From assembly GCA_947034885.2 (NCBI GenBank), contig OX344755.2:21645052-21709051 (forward strand): a DNA stretch of 64,000 bases. Reading direction: 5' to 3'. Every line of letters begins with the position of its first letter. Position 1 is the stretch's first letter. The notes under the pieces were generated by a model. It was given only the letters and a program-made list of their open reading frames with translations. It did not search any database and had not been told where the DNA came from. A program made the position numbers and the translations under genes. Source of the DNA: Thuidium tamariscinum (taxonomy: Eukaryota; Streptophyta; Bryopsida; Hypnales; Thuidiaceae). Positions 1 through 64,000 of the stretch are shown one piece after another.

Positions 1-2981
1 CGAAAAGCATTCAACTCAGAACAATCCAGAAGCTTGCTTTCTTGAATATAGAAACAAGAAAAACAATGACATACAAACAGATCATACATGCACAGACCTC
101 ATAACCCCAATTTTTGATAAATGAGCAACACACCTCGATCCACAAGCTCTTCCCAATTCTCTCATTCAGTACCTCTCTCTTGAAGATTTTGCATCCACCC
201 TGGGCAATAAATTTCACAAATCATGAGATGCATATTCCTACATCAAGATAATAACATTAAAACACCAGACCAAGATGTTAACAGAACATATTGCACACTT
301 TAGGGTGATCTTGCACTCACCAAAAGGAATCTCTTTTGATATCTTTTGCTTGATCTCCATGCCTAGAATGAGGCCTTGATCACGGAGCCCAATCTTCAAC
401 TTATCCAAGTCAGTGGCAATGTGGTTTGCTCGTTTCTGCAGTACAAGCAAGTACAGGAGCGTGATGAATTCATATAAAGTCTTCAATGCCAACTACATTT
501 TGTTACAAACAGCCGATGAAAGGCCATGTAAGACTCATTTTGTGCTCACAAATATACCCTACGATGACAGAGACCAGCAGAATGTAGCATTTCGCTCATC
601 AGCTTTCAGAGCCTACAAAAGAAGAACTAGCAAGCACAACATGATAAGTACCAAAAGAAGAGCGTTGGGGTCGCTACCATGTTCCATCTCGAAAAGCACA
701 TCTAGAAGCTCAATCCTCTTCTCCTGCAATAAAATAGAAGAGTCTCAACCAGTAAGAAAGACTCGTTGTACAGAAAGCACATGTAGTCGGCACAAAATCT
801 CTCTTAAAGAAAGTCACAGTGAAGTGTATGGTTCGACGCTGGTCATCTACATAGAGAGCTTAGTTGACCTTATGCAACGAACCTGAACATCTCGAAGATT
901 TGCATTCTCGATAGCCAACTGAACAGTCACTTTTGCTGCAGCCTTGAACTTCTCATCATGTTTCTTTGCCAATGAATCCACCTGCATAGAGAAGGCTTGA
1001 GTAATGAACGAATGAGATAGCAAGCTATATTTCTAATCATAAACAAACGAGAAAAAAACGAAATCAATCTAAGAGGAGGAAAACTGTGATTATATTAGAT
1101 GAGACAGGCATGAAACACAGAATGCAAAACAGGTTCAAAAGCATAAGTGGAAAAACCTCTTGTTTGTTCACAGCAGCTCTCTCTGATATCTCAGACAGCT
1201 TATTATCACAACGGCTTTTACACAAAACTTGGTAAGTTCACAAGGATTATTCATTTGTTATACTTGAAGAATTAAACTTTGAATCAAAAGGTGAGAAAAG
1301 AACGATAATGTTTTATTGACTACACAATATCTTCCAAGCCCAGAGAAGCCTTCAACATAAGATGCTATATGATAATATGAGAGGCTTACAATTTCTTGAA
1401 GCTCAGTGCGATAGTAAGCTGACTTCTCTCTGTGATGCATCACTTGATTATCTACAGTGACCTGCAGCATGACACTCATTACGGTTAGAACAAGCCATGG
1501 GACTCCTGGGCTATTACAACTCATTTTCAAATCAGCAAAATGCGAATAAAGAGCATTTGACTTCCACCAATCCGTCAAGTGTCCTGAAAAATAAAAAATT
1601 AATCAAGAATCAATTTCATCAAACAACCACCAGACCATCTCAAAGTCTGGCCCTTGAAACATAGCTTTCTAAGACATACTTTTGTTTGCAAAGTTGTCTC
1701 GCTCACTCGGTATGGCGTCCGGAGAAGACTTAGTAGGCATGGAAATCAGAGTTTCTCTATCAGGCTGCTTCTTTTTATTCAAAAGGTTGAATTCACCAAA
1801 AGCGTTGTTGGGGCTATCAGCACCAGTTGAGCCACTAGAAGTTAAACTTTGGAGATGCATCTGTCCTACCGGTGTCGTCAACAGTGTAGGACGTATTGGA
1901 ATAGGACCGAGCATTTCGTTATGGAGAATGCCTGGTGGAAGTACTGGAGGAGGGGATCGACCCTCCCTGAAGCGCTCCATGAGATATAGAGCTGTGCAAA
2001 ACTCACATAATGGGAGCATGCTTTCACCATCTTCGTCAGAAAGATTCCAAACCTGCTTGAGCACCTCTGAGTCCACAACAAACGCAAAGAGAGTATGAGC
2101 ACAAGGATAGTTTTATCTTTTTCATCAAGAAAAAGTAACGTGCAAGGTTTTCTTCGTAGCGAATAGTACATCAGAGAATAACACAAAGGATTGTCAATAA
2201 CATACAGCTGATACAGTTCATAGACTGACTGCGTAACAGGAGTACAATTGTCAACAATTCACACTGAAAAACTCACATATATGCAACATGCTGATGGCAG
2301 TAACTTCTACTACATCAGAGAAACGAGGTAGTAGGTCAGTCAAACTACCTCTCGGCAATTCTCAACTGAGAAAGAGAGTTCGAGCTTGCTCTCCTTTGAT
2401 CTTCCCATCATGGTCGGTGTCTGCCCTGCTGAACACACGTGTATACCGCTAAACATCACTGGAACTCATTCGCGGCCAAGGAGGGGTTATCGCTGATCCA
2501 CTTACAGGCCGTGTACTATATCCAGAACCCAAATCTCGTGCGTGTGAAACTCCGGAAGGTTTAGCCGTTGAACTGGATGAAGAAGACGGCAGGGTGGTTG
2601 GGACTAGCGCCGTGGGTCTAATGGAATCTGTCCTGCAACATCAAAATGTGCGCTTGCGAGTTCTGTTAAGGCAATCATAAGGTGGTAACTGAAAGAACGA
2701 AGCACAACAAAGATTGGGAACCATACTCTTAGAGTCAAGCACTTTCCACATAGAAGGTGCTCCCTAAAACCTTCCCAATCACTCAATAATTATGCGTCAA
2801 ATAAAGAGAAACGCAAGAAAAGAAGAAGGTTTTGTAAACCTGAGAGACCCTCCAAAGGATTGCATTTCAGGCGTAGATCTCGACTGTGAAGGAAGGCCAG
2901 CCCCAGCGGGTCTTGTGGGTGTTGCCATTCCATAAAGATCCCCAGACCCTTGCCCAACTTTGAGCCCTCCAGTGCCCGCTG
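1..2981 (-). pseudogene. AtEH/Pan1-like EH-domain protein, decayed 3' part
   Basis: Plant EH-domain proteins of this class (AtEH1/Pan1, AtEH2/Pan1) belong to the TPLATE endocytic complex at the plasma membrane. Read on the minus strand, exons follow the family order: a linker with MATPTRPAG (2840-2981); a linker running into the second EH domain with the EF-hand DTDHDGKIKGEQAR (about 2348-2630); VLKQVW and EFCTALYLMERFREGR plus a proline-rich tail (about 1680-2068); then coiled-coil exons near 1388-1462, 1157-1223 (CKSRCDN), 886-981 (SLAKKHDEKF), 690-727 and 314-425; and an exon with NWEEL near 110-205. Introns are short with GT-AG ends. Three in-frame stops occur: TAG at 2449-2451 where the family has Q, TGA at 2362-2364 where it has W, and TGA at 162-164. 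The first EH domain was not found upstream. Exon matches are from memory of the family, so boundaries are approximate. A working gene would need those stops to be assembly errors. Confidence 0.8.
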
Positions 2982-4594
2982 TTTTGAAATTCATCAACGC
3001 ACAAAAATTGTTTAAAACATGACTGCATGAGTTCCGAGAGCAGAAGAAAATTGATGTCCTAACAAAATAAGCTGAAAGTGAGAAGGCACTCCTGAAACCA
3101 ATCACAAGATACAACGGACTGAGAATGTAGCATCTCGTAACATGACAAGCATGAACCATTACTTGACACGGACTAATGCAAATATTTCCAGAATATTCAG
3201 ATGTCTTGAGTGATGTGTACAATTGATCATCTAACAGAAAGCCTTCCTAATACAACACACTGGAAACATGGTTTTCAGTAAAATTAGACTCTCCCCCCTC
3301 CCCTGCCCTCCTACCCTCCAAAGCAAAATTCAAATGAAGTCAAAATTAATGGATTCTTTAGCTCTCTTCCTTGCTGCCCAAGAATTGACAGTCATTCCCA
3401 GCTCAGCAAGCACCTTGTCATTACGAGCACTCGACGTCACCGTCAGCAAAGATACTGACCTTTCCATTGAGAAAAGGAATGTAGCGCGCGAGAGCGTCTG
3501 TGCGCTCTGGAACCCAAAAGTACGATGGCGGCATGGAAAGCCAGCTAGAACCCACGGAGTTAGCTTTTAACCGGTAAACCATCACCGAGCTAGGGAGCGA
3601 GGACAATGATTGAGGGGCTAACTAACTTAGTCCCAATAGATGGATTTTGATTTAAATATTCCCCTGAACATGCACGAGAACAACCGAAGCACCCCGGGCA
3701 TCCTGCGCATCAATACCTTCATCGACCGCTTCTTTCTGCTTGTCGCCATGGACAAGGGTCGGAAGAGAAAAGAAGCTGTAATACTCCAACAATATGTCTA
3801 GCTCACTTAAAGCTCCTCATGTCCTGGGGCTGAGAATGAAACTTCGTAATTCAATTTCTCCCGACTCGATGCTGCCAGTTGCATCTACGCATCAAATGCA
3901 GCTGATGAGAAGGATATGCAGTATACTAGCCTAGAATCATTATTAGCAACGACCAGATAAAATTCTGGGGTAGTACACAGCTTGCGTCCTTTCCTATGTA
4001 GTACAAGAAGAATCTAGAGGGCTATAATATTAGAGAATTGAGACAGTATAAAACCAATTCATTCCGCTTTCAAGCATGCAATCGCAGTCAGGTGAGTTCA
4101 GACGAGATTCAAGGAAGCAAATAATTCAGAAATAAACCACACCCGCCCCTGCACACTCAAGATTACGCACAAATTGAATCCGCATTCCTTTCGTTAGCCA
4201 ATTGGTCACTGATTCCAAAACTGTCCAGGTAGTTCTTTCAGAATGTCATAACTGAGGTCCGGAAAGTCATAGCTAAGGTCGAGGAAGTCATAGCTAAGCT
4301 CAGATGGTGGCTCCAGCAAGCGAAGACGCAAGAGTCGATCAAGGATTAAAAGAACAAAAACAAAGAAAACTGACTGGAAAAGATAACATGAACTCAACAA
4401 GGTGCATAAAAAGAATCTGAATTCCTTTTCTTGGATCACTATTCATAGATTCAATCAAATGCTAATTAAGTAGATTTCCCTAAAGCACAGACCCTAACAT
4501 AATCAAGTGATGAGAATCGGGATACACTGCCCTAACACAGCATCTCCAAGTGTAATTCTACCTGAAGAGACGACTGTAAAAACTAGCCTCGTAC
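2982..4594. other. non-coding interval between two host gene remnants
   Basis: No exon is recognised on either strand. Short open stretches exist (minus 3421-3606, plus 3268-3570) but match nothing I know. The first EH domain of the neighbouring gene and the later exons of the ERD7-like gene would be expected hereabouts, and neither is recognisable. Confidence 0.5.
4243..4305. repeat. three-copy 21-bp tandem repeat
   Basis: Three adjacent copies of a unit close to GTCATAGCTAAGGTCCGGAAA lie here. The length is a multiple of three. On the minus strand the array reads as repeated LSYDF-D residues inside a short open frame (4206-4439), which may be an exon remnant or chance. Confidence 0.6.
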
Positions 4595-4870
4595 CTCCGA
4601 AGTGCGTGGCACAATAGGAATGGAGAACACATGGTGAATGGGATCCAGCTTCACCACCTACTCGTCACTCATCAACGGCCTTCGCAACCCTTCCCCCACT
4701 CGCACCAGCGCCACGATCCCTTGATTCTGCTCGTCGATGCATACCACCGAGAACTCGCCCGCACCCAGCAATACGCTCTCCTGGTCGTCCACTAGGTGGA
4801 CGACGGCGCCCGCAATCGTCTCCAAGCCCCTCCACTCCTCCAGCCCCTTCTTGAGGAGGGTTTCCACCAT
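4595..4870 (-). pseudogene. ERD7-like senescence/dehydration-associated protein, first exon
   Basis: The minus-strand reading has the opening of the plant senescence-domain family: ETIAGAVVHLVDDQESVLLG, then GEFSV, VALVRVGEGL, PLMSDE, VVKLDPIHHVFSIPIVP. This matches the N-terminal region of ERD7-type proteins, which bind membranes or lipids and respond to dehydration and cold. The exon closes at a plausible donor (GAG followed by GTACGA on the minus strand at 4594). An in-frame TAG at 4658-4660 splits PLMSDE from VVKLD, at a place where the family reads straight through. Later exons with the senescence domain proper were not found. The start is placed at the methionine encoded at 4868-4870; an upstream overlapping frame has no family resemblance. 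Confidence 0.7.
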
Positions 4871-4892
4871 CCGCCGTAATGTAAGGATTCAC

Positions 4893-7800
4893 CCTAAGAT
4901 TGCTACTCCCACCACCATGTCCTCTCGGCGCTGCAGCCGTCTACATCGGATTGGTGTTCTAAGAAATCTCGAAGGGGCTTTGAGAACGACTGTTGAAGCT
5001 TGGGTGGTTCACGTAAGGGTTCTAATCGCCTCGAGCCCTCGACCCCCCATTTCTCTCTCTCTCAAAAGTGTTGCCTCAATTCCGCAGTGGAACTCTCGAA
5101 AGAGAAAAAACAAATCACCAACTCCACCTGTAGGACTCACTGAAGCTGTGCGAGAAATTGCTTCCACGTCGTCACTCTCTAATTTCATCAAGCTCAATAA
5201 ATGGCACCTTCTATCTTCCAATTGAAGCCAAAATTTTCCTAACGACTCGGAGAATTGCCGGTACAGTATTTGCAGCCATCAATTCCAGCGGAATCATAGC
5301 ATGGTGAGCAGACCCACATCCATAATAAGAGCAAGTATCTTCCCTTGGGCTTTCAGCACAGCCTATTTCAAGGAAAAAGCCACATATCATTCACATGCAC
5401 TCAAGCGCAGGTGCTATGGTCCCCAAAGAACTATCTGAAAGCGGCACCTGAATCAACGTATAGGTTAGGGTACCCCACCAAGTCACTCACGTCCGCTTCT
5501 CACTGGCACATTTCATTTAACCCTTGGAGGACAGACCATGGTGACCGGGAATGGCGAGAAATCATCCATTTTGACGGAACCTCTCGTTAAAAAAAATGCC
5601 AACGCACTCGCTGCACGTCGAAGTAACTTCACTTACTGTAGAACAGAGTTTTTTTTTTCATTTCTTGTGAACTGCCAAAGTGGCGATATTTCATTTTATT
5701 GTGGAGCTCCAAATCTCAACATTCATCTATATATTGGATAGAAAATATTTAGTATTTAGTATGTTCTTTAATAAAGTCATTTTGCTTTTTTGAGATTTAG
5801 GGAACATTTTTACATGGTTGTTCTCTAATTTTGTTTTTCTCGCAATTTCATCATGATCTTGTTATTGCACCATACAAAATCATCACTTGTCAAAAGTGGA
5901 TAAAAAATGTATACCAAGTCATTCTTGACATACAGTTTAATTTTCTTGGTAAAACAATCTCACCGTTTGGATTAGTTCATTTTAATTCCATCTTAAAGAT
6001 ATATTAATAATTTAGATTGTCCTTCTATCTTGTATCTACTTCTATTTAACAATTTCTTAAGGAACAAAAATTAAGTTTTTTCATACTTTTGTTTTTTTCC
6101 TAAACTCTCAATTCAATTATATACCATGAAGATTTAAAGCTCAAAACTGTATAGTGCAAAAAATAAAATTAAGAAGATTCAAAGTCAAATAATCCAATCC
6201 TGCAATGTATTGAAAATTTTCTTTTTTTAAAATTTAAATGCAAATATCTTGTAATTTGTGCAATCAAAATTCATGAAATTTTTTCCATACACTTCCGTAC
6301 TATTTAGGTATAAGATCCTATAGTTAGATGTGCAAAAAAATAGTTTTCAAATTTTGTTAACTCTTTGCTATAAAAAAAAGCAGTTTTAAGTGTATTTTTT
6401 GCAGATAAAGGCCTTGGTCCTATAGGGGCTAAATTCAAAAAATACTAATATGTCTTGAACTAAATTCAATGAAGATGAAGATAATCATTCTTTAATACAA
6501 GAAAAGATTGTTTCATCATCTACATTCTTACATTGAAATGGTAGTTGCATAGACTAATCAAATGTCTAAATAAGTGATCACTAGAAAAAATTTAGACCTA
6601 AATTAGCACTAGGACTAGTTCTTCTCAAATCATTATCATTTATAAATAGCAAATTTGATAAGTTTTCAAATAGAGTTTTATATTTTATCTATTAATAAGA
6701 GATGTTTAGATTAAATTTTTTCACAATGTATGAATCTATAAACTAAATTCTTATTAAAAGATAAAAGGTAGGATATATTCTTTAATACAATATATATTAC
6801 TATCAATTGGTGGAATTTGCATTTGCACTTTTTTGAACAAATGGTGCAATTTAATTCATACTAATTTGTCATGGTGCAATTATTCCTTTAAACTAATTGA
6901 CAAGGTTGCATTAATTTGAGTTATAGATATTCATATGTACTTTGTACATAGCTAGTCAAATCCTATTCACAGAATTGTTAAAGGTAAAAGTTATAAAAGG
7001 ATTTAGATTAGATAGAATTTAGAAATAAAAATGTTGTTAAGTTTTTTTGAGACCTCTACATTTAGATTATATTCATAAAATTAAAGACAAATGTGTAGCT
7101 ATTTATCGTAATATAATTGTTGGTCTCTTCTACTATTTTAAATCATTACATGTTTTTTAGAGGCTTCTAAGAAATTTGTAGATCCCCAACTATGGGAACA
7201 TTGTAGAAATGTTGGGAATGTTGTAGAGAACTCTAGGAACTTTGCCATGAAAGTAAGTTCATGAGGGCAAGAGATTGCCAAGTCATATAATATTTATTAA
7301 CAAATTTTTAATTAAATATTATTTAATAATTTTAAACTAAAATTTTTTTAAATCAATTTTCAAAATTTTAAAACTTTCTCAAATTTTGGAAAGTAAATTT
7401 TTTTTTAATTCAAAAATTTAGACCAATTCAAGGTATAGAATTTTTGGGAGGAAACAACTATGAAATAGTCTCCTAAAGGTCTGGAAAAACATATAATGCT
7501 TTATAAATGTTGAAAATTCTTCTACAAAATAATTAGTATCCAACTTACTTTTTGGTCTTATGTGTTGTTCTTTCAAGTCAACCATTCTATTGGTGTTAGA
7601 CCTAGGTGTCTTTTTTAAAGATTATCAATGATGGATAAAACTTAATTTTCTTTACACATGTTGTTAAAAATGATATTAGCAAAGTGAATGATATATAAAA
7701 TGGTATCTATATCAAATTGTGTATCTAATGTTTATGGATTTTCTAAACTTCCTTGTTAATTTGCCTCTTCTTTGTAGTTTAAGGATTCAAGTTTTCCAAG

Positions 7801-8891
7801 AACATTTGTTGCATTGCCTCTTTATTGAAATCCCCTAACTCATTTTTCCTAGTATCAAGTTCTCATTGGGGCTACTTTCCTTCTACTTAAAATTTATAAA
7901 AGATATAATTGTCTTCCTTCAAAGACATGTTAGTATTAAAACCGAACTTCAAATTTCATTCCTTTCACTAGACACTAATAAAAGAGAAAAGGCTAACAAC
8001 TATTATCAATTTCTAATTCATATTTTGCCTCTACCATGTCCAAGCATTCCAAGCCTTCAATGGCCAACCTTAAAGCAATTTCCACCTTATCTAAAACACA
8101 CCTACCTCAAAGAACCTAAACGTTAGCTTCAAATTTAAAATGGCTTGAGATTAAAATATGCCGACTATTTCAATATGAAAGGAATAGCTACATATTCACC
8201 TTTCATTTTATATATTGGTCAATTGGTTGCTTAGTGTCCTACATTCTCCACCTCTTTCTTGTAGAATTCACAACTTCTCACCTCTCCTTCAAATTCAATC
8301 CGGGTGAATTGGCCCCCTCTCTCATCTCCTCCAATTTATTCCAAGAATGTAAGTAAAAATAAAAGCCCCCTATTTTGTGTTTGATTAATTTCCCTCTTAC
8401 ACCCCTCCACGTTAATTTGAGGCTAGTGATTGCAATTATGAATTCAAAATTTGCAAATTTTATCATGCATGGAAAATAAAAAATTTCAGGGTTTTCGGAG
8501 GGGTCAGTCAGGGGGTCAGTTCACCCCAGTGTCAAATCCTGACCCCGTACGTGATCTACCAAAACAAATTTAAAAAGAAGGATGGAAACCTTGCACTAAT
8601 AATCCAGAGTCAAGAGCTTCCATCATCTCAACTTCAATGCATTTTTTCAATGGAATTTGCCTGCCCATATGTTTCAAATATATATTTTTAAAATTTAATT
8701 AAAAAAATTTAATAGTATTTTCCCTCTTGCTGGTTGCGAACAGATGAAGCATACAACTCACCCCGGTTGCATCTATTCTTAGTAGTGCGACAAGCCGATA
8801 TTGAAGGCCGTTTTGCCCCCCATTTCTATCCCTGCGGAAAATGCAGGAACATTTCATTTGCAACGCACATAACATTCAGTAGCATTGGATG
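4893..8891. other. AT-rich intergenic DNA
   Basis: Positions 4893-5600 are of mixed composition with short open frames on both strands (plus 4737-5225, minus 5009-5221) that I do not recognise. From about 5600 the DNA is strongly AT-rich with long A and T runs and no supported exon. Positions 6215-6330 hold a reverse-orientation copy of the roughly 100-bp core motif shared with the large elements further right (see the 0.95-kb repeat entries), so part of this interval is old mobile-element debris. Confidence 0.6.
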
Positions 8892-9025
8892 ACTCTGCCT
8901 TCTGAAGGATGTGGAATATTCCACACCCGAACAGTGTTTCATCAGTAACTACTGATGTAAGAAGACATGATTGGCTGTGGGGTGTGGAATATGCCACACC
9001 CTTCACTGTAGAGAAAAGGCAGAGT
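8892..9025. repeat. 134-bp inverted repeat with nested palindromes (MITE-like)
   Basis: The ends ACTCTGCCTT and AAGGCAGAGT are inverted copies. Inside them each arm carries its own palindrome: a perfect 16-mer TGTGGAATATTCCACA at 8910-8925, and GGGTGTGGAATATGCCACACCC-like DNA at 8980-9001. The centre holds a third hairpin, ATCAGT-AACT-ACTGAT, at 8941-8956. The whole could fold as a cruciform with side hairpins. Target-site duplication was not clear, so the call as a miniature transposon is tentative. Confidence 0.6.
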
Positions 9026-9990
9026 TACAATGTGCTACAGAATGTTATGCATGATAAAATTTGTATTTGCAATTCGAGGCCCCAAATTAGTTTGAAGAGG
9101 CATAAAAATTGGAATTAACATGGCACTATTTATTTATTTATCTATCTATGTATTTAATTTAATTTTTACTTTCACCTTCAATTGGGGCTCTGCAATCAGC
9201 TCATCACACTATACGAGAGGGCTCAAAAACAAAGTGAACATTTAGAACTCTCCACTAGGAGGCTATGAAATGGATACTTGATTGTAGGGAAATGGACTCT
9301 TGATTCCATCAAAGTATGATAAGATTTGGTTTATACTTCTTCAATGGATAGTTTAAGAGCCACAATGGGTTCTTTCCTAATTAAGTGGATAGGTATCTAT
9401 TTATTTCATTCAAAATAAAAATTGGTGTTCCTACTACCTTCTTACAAATGGTAAAAAATCTCAAATAATGATTGATGCAAGCATTTGTTTTTTTAGTTTT
9501 AGAAAGGGTCACATTTAGAAACCATCTTTACTACTTTTTACATGTTGCAATGCTAGTTTTTGAACAAAACCATATTTTTTTAAAAACTAAACTTGTGTGG
9601 ATTTCGAAGGCCTACTAATCACAAATAGGGACTTATGCTAGATTTTCATTTGAAAATTCATAAGTAACTTGTAAATGCTCCAAAAATTATGAAATGAAAA
9701 GGTTAGATTCCTCGTTTGTTTCTCTTCGACTGAAAAATGAGCAAACCAAAAATATTACCATCTACAAAAATACATGGTAAAAGTGGATCAGAGCCCTCAA
9801 AATGAGCGGTTTCTGAGCCTCTTGCCTTACTTTACACTCGGTCCCTCACTCGCACACCCTGGTCCACTTGCTACTTGAGTATTGCAATAAATTCGGCAAT
9901 AAATTCTGACTTTTCTACTAAGTTCTAAACCTAGAAAACGACGCAATTTTCAAGAGGGAGCCTGTTCAGGAGTATTGGTGTTCACCCCCA
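9026..9990. other. AT-rich intergenic DNA
   Basis: I see no exon, RNA gene or clear repeat. A short ATTTATTTATCTATC-like simple stretch lies near 9130-9160. Confidence 0.5.
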
Positions 9991-12900
9991 GCTTCAAATT
10001 CTTGCCCAGGAAACTCGCCGCGAGACCCTCCAGGTTGGGCACGAGGCAGATGGTCCTGACAATCAACTCTGTCCATCAAAGATCTGAAGATACACAAGAA
10101 GAAGAGGGCCTTGACCACGAGACGAGCGAAGCAGGCGAAGGAGCGACGCTATAGCAACACCAAGTGGCGGATAACAGCGCAAAAGAGGAGATCATTAACC
10201 TAGCAGATCCGCACAACAGGCATTCAAGCTCCACAGAAGACTCGAGCAGATCGGCCCCGAACTCCAACGAAGACAATTTCACACGAGCAAGGAGAGGGGT
10301 GGGCCACTAAGTTCGATGTCCCTAAGGATTTGTTGGAGGATCGCGTCAGCATGTTGTGCGGCCACCCTTCTCTTTGCTCGTGGGGGACAACAAATCAACC
10401 CCGACATCGAAGATGTTGACATTTCCTTCTCCGACCCCAGGACGATTAACCCCGAAGTGCAGACGACCTTCGAATCGATTTACAGGTCCCTGTCTAGTGA
10501 TTACGTGTTCTTACCAGGTTCCGGTGCTCTCGCTTTTGTTGCTTTTGGTTTCGTTGGTGTTAGGTTTGCCTCTCCGCTGGTTACGCATCGGGTCTGTTTG
10601 TTTGGATGTTTATTCTGGTTGTGTAGTGGCTTGGGGTCAAATGGCTTTCAGGTGCTGTGACGGTGCTCAGCCCCCTCCCTCCCTCCTTGGTCACCCCGCC
10701 CTTGTGGCTTAGTCGTTTCTGTTTCGCCCCTGCCTAATGTGGCTTTGTTGCTTGCCGTTTTGTTCTTTTCAGCCTTGCCTTTCAGGCGTTTGTGTCTCTC
10801 CTCTTCCGCTGACTTCGGGCGTGTACCGCCTTTGGGCGTTTAGGTCAGTAAAACCCACCCTACATGGGTTTCTCTCAGGAGTCTTGGTGTTTTTTCCCTG
10901 GTGCCCCTCCTACTGCATGTTAAGTTACTGTACGTAGACTGTAAATTCGCAGCTTCCTGCCCGTGTGTGGTAAAATCAAGTGACGTTGCAAGTGGCGGTA
11001 TGGCAGGTGGTCGACATCCGTTCTTGTGGTGCTTGGTGTAGCAAGCAGGCAAGCGATGATTTTCAGGAAAGACGGACTTCAATACTGTGGAAGTGAGAGA
11101 AAGGTCAGGGTCAGGTTTGTATGTAGGTTTGTGTGTGTGGGAGTTCCGTCGTCGTTCAAACTGAGATTTTGACTTGGAGCGTCATTAGGCACTGACGGGA
11201 AATAGAAGATGTATGGAGTTGGAAACTCGCAGTTAGTTTGGGGGTTTGGGTTTGGGATTAAGTTGGCATGCTTTAGTGTTTACGCCAAAGAGTTAGCGCA
11301 TGATTCGAGAAGTGGAATTGTTGTGTAGATTACCTTTTTGACTGATGCAGAAGTTGTGAAGGAAGTTATGGGTTATAATTTTGTACTTGTTCATGGTTAT
11401 TACAGTGTTCAGTGGTGAATGGTGGGAAAACTCTTCATTTCTATTTGTGAATGAGTTCATCGGTGCAATTTGATAGAGCGAGAGAGAGATAGTTTGACGA
11501 GACTTGAACGATTTAGGATTTAGGGTTATGCTACGTGAAGCGTGAAGCTCCTGCAAGCTGTATCCCAGGTGCTCAATTCAATCGCGCGTCTTTATGCTTC
11601 AGATGAATTGTGTTGCCGTAAACACAATTAACCTGGGGAAAAAGGAAAGTTACTAAGAGTGTTGGACAGGTTGTATGGTGGCAGAAGCAAGAAGCGTATC
11701 GTAGGGGCTTTGAATTGCAAGTGTTCCATTGCTGATTTCACTTCTCCGCAAGGTACAGACAGTTCATTGGTTTCGACATTGTGGAGAATTGTAGGGAATT
11801 TATTGTCGCATTTGTCAAGATCAGATCTAGTTGTTCTTTTTTTTTTGTTTCTCTATCCACAATGTGAGATGTAAATCTTTGCGTTTCTGTTTCAGTGGAT
11901 TTGTGATGAGATTTTGTCCTAGGACTTTGGCTGAACGGGTTTGCAATGGTTTAGGTTTGGGATTTTAAGATACCACTGTGGAGATGCTACTGTTCGTTTA
12001 GGAGTTTTGGAAGTTGTGTGGATACCAAATGTCAGAGTAGGCCATTGCTGCGTTCTCTCTTCCTGAATTTTTGTGTGTGTAGATCGTGATGATTGTAGTA
12101 TTGAATGTTTTTCTGATATGCACTCCTGTACTAGCAAGATAAGGCAGTGTGAACCGAATTTCACAATCTGGCAGAAGTCCTGCGAGAGACACAGTCGGCC
12201 AACGGCTGGTTCACTTGGTGTCTTTTGCGAGCGCCGAGACCAAATCGCAAAGCACTCACCTCTTAGGTACTTACCTGTCGTTACAAGCCACCCGCCAGAC
12301 ATACACTGTGCCGTATTCTGAACATCTTGATTTGTGCTTTACTATTTTCTAATATTACGTATCAGTTACAATTTGATATCTCATTTGTGGTCACGAGTCT
12401 CGTGTTCTGGAGAGGGCGGTATGGTAAATTGTTTTGAGGTGCAATCTTATTATATAAGATTAGTTTGTACTTTAATGAAGTTGCATATGTTAGACGTAGG
12501 AATAGAAGTAAGGGAACTGATAGGGGATTGATTAGGCGCTAGCAATACTTTTTTATTGAGAATGAGTGAATCACACGGATGCAAGTTCATGAACTCTTCG
12601 CATTGGAGACACTTACTGAGACTTCTTGAAGTTGAGGAGTTCACGTGGTTATCAGATTCAGTGTTGGTGTTATCTATGCTTGGAATGAGCGTTTTATCGC
12701 TTCACAATCTTATTTGTCAGGAAGCTCATTGTTGAATTAATATATCTATAGAGCATGCTTTATTGGAGTTTTCTCGTTGTGGTGGTATGAGAGAATTTGT
12801 GCTTAGGAACATTTGAAGAGGTGAACTGGAATTAGGGTTACTAATTCGGTACTAATCTGTCACAGGCGAAGGTTGAGAGGCGTTTGTGGCGTGCGTGCAT

Positions 12901-13269
12901 TTGTGGTGAAAGGATGGCTAGTGTTCAAGGAGGCGATGAAATTTCCACGATGGAACCTCAAGGTGAGCTTGTAGTTGTACTCAGTTTTGGATTGGAGTGT
13001 GAAATCAAGACGTTTGTAGTTCTTCTCAAAGTTGAGTCTGAATGTGAAATTGAGACTAATCTGGTGGCCTAGTCTGGCGTCTACTTCTGACGTTGACTCG
13101 TTTACTGCTGGTTTCTGCTATGCCTCAAAAGTGTTGCTTCAGTAGAAGGTTACTTTCAAACTATGTAGCAAAACTTTTGCTTGGATTCTTGTATTTCACT
13201 GTGAGGCAAGTGTTTTCGTGTGTATTGGGGAGCTTATCTAGAAGTTCTGCTTGAATTCCATGATTTTAG
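9991..13269 (+). other. possible 5' exons of a plus-strand gene, unrecognised
   Basis: Composition changes at about 9.99 kb from AT-rich to mixed, and the plus strand becomes T/G-rich in the manner of transcribed plant introns. Open stretches bounded by plausible splice signals occur near 10316-10520 (including NPDIEDVDISFSDPRTINPE), 11650-11760, 12170-12300 and 12860-12985 (including CGERMAS). I cannot assign them. The last could be a diverged part of the aspartokinase regulatory region, because AK-HSDH exons follow at 13270, but the match is too weak to call. Confidence 0.3.
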
Positions 13270-13571
13270 GGCAATGTTGTTGGCACTCTGTTGTCAGTTG
13301 GACTTTTGGGTCCCGGTCTGATAGGCAAAACTCTCCTCGACCAATCCGAAGACCAGGTATTTCTATTGTTTTAATTCAGTAGTTTGTCCTCTTTCTTTGA
13401 AATGGACCACACAAATGCTACACATTACCTGTCAACGCTATCCCTTTTTGGTTTCAAGTTTGACGATGTAGTTCATTGATTTCCTCAGGTGGCAACATTG
13501 AAAAAGGAATTCCAAATCGACCTGCGCGTCATGGGAATTATGGGTTCGAAGAAGATTTACCGTGATTACTT
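13270..13571 (+). CDS. bifunctional aspartokinase/homoserine dehydrogenase, two exons
   Basis: AK-HSDH catalyses the first and third steps of the aspartate pathway to threonine, isoleucine and methionine, in plastids. Two phase-0 exons match the start of the homoserine dehydrogenase domain. The first (13270-13356) has VGLLGPGLIGKTLLDQ, the NAD(P)-binding glycine loop. The second (13489-13571) has LKKEFQIDLRVMGIMGSKKI, in the family order. The intron between has GT-AG ends, and a GTAAGT donor follows at 13572. No stop interrupts these exons. The next expected exons (Asp/Ser and catalytic Lys regions) were not found in the following 1.2 kb, and unrelated WASHC4 exons come next. It is therefore best read as a gene fragment or captured piece, not a whole gene. 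Confidence 0.75.
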
Positions 13572-15162
13572 GTAAGTATATGTGTGAGAGCTCCTTTTGC
13601 ATCCATGCTGACGCAGTTCTACGATTGATCAATTTGTAAAGAGCAGCATGTCTCATTGGTAATGGATACTTCAAGTATGGTTTTTGTAGAAATAAGCTAT
13701 GCAAGAATTCCTAGTGTACAAATAAGCAAAGAAGTGATTAGTTAGATTGAAGTCTAAGTGGAAGGACTGAGAATATACCTGTTCTGATTCTTCAAGCATC
13801 CTGTACCCCTTCGTGAGGGACAGTACACCAAATTATTTTGGGATGGATTACCACAAGTGTTTTGCCTGAGTTATATGTTCTCTGCTGAGGTCTAGATTTG
13901 TCGAAATGGAAGGAGTTGCTCGACACATATGGAGTTTCAGTAGTCACTTTGAAGTTCACAGCACAATTTGAGAGTCAAGATTTTCTTAATGCTGTGATAA
14001 TAGATTTCAAGATTATTTATAAAAAATAATAATTTTTATGGTAGTTCCAACATATGAATTTGTAGGTGATATTCTAGGTCCCACACAACTTGCTTTACTA
14101 CGTCATGTGAACGAGGAAGCTTGCTGTTGAGATGACTTATTACTTGATCATATCCTGAAGGTTTGACTTATTGTGTTAAATGTCTTTTTCTTTTTTCTTT
14201 ATCTTTCTTTCACTATAGAAGTATCCATAATGTATTGTAGATAGAGCCGAGATAAGGAGTTTTAAAGCTCATGGATGTATCCCGGGAAAAGGTACATAGA
14301 ATGCTGTTCACATTAAATTTAATGAATGATGTTTTCTTTTTCATGACAGTCATTTCTGTTTGCGTGTTTGTGTTTTTTAGCTCTGTGAAATTAGTATATT
14401 TGAATTGAAATTTTTCCTAAATTTATTTTTAGTTATGCCATTAATTGTCGCCAATAATGGTTTTCACTAAACATACAAGTTTGCTAGTCAAGAGTTGTAG
14501 GTTTAGTTTTAATTTTCTTGGAATATGCTGAATCTTTTTTTGCTAAACAAGAAATGATAATTTTACCTCGCTTTTCTGGTGACTACCTTTTCAGTATCTT
14601 TATGTCTGTTTGACAATTTGTACCAAGTGAAATTGTACTCTTGATTAAAGGTCTTCAACGCTTTGTTTTACGATTGGTTGTCTCCTACGTAGCTAAGTTG
14701 TTTGTTGCGTTGCCTTTCTTATGTTTTGTATCTTACCAATTTTGATTCGTGTCTTTGGTTATTGAAAGGTGGGAAGGAAGTGGACACGGAGTTCCAGGAT
14801 GCCTTGGCAACTGTAAGAGTCTTTCTTATAGTGTATGCTTATTGTTGTAACTCAAATACGTTTGTGTTCATAGTTTGTTGTCTGGACATTCCCTTTTTTC
14901 TTTAAGTACTAGTTATACTAATTGGAAAGCTTGGCGTAATTTGCAAATGAAATTCTCATCGATATGTTTGGGATGAGGTTTAGGTGGACTTGGCTGTGGA
15001 GATGATGCAGGGGCACTATTGTTTGCGTTGACAAACAATCTTGAATATTTGTCTGGACACACTCTTTGGGCTTGTAAGTATGTTGGAAATGACGCTAAAG
15101 GATTTCTCCTCTTTGAAAACTTTAAAGCAAACCCTGAATTAGAATTACCATTGCTGTTGCAG
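13572..15162 (+). other. intron-like DNA with one or two weak exon candidates
   Basis: Mostly T-rich, intron-like sequence. Near 14768-14812 a short frame reading GKEVDTEFQDALATV precedes a GTAAGA donor, and near 14984-15030 a frame starting GGLGCGDDAG follows an acceptor-like TTTAG. Their order is compatible with the WASHC4 segment just before the clear exons, but similarity is weak. Confidence 0.3.
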
Positions 15163-15993
15163 CCATGTATTAGAAGCCAAGAACATGAGCTTTGAGCTTG
15201 GCATGGCACCGGAAGTAGTGTGGGTTGGGAAATTTCTCGATGCAGCCTTGGAGAGCCAGAAAATGTCTGTTGATGAGACTGGTTACTTCAACATCCTTGT
15301 GAATGCTTTCTCTCAGGTGGGTTGTTTGGTGAAATTTTGAAGAAGGTAGTTTAAATATTGCAAATGGTGTTATCTTTAGTGTTTTTCTTTGTTGATGGAC
15401 TGACTTAGACTTGCCTCTTATATTCTGGATATGGATCAGGGTTTGCAAAGTGATGATAATTGTTCACTTGAAGGAGTTCGTGTTCATTGTCTTGGCTCTG
15501 ATTATTAAAGCTATAGATGCCATGGTACGAGCAAAATCAACATTCTCTAAACGGACCCGTATTTCAGCAGATGCTCTCTTCACAGATGATGGTTTTGTCA
15601 TGGGTCTTGCGCACATACTCAAGGTATTTTTCTCTCATTACTGAACTATGTCAAATTATTTGAGAGTTTGAATGTGTCCGTATTGTGTTAGTCAATTCAT
15701 GCCTATGCAGTTGATACCTGGTTCAGCCAAATACTTTTGCAACTTATCGGTAGCCTTGTTTATCCCCTGGCAATGTAGCCTTGGAACATTGCCATATAGA
15801 TATTCAAATTATGACGGGCATTTGATTTAGTTCATATTGCAATCCTGAGGCACTGGGACAAGATGAGCACTTCAATTCACTCTATTGGTTTGATGGTCTG
15901 AGGAAACACCACAAAGCTGAGAAGGCACGCTTAGAAGGTGTCGACATGGGCAATATAGCGAATGGTCTGATGGGATTGCAAATTTGGAGTTAA
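15163..15993 (+). CDS. WASH complex subunit 4 (SWIP/KIAA1033-like), C-terminal exons
   Basis: WASHC4 is a scaffold subunit of the WASH complex, which turns on Arp2/3 actin assembly on endosomes. Three consecutive exons match the end of the protein. The first (15163-15316) contains FLDAALESQKMSVDETGYF. The second (15440-15623) contains HLKEFVFIVLAL and then ALFTDDGFVMGLAHILK, close to the animal FTDDGFAMGVAYILKLL signature. The third (about 15851-15993) contains HFNSLYWFDGLRKHHKAE, matching the FDSLHWFQSVREKY segment, and ends at a TAA. Introns are GT-AG and the frame stays open across all three. The N-terminal two thirds was not recognised upstream. I cannot tell whether the whole gene is present but divergent or only a 3' fragment. 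Flowering plants are generally thought to lack WASH. Confidence 0.75.
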
Positions 15994-16930
15994 AAAATGG
16001 CTTCCGTTTCTGCTGAAGACACTTATAACATATAGATGGTATGCTTCTCACCCCAGCAGTATGTATCTTGCTTCTAAAATTCTTCATGAGAGTCTTCAAA
16101 TGATTTGGCTTGTTGAGTGTTCTTTTTCTCACTTGAGTTGTGACTGCCCTTCAGAAAATGTAGACATGAAAGTGCATGTTGCGTTTGTAGCATGGTCCAA
16201 TTTCACACTTACAGGATGATTCTGAAAAAATATCTGTGAGTCCTTGATTTGATTTTTATGTAGAGTATGATGTCACTGAGTTTTCTTTGAAAAAATCTGA
16301 GAAGTGGAGGTTTGTTAAATGGCCTCATTGTAGGCTGTGAAATGAGTGAGCGCATATCTGATGGAGCTGGAGCTTATTGAGTTCAATTTTTATGGAACTC
16401 GAATATTCTTCCTCAAAATTGTGATGCCTTCAATTTGGCAATGGAGCACTATGACCCATGGTTTCACCCATTCTGTTGATTGATTTCTGGAAGCTACATA
16501 AGTCTTGGCGAGCTTATCTTCATAACCGTTGATTAGGTATCCGGAGGGTAAAAATACAGGTATTGGTCGTACTAGACTAAAATGTGGAAGAATATATGTT
16601 GATGCGTCATGTTCACAGGGAAGGTGCACTCACTCACACGCCAAACAAATTTGTTGACGTTGTGCTAGTGGTCTTCTCAGTCATTGCTCAGCTCTTGTAT
16701 CTGTGCTATTCCAAGGCAGAAGAAAGTGAAGTTCACAATGCTGGTTGTTAGAGTTGACCCTATCAGAGGAACAATTTACCTTTCATGGAGCGTTGTATGA
16801 ATTGACAAATAATCTCTAACACTTGTTTTGCAAAGATGAGCGTAGTATGAACAAGTAGGATATCACAGGTTTGGTTTTGCTTTATTTGTCATAACTGTAA
16901 TATTTATAGCAAGAATTGTTTTGAGTATGT
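15994..16930. other. 3' flank of the WASHC4-like exons
   Basis: No further exon is recognised. The shorter open frames (for example minus 15872-16132 and 16390-16629) overlap in no consistent way with a gene model. Confidence 0.4.
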
Positions 16931-17440
16931 GACCTATGCAGTAAGTGCTAAGTGAATGTGTGTGATAAGTAGTGAGTGTGCATGTGATAAGTGTTGAGTG
17001 CGTGCAACAAGTGGTGAGTGCGCGTGCGATAAGTGGTGAGTGTGCATGTGATAAGTGGCAAGTGTATGTGCAATAAGTAGTGAATGTGTGCATGATAAGT
17101 GGTGAGTGTATGTGTGATAAGTGGTGAGTGCGTGTGTGATAAGTGTTGAGTACGCGTGTGATAAATGTTGAGTGTGCGCATGATAAGTGGTGAGTGTGAG
17201 TGTGAGTGATAAGTGGCGAGTGCGTGCGTGTGTGATAAGTGTTGAATGCACACGTAATGAACATTGAGTGTATGTATGATAAGCATTGAATGTATGTGCA
17301 ATAAGTGTTGAGTGCATGCAAGATAAGTCACAAGTGCATGTGTGATAAGTAGTGAGTGTATGTGTAATAAGTGGTGAGTGTGTGAGAGCACAAGAAGTGA
17401 TGAGTGCGTATGTAATAAGTCATAAGTACATGTGTTTGAA
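16930..17440. repeat. minisatellite, about 21-bp GATAAGTGGTGAGTG unit
   Basis: About twenty-four diverged head-to-tail copies of a unit near GTGTGATAAGTGGTGAGTG run through this stretch. Variation is mainly at CG/TG and CA positions, consistent with decay of methylated cytosines. All reverse-strand frames stay open (poly-TYHTHS-like peptides) simply because the unit length is a multiple of three and lacks stops; they are not genes. The array lies between the WASHC4-like exons and the repeat-rich block. Confidence 0.9.
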
Positions 17441-17657
17441 ATTGATTATGGGATTTTACATCATGTTTTGTTATTAGTGATATTTATTGAACATACTCAC
17501 AATATTTGATTTATTGAATGTGCTTGCAATATTCATTGAATTGAATGCATGTACAATATTGATTTGTATATGCAATATTGATTGAATGTATGCATGTTTT
17601 ACAAATATATATGCGCGTACACAACTAATTTTTTAAAATACCTATAATCTTGTATTT

Positions 17658-17817
17658 CACTATAAGAAATTCCATTGCGAAAAAAATGGTTGACAGTCAC
17701 ACATTTTTTCAAAAATCCATTGCGCATTGCAGTAAAAAAATGCGCGCAAAAACGTGGCACAAAAAACCGTAATGGATTTTTGAGTGCGGTTTTTTTTTAC
17801 CATGTTTTGTTATAGTG
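17658..17817. mobile_element. CACTA-ended miniature inverted-repeat element
   Basis: A 160-bp stretch begins CACTATAAGAAAT and ends with TTATAGTG, giving inverted ends of about 8-12 bp of CACTA type. The interior has two CCATTGCG copies and CG-rich words in an A/T background. Its right end abuts exactly the point where the LTR-like unit's similarity to its 50.7-kb relative begins. Flanking triplets (TTT and TTA) do not give a convincing 3-bp target duplication. Confidence 0.55.
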
Positions 17818-19927
17818 TTATCACAACAAAACCCAAGCAAAAGACTGATCCGGTCTGGGTCTCAAAGGTTCCTAAGATTTCCTTGGACCTGATTACCAGA
17901 TCAATCCGTTATCTTTCAAAACTAAGTCTATCTATTTATACCAGTATGTTTACCACCTTTATGCTTATCCTTACTAGATATGAGACTAAAGACCGGATAC
18001 TAGTAGTTGGTCCAGTCCCTAGTATAGTAACCAAGTGTAAGTTTTACCTCGATAACAAGAGGGATCTGCTTGTTTGGGTGTTTAGGAAGGAAGCTTACTC
18101 CTACCCTTCAAGTTTTAAAGTGTCAGAAGTTCCACTTATAAGTAAAAAAAAAGAAACTACTACTACAAACAGACCGGAATACCTCACAACTGGATCGGGA
18201 CTAATCCGACCCAGCAGGTCACGCAAGCACTCCTGCCTAATCCTAACAAAGACTACAACGACGGAGTACCCAGTTAGTCTAATCCCTGGTAGAATAAGGG
18301 TGGTAGCTTATGCAAGAGAGCTGAATTTCCTCACTTAGTCCTTTTTTCTTCTACAGAGACCGGATCACCATTCAGTTGGCATTTGGCCGGACGCTCCCGA
18401 TCTCAAACCCAGACTCTACAAGTGTCTATCTTTATCGAATACTCCCTAGACCTGTTCCAGAAAACACTGTGGGATCCTGCACAAATTCCCTATCAAAACC
18501 GAATTCACTTTAAGTCCAGAGACCGGATAAACTGAACATCCGGGCACACACTTATCCACACAAGGCTGCAATCCTAACCATCACCATAAGACTTTGACAA
18601 GGTCCCATGCATACAGTCCACTTCAGAGTGAATCAGAAAGGTTCTGACTTGTATTTGCAACACAAAAACTTGTGAAAGTAAGATAACATAATGCGCGCTC
18701 GGATCCAATTAAGAACTGGGTTTAAATACTAAACTACAAGAAAACCTAAAAGTGCAAATGGAATCAACACCAGCCGCCAAGAATGCCACGTAACATTCTT
18801 CTACAACTTGGATGGGTTGACTTCTACAAAACTACAAAAATACCAACAAAATAGGATCACAGATCCTACATATCTGGATCCAGTCTAAGTTCAAAAGTTC
18901 CTAACCTAAATATATCCTGGTTTAGCCGCCTTCCTATCTACCTGAAATTAATGCTCTCCTATTTCCTCGCCCTCTTGATAGGCGATGCACCCTTCCGGGC
19001 TAGCTGCTTCTTCGGAGACCGGTACATCTTGACTGGTCTGGGTTTCGGCTTGGTCTTACCCCGCGCCTTGGCCCTGGTCTGCTTGGTCTCTGCCAATGCC
19101 TGGTCTGCATTTGAGTACTGTTCCGACTCATCACCGGAGTCGGTCTCTTCCTCCGAGTCCTCATCTGACTCCTCTTCCTCTTCATCCCGGGCCTTCCGCT
19201 TCACCTTGGATGTCTCCACGGTCTTCTTCTTGAATCCGGTGATGGGCGGGTGGTGCACTATTTTGCTTTGTGGGGTCTGCTCTCCTATTTTCTCGGCAGT
19301 CCGGGCTGGTCCCTTGCTTGGTGACTCGGATCCAGATCCGATCTTCAGTATGGAGCGGACCTGCACCGTTGCCTTTATTTCCCCTCTGGTCTTCGGTTGT
19401 GTGACGACCGTGGGTGATGACTTGCTTGGAGAATCGTCCAGCAAGGTGATGAACTTGGTCTTCTCCCTTGGTGGTGTTGTTCCTCGGATTATCTCCCTCA
19501 ACACAATCGGCTCGGGTTCCGGCTCCTTGGTCTTCTCGGGTTGAGAAACCTTGGGTTCTTCAATCCGGGTCGGTGGGACAGGTTCCTCCGCCACTGCTTC
19601 GGTCCTGGTCTCTTCTTCCTTCGCCGGTTCGGATGTGCCGGCTTCTACCTCGACAGCTGCTGGTGGTGGCTGATCCTTCGGCTGCTCCTCCTCCATCTTT
19701 GGCTCTTCCGGTCCTGAGACCGGAGCAGAACTAGCTTGGACCTCCGTGACTACTGACCACCACTTCTCCAGCGCTGCCTCCATTTTCTTGTTGTAGGCAA
19801 CCAGAGCTGTAAGCATCTGGGGACCCACCATCTTGCTTGCTTCCAAGACCTTCCTGTCGAAAAGCATGGCTTTGTTGACGACCTCGCTCGGATGCGTGAT
19901 GAACTCTCGGATCTCTCTGAGTGTGTT

Positions 19928-22900
19928 TGTGGGAACCTAGAATACAGGTTTTTAATATTTAGTATAGAATTAGGAATAAGGAAGCTAATCTTAGATAAAT
20001 TTTTCGATTCTTTGGTCAAGAATAGGGAAAATTAGTAAGATTAGGAAGAGGTGGAAATTGGAGACATCCAATTGGGATAATTAGGTTAAGAAAGGGAAGT
20101 AGAAACCCTTACCTAATCGGAAAATCCGGAACCGGATTGAGGATCTGGGATTCAGCCCTAGGATCATGGAAGGGTCCAGATGTCATCCTAAGGCCACCAC
20201 CAGTTGTCCAGGAGCCAACGGAACCCTAACCGGCAAAGGCGGCGCCGCCGGGAGAAATTGGATGAAACCCTAACGGTGGGACATCCGGAAATCACGGAAC
20301 TGTCAGTTAAACGGCTAGTTCTGGGATTCCAGGGGTCATGGCTGATGGAAGGGTCGTCACTCTCATTTGGTGGCGATTCGTCTTGGTGCTTCTTGAGTGT
20401 GTTTTTGAGAGCTCTTTTGTGTTGCAAGGGCGGGAGTTTGAGTCTTGGAGGGCTGCAGAGTTTCCGGTTCCTGTATCGCGGAAGGACGCGCGGCCGGCTT
20501 GAAGGAAGAAGGTTTTGAGTGAGAACCTCGTGGTTTCTTTGAGCGCTGGTTGTGTGTTGAGGGTTTTGTGGTGAGATAATTCGTCTTGAAACCTTGAGCG
20601 CCTATCTGAGTGAGAGATGGGGAAGTCCAAGGAAGCGGAGGATCCGGTTTTCGTGAACCTAAAGTCTGTAACTCCGGAAGTGCCCAAGGATGCCAAGGAG
20701 CGCGCTTATTTGGAGGAGGACCTGACCCAGATTGGCTGCCTAGGGTTGCTGCAGCGCCCATGGAACCTCAAAGACGAAGACATGGTCCGGGAGGTGATGG
20801 AGGATCAGTCCAGTGAGTGGAACCGGACTGTTAGGGCGCTTCCTAACCGATGGACAGCGGAACTTTGGAGGAAGGCGTATGGATTTCCTAAGGAGGGAGA
20901 AGGAGGAGCCTCAAGGACAGACAAGTTCTTGAAGGGTAAGTTCTCCAAACCACCGCATCCTAAGGACGGGTATACGGTCACGGAATGTGCAAGCAAGAGG
21001 GATAGGAGAGTGCTAGAGTTCCTAACCCCGATTCTGTATCCGGAAAGGCCAACCTGGATTACAACCACGATAGCCAACACGATCTTCGGGGCACTATCCG
21101 GGGAGCGGAAGGTTAGTTGGGGGAGGGTAATCCGGGATCATGTAGAAAAGTTGGTATCCTTGGCCGGAAAGTCTAAACCCACCATCCTCAGTCCTTTTTT
21201 CTTTCATCTGTATCACTCTCTTGATTTGCTGAGGGATAGAGAGGCCACACTGTACAAGTCAGCCTTCGTAATGCTGAAGTTTGACATCAGTCCTCCCCCG
21301 GAATCGGAAAGTGAGGAAGAGAGAGAGGGAAAGGAAGGTTCGAAAGGACCAGGATCTTCAGAGAAGGAGAGAAAGCAAGAGAAGGTTCCTGTTTCAAGGA
21401 AGGGAAAGGAGCCAGAGGTTGAGGAAGTGAAAGAGGATCCGGTCTGGCCGAGTGATAGGAAGGAGGATCCATTAGGAATTGTTATTGCGGATTTGGAGAG
21501 GATCCGAAAGGATCAGAATGGGGAAAGAGAGGAAGTTCGGAAGGCATGTAGACTGATGGGAAACATCAGTCCCTCTGTTTTGTGTGAGAGAATAGAGGAA
21601 CTTCTCAAAAATCAGGATGTTGGGAAGTGGGAAAGCCGGATTGCGGAATTGTCCACTCAAGTTAGGGATCTCCAACATCAGTTGGAGAGGAAGTCAGAAG
21701 AGTCTAGGAGGCTTTCGGGTGAGTCCCAAGCAACCCTCATGCGGATCCGGGATTCAATTAAGATTCCGGGCGATGCACTTAATAAGGCTAGATTATTTGA
21801 TGAGGAAGTGCATAAGGCAGGACCATCCGTAGCTCCTAAGATGGTGAAGGTGCTAGTGGAGTTTGGTGAGAGGATGGAGAGGACTTTGTTTGAGATCAGG
21901 GAGGCTTTGCAAGGGGCTGGACTGTATCCGGATCCGGAAACGGGGAAGGAAGCCAGCCAGGGTAAGGAGAGTGTAATCCCGATTCCTGAATTCAAAGTGG
22001 CTTCTCCACTTGACTCTGGGAAGTCCAAGGGCAAGGGTTCAGTGGAAGAGAAGACTCCACCGGCTCCCAAGGCAGCTTTCCGACTTGATCTTGATGTGGG
22101 GGAAGGGGCAACACCCGGATCCCAAATCCGGAAGCAAGTCCAAGCGGAAGACCAGGATCAAGAGACGCCTCCGAGCAAGGTATCCGAGAAGTCCCCCAAG
22201 GTTTCTAGCACGTTGAAGAGGAAGGCTACAGCGAAGAGGGCGAGGGAGAGTCCCATTGAGTTGGAGTCAGACCAAGATGAGTCCCCAGAGCAGAGCGAGC
22301 ACGAAGAAGAGGAGTCGGATTCGGAATCCGGATCAGGATCGGAACCGGAACCGGAACCGTCAGACCCGGTGAAAATCATGCCTCCGAAATCTACGGGGAA
22401 GGGTAAGAATGTTGCCACGCCTTCCAAGGGCAAAGCAGCTGCGTCGGCAAAGGTTTCCACCAGTAGGAAACAGCCAGCACGCAAGGGAGCCGCCAAGCAT
22501 GCGGATTCCCCCCAAAAGCGGATGAAGAAGTAGTTAGGAATAGAAAGTAGATTAGGTAGAGAATTTTGAGGAGCAGACTTAGTGGAAAAGGTGGAAAGTT
22601 ACCTTTCCAGTAGGTAGGAAGTAGTTAGCAAGGGGCTTTTAACTTAGAATGCACCTAGTCAGTCAGATCCGGATTTTTAGGATCTGAGATCCACTTTTTT
22701 TGGGTCCAGTTGGGTGGATAGGAAAGTGACTTTTGTGGATAAGGAATGCCACCTGGCATCCTCTTGTCCTCTGATTTTGTTCCCTTGGGGCTTTTAGGGT
22801 TCCCTTGGGTTGGTATTTAGGGGTGGTTGTTAGTTGGTTGCCCCGGGTGTTCCTACTTCTGTTTTTCCTTTCATTTGCAATCTGATTTCCAGATTTCTAC

Positions 22901-23920
22901 TTTCTAAGAGTTGGTCTGAACAAGTCTCGACTCTGGATTGGTATGCCGTGCAATGCTAGAACCATTGGATAGTGCGAGGTAGCTGGGTTTGTAGGTGTTT
23001 GGATGAGGTGTCTCCCCCAGACTTTGTCTGAATCCGGTTCCAGGAAATTGAAGTGATTTGGTTGAGGCTACTGGTGTATTAGGATTGAAGTCTAGCTGCT
23101 GCAGTCACTTGGAGGCTTCTGTGTGGGAAAGCCGCTCTTAGATTGGGTGTGTTCTGCTAGGAGAGTGGGCGCATGCCAATTGACGTGTTGTTGAGGTCCT
23201 ACTATAACCGGAAGTGAGGGATGTGCAGACAGTTAGGATCCCCTAGTTATCTGGCTCCTAGATTAAGCCTTAGGAACTGAGTTTGGATGAGTCTGTCATT
23301 GTAGTAATGTGGGGTTTGTAGGGGTTTCCTGAGTGACTTGCTAGTTGGGATTGAAATCCGGATTAGTTGTGAGGAGGAACTTGCAGCCTATTTCTTTTAT
23401 GTCTTTTGTTATTTTTCTCTTTTAGTGGAACTCCATTCACTATAATCCTGAGGAGGGTAGGATTCAACGCATCCTTCCTAAATGCCAACCGCGGACCCCT
23501 CTAATACAGAGGCTAAACTTCATTTGTTACTTGAGTGATTGGATCTGGAAACCGGATCCGGAAGAGGTACAGAGTTTGGGCACTCCTTTCGGTTCCTAAT
23601 CCGCCCAGTCGGATACTGTGAGTCCGGATAGGGGAAGGTACAGAGTTTGGGCACTCCCCCCTGTTTGGAGGTTGTTGTGAGAGTGGTAAAGTATGTATGA
23701 ATGGTGAGAAAGGCAATCTAAAGGAATGCGGATGTTGTGAGGAAGTTTCCGGTTAGGAATCCGGTTACTGTTGTCTTGGGGTTGTTTTTCGCATCCTGTT
23801 ATTCCGGATATCTTGAGGAATCTACGTAAAATCCTGTGGGAATGATACACGAGTCATTTGAACGGTGTTAACGCCAAATTAACACCTACAGACGGATTTG
23901 TGCTTCCTTGTGCTACGACA
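19928..23920 (+). mobile_element. LTR-like unit, copy 2 (nested), TG...CA with 5-bp target duplication
   Basis: The unit is 3993 bp. It starts TGTGGGAACCTAGAAT, ends GTGCTACGACA, and is flanked by GTGTT on both sides, the layout expected for an integrase-made insertion of a retroelement end. The same terminal words bound the unit at 50566-54481, in opposite orientation. Both ends share a GATACACGAGTCA block close to the CA end. I see no reverse transcriptase, integrase or protease frame and no second internal repeat of the ends. It therefore resembles a solo long terminal repeat, or a small non-autonomous element, carrying one gene. It looks whole. Direct repeats of GGTACAGAGTTTGGGCACTC lie at about 23566 and 23638. 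Confidence 0.65.
20617..22533 (+). CDS. LTR-unit protein, 638 residues, subfamily A
   Basis: The frame is open from an ATG at 20617 to a TAG after 22530. The N-terminal 240 residues are conserved with the 698-residue protein at 51833-53929: shared RPWNLKDE, RTVRALPNRW, RTDKF, NPKDGFT/HPKDGYT, IANTIFGALSGERK and SPFFFHLYHSLDLL. This part is loosely reminiscent of the helical putative plant transposon protein domain found in LTR-element frames; that link is from memory and weak. Then come an acidic linker, a coiled coil (about residues 340-380), a low-complexity region and a basic tail rich in KGK and RKQPARKGA, suggesting a nuclear or nucleic-acid-binding protein. Function is unknown. The 3' flank has no close polyadenylation signal that I could defend. 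Confidence 0.6.
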   Translation: MGKSKEAEDPVFVNLKSVTPEVPKDAKERAYLEEDLTQIGCLGLLQRPWNLKDEDMVREVMEDQSSEWNRTVRALPNRWTAELWRKAYGFPKEGEGGASRTDKFLKGKFSKPPHPKDGYTVTECASKRDRRVLEFLTPILYPERPTWITTTIANTIFGALSGERKVSWGRVIRDHVEKLVSLAGKSKPTILSPFFFHLYHSLDLLRDREATLYKSAFVMLKFDISPPPESESEEEREGKEGSKGPGSSEKERKQEKVPVSRKGKEPEVEEVKEDPVWPSDRKEDPLGIVIADLERIRKDQNGEREEVRKACRLMGNISPSVLCERIEELLKNQDVGKWESRIAELSTQVRDLQHQLERKSEESRRLSGESQATLMRIRDSIKIPGDALNKARLFDEEVHKAGPSVAPKMVKVLVEFGERMERTLFEIREALQGAGLYPDPETGKEASQGKESVIPIPEFKVASPLDSGKSKGKGSVEEKTPPAPKAAFRLDLDVGEGATPGSQIRKQVQAEDQDQETPPSKVSEKSPKVSSTLKRKATAKRARESPIELESDQDESPEQSEHEEEESDSESGSGSEPEPEPSDPVKIMPPKSTGKGKNVATPSKGKAAASAKVSTSRKQPARKGAAKHADSPQKRMKK

Positions 23921-25454
23921 GTGTTCCGGGCCTGCGTGGTGAGGCATCTCTCTTCATCCAGCTCCTCCTGAGTGTGATGGAGCTCCCTCCTCAGGGCTGA
24001 GACTTGATTCGTCAACCGGAGTACCTCCTCTCTGTCCCGACTATCATGTGCCTCCTGAATCAATTCTCCCAACACCTCTATGATCTTGGAGGGAGGGATA
24101 GAGCCTAGGGCTTGGCTTATGCCCCGCAACAACCCTCTCTCCTCCAAGTGGTGCTTTCTGAAATCCTCCAGGTCTCGCAGGATCCTTAGCAAGGGATCCT
24201 GTTCCCAGACCGGATCTAACCTCTAGGCTTCCCCGGCTACTACAGGGGTTTCTAGAGGAAGATCCTCTCTTCCTACCTCCGGAACCTCGTCTACCTCCTG
24301 TGTGCCTCCTTGATGCCCCTCCTGACTCTCATCCTCGGAGTCCTCCTCATCTTGGTCATTTTCAGCTTCCGGGTCTGCAATCTCATACTCTATCAATGCA
24401 GCCCCTACCTCGTAAGCTTCCATCTCCTTCTCTCTCAAGAGGTCTAACGAATGATATAGATGGAACAGGAATGGTGAAATGGGAGAGGGTTTAGATTTCC
24501 CAATTCCTTTCACCATTCGGTCCATTCGGTCCCTCATAACTAACCCCCAATCTATCTTCCATTCTCCCGACAGCGCACCAAAGACGGTGTTGGCTACGGT
24601 GACCGTAATCCTACTAGGTCTATCCGGGTTCAAGATCGCCATCATGAACCGCAGTAGCCTCTTGTGTCTAGCAGACACACACTCTGCTACCGTAAAGCCG
24701 TCCTTCGGGTTGGTGGGCCTGTGGAACTTCCCCTGGTGGAATTTGTTCGTCCGGGTGCCCGTCGCATCTCCGCCTTGCTCGAAGGCGTACACCTTGCGCT
24801 ACATCGCTGCACTCCACTCCTTTGGCAGCGCCCGGACCGTCCCCTTCCACTCGTTGGTCTGGTCGGCCAGTAGCTCCTCCACCATCGCCTCATCCTTCAG
24901 GTTCCAGGGATGAGCCATGAATCCCTCGCAGCCCATCTGCCTGAGGTCTTCCTCCAGCTCCCGCTTGTCTTGTGCGTCAGTTGGCACGACCGGATTCACA
25001 TTCCGGAAGGCTAGAATCCTTCCTTCCTGCACCTCTTCTGCCATCTCTCACTTGACGCCTACACAATCTAGGCGCAGTCCAACTTGACTGAACCTCCCGC
25101 GCTCAAGAACTTGTCAGCTAGCGTAGTGCTAATCGCTCAACTATGTACCAGACCGGATTGACAGATTATCTATCCCTTCTCTCTGTCTGTAGACCGAATA
25201 CTCTATCTCTGGCCGGAAACCCTTTCTTGAACTGTGTGCAAGAAAGTGGCAGGACCTGGCCCTGCTTCCAGGGTTTTCTTGTCGGACATATTTTTGGGTT
25301 TTGGTGTCGTATAGGACATCTGACGTCGCGTGTCGCAGGTGACAACATGTCGCTACCCCGTCGCAGCCCGTCGAGTAAGGTAAAAAAAATTTACCCTACG
25401 GTAAATGGATTTGGCATACGTGGCAGATTGTTCAGAGTGACGTGGAACTTTAAG

Positions 25455-25975
25455 TAGGCGACTTCGGGTGGGGCGACTGCGCTTCAAGATAGGGCGACCA
25501 CGTGTCTAATTTTGAGGGCGACCTCTTGTCGAGGGGCGACCTCGGGTGGGCGACCTCTGGTTTGGGGGCGACTTCTTATCAAGAGGCGACCGCGGGTGGG
25601 CGACCTCTGGTCTAGGGGCGACCTCTTGTCAAGGGGCGACCGCGGGTGGGCGACCTCTTTGTTGCAATTGTCAAAAAAACACTTAAAACTGCCATTTTTA
25701 GTACAAAAAACAAAAAAAATTAGAAATGAATTTTTTTTCATATATAATGGTAGGATCTTGTAATATTATAGTATGAGAATATGTGAAAAAAATTTCAAAA
25801 ATTTTCACCACACAGATTGCAAGATAATTGCATTCAAAGTGTAGAAATTATGTTTTGGGGGACTCTGGCGACCTCGGGTGGGCGACCTCTTGTCTAGGGG
25901 CGACCTCGGGTAGGCGACCTCTGGTCTAGGGGCGACCTCTGGTCAAGGGGCGACCTCGGGTGGGCGACCTCTTTG
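25455..25975. repeat. left GC-rich array, GGGCGACCTC motif
   Basis: About twenty copies of a 12-16-bp phrase, GGGCGACCTCTTGTC with variants (GGGTGGGCGACCTC, CTGGTCTAGGGGCGAC), fall in two clusters (25455-25660 and 25868-25975). The same motif is repeated at 30507-30725 and, inverted, at 33477-33600, so it marks one element family. Subterminal repeated motifs of this sort are commonly transposase-binding sites. Confidence 0.85.
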
Positions 25976-26165
25976 TTGCAATTGTCAAAAAAACACTTAA
26001 AACTGCCATTTTTAGTACAAAAAACAAAAAAAATTAGAAATGAAATTTTTTTCATATATAATGGTAGGATCTTGTAATATTATAGTATGAGAATATGTGA
26101 AAAAAATTTCAAAAATTTTCACCACATAGATTGCAAGATAATTGCATTCAAAGTGAAAAAAAAAT
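25661..26165. repeat. 314-bp tandem duplication with AT-rich core motif
   Basis: The stretch beginning GTTGCAATTGTCAAAAAAAC at 25661 recurs nearly unchanged at 25975, together with the GC array before it. Each copy contains the core phrase GTAGGATCTTGTAATATTAT followed by TGTGAAAAAAATTTCA and GATTGCAAGATAATTGCATT. That core also occurs at 6.2, 38.3, 47.4 and 48.35 kb. Confidence 0.85.
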
Positions 26166-27339
26166 GTTTTAGGGGACAATGACAAACTAAGGTAGACATG
26201 CCTATTTGCAATCTAGCTATATTGGAGTCAATTCTAAGAGGGGTACATATTTATTTGAAGTGTGCACATGTTTCTTGAATCAAACCCAAATGAAATTATA
26301 ATTTTTCAATCAAAATCGTAATTTCTATGAATTTTTGAAGTAGACAATCCTAAATTACAAAACCGCCTTTAGGCTAGGATCATAAACAACTTATAAACAT
26401 TGTATAACCACCTAATCAACAACTAGATATTTTCTATTTAAATAGTGACACATTACTCCAACTTGTCATAAAATCCTTGATTTTGTCATAGAATGAAGGG
26501 AATTTGGGGGGGGAGGTAGAAATGGGGCCAAAACTAGAGTGACGGAAATAGGCTAGTCTAGTTGGTGGAATAGAGTTACAAATGGAAATGGGTTGGTCTA
26601 CTTTAGCTTAAGAGATTTGATTTTCTTAACTTAAAAAGTTTTCACTTTAGATCTTAACTTAATATATCATTCAAAATTAAGTTGAGAATGTAGGAAAAAT
26701 AATGTGGTTGTCATTTTATTTTAAATTATTAAGTAGAAGGTACATCATAGAGGAAAAAAAATAATAGCTCTAAGGTGGAAATGTGGAAATAGAAATTCTA
26801 ATCCCAATGGTGAGATTGTTTGATTAATCAATGCTAATACTACAAAACTGCTTTTTTTAAAATTAAAATTGAAGTAAAAAATGAATCCTATCTCAAACAA
26901 TTTCAAAATCTTATTATTATTGCCCACAAAACAAAATGATTCATAATCTTTGCATCACCAATCTAAATAAAATGAATCAAAGTTCTAAGAAGACAAAATT
27001 ACAATCTATAAGAAAAAAAATTTAATTTTTGTGGATTTGTTTTTACCTACATAATTTAGATCTAAGCTTATTGTGATATGACTCTTGCTTTTAGACACTA
27101 ATTCAAATAAAACTACATTTCTAGAAAGCCAATAAGATTCTCTATCTTATAATAATGTTTCAAAAAGTTCCATAAAAATTTGACATTATAGGAACTTGTA
27201 CAAAATCCACTTTACCCCCTTGTAGAGACAATGAAACTTTAGAAGATTACAATCTACTAATGTATTACTTATCAAAAAGATTTTGAAATATAAAATTATG
27301 GATTGTGATTTTTTTAAAATCATCCCCATTTGATTTTTT

Positions 27340-30150
27340 CTAATCTCCAAGCATCATTATATTCTTATATTTCTTAGCAAGTTAGCATCTTCACCTAAAT
27401 TTAAAAATTAGAAGAAATAGATTTGAATTAAAACTTCTCCGTGTAATTTATGTAAAAGTCAAAGAATCATTCTAAAACTGTATTATTAACTAATTCGATT
27501 TCAAAATACAAAATAATGAATGGATATTTGTGTAAGAACTTCATCACTTCAATTTTTCTATTTTTCAAGCATCATTATATTTATGTATAATTTACCACCT
27601 TCACCAAAAATTTTAAAACTAGAGGGAAGAGATTATTTTAACTTAGAACTTCTCTTTTGTTTATATATAAATCTCATAGTCATTCTAATTGTGTGAAATT
27701 TATAACTCAGGAGGGGGGGCACTCCTGGTTTATTTAATTATAGCGTGCAATCAAATGAAAGGTGCTTTTAATTCCCTTAGCCTAAATTTTAAACAATTTT
27801 TAGAAATAAATTAGCATCACTAAAATGAGCTATTATCATTATAAATAATGAAGGGTAGAAAATAATACACAACTTTATCAAATTTGTTTTTCTAAATAAG
27901 GGTAGCCAAAAAGGATCTCTAGAAATTTGAACTTTTATGAAGTATACTAAGTTTGAAATAAGGAATCCTATGAGCTAAATACTATGAGAGCATGAGCTCT
28001 ACATGTAAATGAGAGTGACAACTAATGGGTGACAACTAATGGTGACAACTAATGGTTGTGCTCTTATGAGTACTCACACTTTGAATGTGTTTGAATGAAA
28101 TTGTTTAAAATGGAAGTATTGCTTATCTAGTCTCTAGCCTCTACATGTATCACATGTTTAGTCAAAGTTTTAATGACAAATTCTTTTTTCTTTGTAATTA
28201 TTTGCAAAAAAAATGCAGGTCTTTCTTATGTATAATGAACATAGTGTATAATTAATTAGCACCCAAGAAAAATTCAAAATAAAGATAGGGTTATTGAAAT
28301 TACCTAAGTTTAAAAATTTAGGTAAAGATAGGTCTATTTTAATTCACCAAATGTACCTACATTGCCCCCATCTTATAAGGGCTTGAATGCACGTCATGTC
28401 CTAATATATTACAAAGTGCATCCCCGGGGAGGACACTTCTTGTATATTTGGAGGATCCACGTGCGGCGGTGGGGTATTTTTAGGGGGGGCTATCAATTAC
28501 TTGTAATCATTACTTGGCAACATTAAAAGAGCTCCTATTTTACCATAAAGCGGAAAAATCAGCCATATTATAATCCCTATTTTATTTTTAAAACACTTTG
28601 CCTTTTTAATGTCCCCTATTTTATATGTAAATTTCTTATAAATTTTACCTAAGATTATTTAAATGTACCCTATATTCCGCCGCATGTAGGTTATTAAAAA
28701 ACGGGAAGTGTCCTCCCCTAGAGTGCATCCCCCAAGATTTATAAAGTGAATTATAGGATACAAAATAATTATTAGAATTTTGTGTAACTAAAAACTTCTC
28801 CATTTGAATTTTTCTATTTTCCAAGCATCAACATATTCATGTATTCTTCATTACCTTCACCAAAAGCTTAAAAACTAAAAAGAAGAGATTCAGATGAAAA
28901 CTTTCCCTTTTCATCTAATCAAATCTTAAAGTCATTCTAATGATGTAATATTTATTAAGTGAATTTTAGAATAAAAAAGAATGCATGGATATTTGTGAAC
29001 AATCTTCTCCATTTAAAATTCTCTATTTTTCAAGCATCATTATATTTGCGTACTATTTATCAATCTCCACCTTCAACAATAAATCAAAAATAAAAATGAA
29101 GAACTTTAAATTAAAAAAATTTAATTTTTATTTCTACAAATGTTATTTGAAGGCTCATCCTAATGGCAAATTATTTATCAAGCAAATTTTAGAACTCAAA
29201 ATAGGGGATGGAGACTTTAATAACAACTTGCCTATTTCAATTTTTCCTATTTTCAAACCATCATCATTGTCATGTCTTATTTAGGCACCACCTTGATTTT
29301 ATCCTAAAAATTAGAGGGAAGAAATATAAGTGAAACTTCTCTTTTTTATTTATACAACTTTATTTTGAAGGCTTATCCTCATGGTGGATTATTCTATCAA
29401 ATAGATTTTAGAACTCAAAATAGTAGATAAAGATTTCAATAACAATTTGCCCATAAGCCCATTTGAATTTCTTCATTTTTCAAGCATCATGATACTCATG
29501 TTTTATTTAAACACAACCTTAATTTTGTCTTTAAAATTAGAGGGAAGAGATTAAAAAAATGAAACTCTTGTTTTAGATTTATGCAACTTTAATTTGAAGG
29601 CTCATCTTTTTGGTAAATTATTTATCAAGTGGATGTTAGAACTCAAAATAGTGGATAGAGATTTCAATAACAATTTACCCATTTGAGTTCTCTATTTCCA
29701 AAGTACCACCATACTCATATCTTAATATTTCACCACCTTCATCTCAATCCTAAAAATTAGTGGAAAGATATTTAAATGAAAACATTTGCTTTTTGACTTA
29801 CAAAAATGTCAAAGAATTGTTGTGGTAAAAAACATTTATCAAATAAATTCTAGAATACAAAATAATAGATTGAGATTTGTATAAGAAGATATCCATTAAA
29901 ATTTTCCATTCTTGAAGCATCATTCTACTCAAGTATTATTTACTACTTCAATTTAAGATTTTAAAATAAGAAGAAAGAGATTTAAATGATAACTTCTCCT
30001 TTTAGTTTATGTAAATGTCAATGAATCATCCTCATAGTGTATTGGATTTCAAAATACAAAATAATAAATAGAGATCAATGTAGATTGTTCCCCATTTAAT
30101 TTATCAATACATTAAAAATTACAATTCCATTTACATAAACATTCATACAA
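27340..30150. repeat. degenerate satellite, about 220-bp unit
   Basis: The phrase CAAGCATCATTATATTCATG and its neighbours recur at about 27347, 27578, 28832, 29030, 29255, 29477, 29698 and 29912, spaced 198-231 bp. Each unit also carries ACTTCTC(T)TTT, AGAATCATTC, and ATTTTAGAATACAAAATAAT phrases. The array is interrupted at about 27690-28770 by unrelated DNA that includes a 297-bp miniature element. Copies are well diverged, so the array is old. Confidence 0.8.
28426..28722. mobile_element. miniature inverted-repeat element with 10-bp target duplication
   Basis: The left end GGGGAGGACACTTC and the right end GAAGTGTCCTCCCC are inverted copies, with a second pair CATGCGGCGG/CACGTGCGGCGG further in. 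GTGCATCCCC flanks the element on both sides (28416-28425 and 28723-28732). A 9-10-bp duplication points to a Mutator-like mobiliser. No coding sequence is inside. Confidence 0.75.
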
Positions 30151-30506
30151 TAATAAATTTCCCTTTCCGCAAAATCTGAATCCTCAATGAAAGTTGTGAC
30201 CTTATCACTCCAATTATCCAGTAGAAAGAACTCATAGGTTAAATTAGGTACACAAAAATTAAAACCTTACTATAGACAATCGAAAGTAAACAAATCTTGA
30301 GAAGAGCTTTGATATTTAGCAAATGAGATTAGACATTTAGCCATTTAGGCATTGAAGTCTAATTTCAAACATAAACATTTTCTTAAGTCACCAAACATAG
30401 AAGGTACATTAATCAATTCAGAAATTGAAGCAAGTGTAAGTACTCACAATGAGCTAGACTCTTCTTTCCTTCCATTTTTCAAAAAAATGCCATACTCTAT
30501 GTTTCT

Positions 30507-30725
30507 TTCGCGACCACTTCTCAAGGGCAACCTCTTGTGGGCGACCGCGGGTGTGGGGCGACTGAAGGTAGGAGAATGCGGGTCTAGGACGACCGCGGGT
30601 GGAGGTGGGAGCCATTCCCTCAACCAAGTTCAAAAAAAGTCATTTTGGGGCCATTTTGGGCCATTTTGGGGCGACTTCGGGTCTTGGGGCGACCTCTTGT
30701 GGGCGACCGCGGGTGTGGGGCAGTT
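30507..30725. repeat. internal GC-rich array, GGGCGACCGCGGGTG motif
   Basis: Two clusters of the same GGGCGACCTCTTGTGG and GCGACCGCGGGTG phrases as at the ends of the surrounding element. In the neighbouring large elements the internal arrays sit at promoters. Here no gene survives beside it. Confidence 0.75.
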
Positions 30726-30799
30726 GGAGGTGGAGGTGGGAGCCATTGCCTTGCCTTTTGTAACATTCTCTTTTATTTTGGATTTTTTTTGGCATTAGA

Positions 30800-32520
30800 T
30801 TGAGATTTTGCAACTTGTTTACTATTTTTCCTAAAAATTAAAGAATTGTTGGTAGATGACTCTAAAATTATTCTTTGTGAACAAGTGATAACATTTAAAG
30901 AAGAGTATAGAGAGAATGCAAGCAAAGTATAAATATACAATGGAATCTATTTTGTTTTCTATTGGAAAATTTGCCAACTTGATGAAAATTAATTAATAAT
31001 ATGGAAAAATACAATAGTGAAGTATTTGAAAATACATCAACATTAAGGTGCTTAATGAGGAAGTTGGGTGTATTGCTTCGAAGAAGCAAATGACAAATGG
31101 ATAGTTGGTGAATTTGCTTACAGATAAACTATGGTTGATGAAGCTCTTGAAAATAGTTTCCCCCACCCATTATTTTGTAATAGGACATGATATTCCTATA
31201 TTACCATAAATGGGTAGGCCACATTGCATGCCTCTAAATTTCAAAAACTAATGTAAATAAATTAACAAATTCTTTATGATGTGCCATTTAGAAAAATATG
31301 TTGAATATCTTGTATGCAAGGTGATAAGGTGTTGAGATCTATGCATAGAATCTCAAATTTGAATTCTCTTGTGCAAATATTTTGTAATTTTTGTTATAAA
31401 ATTTACTCTCATTTGTTCATTCCTAAATTACTGCATGAAAAAGTCTACAAAATGAAATTGAAATATAACATGTAAAGAATCAAGAATCCCCTTGTCTACA
31501 TATAAAGCTATGATTCATTTTATTTGGACTAATGATTAAAAAATTATAGATAATCTTGTTTTTTGAGCAATTATAGAAACTTCTTGAAAAATAACGTATT
31601 AGATTTCATTTTGAATGCAATTTTTACAAATTTTCTAAAAAATTATTTATCAAGTTAAAATTTTCTTCCTAGAAAAATCACACAATTAGAATTTATGTGA
31701 TTCAATTCTATCCTAGAGCTATCAATAATTTATTTTTTTGTTCAACCTATTTCTACTTAACAATTTGTAAACCCCTAAGTACTCACGTGGCTTTTTTTTA
31801 GTTGTTGCTTGACTTTGGGTAGAATTTTTGGGCATTATATTTTTTTTCAATTTAAAAAAATTGGATTGTCTTTCAACATTTACATTCAAAACTAAGATCA
31901 ATGTGATCAAACAAAAATTATAAGAAAAATAGTAGGAAGTGTTTAGAATTGCATAGTGTTGAAAATTTTAATATTTGGAGAAAATTTTGATTCTTTCATT
32001 ATTAGATCTTTTTCATTTTTTCACAAATCAATAGAAACCACAATTTTGACCAATCCAAAAAAAATCAAGTGCTAAAGATGAAATTTGTATTTTTGGTGAT
32101 TTTTTGAAGTTATATCTTCAAAATTCATTTGAAAATAATCTAAAAACAACTTTAAAACTCTACCTATATAGATACTTTCTATTTTTTGTGTTTCATATAA
32201 TCTTTTTTGATGATAACTTCAAAAAAGTTATAGAACTTGTATTTTATCACATTTGCATTTTGTCCTAACCTTTTGGGCTTTTAGGGGTTAGAGATTGAAA
32301 ACAAATTTGTTTTTTTGGAATTTTTTTTCTTAGACTTTTAAATCAATTTTTTATTATTATAATATAACATAAAAAACAAAGTCTATAGTGCAAAAAATTT
32401 CCATGAATTACAATCAAAGTCATTGAAATTGTAGTCCAACATTCAAAATTTTATTTTTCCAACTTGAATGCTAATATCTTCTAATGGGTGATTGCAAGAA
32501 ACACTTGTACTATTTGTTGC
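30800..32520. other. AT-rich interior of the large element
   Basis: I see no gene. Positions 32340-32500 hold a poor copy of the AT-rich core motif (CTATAGTGCAAAAAATTTCC and AATGCTAATATCTT). Everything else looks like unstructured AT-rich sequence. Confidence 0.5.
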
Positions 32521-32521
32521 G

Positions 32522-33314
32522 TTTTGTCACACCTTAGATTTTGATTTTTTTTTAGCCATAAATTTTGTGTTTTAGCTTCAAATGATTCAAAATTTATTGG
32601 GAAGCTACTCATGGCTATTATGTATCTATAATGAATTTTGGAGATTTTTCAAAAATAACTTATTATTTTTAAATAGCCCCAAAAATTTCTCACAATACTT
32701 GATTTAGGGATTTTTAGCACCATTTACCTCCCCCCAAAACGAATTTTGACCTAAAATTTAGAAAAGATGGTCTCTTAGTATATTTATAGCTACTGTCTAA
32801 ATGAATTTTCAAAATAGACTTATTTTTATGTATTGTAGAAGTCCACAAAAAGAGCTTCATTTTGCATTTTTTTCCAAAGGTATAAAACATTATTTTAGTG
32901 AGTTTTTTGGTCAAATCTCATCTCCGCAAAGTTTTTCCAAATGATGTATTTTTATGTATTTTAAGAAAAAATGCAAAATGAAGCTCTCTTTGTAGACTTC
33001 TACAACACATTAAAATAAGTATTTTAAAAATTCATTTAGACAGTAGCTTTAAGTCTACTAGGAGACCATCCTCTCTAAATTTTAGGTCAAAATTCAGTTT
33101 TTTTGCAGGTAAATGGTGCTAAAAACCCCTAAATCAAGTATTGTGAGAAATTTTTGGGGCTATTTAAAAATAATAAATTATTTTTGAAAAATCTCCAAAA
33201 TTCATTATAGATTTATAATAGCTATGAGTAGCTTCCCTACCAATTTTAAGTCCTTTGGAGCAAAAAATAAAAAGTTATGGCCAAAAACAAATAAAAAACT
33301 AGGGTGTGACAAAA
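32522..33314. repeat. 793-bp foldback element
   Basis: Two arms of about 350 bp are inverted copies over almost their whole length. The left begins TTTTGTCACACCTTAG and the right ends CTAGGGTGTGACAAAA. Shared blocks include GGAAGCTACTCATAGCTATT and ATGAATTTTGGAGATTTTTC. The centre (about 32880-32950) is single-copy. The transcript would form one long hairpin, a typical source of small RNAs. No coding capacity is seen. Confidence 0.85.
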
Positions 33315-33476
33315 GGCTTTAAGTGTTTCTAAATTTTTATTTTTTGTATTCTTAGATGAGTGCAATTTTTTTAATAGCATTAGAAGAGGTCACCTTCCTT
33401 TCTTTTTAATGCAATGGGGTTTCCCCATTTGCTAAAAATAAAAATAAAAAAAATAAAAAAAAATAAAAAAAGGAAG

Positions 33477-33600
33477 AGGTCGCCCCTACCCGAGGTCGCC
33501 CCCACCCGAGGTCGCCCCCACCCGAGGTCGCCCCTACTCGAGGTCACCCCCACCTGAGGTCGCCTCTACCAGAGGTCGCCCTCTACCCGTAGTCGCCTAT
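33477..33600. repeat. right GC-rich array, inverted GAGGTCGCCC motif
   Basis: Eight or so copies of CCGAGGTCGCCCCCAC lie in the opposite orientation to the left array at 25455, as expected for the two ends of a single element. Confidence 0.85.
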
Positions 33601-33894
33601 CTTTTTTAGACCTGCATGCGCCTCCCAAATGTAATACGTGGATGCCACATGGCATCCAGGTGGCGTTATTTACTATGTGGTAAATTTTTAAAAGTCAAAG
33701 GTAACTTTGACTCTATTGGACGTCGCGAGGGTAACCACGAGACGTCGTGTGACGTCTGGTTGTCGCGATGTCGCGTTGTCGCCAGAGAAAACCCTGGCTG
33801 TGTGCCAACCAGGTCATAAGAGCAGAGATCAACAAGGAAAAGTGACCTTCAAATACACGGCTTGTGCTATATACTGTGAAGGCCTGGTAGCAGT

Positions 33895-34450
33895 CGTCCA
33901 GTCGACGGCCTATCCGTTGGCGCACTGTGGACAGCCGCGGACGGGACGTCGTGGCCGTCCCCGCAGATGCTCTAGCCGTCCAGCGGACGTCCCGCTGTCC
34001 AGACGACGGCCTGGCCGTCCCCGCAGCGTGGACAGACTCTGGACGCCGTGACCGTCCGCTGAACGGAAAACTGTCGAGGCGACGGCCTGGCCGTCCCGTC
34101 GAAGTGCACAAGCCGCGGACGCTCTGGCCGTCCAGACGACGGCCTGGCCGTCCCCGCTGCGTGGACGGACTCTGGACGCCGTGACCGTCCACTGAACAGA
34201 AAACTGTCGAGGCGACGGCCTGGCCGTCGCGCCTAAATCCTAAAGCCGCGGACGCTCTGTCCGTCCACGCGACGGCCAATCGTCGAGGCGGCCAACGGGC
34301 CGTCTGAGCGTTGTCGACGGACTTCATCCGCGTTGTCGACGACGCCGTCAGCATTCGGGACGGCCTCTAACGCGTCCTGCCGCGTCACGACTGACGCGTC
34401 ATGACATCCCGACGGGAAAAGCCCACGTCACGTCAGGATAGACAACCCTG
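33895..34450. repeat. GACGGCCTGGCCGTCC array ending in a CAGGGTTGTC terminus
   Basis: Imperfect tandem repeats of roughly 120-170 bp contain the palindromic phrase GACGGCCTGGCCGTCC and CCGTCCACTGAAC. The stretch finishes with GACAACCCTG at 34441-34450, the mirror of CAGGGTTGTC at 49168 and close to the CAGGGTTTTC of the element to the left. This looks like the right end of another large element whose left end I cannot locate. The long GC-rich open frames here (both strands) are artefacts of the repeat. Confidence 0.7.
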
Positions 34451-34518
34451 TTGTCTAGGGAGGGACATGAGATTCTGAAGGCAGTGGTTGGACTCTAGTT
34501 TCTTCCGAGGGTGGCTTC

Positions 34519-36730
34519 ATCCGGAGATCTCCGGATACCTGGTTTTGCTTATTGATGGGATGTACTAGTGTACAATTATAGATGAACAATAATTTCTGCA
34601 ACTTCAACTTAGCGGAATTTTGTAACCTTACTTTCACTACATGTCCCCTGTTGGAACTTGTATATAGATAGGTGGATGAGGACATTGCAGTTGTATTTTG
34701 AAGGTTGTCATAAAAAAGAAAATTTACACATGCGTATTACTGTGTTCTTCATTTCAAGTGGGACATCCAAGTTTTCTTATTCCTCTGTTATGATCCATTT
34801 GGAAATCTCCCGCTATTATTTGCTTGCTTGTGCATTATTCTTACCACGAGAGGAATATGGTCAGAATATGATCAGAATATTACTGACTACGTTGGACTGT
34901 TGATAGTGATTAATGATGCCTTTGTAGACATACACTAATTTATGACTTCAATTGTTCATAGACAGTTGCACTTAGTAAGTAATTTGTGTATTTTACCACC
35001 AGTGATATCCGCTCTCCTTGGTACAATTTAATGTCCTACAAATGAATTCCAAGTCTACTGTCTTGAACAGGAACCTCAGTGTGAAATGTGTCTACATATG
35101 ACTTCCTCCGTGTACATCTTATGTACTCCATTGTCTTCTACACTTATACGCCACCCATATTCATCGGGAGTTCTCCCGATGACTGGAGGTCCTCCTTTGC
35201 ATGTAGAATTGACTACTGTAGTGAATGGGTCTTGGCAGAAGGCGTTGCTCGTTGTTTTGACTGGTGCGTTGTGCGTTGAAGGCGGTGTCGCGGATCTCCC
35301 TCACGATATCAACATACTGGATGGTTTTAACGAGTTTTTTCAATACCTTGTTGACAATTCTCACTAATCACTATGGCCTGTGGTCATGCATGCGTGCTTC
35401 GACTTTGTCGGAGCTTGTTCGACGTCTTTTACGACAAAATATTATAGACCGGTTCCTTTTCATATCCAGTGCCGAAACTCCTGACAAGAACGATCCCTAT
35501 CCGAATCGTGTAGCAATGTTGGAGCATGTTCTAGGTAGTCCTCGATTGCGTAGGGTTCTTTGGAATCAAACTATTGCATTGCTTGAGGTAGATCCTCTGA
35601 ACTGGCAACGTCCACGCGTTATAGGACCGTGGATACGTGTGGGAGATGATGTAGATCTTATCAAATTGCAACGTCCCTACTACATAGGACCAGAATTGAA
35701 TATAAGGGGAGAAAGATACCATGAAGTGCACTAGTGGTTATAATGAAGGCACATGTTTGTAATTTTTGGTATGAAAATTAGTAAAATATGGTGACCCTTT
35801 CTTCTCCACCCGACTGTAACTAATTCCTATGTACCAAATGTTTGTCATTCACTTGTCATTCACTACATTCTCTTGTAATGTTATGAGAATTGCATCCGGA
35901 GATCTCTCGACCAATCCAGTGAAGCCTGAAGTAAAGCTTTCTTATTTATGTTAAAGTAATCCCTAGTTCATTGCCTCGGGGCAACTCAAAAAAGTCCAAA
36001 TGTCTGTTCTTCCCTTTCATCGGAAAATCTCCTGATGATTCATATTCCTTTCTATGTACAAGTAAATGTAGTCTTCTTGTAGGCTATCCAATTGGGACAA
36101 GAGAATTGTTTAGACTTATATCAATTGGATTTGGGTTCAGTCCTGGCTTTCTTGCAACATGGGGAACCTCCATTATGTGTTGTTCCCTTACATCGGGAAA
36201 TCTCCCGATGATTTTCTCAAGTATTACATGACTGTACCTTGATGAAGCTCAATGTACTTCAATTAAGTTAAGTTAAATTCAGTTAAGTTCAATGTACTTC
36301 TCCAATTCCCTAAACTCCAAGAACCTCTATTATGTGCTATTTCCATGTTCATCTGGAAATCTTCGGATGATTCATCTCAAGTACTATATATAAATTAATG
36401 AAGTTTGATGTACTTCTCCAAGTCCCTAAACTCCAAGAACCTCCATTATGTGCTATTCCCTTGGATCGGAAAATCTCCAGATGATTCATCTCAAGTACTA
36501 TGTATAAATTAATGAAGTTCAATGGAGTTTTCCAATTCTCTAAACCCTAAGAACCTCCATACTGTGCTATACCCTTACATCGAGAAATCTCCCGATGATT
36601 CATCTCAAGTATTCTATATAATTTGATGAAGTTGGGTGTACTCCAACTCCCCAAGTCCACAAAACCCTACTTATATTGCAAAATATAGAATCTAAAACCC
36701 TATTTAATATGAAAAATCTCCCGATAGTAC
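34519..36730. repeat. dispersed palindrome family, CATCGGGAAATCTCCCGATG
   Basis: Eight or nine copies of a 16-20-bp palindrome occur. They are ATCCGGAGATCTCCGGAT, perfect, at 34519; CATCGGGAGTTCTCCCGATG at 35162; imperfect copies at 35893 and 36018; CATCGGGAAATCTCCCGATG at 36191; and variants at 36350, 36464, 36578 and about 36712. From 36191 onward they sit in tandem units of 114-159 bp that also share GAACCTCCATTATGTGCTAT before and ATTCATCTCAAGTA after the palindrome. Some base changes are matched on the other arm, as at 34519. Confidence 0.8.
35088..35734 (+). pseudogene. unrecognised gene remnant
   Basis: Two overlapping plus-strand frames (35088-35279 and 35264-35734) together have coding-like composition and could be one gene with an intron or a frame break near 35270. 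The second frame encodes SELVRRLLRQNIIDRFLF, then ALLEVDPLNWQRPRVIGPWI and LIKLQRPYYIGPELNIRGE, an internal repeat of the QRP--IGP phrase. It closes with a TAG at 35732-35734. I do not recognise the family. A TATATAG near 34660 and the GC-rich array at 33.9-34.3 kb lie upstream, as for the other element-borne genes. Confidence 0.35.
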
Positions 36731-36749
36731 CATGACAAAGTCCAGATTT

Positions 36750-37400
36750 AACACCAAAGTCCGAAAGTAGTTAAATATGGCATTCATTTGGAGTTCTACA
36801 ACATGTAGAAAACAATTAGTAAGTAGAAAGAGGTAGAAAATGAATCAAAATATTAAAATAATAATAATTAATTTTTGAAATTGAAAATTTCCAATCCCAA
36901 TGGTTGTAATGTTGTAATAGACAATCTTCACCTAATGTGTTTATTTTTTTTCAAAAATATTAAAAATTGAGTAAAATAATGGACTTCAAAGTTTATTTTG
37001 GAGTAGAGATTCCATAACTTCCCACAAACTACCTTCAAACTAAAACTCCCATAACTTTCATTTCACAAATCAAAATGGAATAATTAAAAGCTTTCTAAGT
37101 AGATAAAAATCTAAAGAATGAATTTCAAATTTCAAATTTTTGAAAAAGTGATTTTTGAATAAGTTTTCAGCTGCCTGGGTTGCCCGCCGAGCAAAAGAAA
37201 TCACATATCATGCAATAACTTTTTATTCATGTTGTCAAAAGTTATGAAAATTGTTGGGCCTTAAAGCTACTCCTCGAACACACGTTGTATGAGAATTTCA
37301 AAGAAAAAAAATAAAAACTCCATTCTTAGTGAGCTGCCCAAAATTGCTATGTTGCCAAAAAACGCAATTTGGGCGTTTAGGGGTTAAACATTTCAATGTT
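36750..37400 (+). repeat. 0.95-kb AT-rich repeat family, partial copy
   Basis: This stretch matches 47640-48240 in direct orientation over about 600 bp, roughly 75-80 percent by eye. Shared blocks include CCCAATGGTTGTAATGTTGT, CAAAAATATTAAAAATTGA and GTTGGGCCTTAAAGCTACTC, and both end with GCCAAAAAACGCA and TTTAGGGGTTAAA. No coding sequence. Confidence 0.8.
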
Positions 37401-37559
37401 TCTTTACGTTCCCATTCATGAACCTACAACCCCTTAACCACACATTTAAACATTTCAATATTGAAATTGAATTAGGATTTGTGAACCTACAACCCCTTAG
37501 GTTTTAGGCAAATATTTATACATTTTAACCCCTAAAGGACCAACATGCGTTTTTTGGCC

Positions 37560-38480
37560 GTATAGAAATTTTGGGCAAGTACTTGTGATTGGAAATTTGA
37601 ATATTTTGGGCTGAAATTTGAATAGAAGGTAGGGCGAGGAATATCTTCATGTGTATCAAATTTCATGACATTTGGAGATATGACTCAAAAGTTATGGCCT
37701 AATATGTTGCTTTTTTTGGTAAGTGGGCAGTTCAGGTCTTCGAGACTTTGGGCAGATCAGAAAAAATCACTTTTTTAAAAAATGAAAATTTTAAACTGGT
37801 TTTCTACATTTATATATAAGTGGAAAGCTTTGAATCATTCCATTTCAATCAAAGAGTCAAAAGTTATGAGGTTTTTTTGTTTGCGAGCAGTAATGGATTC
37901 TTCACTATCAAAGAAACTTTGAAGTTGTTTATTTCACTCAAATTTCAATATTTTTGTAAAAAAATAAAACCCTAGGATGTACATTGATTATTACAACATT
38001 ACAACCATTGGGATTGTCATTTTCTAATTCTATAATTAAATTCTTAACAAATTAGTATTATGAATCATTCTCTACTTCTTTTTACTTACTATTTTTTTCC
38101 TATATGTTGTACAATTCCAAATGACATGAAATTTTTTGAGCATATCTCCATCTTGTTTAGGAAATTGAATTCAAAGAGGCACCACCATTTTCAACATTTT
38201 TTCCTTGAGAAGTGAGCTTGTGAAGTGTAGCTGCCCAATTCTTTGCAGGACTGAAAAAATGGTTTAGGGGAATTTGAATGCTTATATCTTTTGATCCACA
38301 TGGTGGAATTTTCTGAAATTTTTACCACATGTTTTGTAGACACTATACTACAAGATCCTATGGTTACATGTATCAAAAAATGTTTTTATCAAGGAAATTG
38401 GTAGTTGTACTAGAAATGGTAGTTTTCGAGCATTTTGGGGGAATACATAGTCATGGAACTTTAGGGGTTTAGGTTTTCTT
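37560..38480 (-). repeat. 0.95-kb AT-rich repeat family, inverted copy
   Basis: The reverse complement matches 48240-49150. In that orientation it runs from the CTTTAGGGGTTTAGG-like end through the core motif (38280-38380) and the CAATGGTTGTAATGTTG block to a CTCGCCC block and ATTCAAATTT. Together with the right-hand copies it forms a long inverted repeat around the hAT and RING genes. Confidence 0.8.
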
Positions 38481-38689
38481 CGATTCCCATTCGTGAAACT
38501 ACAATCCCTTAGGCGCACATTTAAACATTCATATTGCATTTGATGTCCAATACTCCGATTTAGCAAAGATGTTGTACCATTCATGAAAGACAAAAACAAA
38601 CCTTGTTTATTAAAGTCTTCCTCAACACCAGATGATAATCACCTAGTCTTGGTATATATGAGCATCTAAAGCCCTAAGCTTACATCCCT

Positions 38690-41600
38690 TCAATTAGAAG
38701 GACAATAATCATCATCTCCTTTCACCTCTGCCCCACTACTCTCGCATCCTCGTCTGTATCCTACGTCTTCATCGCTCGATGTGTTCTCCATACCATCTGA
38801 TGAAGATCCTGCACCTTCTACTTGCTTACTTCTCTTTGCTTTCCTTCGCTTGATTGGCTTCTTGTATTCCTCTCTTACTTTCAATATGGCTTTGCTCATT
38901 TCTTCCCTAGAATTTAGACACGCGACCGGTTTCATTTTCCTCTTCGCAACAGGTAGGCATGTATGAAGGGGGTTCTACCTGCATTCAATTTCTTCACTGG
39001 TGAAACCGCGAAAGGCTGCATAGGTCTTTTTTTATTACCTTCATTGCCTACTTTGACCTCTAATTTCACTGCCTGGGGACATCCATGAACGATTATGTTT
39101 GTCGCCCTCGAAGATTGCGGTGGAGAGGCTGCTGATTTCAGATTGCATCGTGGCGGTGCGGTGTGCAAAGCTAAATTACGTTTCATCTGTGCCAATGTCA
39201 CATCTCCATCATCGGTGGATGATAATACAGTGGCAGTAAATTCGATGCAAGGCTGCTTTGCCTTGCCAACATTAACAAGCCGATGTCCAAGCCCTAAGCT
39301 CCTTGAACCGTCCGGATTTTGGCTACTAGTTCCAAATATGGCACCCGATGCACCGCTCCGAGGTGGTTTTGGGGAATCTTGCATGAGCTCTTCTCTACGT
39401 TTGAGTGTATTGCCAAAGCTTGGACTCTCGGCCTCTTCTACACGTTCAATACCATTTTCCTTTACTGCAATTGTATTGATCGGGACCTCTTCATTGTCCG
39501 TACACCTCCTTTCTCCATCATTTTCTTCATCATTATCCTTTTCTTGAACCCCTCCTGTGGATGGAGATTGACAAATACGAATGCCTTCATCCGTGCCACC
39601 ATCCCCACCATCGGGAAGTGTTGTCCCATCCGCCTCCACTATCTCTACAAAAGCGTCCTCCTTCTGCGATAGAATAGATTCGCTATTCAAAAACCCGGAT
39701 CCATCCACGAATCTTGCTATACGAGGTTTATCTTTGCCGTACCCATCATTCTCCTCATTGGAGTGAAAGTCATAGATGCTTGTATTATTGCCTCTCCACC
39801 CACCATTCGTTGGACTAGGACTACGGTACGTTTCGTCATACAAATTGTCCATGTTATTGTCCTCGTCACCTTCATCCCGTTGGTCAAGTGGATGAAGTCC
39901 ATCATCAATGTCTTCCGCATCGCTTCCCGCATCGGAGGACTCGTAGTCCACATTGTCTCTGTACCATTTCTTCTCATCCTTGTTCTTCGATGCGCCCACA
40001 ACTTTTGAATTGGTGTACACATACACCAAGTCCGCTGCCCGGGTTGTTGCCAATTTGTTCCGAGATTTGTTGTGAACATAAGAGTAGCTACTCCAATTTC
40101 GTTCGCATGCAGATGATGACACCGGTTGGGCCAAAATCCTCTTGGCAATGGGAGCAATTAGCTTCCCACATGCACCTTCAAAATCCCACCAAGCATGGGC
40201 CGACAACATTTGTTCTTGTGGCTCCAACATGGTATCGAATGGAGGTTCCCTATAGCGGAAGGCTACAAATTCCTTCACCACCTTCGCGTACTCTTCGGTA
40301 GAACATATCTTCATTAGAACGTTCTTGCATCTCTCTGTTGCATCTTGATCGTCGGCTAGTTCTTTGTCGTGGAGAAGATACGGATTCAAAAGAGTGCCTG
40401 CATAATGGAGGTCTGTCTCCCCCATCTTTCGTCGTTTTACGAAGGACTCCTCCAGTGGTATTGCTCGGTCAAGGTCCAAACAAAAAGGTGCTCTTCGTAG
40501 ACCAAACACATGTTTTTCTAAATTCCGCATAATATGCAATACCTTCTCCATGCACGGCGTCTTTGCATCCAAATCACGTAGACCGAATACAACTGGGGCA
40601 GTTAGTTCCCGCACATTGGTCAATCGGTCCTAGAAATGCTCATCCACAACTGTATTGTACACGTTCCTTGACTGCGATCGTGATTTGCCTTTGTCTCTAT
40701 CATCCAATGTGTTCACGTACGCCACCCATTGTGGATCCACCACACTCTTCTTCAATGCATCCTTCACTTCCAACAAGCGGTCAATCATGATGAAATAAGA
40801 AGCAAACCTTGTTTCCAACGGCTTCAACAAACTGAACCTCGTCTCATATTTCCGAAATATGGCAAGTGGCATGTGCCTCTTCCTGAAGAATTTGACAACA
40901 ACCTCGGCAGCCTTCACGTAATCTTTGATCCATGGCTGCTTCGCCCAATCCTTAAGCAACAAGTTCAAGGCATGCACCACACATCCTTGAAAATATATGT
41001 GTGGATATTTATGGGACACCAAATTCCATGCTGCGGGGTTTGTATTGGTATTATCCGCAGTCACTTGCACTACATTCTTGGGGCCCACTTGCTCTATGAA
41101 TTCTTCCAAGATAGAAGCCACATACGGTGTTGTCTTCTTCTGTCCACTCGTATCCACCGATCCAAGGAATTGTTCACTTGCTGAAGATATGAGCATTGCA
41201 TTTATTAATGGACGGTTCGTCACCGAGCTCCATCCATCAAAAGACAGTGTTGCTCCGAACTTCCTCACATTGTCTTTAGTCCTCAGAAGCAACTTCGTTT
41301 GAATATCTGACTTCGCTTGCTCAAGCAATTTATGTCGCAGATCATTGTATAATGGAGGAGTGTAGGACTTTTTAAACTCAGCTGTCAACTTCACCGCTTC
41401 CCGAAAGGCTGGATTCCGAGCTACTGAAAATGGTATATTCGCCGAATAAAAAAAATTAGCCCACGTTGCATGTAATTTGCATCTGTTGACTTCATCAAAT
41501 CCATCCACTAGCCTACTCTGCGTTGCAGGCCTACTGCTTGATGCCCTCGAAGTATGCCGATTACCACTTGATTTCGTATTTGGAGTTATTTGCGAATCCA

Positions 41601-41935
41601 CAGCGACCACTTCTTCCGGTGCGGTGCATGAATCTTCTTGCGTAGAACACGGCGTGCCCCTATCATTCAAAAGATTGCTTGTGGACATTGGCATGTCGTT
41701 GCCATCCGTTCCGTCCGCAATAGGTCTTTTGGGAAATAGCCCTTGGCAATTAACAAATAAAGATTGTCAACTGCGAGCACAAGCCGATGCCCCTATCACG
41801 CTGTCCCGTAGGGCCTTCATATCCCAAGTGGCTCAACATACGGCTAGTTTTTCGGGCGAACACACACTTGCAAGCCTTGCATTGTATTTTGTTTGTTTCC
41901 GGGATCGTGTACCAAGTGGTGAAGTCTTTGCTCAT
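38690..41935 (-). pseudogene. hAT-family transposase (BED/DUF659/hAT-C type), broken
   Basis: A plain cut-and-paste transposase gene of the plant DUF659 hAT group. The N-terminal BED-like finger (41750-41935) has CKACKCVFARKTSRMLSHLG. The central domain (40630-41694) has LSFDGWSS, VTADNTNTN and GCVVHALNLLLKDW, the expected catalytic and zinc-contact regions. The C-terminal part (38932-40623) has the dimerisation signature VSSSACERNWSSYSYVHNKS, then an unusually long acidic tail, and a last piece (38690-38935). The frame is lost or spliced between finger and body near 41750, an in-frame TAG lies at 40630-40632 where W is expected, and a shift occurs near 38935. A CTATAAG box (minus strand, 42164-42170) with a GC-rich array behind it precedes the gene. 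Element ends were not identified. Confidence 0.85.
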
Positions 41936-43291
41936 ATTGAATTCTTTTTCCCTTCAATTGTAATTGGTAACGTTAGCACTGTGTTGTAAAAGTCCACAAT
42001 CAAATAAGCACTGAGTGCAAAAAGCCTTCAAAATGAAAGCCCCCCCTTCCACCAAACTATGCATTACCAAGCAAGGGACACAAATAAATTTGCAACGCCT
42101 AGCCCTTGGAAATCTTAGTGTTCAGTTCATCAGGAGTGCTTACAAATGACTTCTCTCAGTCTACTTATAGTAAACTGAGCGTAGCTAACCGTTGGGGCAG
42201 ACAGTCAAATACCCGTTGCAACAGTCACTGAATCGAAGCGGACGGCAAAATTGGTCGGGGCGGACGGCCTTGTCGGTCGGGGCGGACGGCGACTTCGGTC
42301 TAGGCGGACTGGCCGTGCGTAAAACATATACAGTAAGGTCTACTTCATTTACGAATTCTTGCTGTCACATGGAAAAAAAATCCCCTTCTGCTGCCATCTT
42401 TGACGCCCTCCCTAGGGCTCAAAAATTGTTATTTTTACATTTAATTTTCTGCACAAGATCGTCTCTATGTTCATAACACATGCATCAAATTTCAAGGCCA
42501 AAAGATATGCCCGGAAAAAGATTTTTCAAAATCTACGTACATATGTGGTTGTGTCTAAAATTTCAATGCTACCAACTTTGACACCCTCCCAAAGAAGCAG
42601 AGATTGAGAAATTAAAATTTGGCCATGAAATTCTTGGCATGAGATCATCTCAGTGTTGATAATATGTATGCCAAATTTCAGGTTCTAAGGATTTGCTCAT
42701 ACAAAGCAACTTCAAATCTACCGACGGAAGTAGTTCTTAGAATTTTTTTGACAACTATACATGTTTACTGAAAATATTATTTTATTGAAAACACCTCCAG
42801 TGTTTACCCATAAATGTCCAAGGCCTATTTTGAGCTTCGACGAATTTGTTCAAATTGAACAAACAACAAACATTTTTATAAGTTGTATATTTCTTTTTCT
42901 GCATGGTAACCGTACCAATTGAAACTAGGCATATTAGAGATCATATACAAAAACAAAACAAATCAAAATCAATTAAGAATTCAAAGATTATAATATTCAA
43001 TCATAATTTCTTACATCCAATACCAAGCCTCTAATAGCATACATTCCACATCAAAAAGTATTGTGCATAGTGAATACGTACATTGACTAATTGATACATA
43101 CATAAATAGATAGATAAATAATTCCATATATATGTTCATATTAAAAACCGATAATAAGTCAAAGCATATTCCATGTACGTTTACCTAGTATTGCTCTATC
43201 CTTCTAAAATCCACATCACCATCTAACCATCCATAGTCCATACAATACGATGGTTCAATCAAAAACTCATACAAGACGTATAGGTCCATGT
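41936..43291. other. hAT promoter region and AT-rich flank
   Basis: Positions 42164-42170 give a minus-strand TATA-like CTATAAG, and 42238-42315 give the GC-rich array listed separately. From 42389 to about 42740 two diverged copies of a 176-bp unit lie in tandem, sharing TTTGACGCCCTCCC, GATCGTCTCTATGTTCATAA and GCATCAAATTTCA. The rest to 43291 is AT-rich with no recognised exon. Confidence 0.6.
42238..42315. promoter_or_regulatory. GGCGGACGGC array upstream of hAT gene
   Basis: Four copies of a 20-22-bp phrase, GGGGCGGACGGC with TTGGTC or TTCGGTC spacers, lie directly behind the hAT TATA-like box. The GGACGG word recurs in the array upstream of the RING gene at 46.97-47.17 kb and, as CCGTCC, in the array at 33.9 kb. 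It is a candidate transposase-binding or promoter element. Confidence 0.6.
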
Positions 43292-44193
43292 CTACTTTAT
43301 TTTACTACTACTACCCTCTCCCAAACCACGAGACAATTCATCTTTAGTGCGTCGAGCTGCACTTCTTAGACTTTCTCGACGAGCTTGGGCCTCAGGGCTT
43401 TCAGCCGTTTCAGGGCCAGCTAGTCGTGCGGATTTGTTAGTCCGCTCAACTACTTTGAATGCTTCTGCCATGTCCACTGTATAATCATCATCATCTTCCA
43501 ACTTTCGTTTCTTCTCTCTTTTGGGAGTCAAATCCACAGACTTCAACTTCAAGGCTAACAAAGTAGACTGCAATTGAAGTAAGACCTCGTCTACCACTTT
43601 GTTGGCAACTTCAAATGAGAATTCATTCAATGATTTTTTGGTTGTACATCCTTTGAATAGAAGTGTCCTCCACTACTTTATGATTTCCCCAACCCGCCGG
43701 TCAAACGCCTCCACCACCTCCACCATTGGTTCGCTTGTGTTCCATTCCGCATCTATGTCCACGGAAGCACGATATTCGGCAGCTTCTTCCAACTTTGACA
43801 ACAACAAGGCCCGACCTATCAAACCATGGTCGTATGCCGCATATTGTTCCTTGAATTCTTCTGAATCCTCCACGACAACCCATTCTCCACCTTCCATTTT
43901 CTCCACGTGCTTCTCTGGAAACCGGAAGAACTTATTACGTTGCACGCTCCAATGCCCCCCCATGTTGCGACAAAACAATTCACGACCCTCATTATCGTCA
44001 ATTGAACGGGCACGTATTTCCACCTCATTAGAAGAAATTTGAGGGCATTAGGAGACTGCGGGTTCCCGGACTGCGGGAACGCAGTTTCTGCCCTGTGAAC
44101 CCGAATCCTACGTGGTCGGGACACTGCCACGTAATATTTTATTTTTTTTTTCAAAATTTTTTTTTTGGACTTATTTTCATATTTCAGGACCCC

Positions 44194-44227
<34 letters not shown>

Positions 44228-46739
44228 CCATAAAAATCGGCCTGACGAGGATCTGCGGCATTGGGAGCCGTTTCGGGAACAGACCCGAAACGGTCTCCTA
44301 ATGCCCTCAGATTTCATCTAATGCGTTCGTTTGGGTCATCCAATTGAAAGCATCCATTGGACCACGGACGTCATTGTACAATGCATGCTTCCGTTCTGTT
44401 GGGTTCCATTGTAGAGGTTTTCCCCAATGCTTATAATTCACAAATTCGTATGGCCCTTGGTCCAATGGAAGGGTCCACCTGTTGTATTCCTGGCCGGGGG
44501 GCATAACATCCAAGAGTCCAAACAATTCATAAAACCTAGGACTCAAAGGAGAACGACATTCAGCACAAACCGAGCTAAACATTGATGCTTGAATGATGCA
44601 CCGCACGTGAAAAGTGTGGCCACAATGGCCCAAGGTTATGGCTCCTTTAGGTCCAAAACCGTATTGGCAAACTGTACAAATACCATCCAACATTTTATGA
44701 CCTGCATCAAAATTATGCATAACACGCTTCTCCTTGTTGTTGATGTGTGCTGAAAGCGTTTGGTAAGGGACCCATCCTTCCTCTACTTCCAAGGCCCAAT
44801 TGATATTTCCACCCTCCGTTTTCTTTGTGTGGTTCAAGCGCTCCATCATAGCATCTATGTTTCCCCAACATGTGATTGAAGCACTCTCAATTGGATGGCG
44901 ATCCACCTCGCTCTCGAACTTCTTCAAATGTTTCTCGACGGCATTGCATTCATCGTTACCCTTCAATGCAATCGTACGAAGCTTGTTCATTTCTCGAGCT
45001 GCTAACAAGGGTGGGTCTTGAAGTTTTTGTACCCATCCCAACCAACAAGACTCCGATCCGCTCCTAGGCAAATATTCATCCATGGCCTGCACTCGTATCA
45101 TTTGATCCAACTTGGACTGAAGAAGGGCTTTTTCGGCATTGGACTGGTCCAGTTCTTTTTGCAAGTCAAGCCAACTTTTATGGCCAATCGGCAAAGTTTG
45201 TTGGTCTGGCTCGACATGAGCTTTGCCCTTGTCCATTGGAAGAGAGAGTTGATCGCTACCTTGAGTCCCTTGACTTGGTTCAATACATTTCAATGATTCA
45301 GCCATCCTTTGAATCCTTTCCTCGCATTTCTCTTTTTTCAAGTTCACTGGTGAGCGCAACCCTCAACCATATAATATGTCTTCCACTTTCTTTTAGCTCC
45401 TGCCTCAATTGAACGTGACTTTCTTCACAATGAATCGCGGATGTGAGAATTGGTAACATTTTATCGGTGAAGTGCAGGAAAGCCGTCGCACCGCTCAATA
45501 GTATAGGAGCTAGGGACGCTAATTCATCGGCAAACGCACCAACCCTTGGAGCCAATTCATCTATCCATGTGGCAGTTCTTGTCAATGCCAGAGCGGCATG
45601 TGGAAAGTCAGCGGGTTTATATACTTTCTTCGGTGGAGTACTGCTTTCCGGCTCGTTTTGCTGAGTCCGTTGCTCAAATGGAAACAAACGTTCTTCAACT
45701 GTCTTCCACTTCATATTAAGGTCAAGCAAGCCTTCCAAATGTGGAATCTGTAGCATTGCAACAAGATTCTTGAAGCTAGTCGAGTCTAAACTTGACAAAT
45801 GTGGATATTTTTTTATAAACTCATATGTATCCACTGTCACATTCGTCTTTGCAGCATTGGGTTGTTGCACATTCGTTCTTGACAGGTCCTCTTGAGTGAT
45901 TGGAGTACACAATGGGCTCTCCGATGTTGGCAACTGTGGATTTGGAGCTGCATATCCCAAACTATCTAAAACACCGCTGTCTACATAATGTCCAATTGTG
46001 ACATTGGCCCCTGCAACCTCTTCGTCCGTGGGATCCGTCTTCGAAGAAGACAAGCCACCATTTTTGTTGACGAGCTCTTCCCGGTTGGGAGATTTGTTTG
46101 GTCATTCACATGAACCGCAGAAACGTCCATAACTTTCGATGTCGTCTCCCTCGAATCCAACTGCGGTTTCGCACATGCGCTTGTTGAGGCCATCGTTGTA
46201 GGCGTTGCTGGATTTTGTAAGCTTGGTTGTACCCTCTGCGCCGTCTGCGGCCAGGAATCAGGAATATCCTTTTGATTTTGCTGCAGCAGTAGAGGATTCT
46301 TCTTTGTTGTTTGGAACGTGCTCCAATCCACCTTGCGTTTCAATCTCAGTTTTGCATACACCATGGACGCCAAGCTGTAGTTGATGTACCCTTTAGACAT
46401 TGGTTTAGGGCCAAACATGGCCCCCCACACCTCTGTCGCTTGATGGACAAAGTGCGGGTCAATGCAACCGTGTGGTTTACAGTTGAAATCCGCAGTCTGG
46501 CGTGCGTGTGCATATCGAGGCCACAACTTGTTGATGTGGTGCATTTTAACGTACTGCTTACATAGTTTGGAGGTCCAATAATCTGCGGTCTCATTTTCCC
46601 AACCGCTCTCTGCTATGATGTTCGGATCATCCAAAATTTCATAGTGTAGTCCATGTGTAGTCCTCTTCGCTTTATTTCGCTTTTTCTGGTCACCTCCTGA
46701 ATTCATCCCATCAGTACCTGCACCGCTGTCTGTAGCCAT
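43292..46739 (-). pseudogene. RING-H2 protein of the element-borne family, broken copy
   Basis: This is a relative of the intact protein at 56086-58371. The N-terminal domain (46739 downward) aligns with it: GWENETADYWTSKLCKQYV, then KLWPRYAHARQ, HGCIDPHFV, LKRKVDWSTF. The middle is low-complexity with coiled-coil potential. The RING (about 44620-44760) is C-x2-C-x14-C-x-H-x2-H-x2-C-x10-C-x2-C, followed by FYELFGLLDVMPP, as in the intact copy. The C-terminal domain has GRELFCRNMGGHW. Breaks: frame changes near 46050 and 45330, a 270-bp miniature element at 44040-44309, and an in-frame TAG at 43670-43672. The ATG at 46739 is supported by alignment. The RING implies ubiquitin-ligase ancestry, but the substrate is unknown. 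Confidence 0.75.
44040..44309. mobile_element. 270-bp miniature inverted-repeat element inside the RING pseudogene
   Basis: The ends TGAGGGCATTAGGAGAC and its inverse (GTCTCCTAATGCCCTCA) bound this insert. An inner pair, GACTGCGGGTTCCCG and CGGGAACAGACCCGAAACGG, extends the symmetry imperfectly. A 28-base T run lies at about 44200-44227. Coding similarity to the intact RING gene stops at one side and resumes on the other, so it is an insertion. No clear target duplication was found. Confidence 0.75.
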
Positions 46740-46967
46740 GATAGAGAATCCGAATTTACAAGCCCTTGCAAATCAAAATTTTGTGAACCGGAGGGTATGA
46801 AACGTGTCTTCGTAATACAATCGGTCAAAGCTTCGACGTGAAAAAGTAATGAATCCTTCTCTCCGCCAAGTAGGAGCAACTAGCACCACGCACTCACACG
46901 TGGCAATAAGCAGCACATCCGACTTGGGTCACTTCGTGAGGAGAGAAGAAGTGAAGGAAAATGAAGG

Positions 46968-47170
46968 GGCCGTCCGACCATATACCTGTCCACCGCCAAA
47001 CCTAGACAGGTCCGGCACCGGACCGGCGGACGGCCAGTGCGGCCAGTCGCCGGACGGGGCATCCACCCGGACCTCGGGCGTCCGCCTCGGGTCGTCCAAC
47101 GACAGGCCCGTCTGGCGGACCTGTCGTCCGACCGCCCCGCCGGCCATCCGCCCGTCCGCTCTGCCGACCG
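46968..47170. promoter_or_regulatory. GC-rich CGGACGG array upstream of RING pseudogene
   Basis: A dense run of CGGACGG, GGCCGTCC, CCGGACC and GTCCGCC words begins 230 bp upstream of the RING start codon. The placement mirrors the array beside the intact RING gene (55.69-55.98 kb) and that beside the hAT gene. No TATA box was evident between the array and the start. Confidence 0.6.
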
Positions 47171-47281
47171 CTCAGATTTCAAGTCCAAACTGAACATTGG
47201 ATTCCAGAAGTGAAAAGTCGACATTGGATTCTACAAGTCCAAAGTGAACATTGGGTTCTCCATAAGTCATATTTAAAGCTT

Positions 47282-49150
47282 GAACCCTTAACCCCTAAAG
47301 GTTTTGGACTATGTTTTCACCAAAACCGCTTCAAAACTGTCATTTTTTAGACAACTATCAAATTTTTAGAAAAAAACAATTTTTGACAAAAATAACCGTA
47401 GGATCTTTTAGATAACAAGTTTAAGAATATGTGGAAAAAATTTCAGCAATTTCTGCCGTGTAGATTGCAAGATATTAGTGTTTAAAGTCACAGAAATCAT
47501 TTTTTTACCACTGCGGAAATCCGGGCAGCTGCACTTCAGAAGACCATATTTGTGTGGAAAAATGTCCAAAATGATTGTAACTCTTTGGATTCATTTTTCA
47601 AGTGAAATTGGCTACATGCTTGAAAATTTTCAGATCATTTGAAATCGTACAACATATAGGAAAAAAATAGTAAGTAGAAAGAAGTAGAAAATGAGCCAAA
47701 ACACTAAATTATTAACAATTTATTTATAGAGTTAAAAAAAGACAATCCCAATGGTTGTAATGTTGTGTTAAACAATATACACCCAATGTTTTTATTTTTT
47801 TTCAAAAATATTAAAAATTGAATTAAATAAAGAATTTCAAATTTTTTTTGTAGTGTAGAGATTTTATAACTAGCCAAAACTACCTCAAACTAAAAATCCT
47901 CATAACTTTTGACTCATTAATCAGAATGGAATGATTCAAAGGTTTCCACTTTGATAAAAATCAAAGAAACCAATTTCAAATTTTAATTTCTTAAAAAAGT
48001 AATTTTTGAAGAAGTTTTTTTTGTTGCCCGGGCTGCCCACCGAGTAGAGAAATTAGATATCAACCAATAACTTTTTCACTATCTAGTCAAAAGTTATGAA
48101 AATTGTTGGGCCTTAAAGCTACTCCTTGGGCACATGTTGTGTAAAAATTTCAGAGAAAAAAACCAAAAACTCCATCTGTAATGAGCTGCCCGAAATCACT
48201 ATGTTGCCAAAAAACGCAGTTTGGTCCTTTAGGGGTTAAAGGACCGTCAATATACTTTCACCAAAAGCGCTCCAATTGCCTCCAAAAAACCAAAACTGCC
48301 ATTTCTAGTACAAGTACCAAAATCTTTGGAAAAAAACTTTTTTTGACATATCTGATCGTAGGATATTGTATTGTATAGTATCAAAAGCATGTGGTAAAAA
48401 TTTCAAACATTTCCACTGAGTGGATTACAAGATATAAGCATTCAAATTAACTGAAATCATTTTTTTTACACTGCGAAAGCCGAAAAGCAAGGCAGCTGCA
48501 CTTCCCAAGCTCACATTTCTATGAAAAAATGACCTAAATGGTCGTGCCTCTTTGGATTGGTTTTCCTACAGAAGTTGGGCACATGCTTAAAAATTTTCAA
48601 ATCATTTGGAATAGTACAACGGATAGGCAAAAAATAGTAAATACGTAGTAGTAGAGAATGATAAAACGCACTACATTATTTACAGTTGAAATATGGAATT
48701 GAAAATTCCCAATCCCAAATTTCCAATGGTTGCAAATTTGAAATGTTGTAATAATGTATCTACATCCTACGATTTTATTTTCGTCCAAAAATATTGGAAG
48801 TTGGGTAAGATAAAGGATTTCAAAGTTTATTTTAGAGTAGGAAATCCAAAATTACCCGGAAACAGAAAATCCACATCACTTTTGACTCATTCATCAAAAT
48901 GGAATGATTCAAAACTTCACACGTATCCAGAACTCTAGAAAAAGAATTTGTGGAATTCTTGTTTATGAAATAAGTGATTTTCTCTGATTTGCATGAAATG
49001 CCCTGTTACAAAAAAAAAGTAACATATTAGGCTATAACCTTTGACCGGTATTTTCAAATGCCATGAAAATTTGGTGCATATGACAGATCTTCCTCGCCCC
49101 CACATTGGTCAATTGACTCAATTCCATTCAAATTTTAGCCTCAAATCTGG
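47282..49150 (+). repeat. two tandem copies of the 0.95-kb AT-rich repeat
   Basis: Unit 1 (47282-48236) and unit 2 (48228-49150) each run through ACCCCTAAAGG, AAAACTGTCATTT-like DNA, the GTAGGAT core (47398 and 48357), GGCAGCTGCACTTC, the CAATGGTTG block and the CATAACTTTTGACTCATT-like block. Copies at 36.75 and 37.56 kb complete the family. The units are non-coding and moderately diverged. Confidence 0.85.
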
Positions 49151-49177
49151 ATATCCCCGCTCGTAAGCAGGGTTGTC

Positions 49178-49392
49178 ATACCAGGCGGACGTCCGGTTCG
49201 CCCGTCCGTCCGTCCGGGACGTCCGATAGAGCTCTCGCCCGTCCGGTAGAGTCAACACATAGTTGACTTTTTGATAATGGAAAAATAGGCCACGTGGTTG
49301 CCACGTGGTTGCCATGTGGATTCCCGAACATGCAAGGCGCAGACGGGATCGTCAGGGCGGGGACGCGGTCGTCAGGGCGCGGACAGGATTTG
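49178..49392. repeat. left subterminal arrays, GGACGTCC and GTCAGGGCGCGGAC motifs
   Basis: Positions 49178-49250 hold CGGACGTCC and CGTCCGTCCG words, and 49330-49392 hold two GTCAGGGCGGGGACGCGG-type copies. The second motif is the reverse complement of that at 55.7 and 61-63 kb. Confidence 0.7.
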
Positions 49393-50025
49393 GGACCACC
49401 TTAAAATTAATTAATATGCTTCTACATATTTCCTTTTTATATTCCATATTCCCACTTTCCTAGTCACTCCAACACTTTATATTTTTCTTAATGTTACATC
49501 ATATCACTCTAATTAGTCTAATACCCAAACCATTTTCATATCCAAATTACTCCACCATTCCATTTTTTTTAGGTGTGAAATTACATCATTCTAACATCCA
49601 AACCATTTTCATATCCAAATCACTACACCATTTTATATTTTTAGGAGGTGTTAAATTACCTCACTATAACATGCAAACCATTTCCATATCCAAATCACTT
49701 CTGCATATGTGACTCCTAAAACATAGGCATAGTGGAAAAAATCAAGTGTATGCATTTTTATACCAAACTATTGCATCCATAGTTTTCATTTACGTTTTAT
49801 CATCAATTCATAGAAGTCATAAAAAATGCCATGAGGAAAGACCAATGAAAGGGCATATTAATATATTTTGGGATTTTGAGTATGGTACACAATTACACAT
49901 CCGATTTAATATATATTCAAGCTGTTTGGCAATTGCCAAGTAGGTACATAGGCTCCTCTACGAGGATGATTTTCTTCTATGCCTGAAATATATGCTAAAC
50001 TACAAAAAATATTAAAAACAAAATA
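49393..50025. other. 3' flank of kinase gene
   Basis: AT-rich, with three diverged tandem copies of a roughly 65-bp unit at about 49500-49700 sharing CAAACCATTTTCATATCCAAA and CATTTTATATTTTTAGG-like words. No gene. Confidence 0.6.
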
Positions 50026-50565
50026 CTATGTACGATAACAACAATCCGGCATCGTCCAACAGTGGGGGGCCTTCTTCAATTTCTCTAGAACATCTGGCAC
50101 TGTTGCCCTTTCACGCACATCTTCTTTTACGAGGCTTCCCAATTTGATCATGAAATTCTGATACTGCTCTGGGTTTTTCGTTGTGAAGTATTTAGGGTCC
50201 CACTCTTCTTTCCAAATTGCAGAAGCTATCCATCCCACTGCATATGCATCAGCTGCCATAGAATACAAATGCGTTTTTTGCATGGCCTCAATGGAGTTTG
50301 ATGAACCCTGCTCTCCGTATACATAAAACAATTCTGGGGCTGCAAACCTTCGCTTTTTTTTCTCCTTCGCAAGGATCTCCATACTGGGATAGCCATACCT
50401 TGATGGTTCCTTCTCCACAACTCGGCTAGAAAGTCCCCAATCACATATCCCTATGTACACCCTATTTCGTTCCCAAGGATCAAAATGGAGCAAAACATTG
50501 GATGGAGATATGTCGTTGTGCATGTACTGCGCATCATGGCATTTCCCCACAGTGACAAGTAATGA

Positions 50566-53500
50566 TGTCGTAGCACAGGAAAGCACAATTCCTTCTCTAA
50601 GGCTTTAGAATGCACTAAATTAGCCTTAAAGTGACTCGTGTATCGTTCCCAAGAGATTTGGTCGAAAGTTGACGAAAGACCGGAATACGTTAGTGGTTAT
50701 CACAACAAAACCCAAGCAAAAGACTGATCCGGTCTTGGTCTCCAACGTTCCTAAGATTTCCTTGGACCTGATTACCAGATCAATCCTTTATCCTTCCAAA
50801 CTAAGTCTATCTATCTATACCTGTATGTTCACCACCTTGATGCTTACGCTCACTAGATATGGGACTAAAGACCGGATACTAGTAGCTGGTCCAATCCCTA
50901 GTATAGTAACCAAGTGTAAGTTTAACCTCGATAACAAGAGGGATCTGCTTGTTTGGGCGTTTAGGAAGGAAGCTTACTCCTACCCTTCAAGTTTTAAAGT
51001 ATCAGAAGTTCCACTTATGAATAAAAAGAAACTACTACTACAAACAGACCGGAATATCTCACAACTGGACCGGGACTAATCCGACCCAGCAGGTCACGCA
51101 AGCACTCCTGCCTAATCCTAACAAAGACTACAACGACGGAAGAACCAGTTAGTCTAATCCCTGGTAGAATAAGGGCGGTAACTTATGCAAGAGAGCTGAA
51201 TTTCCTCACTTAGTCCTTCTTTCTTCTACAGAGACCGGATCACCATTCAGTTGGCATTTGGCCGGACGCTCCCGATCTCAAACCCAGACTCTACAAGTGT
51301 CTATCTCTATCAAAAACTCCCTAGACCAGTTTCAGAAAGCACTGTGGGATCCTGCACAAATTCCCTATCAAAACCGAATTCACTTTAAGTCCAGAGACCG
51401 GATAAACTGACCATCCGGGCACACACTTATCCACACAAGGTTGCAATCCTAACCATCACCATAAGACTTTGACAAGGTCTCATGCACACAGTCCACTTCA
51501 AAGTGAATCAGAAAGGTTCTGACTTGTATTTGCAACACAAAAACTTGTGAAAGTAAGATAACATAATGCGCGCCCGAATTCGATTACGAACCGGGTTTAA
51601 ATACTAAACTGCAAGAAAATCTAAAAGTGCAAATGGAATCAACACCAGCCGCCAAGAATGCCACCTCACATTCCTCTACAACTTGGGTAGGTTGACTTCC
51701 ACAAAACTACAAAAATACCAACAAAATAGGATCACAGATCCTACATATCTGGATCCGGTCTAAGTTCAAAAGTTCCTAACCTAAATATAACTTGGTTTAG
51801 CCGCCTTCCTATCTACCTGTAATTAATGCCCCCTATTTCCTCGCCTTCTTGAGAGGCGACGCACCTTTCCGGGCTGGCTGCTTCTTCGGAGACCGGTACA
51901 TCTTGATGGGCTTGGGTTTCGGTTTGGTCTTACCCCGCGCCCTGGCCCTGGTCTTCGTGGTCTCTGCCAATGCCTGGTCCGCATCTGAGTACTGTTCCGA
52001 CTCATCACCGGAGTCGGTCTCTTCCTCCGAGTCCTCATCTTCCTCATCTGACTCCTCTTCCTCTTCATCCCGGGCCTTCCGCTTCACCTTGGATGTCTCC
52101 GCGGTCTTCTTCTTGAATCCAGTGATGGGCGGGTGGTGCACTATCTTGCTTTGCGGGGTCTGCTCCCCCACTCTCTCGGCAGTCCGGGCTGGTCTCTGGC
52201 TTGGTGACCCGGATCCAGATCCGGTCTTCAGTATAGAGCGGACCTGCACCGTTGCCTTCGCTTCCCCTCCGGTCTTTGGTTGTGTGATGACCGTGGGTGA
52301 TGACTTGCTTGGAGAATCATCCAACAAGGTGATGAACTTGGTCTTCTCCCTTGGTGGTGTAGTTCCCCGGATTATCTCCCTCAACACAATCGGCTCGGGT
52401 TCCGGCTCCTTGGTCTTCTCGGGTTGAGAAACCCTGGGCTCTTCAATCCGGGCCGGTGGGACAGATTCCTCCTCCACTGCGTCGGTCCTGGTTCCTTCTT
52501 CCTTCGCCGGTTCAGATATGCCGGCTTCTACCTCGACAGCTGCTAGTGGTGGCTGATCCTTCGGTTGCTCCTTCTCCATCTTTGTCTCTTCCGGTCCTGA
52601 GACCGGAGCAGAACTAGCTTGGACCTCCGTGACTACTGACCGCCACTTCTCCAGCGCTGCCTCCATTTTCTTGTTGTAGGCCACCAGAGCTGTAAGCATC
52701 TGAGGACCCACCATCTTGCCTGCTTCCAAGACCTTCCTGTCGAAAAGCATGGCTTTGTTGACGACTTCACCCGGATGCGTGATGAACTCTCGGATTTCTC
52801 CGAGTGTGTTCCGGGCCTGCGTGGTGAGTCGTCTCTCTTCATCCAGCTCCTCCTGAGTGTGATGGAGCTCCCTCCTCAGGGCTGAGACCTGATTTGTTAG
52901 CCGGAGTACCTCCTCTCTGTCCCGACTATCATGAGCCTCCTGAATCAATTCTCCCAACACCTCCATGATCTTGGAGGGGGGAATAGAGCCTAAGGCTTGG
53001 CTTATGGCCCGCAATAACCCTCTCTCCTCTAGGTGGTGCTTTCTGAAATCTTCCAGGTCTCGCAGGATCCTTAGCAAGGGATCCTGTTCCCAGACCGGAT
53101 CTAACCTCTGGGCTTCCCCGGCTACTACAGGGGTTTCTAGAGGTGGATCCTCTCTTCCTACCTCTGGAACCTCCTCTACTTCTTGTGTGCCTCCTTGATG
53201 CCCCTCCTGACTCTCATCCTCGGAGTCCTCCTCATCCTGGTCATTTTCCGCTTCCGGGTCTGCAATCTCATACTCTATCAATGCAGCCCCTACCTCGTAA
53301 GCTTCCATCTCCTTCTCTCTCAAGAGGTCTAACGAATGATACAGATGAAACAGGAATGGTGAAATGGGAGAGGGTTTAGATTTCCCAATTCCTTTCACCA
53401 TTCGGTCCATCCGGTCCCTCATAACTAACCCCCAATCTATCTTCCTGTCTCCCGATAGTGCACCAAAGACAGTGTTGGCCACGGTGACCGTAATCCTACT

Positions 53501-54481
53501 AGGTCTATCCGGGTTCAAGATCGCCATCATGAACCGCAGTAGCCTCTTGTGTCTAGCAGACACACACTCTGCTACTGTAAAGCCGTCCTTCGGGTTGGTG
53601 GGCCTGCGGAACTTCCCTTGGTGGAATTTGTCCGTCCGGGTGCCCGTCGCATCTCCTCCTTGCTCGAAGGCGTACACCTTGCGCCACATCGCTGCACTCC
53701 ACTCCTTTGGCAGCGCCCGGACCGTCCCTTTCCACTCGTTGGTCTGGCCGGCCAATAGCTCCTCCACCATCGCCTCATCCTTCAGGTTCCAGGGGTGAGC
53801 CATGAACCCCTCGCAGCCCATCTGCCTGAGGTCTTCCTCCAGCTCCCTCTTGTCTTGTGCGTCAGTTGGCACGACCGGATTCACATTCCGGAAGGCTAGA
53901 ATCCTTCCTTCCTGCACCTCTTCTGCCATCTCTCACTTGACGCCTACACAATCTAGGCGCGGTCCAACTTAACTAAACCTCCCGCGCTCAAGAACCTGTC
54001 AGCTAGCGTAGTGCTATTCGCTCAACTATGTACCAGACCGGATTGACAGTTTATCTATCCCTTCTCTCTGTCTGTAGACCGAATACTCTATCTCTGGCCG
54101 GAAACCCTTTCTCGAACTGCGTGCAAGAAAGTGGCAGGACCTGGCCCTGCTTCCCTGGTCTTATACTTTTTCCCCCGGCATTAATTACTGACCGTTAGGT
54201 TTAAACCAGTCTGGTCACGTGGGAGAGATCCCGACGATCTCTAGACTCGGTAGCCACTCATTACCTATCCGGTCTCGGTCGCTAGGTGGGTGGAATCCGG
54301 GATTTCATACGCTGTCCCTTAACGTAGTTTCTGGTTTACGGTCCAGGGTCTTCCGGTTTCCGGTCTTGGTCCCAATTATGTGTAGAAACTAAGAAAACAA
54401 AAAAAAAAAATGGGGATTGAATAGATCCCTCTTCCCGTATTTTGCTTAAGAACCTGCTTAGGTGAATTCTAGGTTGCCACA
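50566..54481 (-). mobile_element. LTR-like unit, copy 3, whole, with 5-bp target duplication
   Basis: The unit is 3916 bp. It begins TGTCGTAGCACAGG and ends TTCTAGGTTGCCACA, with AATGA on both sides (50561-50565 and 54482-54486). The ends match those of the unit at 19928-23920 in opposite orientation. The body is nearly identical to copy 1 (17.8-25.3 kb). As there, only one reading frame is present, no polymerase genes are seen, and no internal duplicate of the ends was found. It therefore looks like a solo terminal repeat or a small dependent element. It appears whole and recent: clean duplication, open frame, high identity to copy 1. Confidence 0.7.
51833..53929 (-). CDS. LTR-unit protein, 698 residues, subfamily B
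   Basis: The frame is open from an ATG at 53927-53929. Domain order: a conserved N-terminal domain to about residue 235, sharing HPWNLKDEAMVEELL, TVRALPKEW, RTDKF, NPKDGFTVAEC, VANTVFGALSGDRK and SPFLFHLYHSLDLL with the 638-residue protein; an acidic DE-rich stretch; a coiled coil with EELDEERRLTTQARNTLGEI (about residues 355-400); the NKAMLFDRKVLEAGKMVGPQ block, also shared; a long proline/glutamate-rich disordered region; an EEEESDEEDEDSEEE acidic run; and a basic tail (SPKKQPARKGASPLKKARK). The tail and length suggest a chromatin- or nucleic-acid-associated protein. Function unknown. The frame runs opposite to the kinase-disrupting unit's TGTCG-to-CCACA reading, as in the nested copy. Confidence 0.65.
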   Translation of the reverse strand: MAEEVQEGRILAFRNVNPVVPTDAQDKRELEEDLRQMGCEGFMAHPWNLKDEAMVEELLAGQTNEWKGTVRALPKEWSAAMWRKVYAFEQGGDATGTRTDKFHQGKFRRPTNPKDGFTVAECVSARHKRLLRFMMAILNPDRPSRITVTVANTVFGALSGDRKIDWGLVMRDRMDRMVKGIGKSKPSPISPFLFHLYHSLDLLREKEMEAYEVGAALIEYEIADPEAENDQDEEDSEDESQEGHQGGTQEVEEVPEVGREDPPLETPVVAGEAQRLDPVWEQDPLLRILRDLEDFRKHHLEERGLLRAISQALGSIPPSKIMEVLGELIQEAHDSRDREEVLRLTNQVSALRRELHHTQEELDEERRLTTQARNTLGEIREFITHPGEVVNKAMLFDRKVLEAGKMVGPQMLTALVAYNKKMEAALEKWRSVVTEVQASSAPVSGPEETKMEKEQPKDQPPLAAVEVEAGISEPAKEEGTRTDAVEEESVPPARIEEPRVSQPEKTKEPEPEPIVLREIIRGTTPPREKTKFITLLDDSPSKSSPTVITQPKTGGEAKATVQVRSILKTGSGSGSPSQRPARTAERVGEQTPQSKIVHHPPITGFKKKTAETSKVKRKARDEEEEESDEEDEDSEEETDSGDESEQYSDADQALAETTKTRARARGKTKPKPKPIKMYRSPKKQPARKGASPLKKARK

Positions 54482-55684
54482 AATGACAATGCCAATTTCA
54501 CTCGATTTCTCCGATACGTTGCAACCCATGAAAGTTCCTCTTTCGTTAGCCCCGTAGAAATGTCATTCTCAATCTCATTCAAATCCAGTGCTTCGCTCAC
54601 TTTCGCATTGCATTTGGACAAGAAAGAAATTAGAGATCCTCCATTCCACCATAGTGTGTAGCCTTCCATTGTTTTAGGGTGGAGGTACGCAATTCGAATG
54701 ATGCCAGGATGATTCACTGGACACCCTCCTACCTCATTGATGATTGCTTGGCGTTTCTCCTTTTCATTCTTAGTCTTCAAGCTCTTCCCAGCAAAAAATA
54801 TCCAACTAGGAATGCTCTCAAGTTTCGTAAAGATCACCTTCCTCACGGTCCCATACGACCCAATCGCAATTTGTTCCGGCATGGGGATGACTTTCACGGA
54901 ACTTCCTAGCCACTTGAATGTTCCACTCACGCAATGAGCCGTTATCGCTTCTTCAATTGTCACTTTCCATGGTGCTTGCTTTTTTCTACGTGAAGAAGAA
55001 TATCGTTGAGCAAACGTTTGAATCTCCTTCACTTTTGTAACCATCTCTCTGTCCTCCGTGTCCCAGTCGCTACCATCTTCTTTCTTACCCGTGTGATAAC
55101 ACCAATTACACACTATATTGGTTGTCAAGGCGACCACTTGTTTATCCAGCCACTCTTGGTGCAACCAATAATCTGAGAAGTTGTTGAATTCTTTTGATTC
55201 TTCAAACTTTGACTCCAGCTCCCTTCGCAGGTCCCTCGTCAGTTTGTGGTACCCTTCTTCGTTGAGCGACACATACTCCCTGTTCAACATATTTGTACTT
55301 CGACGAGTGTAGAACACCACAGCTATTTTTCTCCCCTCGACTATGAATTCATGTCCAGGTATTTGGGGATTTTGTTCTTTCTTGCGTTTTTTCTGGCCTG
55401 ATGAGGAAGGATTTGATGAACCTGAGGCCATCAACGTGTTTGTACATGGAATTACCGTCTCACCGATATCATCCAAGTCTACAAACATAGGACGTTTGTC
55501 CACCGATCCACTCCCTTCACCTGCCATAATGGAAAAAAAAAGTTCCAATAGGCCTCCGTATCAATCCCGAAGCAAGAAAGTTTCAAAAAAATTCAAAAAA
55601 ACCGGGTCACATATGCAGGCCAAGCCCAGCACCCACCAAACTCACTCGCATAGGCCGTGGGAACGAACTAGCATGTGAGGCATA

Positions 55685-55985
55685 GGGCGCGGACTTGGCA
55701 AAGGAATGAGGGCGGGGACCCGCTTTATATAGTCCCCCCCCGCACGTCCCCGCCCCATCCCCATCGCGTTCCCGCCCCAACACGTGGAGTCCCCGCCCTG
55801 ACACACGCGTCCCCGCCCTGACGGAGACGTCCGCGCCCCGACAACGAAGGAGTCCCCGCCCTGACGGAGGCGTCCGCGCCCTGACATCGATGGAGTCCCC
55901 ACCCTGACAGCGATGGCGTCCGTGCCCTGACGTCCCCCGCCTGCCCCTATATAAACCCGTCCCCGCCTCACTTGTCCCCGCCCTG
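55685..55985. promoter_or_regulatory. mirror-image bidirectional promoter with GTCCCCGCCCTGACG array
   Basis: Two TATA boxes face outward: TATATAAA at 55948-55955 on the plus strand, 131 bp before the RING ATG, and TATATAAA on the minus strand at 55724-55731, 197 bp before the kinase ATG. Both sit in the same context, CTATATAAA followed by CGGGTCCCCGCC or CCCGTCCCCGCC, so the core promoter is an inverted duplicate. Between them lie about ten copies of a 16-20-bp phrase, GTCCCCGCCCTGACG with GTCCGCGCCCTGAC variants, which could serve as shared upstream activating sites. Confidence 0.7.
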
Positions 55986-56085
55986 CATACTCTCAAGCCT
56001 TCCACCTCTTCATTGAGTTGGTTGTGAGCGTCGTGCAGGGTCTTCTTGATTGCCACATGGGAGGTTTTCACATTTTCCCGTGAAA

Positions 56086-58371
56086 ATGGCTACACCGACA
56101 AGACCAAGGAAGGAGGAACGAGATAAGACCCGACTACGAGGAGGAAACAAACATCGTAAGCGGTTGCATGTTTTACGTAATCCCGCAAAGCTTGCATTCA
56201 AAGGGTGGGAAGACGTGCCTGACCCATGGACTTACGAAACCTGTGCCAATTACATCGAGTGGTGCCACATTGACAAGGTCTTTCCAGAAGAGCGACACAA
56301 CTATCACCGACGCTTCCACAAGGCAAATTTAAAACATTGCATTGATGAGGAGTTCACAAATCGGTGCATCGAAGTGTACCAGGCGTTGTATGATGTCCCT
56401 ATTGTCAAACGCAATGAAGTGCATCTCTTCATTGCACGAGGGGTACATGCGGAATTGAAGTTGAACAAGAGAATGGACTGGTCAACTTTGAAGACAATGG
56501 GGGAGAAAGTCAACATTCCAACACCAGCAAATGGATTCATTCCAAGGGGGGTAAAAAGGTACCCGCAAGGTGGACTGGGTAAAACAATGACACAAGTTGA
56601 AGCACCACCACTACATGACACTGAGGACTCTGCTACAGATAACGACTCGGATGGATCTCATGTGCCACATGCACTCAGCTATAGAACAAATCTACGGCTT
56701 AAAAAGAGGAGGGCTGAGCGTGCAACTCAAGAAGGTGTACAAGAAAATGTTGTGGAGGGACAGGTGCCAGCTACTGACGAACCAACAATAGGAATTGTTG
56801 ATGTTACAGCAGCTGCAGATCGAATTCAGAGTTTGAGGATTGAAGTGGAAGAGAGCAATGCGCATCTGCATTCTTTGTATGAAGATGTTGCTAAATTGAG
56901 GGATGAACTCAAAGAGAAGAACAATATTATAAGTGAACAACAACGTCAGATAGAGGCGCTGCAGCATGCTCTTGAAGCAGCCACATTGGCCAATGATGGT
57001 CAGGATCCACGAGGGGGAGCGGAAGGGCCTCCAATCCATAATGAAATTCCAGTGCAACATGTTGAAGTTGGTGCAACACAGGGTACTCAAGATGATGCAC
57101 TGTCATTTGGAGAATTACCCACAAATGCAGGTCAAGCAATGCCAATTGACCAGAGCACTCAATTGACGGACGCACTTGCAAACAATTTGATATTGAAAGA
57201 GCAATTGAAAGCGTTGATGGAGCAATATTACCAGTGGAAGATGGCATGCGTCTTTTCAGTTGACAGGACTCAGCAAATGGCGTCAGAATTCCAAAAAATT
57301 GACAACAATTATGGCGCACACAATCAAGAGAGGGTTTTTGGGTTGACATCGTGGGCCCTTGTGGATGATCATTTCAACATGGATGAAATGGTGACCAAAG
57401 ACATTGGTGGTGGAACAACAATCATCGATTGGTCCAAACACCATTGGGATTTCAAGAATGAAGTTGGCTCTTCCCTCGACCAGAACGGCAATCCACTATT
57501 ATTGTGGCCAAATCCTTCAAGCTTCGTGTATGATGGTACTACGTGTCCCATTTGTCTAAATCCATTTGGCCCTGAAGGTGGAATGCACCTAGGCACGTGC
57601 GAACACTTGTACCATCCATTTTGTTTGATTAGCTTGATGGTTGTTCGTCGACGGTGTTCCTTGTGCAAGGCTCCTTTCCATGAGCGATTGTATGATTTAT
57701 TTGGATTACTTTCATACATGCCACCACATTGGGAATATAATGCTGAAAATGCCCCTGATCATGCTCAGAAGTGGGGAACTGACTTGGTGTGGAGTTGGAA
57801 ATTGAAGCTCCATTCCTTGGATAAACAAAACCTTTCTGCCGAATGGGGTTGGGAAAAAAATACAGCTCAAATAGTGGAGGTGTGTCAACACTTGATTCCA
57901 ATGAAGGACAAGTATAGCCAAGGACGACGGAATTTCTTCTATCAGTGCTTCAATGGGCATTGGGACGAGGTTTTTGAGAACTTTCAATTTGGACCTCATC
58001 CTAAACAGTGGTTTTGGAATAGGGATGGAGTTTGTATCACTAACGACGATGGGATTCGTATGGTGGACGACATTGACATGCCTAACCCTGCTGAACTAGT
58101 TCAACTAGAGGAGTCAGAGTGGCGAGAAACCTTTCGACATGAAGGGATGGATTTCTTGCTTGAACAGCATAGCCCTCGAACTCGCCAATGTCTTGAGAGC
58201 CTCAAACAATCACAGATCATGAGGGCTGTATTGGAGGAAGATGGACCAGCGTGGAGAACTCGATCCGCAGTTCGTAGACTTCGTTTAGGCTCGGACGAAG
58301 ACCTTCCCGTCATTGCAGGGACACATGACAACGAGGCTGGCCCAAGTGGCAGTGCAATGGACATAGACTAA
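56086..58371 (+). CDS. RING-H2 finger protein of the element-borne family, intact
   Basis: A single-exon frame of 761 residues starts at the ATG at 56086, which has a good context (A at -3, G at +4); upstream in-frame codons lack an ATG. Order: a basic N-terminus; a domain (about residues 45-150) with WTYETCANYIEWCHIDKVFP and LNKRMDWSTL, shared with the broken copy at 43.3-46.7 kb; low-complexity linker; a coiled coil about 247-300; then a RING-H2 from C487 (CPICLNPFGPEGG, C-x-H-x2-H-x2-C, CSLC) followed by LYDLFGLLSYMPPHW; a C-terminal domain with GRRNFFYQCFNGHWDEVF; and a final RTRSAVRRLRLG segment. A RING-H2 of this spacing usually recruits an E2 for ubiquitin transfer. Target unknown. It diverges from the kinase gene and probably shares its promoter. 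Confidence 0.8.
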   Translation: MATPTRPRKEERDKTRLRGGNKHRKRLHVLRNPAKLAFKGWEDVPDPWTYETCANYIEWCHIDKVFPEERHNYHRRFHKANLKHCIDEEFTNRCIEVYQALYDVPIVKRNEVHLFIARGVHAELKLNKRMDWSTLKTMGEKVNIPTPANGFIPRGVKRYPQGGLGKTMTQVEAPPLHDTEDSATDNDSDGSHVPHALSYRTNLRLKKRRAERATQEGVQENVVEGQVPATDEPTIGIVDVTAAADRIQSLRIEVEESNAHLHSLYEDVAKLRDELKEKNNIISEQQRQIEALQHALEAATLANDGQDPRGGAEGPPIHNEIPVQHVEVGATQGTQDDALSFGELPTNAGQAMPIDQSTQLTDALANNLILKEQLKALMEQYYQWKMACVFSVDRTQQMASEFQKIDNNYGAHNQERVFGLTSWALVDDHFNMDEMVTKDIGGGTTIIDWSKHHWDFKNEVGSSLDQNGNPLLLWPNPSSFVYDGTTCPICLNPFGPEGGMHLGTCEHLYHPFCLISLMVVRRRCSLCKAPFHERLYDLFGLLSYMPPHWEYNAENAPDHAQKWGTDLVWSWKLKLHSLDKQNLSAEWGWEKNTAQIVEVCQHLIPMKDKYSQGRRNFFYQCFNGHWDEVFENFQFGPHPKQWFWNRDGVCITNDDGIRMVDDIDMPNPAELVQLEESEWRETFRHEGMDFLLEQHSPRTRQCLESLKQSQIMRAVLEEDGPAWRTRSAVRRLRLGSDEDLPVIAGTHDNEAGPSGSAMDID

Positions 58372-58679
58372 GTGAAGTTTCTACTATCTAGCTAGTGAAC
58401 TTATGTTTTCATAGAAGACTTAGGGTCCTAGCTTAATATAGGCTTATAGAATTTTGATCTCGGCAATAGATATTATTCGTTATATTAGATATTGGCACAT
58501 GCATTTTTAGATGGTGTCATGGTCATAGTAACCTTGTCATATACTTTTCCAACTATGTATTCCATGACGCTTATGAAATATATATTATTTAGCCCAAAAT
58601 CCAGGCCAAAATCACTTTTTTTTTTTTTTGCACATACTCTTTTGAAACAACATCATACATATACAAAAATTATATCCTA

Positions 58680-60760
58680 AAATGAAATGTCATTGAATTG
58701 GAGTATTGTACTATAATTCATTTCCATTTTTCCATGAATGAATAAAATTAGGGAAGGACAACAAATGCCATTATATTGGAAAAAAACTCATTTCTAATGT
58801 TGCTAATGATAGAAAACAAGTAAATGGCATTCACTTGAGATACCACCAAAAAATAGAGGGCATTCTAGTGAGATGGAACAATTTCGCTAATCAAGCCCCA
58901 AAAAAGTAGGGGGGAATGATATACAATAAATAAAGTGTATTGGGATGGCATGGGATAATGTTGCAAATGCTGCCAAAAACAATTAGGGAGGGAATGATAT
59001 CCACAAAAAATGGCATTCAATTGGGACAAAATAATCTTCCAAATCAATAAAATAAAACTATAAAGAGTTTAGGAAATAAATCGTCTTATGTTGGGATGGA
59101 ACATGTGGCTAATGAATTTCGAATAATGAGGAAGGTAATGATCAAAGAAAAATGAATGGCATTCGGTTGGAAAAAAGTTAGGAAGACAACAGTAGTGCCA
59201 TTTACTTCTTCCATAACTTGAGATGGAACAATTATGCTAATGAAGCCAAAAAAAATGAAAGAAAAGGAATCCAACAAAAGAAAAGTTGAAAAGGCATTGA
59301 CTTGGAATGTAAGTGCTTTCAAAATAAATGCACCCAAAAGAGGGGTAGAGAGACCCAAGCTTTCGTAAATTTTATTTGGGAATGATTCTAAACTTCACTT
59401 ACAAGTTAAAGTGATTGACTATAATCCCAAACACTCATCCTTCAATTTCCTATCACGTAATTGCCAGACCTACAATGGAAGTGTATTGTTACCCAAAGTA
59501 CAAAAAAATGGGAAAAGTAAGTAGGGATGATTAAATTGGCATGGAAATAGGTACATATTTAATAAAAAATGGTTACCCAATATAAAAAAATTTAGTGGTG
59601 AAAAAATCAATTTTCATTGACTTGAAATTGATGAAGTAAAATGTCATTGACTTGGAATAGGATTCAATCATAAAAACATGTACGGAATGAAATGAAAAGT
59701 CATTGAATTGGAGTGGAATTCATTTCCAATCTATGAAAAAAATTAGGTAAGGGAAAAAAACGTCATTTAGTTGGAGTGAAAGTGCATTTTAGATGTTCTT
59801 AATAAAAGCAAACAAATGTGAAAGAGATATGTAACAAACATTGTGTTTGATTACCTATTTTAATAAACGAGAAATGGAAAGCGAATGGAAAGACTTCCAT
59901 TTCTTACCATAAAAAACATTTATTATTGAGTTGGGATGGAAGAGTTTTCCTAATGAATAAAAAAAATAGGAAAGGGACTGACGGGAAAAAAAATTACAAT
60001 TTATTAAGACGGAAAAGATTTTGGTTCAGGGTTAAAAAATAAGGAACGAGAATGAGGGCGAAAAAAAATTGGTATTGAGTTACATGGACAAGTTTTGCTA
60101 AACCATAAAGTAAAAAATATAATAAGAAATAGTAAAGAGGTTGGTTAGCTGGTGGTACAAAAGAAATTCCCATTGACATTGGATGAAAGAGCTTTGCTAA
60201 TCAATGAAGCCAAATACATTTAGGAAAGGCAATGCAATGATTCAACTAATAAATATTGGTATTGCTAATTACGATAAAAGAGTTCTAGAAATTAATGAAG
60301 ACCAATAGAAATGAAAATCTGAAAAGAAAATGGTGACAAAAAAAGATAGAATGATGCAACAAAAAAAGGATGGCATACAGTTGGGGAATGAGAGCTTTGC
60401 TAATTAATGGGAAATAAATAGAAAAACGAATGACGTAAAAAAAAATTGGCATTCAATTTGAATGCAAGAGTTTTAGGAATGAAGTAAAAAAAAGGAGATA
60501 AAACGATTCAATACATAAGGAATGATGCCACAAAACAAGGGGGCTAAATAATTCAACAAAAAGGTATGACAATGACTTTGCATAAAAGAATTTTTGCATT
60601 AGAGGCCAAAAATATAAGAGTTTCGCTAATTAATGAAGCAAAAGAAATGGACAAGGAATTGAATTAAGAAATAAAAAGATGGCATTGACTTCGGATAAGA
60701 TAGTTTTGCTTTCGATGCATAAAAAATTGGAAAGGGGATGATGAGATGAAAAATTGAAGT
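58680..60760. repeat. degenerate satellite, about 80-100-bp GGCATTGACTTGG unit
   Basis: The phrase ATGGCATTGACTTGGAATGG, followed by GAGTTTTGCTAATGAATGAAG and a purine-rich AAAAAATAGGAAAGGGAATG stretch, recurs about twenty times with much variation. Examples start near 58815, 59018, 59155, 59275, 59640, 60040, 60165, 60365 and 60685. All copies point the same way. No genes lie within it. Confidence 0.75.
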
Positions 60761-61229
60761 GGCGTACTGGAGGTCTACAATTTTTTGTTTAAATCTCTAC
60801 TACTTCTTTCATTTTAAACAAATTAAGTTTTAGCCTTGTATCTAGTACACTACATTTCCTCTATATTCCCTAAATATTTCCTCAAAATATCCGGAACATT
60901 TGCTAAATAGAAGAATTTAGACTTCTTTTTTTAAATCTAAAAATTCTTTTTAGTTCAAAGTACTAGTTTCTTCTTGGGGACACAAATAAGGTTCAAAGTA
61001 GTTCGGAGTGTTAGAAGACATAAGGAACGACATGTTCCACCACAACAAAGGGTACATGCTCTTCCACGAAGTTTCTTCCAAACCTTAGTCCATTGAGCTC
61101 TTCAATTTGGCATCTTGCTTTCATGGTCTTGTCGGAATGTTGAACAAGTTGTTCTTCCTAAAATTAAAGGTTCCCCCGCTCCAAGAAAAGGAAAGATTGA
61201 AGGATCTCATGACCGATCGCACTTCAAAG
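60761..61229. other. short non-coding interval
   Basis: AT-rich to mixed DNA between two repeat arrays. No exon or clear repeat seen. Confidence 0.4.
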
Positions 61230-62815
61230 TCCTCCCTCTTGTGCTGAATGCCCTGGCGTCCGCGCCCTGACTTCAAGTCCGCGCCCTGACATCAAGTCCG
61301 CGCCCTGGAGTCCGCGCCCTGACTTCAAATCCGTGCCCTGACATGAAGTCCGCGCCACGTATTAGAATTGTCCGCCCTCAAGTCCGCGCCCTACGTCCAC
61401 GCCCTGACATAGCCAATGTCACGAAAACATTGGTGAGAGAAAGCTTTCTTGTCTCTCCATCACTATAAAGAATCTAAAAGAAGGCATGACTGAATTTAAT
61501 GGTTCCTGGTTTCCATGAAAGGAGGGACACAATCTTGTAAGATCAATAAATAGGAGCAAGGAGGGATCCCATGCGGAAAGTCAACCTCATTTGCAGTGCA
61601 TGCACGTTTGCGCACCAAGAATGGTTCGCGCCCAGGAGTCCGCGCCCTGTCCAGGAGTCCGCACCCTGTGCAGGAGTCCGCGCCCTGACGTCCGCGCCCT
61701 CACCTGACGTCCACGCCCTGAGTAGCGCCAATGCAAGCCTCCAACTCCTTGGCTTCCCGGTTCTCATGCCCGATCGCATTTCAAAGTCCTCTCTTGTGCT
61801 GTATGCCCTGGCGTCCGTGCCCTCACCTGACGTCCACGCCCTGAGTAGCGCCAATGCAGTGAAGTTCAAGCCTTCGACTCCTTGGCTTCCCTGGTTCTCA
61901 TGCCCGATCGCATTTCAAAGTCCTCTCTTGTGTTGTATCCGTGCCCTGACTTCAAGTCCGCGCCCTGACATTAAGTCCGCGCCATGACACAGACAATGTA
62001 ACGAAAACATTAGTGAGAGAAAGCGTTTGTGTCTCTCCATAATATAGAAGACGGCATGACTAAATTTAATGGTTCTCGGTTTCCATGAAAAGGAGGGACA
62101 CCATCTTCCAAGAGCAATAAATAGGAGCAAGGAGGGATCCCATGCGGGAGGTCAACCTCTTCTTCTTTGCATGCACGTTTGCGCACCAAGAATGGTCCGC
62201 ACCCTGGAGTCCGCGCTCTGGAGTCCCCGCCCTGTGCAGGAGTCCGCGCCCTGGAGTCCGCGCCCTCACCTGACGTCCACGCCCTGAGTAGCGCCAATGC
62301 AGTGAAGTTCAAGCCTCCGACTCCTTGGCTTCCCTGGTTCTCATGCCCGATCGCATTTCAAAGTCCTCTCTTGTGCTGTATCCGTGCCCTGACTTCAAGT
62401 CCGCACCCTGGCGTCCGCGCCCTGACTTCAAGTCCGCGCCCTGACATTAAGTCCGCGCCATGACACAGACAATGTAACGAAAACATTAGTGAGAGAAAGC
62501 GTTTGTGTCTCTCCATAATGTAGAAGACGGCATGACTAAATTTAATGGTTCCCGGTTTCCATGAAAAGGAGGGACACCATCTTCCAAGAGCAATAAATAG
62601 GAGCAAGGAGGGATCCCATGCGGGAGGTCAACCTCTTCTTCTTTGCATGCACGTTTGCACACCAAGAATGGTCCGCACCCTGGAGTCCGCGCCCTGGAGT
62701 CCCCGCCCTGTGCAGGAGTCCGCGCCCTGGAGTCCGCGCCCTGTCCAGGAGTCCGCACCCTGTGCTGGAGTCCACGCCTTGAAGTCCGCGCCCTGACCTG
62801 GCGTCCCTCCAACTC
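61230..62815. repeat. tandem array of promoter-like modules with GTCCGCGCCCTGAC clusters
   Basis: Three large units (anchored by GGCATGAC at 61483, 62053 and 62529) are spaced 570 and 476 bp. Each holds clusters of AGTCCGCGCCCTGAC, then an ACGAAAACATT-GTGAGAGAAAG block, a TCTCTCCAT-TATA-like stretch, GAGGGACACCATCTTCCAAG, and AATAAATAGGAGCAAGGAGG. The first unit has CCAAT at about 61412 and CTATAAAG at about 61471; later copies are less clear. Short open frames inside are repeat artefacts. The GC motif is that of the kinase/RING promoter. Confidence 0.8.
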
Positions 62816-62845
62816 CTTGGCTTCTTTGGTTCAAAGGTTTTAGGA

Positions 62846-62895
62846 GTGTAGGGTTTAGGGTTTGGAGTATTAGGGTTTAGGGTTTGAGTTTGGAT
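62846..62895. repeat. short interstitial telomere-like TTTAGGG tract
   Basis: TAGGGTTTAGGGTTTGGAG and a second TAGGGTTTAGGGTTTGAG lie close together. The word is the plant-type telomere repeat, but two short runs are far from a telomere and are common in plant promoters and introns. Confidence 0.7.
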
Positions 62896-62929
62896 TGTTT
62901 GACTTCATTTCAGATGGTTTTAGGGTTGA

Positions 62930-64000
62930 ATTAAAAAACAAATCAATGTATTCTAAACCTTCGGAAAAGAACCTATGTCATGCATCTGAAAAATATGTCT
63001 TCTAAGTTCATGTAAAAAAGATTTTATTGTAGCAATTATTTCTAATTGTGGATTCCATTTACAACCTTTCTACTTCAATTAAGTTGTACGTTTTATTAAG
63101 GAAGAATCCATTGTAACAAGTATTTATAAAAATGGATCCTTTCACATTAAGAACAAAATATAACTTATAATTTTCCATTTCCCCACAATAAGTCAATAAC
63201 CCTTGTAGTTATTATGCAGAAAAAAAGAATCTTTGCTTATGAATAATGGATTTGAAGAAATGAAACTCATTTGTTCATTTAAAAAATGCATTCTATCAAT
63301 TATTCAAGAAAGTGAATCTTTTCATGTGAATCCAAAATAATGTAAAGTTCTCATTCAAAAGAAGAATATCTTGTACCTTTTATTTAGAAATGACTACCTT
63401 CTACGTGAATCTAAGAAACTGAACTTGGAAGTTTTAAAAAAATTATTTGTAACAAGCATCCACAAAAACAATTCCCTTCACGTGAATCCAAGAGAATGGA
63501 AGATCTAAGTTCTCGTTCAAAAAGAATCCCTTGTAGTTAAAATGGTCAAAAATGCATCCCCTTATAAGAATAGTGAATTCAAGAGTATGATGCTCATACC
63601 TTAGGCTACACGAATTAGTTGTAACAAGCATCCACAAAAACAATTCCCTTCACGTGAATCCAAGAGAATGGAAGATCTAAGTTCTCGTTCAAAAAGAATC
63701 CCTTGTAGAGTTGTAGTTAAAATGGTCAAAAGTGAATCCCTTCCATGTGATTGAAATAAAACAAAATAGTATTCATTTAATGCAATGGTTTGCCACTCGT
63801 TTTAAAAACAAAAAACAAAAAACAAAAAACAAACAAAGCAATAGAAATTCATTTAAAAAAATCCCTTGTATGAAATATAAAACAAAAATGAATTTGTTTA
63901 CGTAAATCCAAAAGAATGTAAGATTTAATTAATCGTAAACCAGAATTGTTCCCCTACAGCAATTGTTTAAGGAATTGAATGTGGTGAACATCAGTCTACA
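62930..64000. repeat. degenerate satellite, GAATCCAAGAGAATG unit
   Basis: A direct repeat of about 85 bp at 63450-63537 recurs almost unchanged at 63619-63713, spaced 169 bp (AACAAGCATCCACAAAAACA, then CACGTGAATCCAAGAGAATG and AATCCCTTGTAG). Looser copies of GAATCC-TT, CACGTGAATCCAA and TTGTAGTAAT-like phrases fill the rest of the stretch to the window end. No gene seen. Confidence 0.65.

Follow-up and report, generated by a model that had tools for sequence, protein, structure and literature searches.

CAGGG-type tips are typical of hAT transposons, including Ac, and the superfamily is characterised by 8-bp target duplications, or 5–7 bp in some groups. Tag1 and Tol2 are hAT elements with subterminal repeats, and in the CACTA element En/Spm, the TnpA sites are subterminal repeats that overlap the element promoter. 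The transposase of the hAT element Herves is described as binding short repeated subterminal motifs (PMC3143072). The VANC arrays of VANDAL elements are reported to lie in non-coding DNA and to consist of family-specific motifs, with differences from one VANDAL family to its relatives (PMC5735166), and to change by repeat formation (PMC5735166; PMC10398659). Finally, the hAT7 elements of rust fungi, for which 7-bp duplications are given, include a gene for a TET/JBP dioxygenase, which may have an effect on silencing (PMC12730594).

The locus described here, a stretch of 64,000 nt (the window), resembles Ac/Ds, Tag1, Tol2 and Herves in its CAGGG-type tips, its subterminal repeats and a BED–DUF659–dimer transposase in the neighbourhood, but differs in that its arrays are long, GC-rich and specific to a family, that the array words recur at several gene promoters, that genes for RING proteins and a kinase are present, and that no duplication was seen. 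With the Mutator-type VANDAL–VANC system of Arabidopsis it shares family-specific, same-orientation arrays in non-coding DNA, whereas tips and transposase are hAT-type and thus of a different superfamily; no VANC- or Mutator-type match was found among 10 proteins, 6 frames and 3 ORFs from beyond position 17000. As in En/Spm, subterminal repeats also occur at a promoter, but the transposase is of the hAT type, and the tips of U1, D and U3 (Table 1) read CAGGG and not CACTA. Like hAT7, these would be hAT elements with extra genes, though here the genome is plant-type and the genes encode RING and kinase proteins, rather than a dioxygenase in a fungus. Narrow phrase searches of the open-licence literature for word-array or gene-carrying hAT elements gave no paper for some phrases and several papers for others, which does not imply absence from print, and a phrase search of the same literature gave none for LTR-encoded genes.

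Table 1. Features of the locus (positions in the window).
Feature	Position	Strand	Description
U1	25269..33796	.	CAGGGTTTTCT tips in inverted orientation
U1 left array	25492..25969	+	GGGCGACC reading inward, 13 exact copies
U1 internal GGGCGACC	30539..30708	+	3 exact copies
U1 right array	33478..33581	-	GGGCGACC reading inward, 5 exact copies
Block D	33797..34450	.	right end of another element, tip GACAACCCTG, GACGGCC-rich
hAT transposase gene	38932..41935	-	three ORFs; Pfam; ATG at 41935
hAT dimerisation region	38932-40629	-	Pfam
DUF659 of hAT gene	40630-41766	-	Pfam
BED finger of hAT gene	41753-41935	-	Pfam
TATA-like CTATAAGTA of hAT gene	42170-42162	-	beside upstream array
Array upstream of hAT gene	42238..42310	.	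3 exact GCGGACGG
RING1 gene	43310..46739	-	decayed, several frames
Small inverted-repeat insert in RING1	44026-44056 and 44293-44323		arms
GGACGGCC/GCGGACGG block upstream of RING1	46968..47159	.	
U3 left end	49168..49417	+	tip CAGGGTTGTC, AGTCAA/TTGACT, CACGTGG/CATGTGG, then GGGCG[CG]GGAC at 49355 and 49375
U3 kinase gene, 3' part	50026..50560	-	Pkinase 33.6 bits, cut-off 31.7
Element B2 inside U3 kinase gene	50566..54481	-	TG..CA ends
U3 kinase gene, 5' part	54482..55527	-	ORF and ATG
Kinase/RING2 divergent promoter	55685..55983	.	9 exact GGGCG[CG]GGAC
RING2 gene	56086..58371	+	open frame of 761 aa
U3 right arrays	61258..62793	-	19 exact GGGCG[CG]GGAC

Tips and borders of the elements

The original prediction proposed neighbouring large elements bounded by CAGGGTTNTC-type words, and its four tip words were all recovered where it had placed them. 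Exact CAGGGTTNTC occurs five times in the window against 0.64 expected, a count reached in none of 100 shuffles. With one mismatch allowed, 16 matches were found against 14.7 expected, and only exact words are therefore informative. The fifth exact word, at 8487, was rejected as a further element end, as it lies in AT-rich surroundings without an array.

U1 forms a single element whose tips are of the CAGGGTTTTC type, each with a GGGCGACC array close by, the two arrays being inverted; CAGGGTTTTCT is common to the two tips in inverted order, giving the short CAGGG-type inverted tips of hAT elements, and subterminal repeats are present near both U1 ends and near the U3 left end. The left border at 25269 could be set to the base by a B1/B2 comparison and is genuine, since a 95.6% identical copy of the flank runs uninterrupted past the site and has no CAGGG there. 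The constant target duplications that had been expected did not appear: none of 5–9 bp was found in the four tip pairs tested, of which only the U1 left and right ends are a true pair. The two flanks of U1 lack a 5–9 bp duplication and derive from different sequences, and the element is therefore termed hAT-type rather than a member of the superfamily. Recombination between two U1 copies, an assembly join, or transposition in which two elements each contribute an end, as described in maize for Ac (PMC8225341), were considered as explanations for the missing duplication.

The words at 34441 and 49168 had been taken as the two ends of one unit. This unit was rejected, as the tips, at 34450 and 49168, are oriented in opposite directions, each facing outward from the stretch between them. 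Block D has the left part of its element outside the window, and no right tip of U3 was found after the right arrays up to 64000. The transposase/RING1 block between them (34451–49167) is without exact inward-facing tips of its own, and no unit delimited by such tips encloses the BED–DUF659–dimer transposase gene. Long repeats at 36784–38476 and 47283–49150 were rejected as subterminal repeats of this block, since they resemble copies of some other, independent sequence; TTAACCCCTAAAG or the inverse of it stands at several of their ends, in one case altered. As to a possible entry of U3 into such a repeat, the sequence before U3 resembles another repeat copy, clearly to about 49144 and weakly from 49145 to the tip, and a forced global alignment past the tip was no better guide.

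When the ends were compared, U3 left and U1 right were reciprocal best matches among 5028 windows (scores of 71 and 70 against means of 22.8 and 23.8, sd 4.8 and 4.9), and in a resampling test none of 300 resamples reached their score; they are therefore homologous despite their different array words. The best match of U1 left was U1 right (43 against a mean of 22.1, sd 4.0, followed by 37 elsewhere), and U1 left showed no detectable likeness to U3 left (74 of 300 resamples reached the score). For the 34450 end against the others, 26 to 176 of 300 resamples did so, and the common part is the 10-bp tip only. The distances from the tip in U1 right and U3 left, respectively, are 85 and 83 bp for AGTCAA, 99 and 96 bp for TTGACT, and 146 bp in both for CATGTGG; U1 left has ACGTGG at 150 bp and neither AGTCAA nor TTGACT, and the 34450 end has only a stray ACGTGG at 23 bp. 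The similar motif order claimed for all ends was thus seen in U1 right and U3 left and not in U1 left or at 34450, and the single transposon lineage claimed for all units is supported for U1 and U3, but not for the 34450 end or the tipless transposase/RING1 block.

Private words in arrays, tip zones and promoters

As predicted, each unit has its own repeated word, and the array words sort into three territories. All 21 exact copies of GGGCGACC lie in U1 and all 30 of GGGCG[CG]GGAC in U3, with none in the inserted B2; GGACGGCC (9/9) and GCGGACGG (8/8) are confined to 33797–34450 and to the hAT and RING1 genes or their vicinity, with a single GCGGACGG (41718) in the hAT coding sequence. As a control, the counts of these words in 30 resampled windows never exceeded 2 to 4. 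Nine array blocks were also compared by shared 8-mers, with no words chosen beforehand, and the U1 blocks, the U3 blocks and the pair of hAT and RING1 promoters each clustered clearly (0/100 resamples in every cell). The link of Block D to these two promoters was convincing in one direction only, since from D the value was reached by 10/100 resamples for the hAT and 4/100 for the RING1 promoter, and the overlap of D with the U3 promoter was of similar extent (2/100). Some words are common across territories, namely between both the hAT and RING1 promoters and U1 left (0/100 resamples).

Cores of the words are scattered in the first ~85 bp behind the tip, and full word repeats begin about 190–225 bp inward. 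Near the tips, GCGAC occurs three and four times in the U1 ends and is absent from D and U3 left, CGGAC occurs seven times in U3 left (1, 0 and 0 in U1 left, U1 right and D), and GACGC four times in D and in no other end. This recurrence of the core outside arrays argues against the arrays being neutral minisatellites, in which slippage amplified ancestral GC-rich end and promoter sequence independently in each family and no protein reads the result. Variable periods of the tandem repeats would fit such an origin, as would the likeness of the U3 right arrays to larger duplications; the same word, however, appears in distant blocks of one unit (ends, internal, promoter), and U1 words keep a fixed orientation from the ends, so that we consider it unlikely.

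The hAT, kinase and RING2 genes each have a TATA-like box next to an array; the predicted pairing of internal words with such boxes was not seen at RING1, where no TATA box was found in the upstream block (46968–47159). In the kinase/RING2 promoter, the boxes lie at 55732 (minus strand, facing kinase) and 55947 (plus strand, facing RING2), and CTATATAA occurs only three times in the window. Together with CACGTGG words near some ends, the adjoining boxes at three genes would suit a role of the arrays as promoter sites of a transcription factor from the host, with the end copies reflecting outward promoters only. We regard this as very unlikely: a host factor would be expected to favour one word, yet each block has its own, and U1 retains arrays near both ends although it contains no complete ORF of at least 150 aa. 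The RING genes of neighbouring gene blocks are homologous (E 1e-16 and 2e-15), and their promoter words are different.

A putative element-encoded reader of the words

We favour, at a probability of about one half, a hAT-type lineage of large DNA transposons with RING and kinase genes, in a presumably plant-type genome, in which a DNA-binding protein encoded by the elements probably recognises the private arrays, both at the ends and in promoters. Each family would carry a private GC-rich word near its tips and again in the promoters of the transposase, RING and kinase genes, and the reader may foremost be the BED-finger transposase. Reading at the ends would bring the tips together for excision, and reading at the promoters would set transcription. 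Since a single protein would act at many sites, we propose that a change of word extends through the whole family, whereas the genes and the arrangement of the tips remain identifiable. The arrays do lie near tips and beside TATA boxes, as the original prediction of a joint end site and promoter module had it; binding, the identity of the binding protein, an effect on transcription and mobilisation of these units by this transposase are what we infer from this arrangement. Several results count against the reading: the transposase/RING1 block is tipless and linked to D by word content, convincingly in one direction only; U1 left is not detectably like U3 left, nor D like any other end; U1 shows no duplication and U3 no right tip; and some words cross territories. 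On the whole, the predicted observation was partly confirmed and its interpretation partly supported.

A rival possibility, which we consider unlikely, is that the arrays are targets of an element-encoded, sequence-specific anti-silencing protein, perhaps the RING protein, and that the transposase uses the tip zone only. VANC targets, as described, offer an analogue, being family-specific, same-orientation tandem arrays in non-coding element DNA (PMC5735166; PMC10398659), and the arrays here likewise sit in non-coding DNA at ends and promoters. The observed/expected CpG ratio was 0.80–1.28 in arrays, compared with 0.60–0.83 in genes and 0.22–0.44 in filler, though it is partly due to the words themselves and three array blocks (0.80–0.83) overlap the gene values. 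The RING protein, moreover, has no DNA-binding domain above the Pfam cut-off, and the extension of the word core into the tip zone favours a protein working at the ends.

The preferred reading, with an element-encoded reader at ends and promoters, suggests that transposition and gene control in a given family depend on the same private DNA address. If word and reader change together, the families would form a natural series for how a DNA-binding protein and many sites switch specificity together, and such co-change, if true, would add another superfamily to that of the VANDALs. The known cargo of cut-and-paste elements would also be extended by hAT-type elements that carry RING and kinase genes. 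More tentatively, and rather doubtful as a whole, a lock-and-key control may have evolved independently of VANDALs, in which the protein of each family reads one private word at tips and transposase, RING and kinase promoters, families split as word and reader co-change, and RING and kinase act on host silencing.

Searches with the encoded proteins and RNA models added minor observations. The 5' part of the kinase had no Pfam match above cut-off, and its 3' part none among PDB sequences at 0.001. Viral contigs held no relatives of the DUF659 exon, the kinase 3' part, RING2 or the B/C proteins, and phages and prokaryote contigs none of RING2, these collections not being meant for plants. Scanning the window with Rfam and for tRNA genes gave no match. 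For the N-terminal part of the RING protein, a relationship to the element B and C proteins was not supported (hhalign probability 1.7%, E 0.029). The DUF659 exon gave one chance-level match among PDB sequences. B2 is flanked by a 5-bp duplication, AATGA (50561–50565 and 54482–54486). Predicted models had a mean pLDDT of 40.8 for RING2 and 35.8 for the B2 protein, and among PDB sequences RING2 matched RING fingers, with 17 matches at E up to 0.1.

Element ends and borders

The unit at 25269-33796 (U1, with ends U1L and U1R) is an element. Left of 25269 lies DNA of another element, B1, whose copy B2 is 95.6% identical over 1365 positions (the reported match extends 9 positions into the U1 tip through partial identity) and continues beyond this point. 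B1 reads ...CTGCTTC followed by CAGGGTTTTC and B2 ...CTGCTTC followed by CCTGGTCTTA, which sets the left border of U1 to the base. At the right end, at 33796, the 11-bp tip and the array word are identical to those on the left, in inverted order, and the best match of U1L among 5028 windows was U1R, with a score of 43 (mean 22.1, sd 4.0; next other place 37). A palindrome of ~800 bp (83.5%) lies within U1 at 32519-33317.

Comparison of the flanks at lengths of 5 to 9 revealed no target duplication, and the 5' part that B1 lacks was not found in the rest of the window. U1 is therefore not cleanly inserted, and as the duplication was not seen, it is called hAT-type rather than a proven hAT family. 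Its flanks are B1 on the left and block D (the right end of another element, tip at 34450) on the right, an arrangement for which recombination of two U1 copies, transposition using the ends of two elements, as known for Ac (PMC8225341), and an assembly join would each be an explanation.

For the left end of the unit U3 (U3L, starting at 49168), the best match of positions 11-165 in the window was U1R, scoring 71 (mean 22.8, sd 4.8), and reciprocally U1R best matched U3L, scoring 70 (mean 23.8, sd 4.9). A similar motif order inside the ends, as originally noted, was borne out for this pair, in which AGTCAA (85 and 83 bp from the tip in U3L and U1R, respectively), TTGACT (99 and 96) and CATGTGG (146 and 146) lie in register, and not for U1L, which is without AGTCAA/TTGACT. 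Likeness between U1L and U3L was not detectable (score reached by 74 of 300 resamples), and the end of D resembled the other ends only at its tip (26, 127 and 176 of 300).

The exact tip word CAGGGTTNTC occurs five times in the window, against a mean of 0.64 in shuffles, none of 100 reaching five, and the four tips originally noted account for four of these copies. The fifth, at 8487, was rejected as a further end, its surroundings being AT-rich and without an array. Allowing one mismatch gave 16 matches versus 14.7 expected, which is chance level in the window, and CAGGGTTNTC alone thus cannot support claims of further ends.

Array words and their territories

All results on ends, arrays and genes refer to the single 64-kb window. 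Here, every copy of GGGCGACC lies in U1 (21/21) and every copy of GGGCG[CG]GGAC in U3 (30/30), while GGACGGCC (9/9) and GCGGACGG (8/8, one within the hAT coding sequence) are confined to D and to the hAT transposase and RING1 genes or their vicinity; in 30 resampled windows, any word reached a maximum of 2 to 4. A word-free count of shared 8-mers among nine array blocks, set against 100 resamples, grouped three U1 blocks, three U3 blocks, and the hAT and RING1 blocks (0/100 in every cell). D joined the hAT and RING1 blocks at 0/100 in one direction and at 10/100 and 4/100 in the other, and shared about equally with the U3 promoter (2/100 in both directions). Smaller links across territories, mainly of the hAT and RING1 blocks with U1L (0/100), suggest that the U1 and transposase-block words may have a common origin.

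Close to the tips, word cores are scattered, one per family: the U1 ends hold 3 and 4 copies of GCGAC, D and U3L none; CGGAC occurs 7 times in U3L (1, 0 and 0 in U1L, U1R and D), and GACGC 4 times in D and in no other end. At either end of U1 and in U3L, the words point inward. The right arrays of U3 have the orientation expected of a right end; an array for a rightward promoter would show the same, and a TATA-like box lies in this region at 61464. No tip follows up to position 64000, so the right end of U3 is lost or lies beyond the window. A telomere-like AGGGTTT run (62835-62885) stands immediately behind the last array. The region 34451-36650 contains a 114-bp tandem repeat and near-palindromic words, TCCGGAGATCTCCGGA and TCGGGAAATCTCCCGA among them; it may be one more word array, belonging to a different element.

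Genes and their upstream arrays

Genes, arrays and inserted elements in the window
Feature	Position	Strand	Remarks
B1	17813-25268		cut
C	19928-23920		sits in B1
hAT transposase gene	38932-41935	-	BED finger, DUF659, dimerisation region
hAT upstream array	42238-42310
RING1 gene	43310-46739		decayed, several frames, split by small inverted-repeat insert
RING1 upstream block	46968-47159
B2	50566-54481		in U3 kinase gene
RING2 gene	56086-58371		single open frame, 761 residues
U3 right arrays	61258-62793	-	19 exact GGGCG[CG]GGAC words, all minus strand

The transposase assignment draws on a BED finger ORF (24.0 bits, cut-off 20.6), DUF659 (E 1.5e-33) and the dimerisation region (E 3.2e-8), and its upstream array is followed by a TATA-like box at 42170 and the ATG at 41935. 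RING1 has a RING domain above the Pfam cut-off (28.7 versus 27.3 bits), and its upstream block carries words common to the hAT array; no TATA box was found in this block. The insert within RING1 (44026-44323) has 31-bp inverted arms. No tips were found around these two genes, and the tip of D is tied to them through word content, the weakest link, so the transposase is only a candidate mover of U1 or U3.

RING2 scored below the Pfam cut-off (25.0 versus 27.3 bits, E 2.3e-5), its best PDB match was to solved RING fingers (E 1.7e-5), and comparison with RING1 showed homology (E 1e-16 and 2e-15). The kinase gene, in opposite orientation, matches Pkinase in its 3' part (33.6 bits, cut-off 31.7), and no Pfam match above cut-off was obtained for the 5' part. 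B2 interrupts this gene and is still flanked by an intact 5-bp duplication, AATGA. The kinase-RING2 interval carries an array in which one TATA box faces each gene (55732 and 55947), and array words stand on both sides of these boxes; the TATA box word CTATATAA occurs only three times in the window.

Possible role of the arrays and neighbouring repeats

The whole arrangement is a real, coherent structure. Most likely, one element-encoded protein would read the array word at both ends and promoters. The first candidate would be the BED-finger transposase, because a hAT transposase, that of Herves, binds short subterminal motifs (PMC3143072); the second would be a VANC-like anti-silencing protein, as VANC targets, like the arrays here, are tandem arrays that lie in non-coding DNA and differ from family to family (PMC5735166; PMC10398659). 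CpG observed/expected was 0.80-1.28 in arrays, 0.60-0.83 in genes and 0.22-0.44 in filler, with three array blocks overlapping the gene values; this retention fits an escape from methylation, yet partly follows from the words themselves. The separate ingredients are already known from Spm, Ac and VANDAL. What is new, as far as limited literature searching can tell, is that hAT-type ends and RING/kinase genes occur together with private arrays common to ends and promoters.

B2 and C (~3.9-4.0 kb) have TG..CA ends and 5-bp duplications (GTGTT in C). They resemble solo LTRs, except that each contains a long ORF, of 698 and 638 aa, with 41% identity between the two. Inside B2 and C, no pair of LTRs was observed. 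At the left edge of B1, a short stretch (17658-17817) is bounded by CACTATAA in inverted order. AT-rich repeats of ~950 bp at 36784-38476, 47288-48239 and 48292-49150 resemble a family of elements flanked by TTAA; several of their ends read TTAACCCCTAAAG or the inverse of this word.
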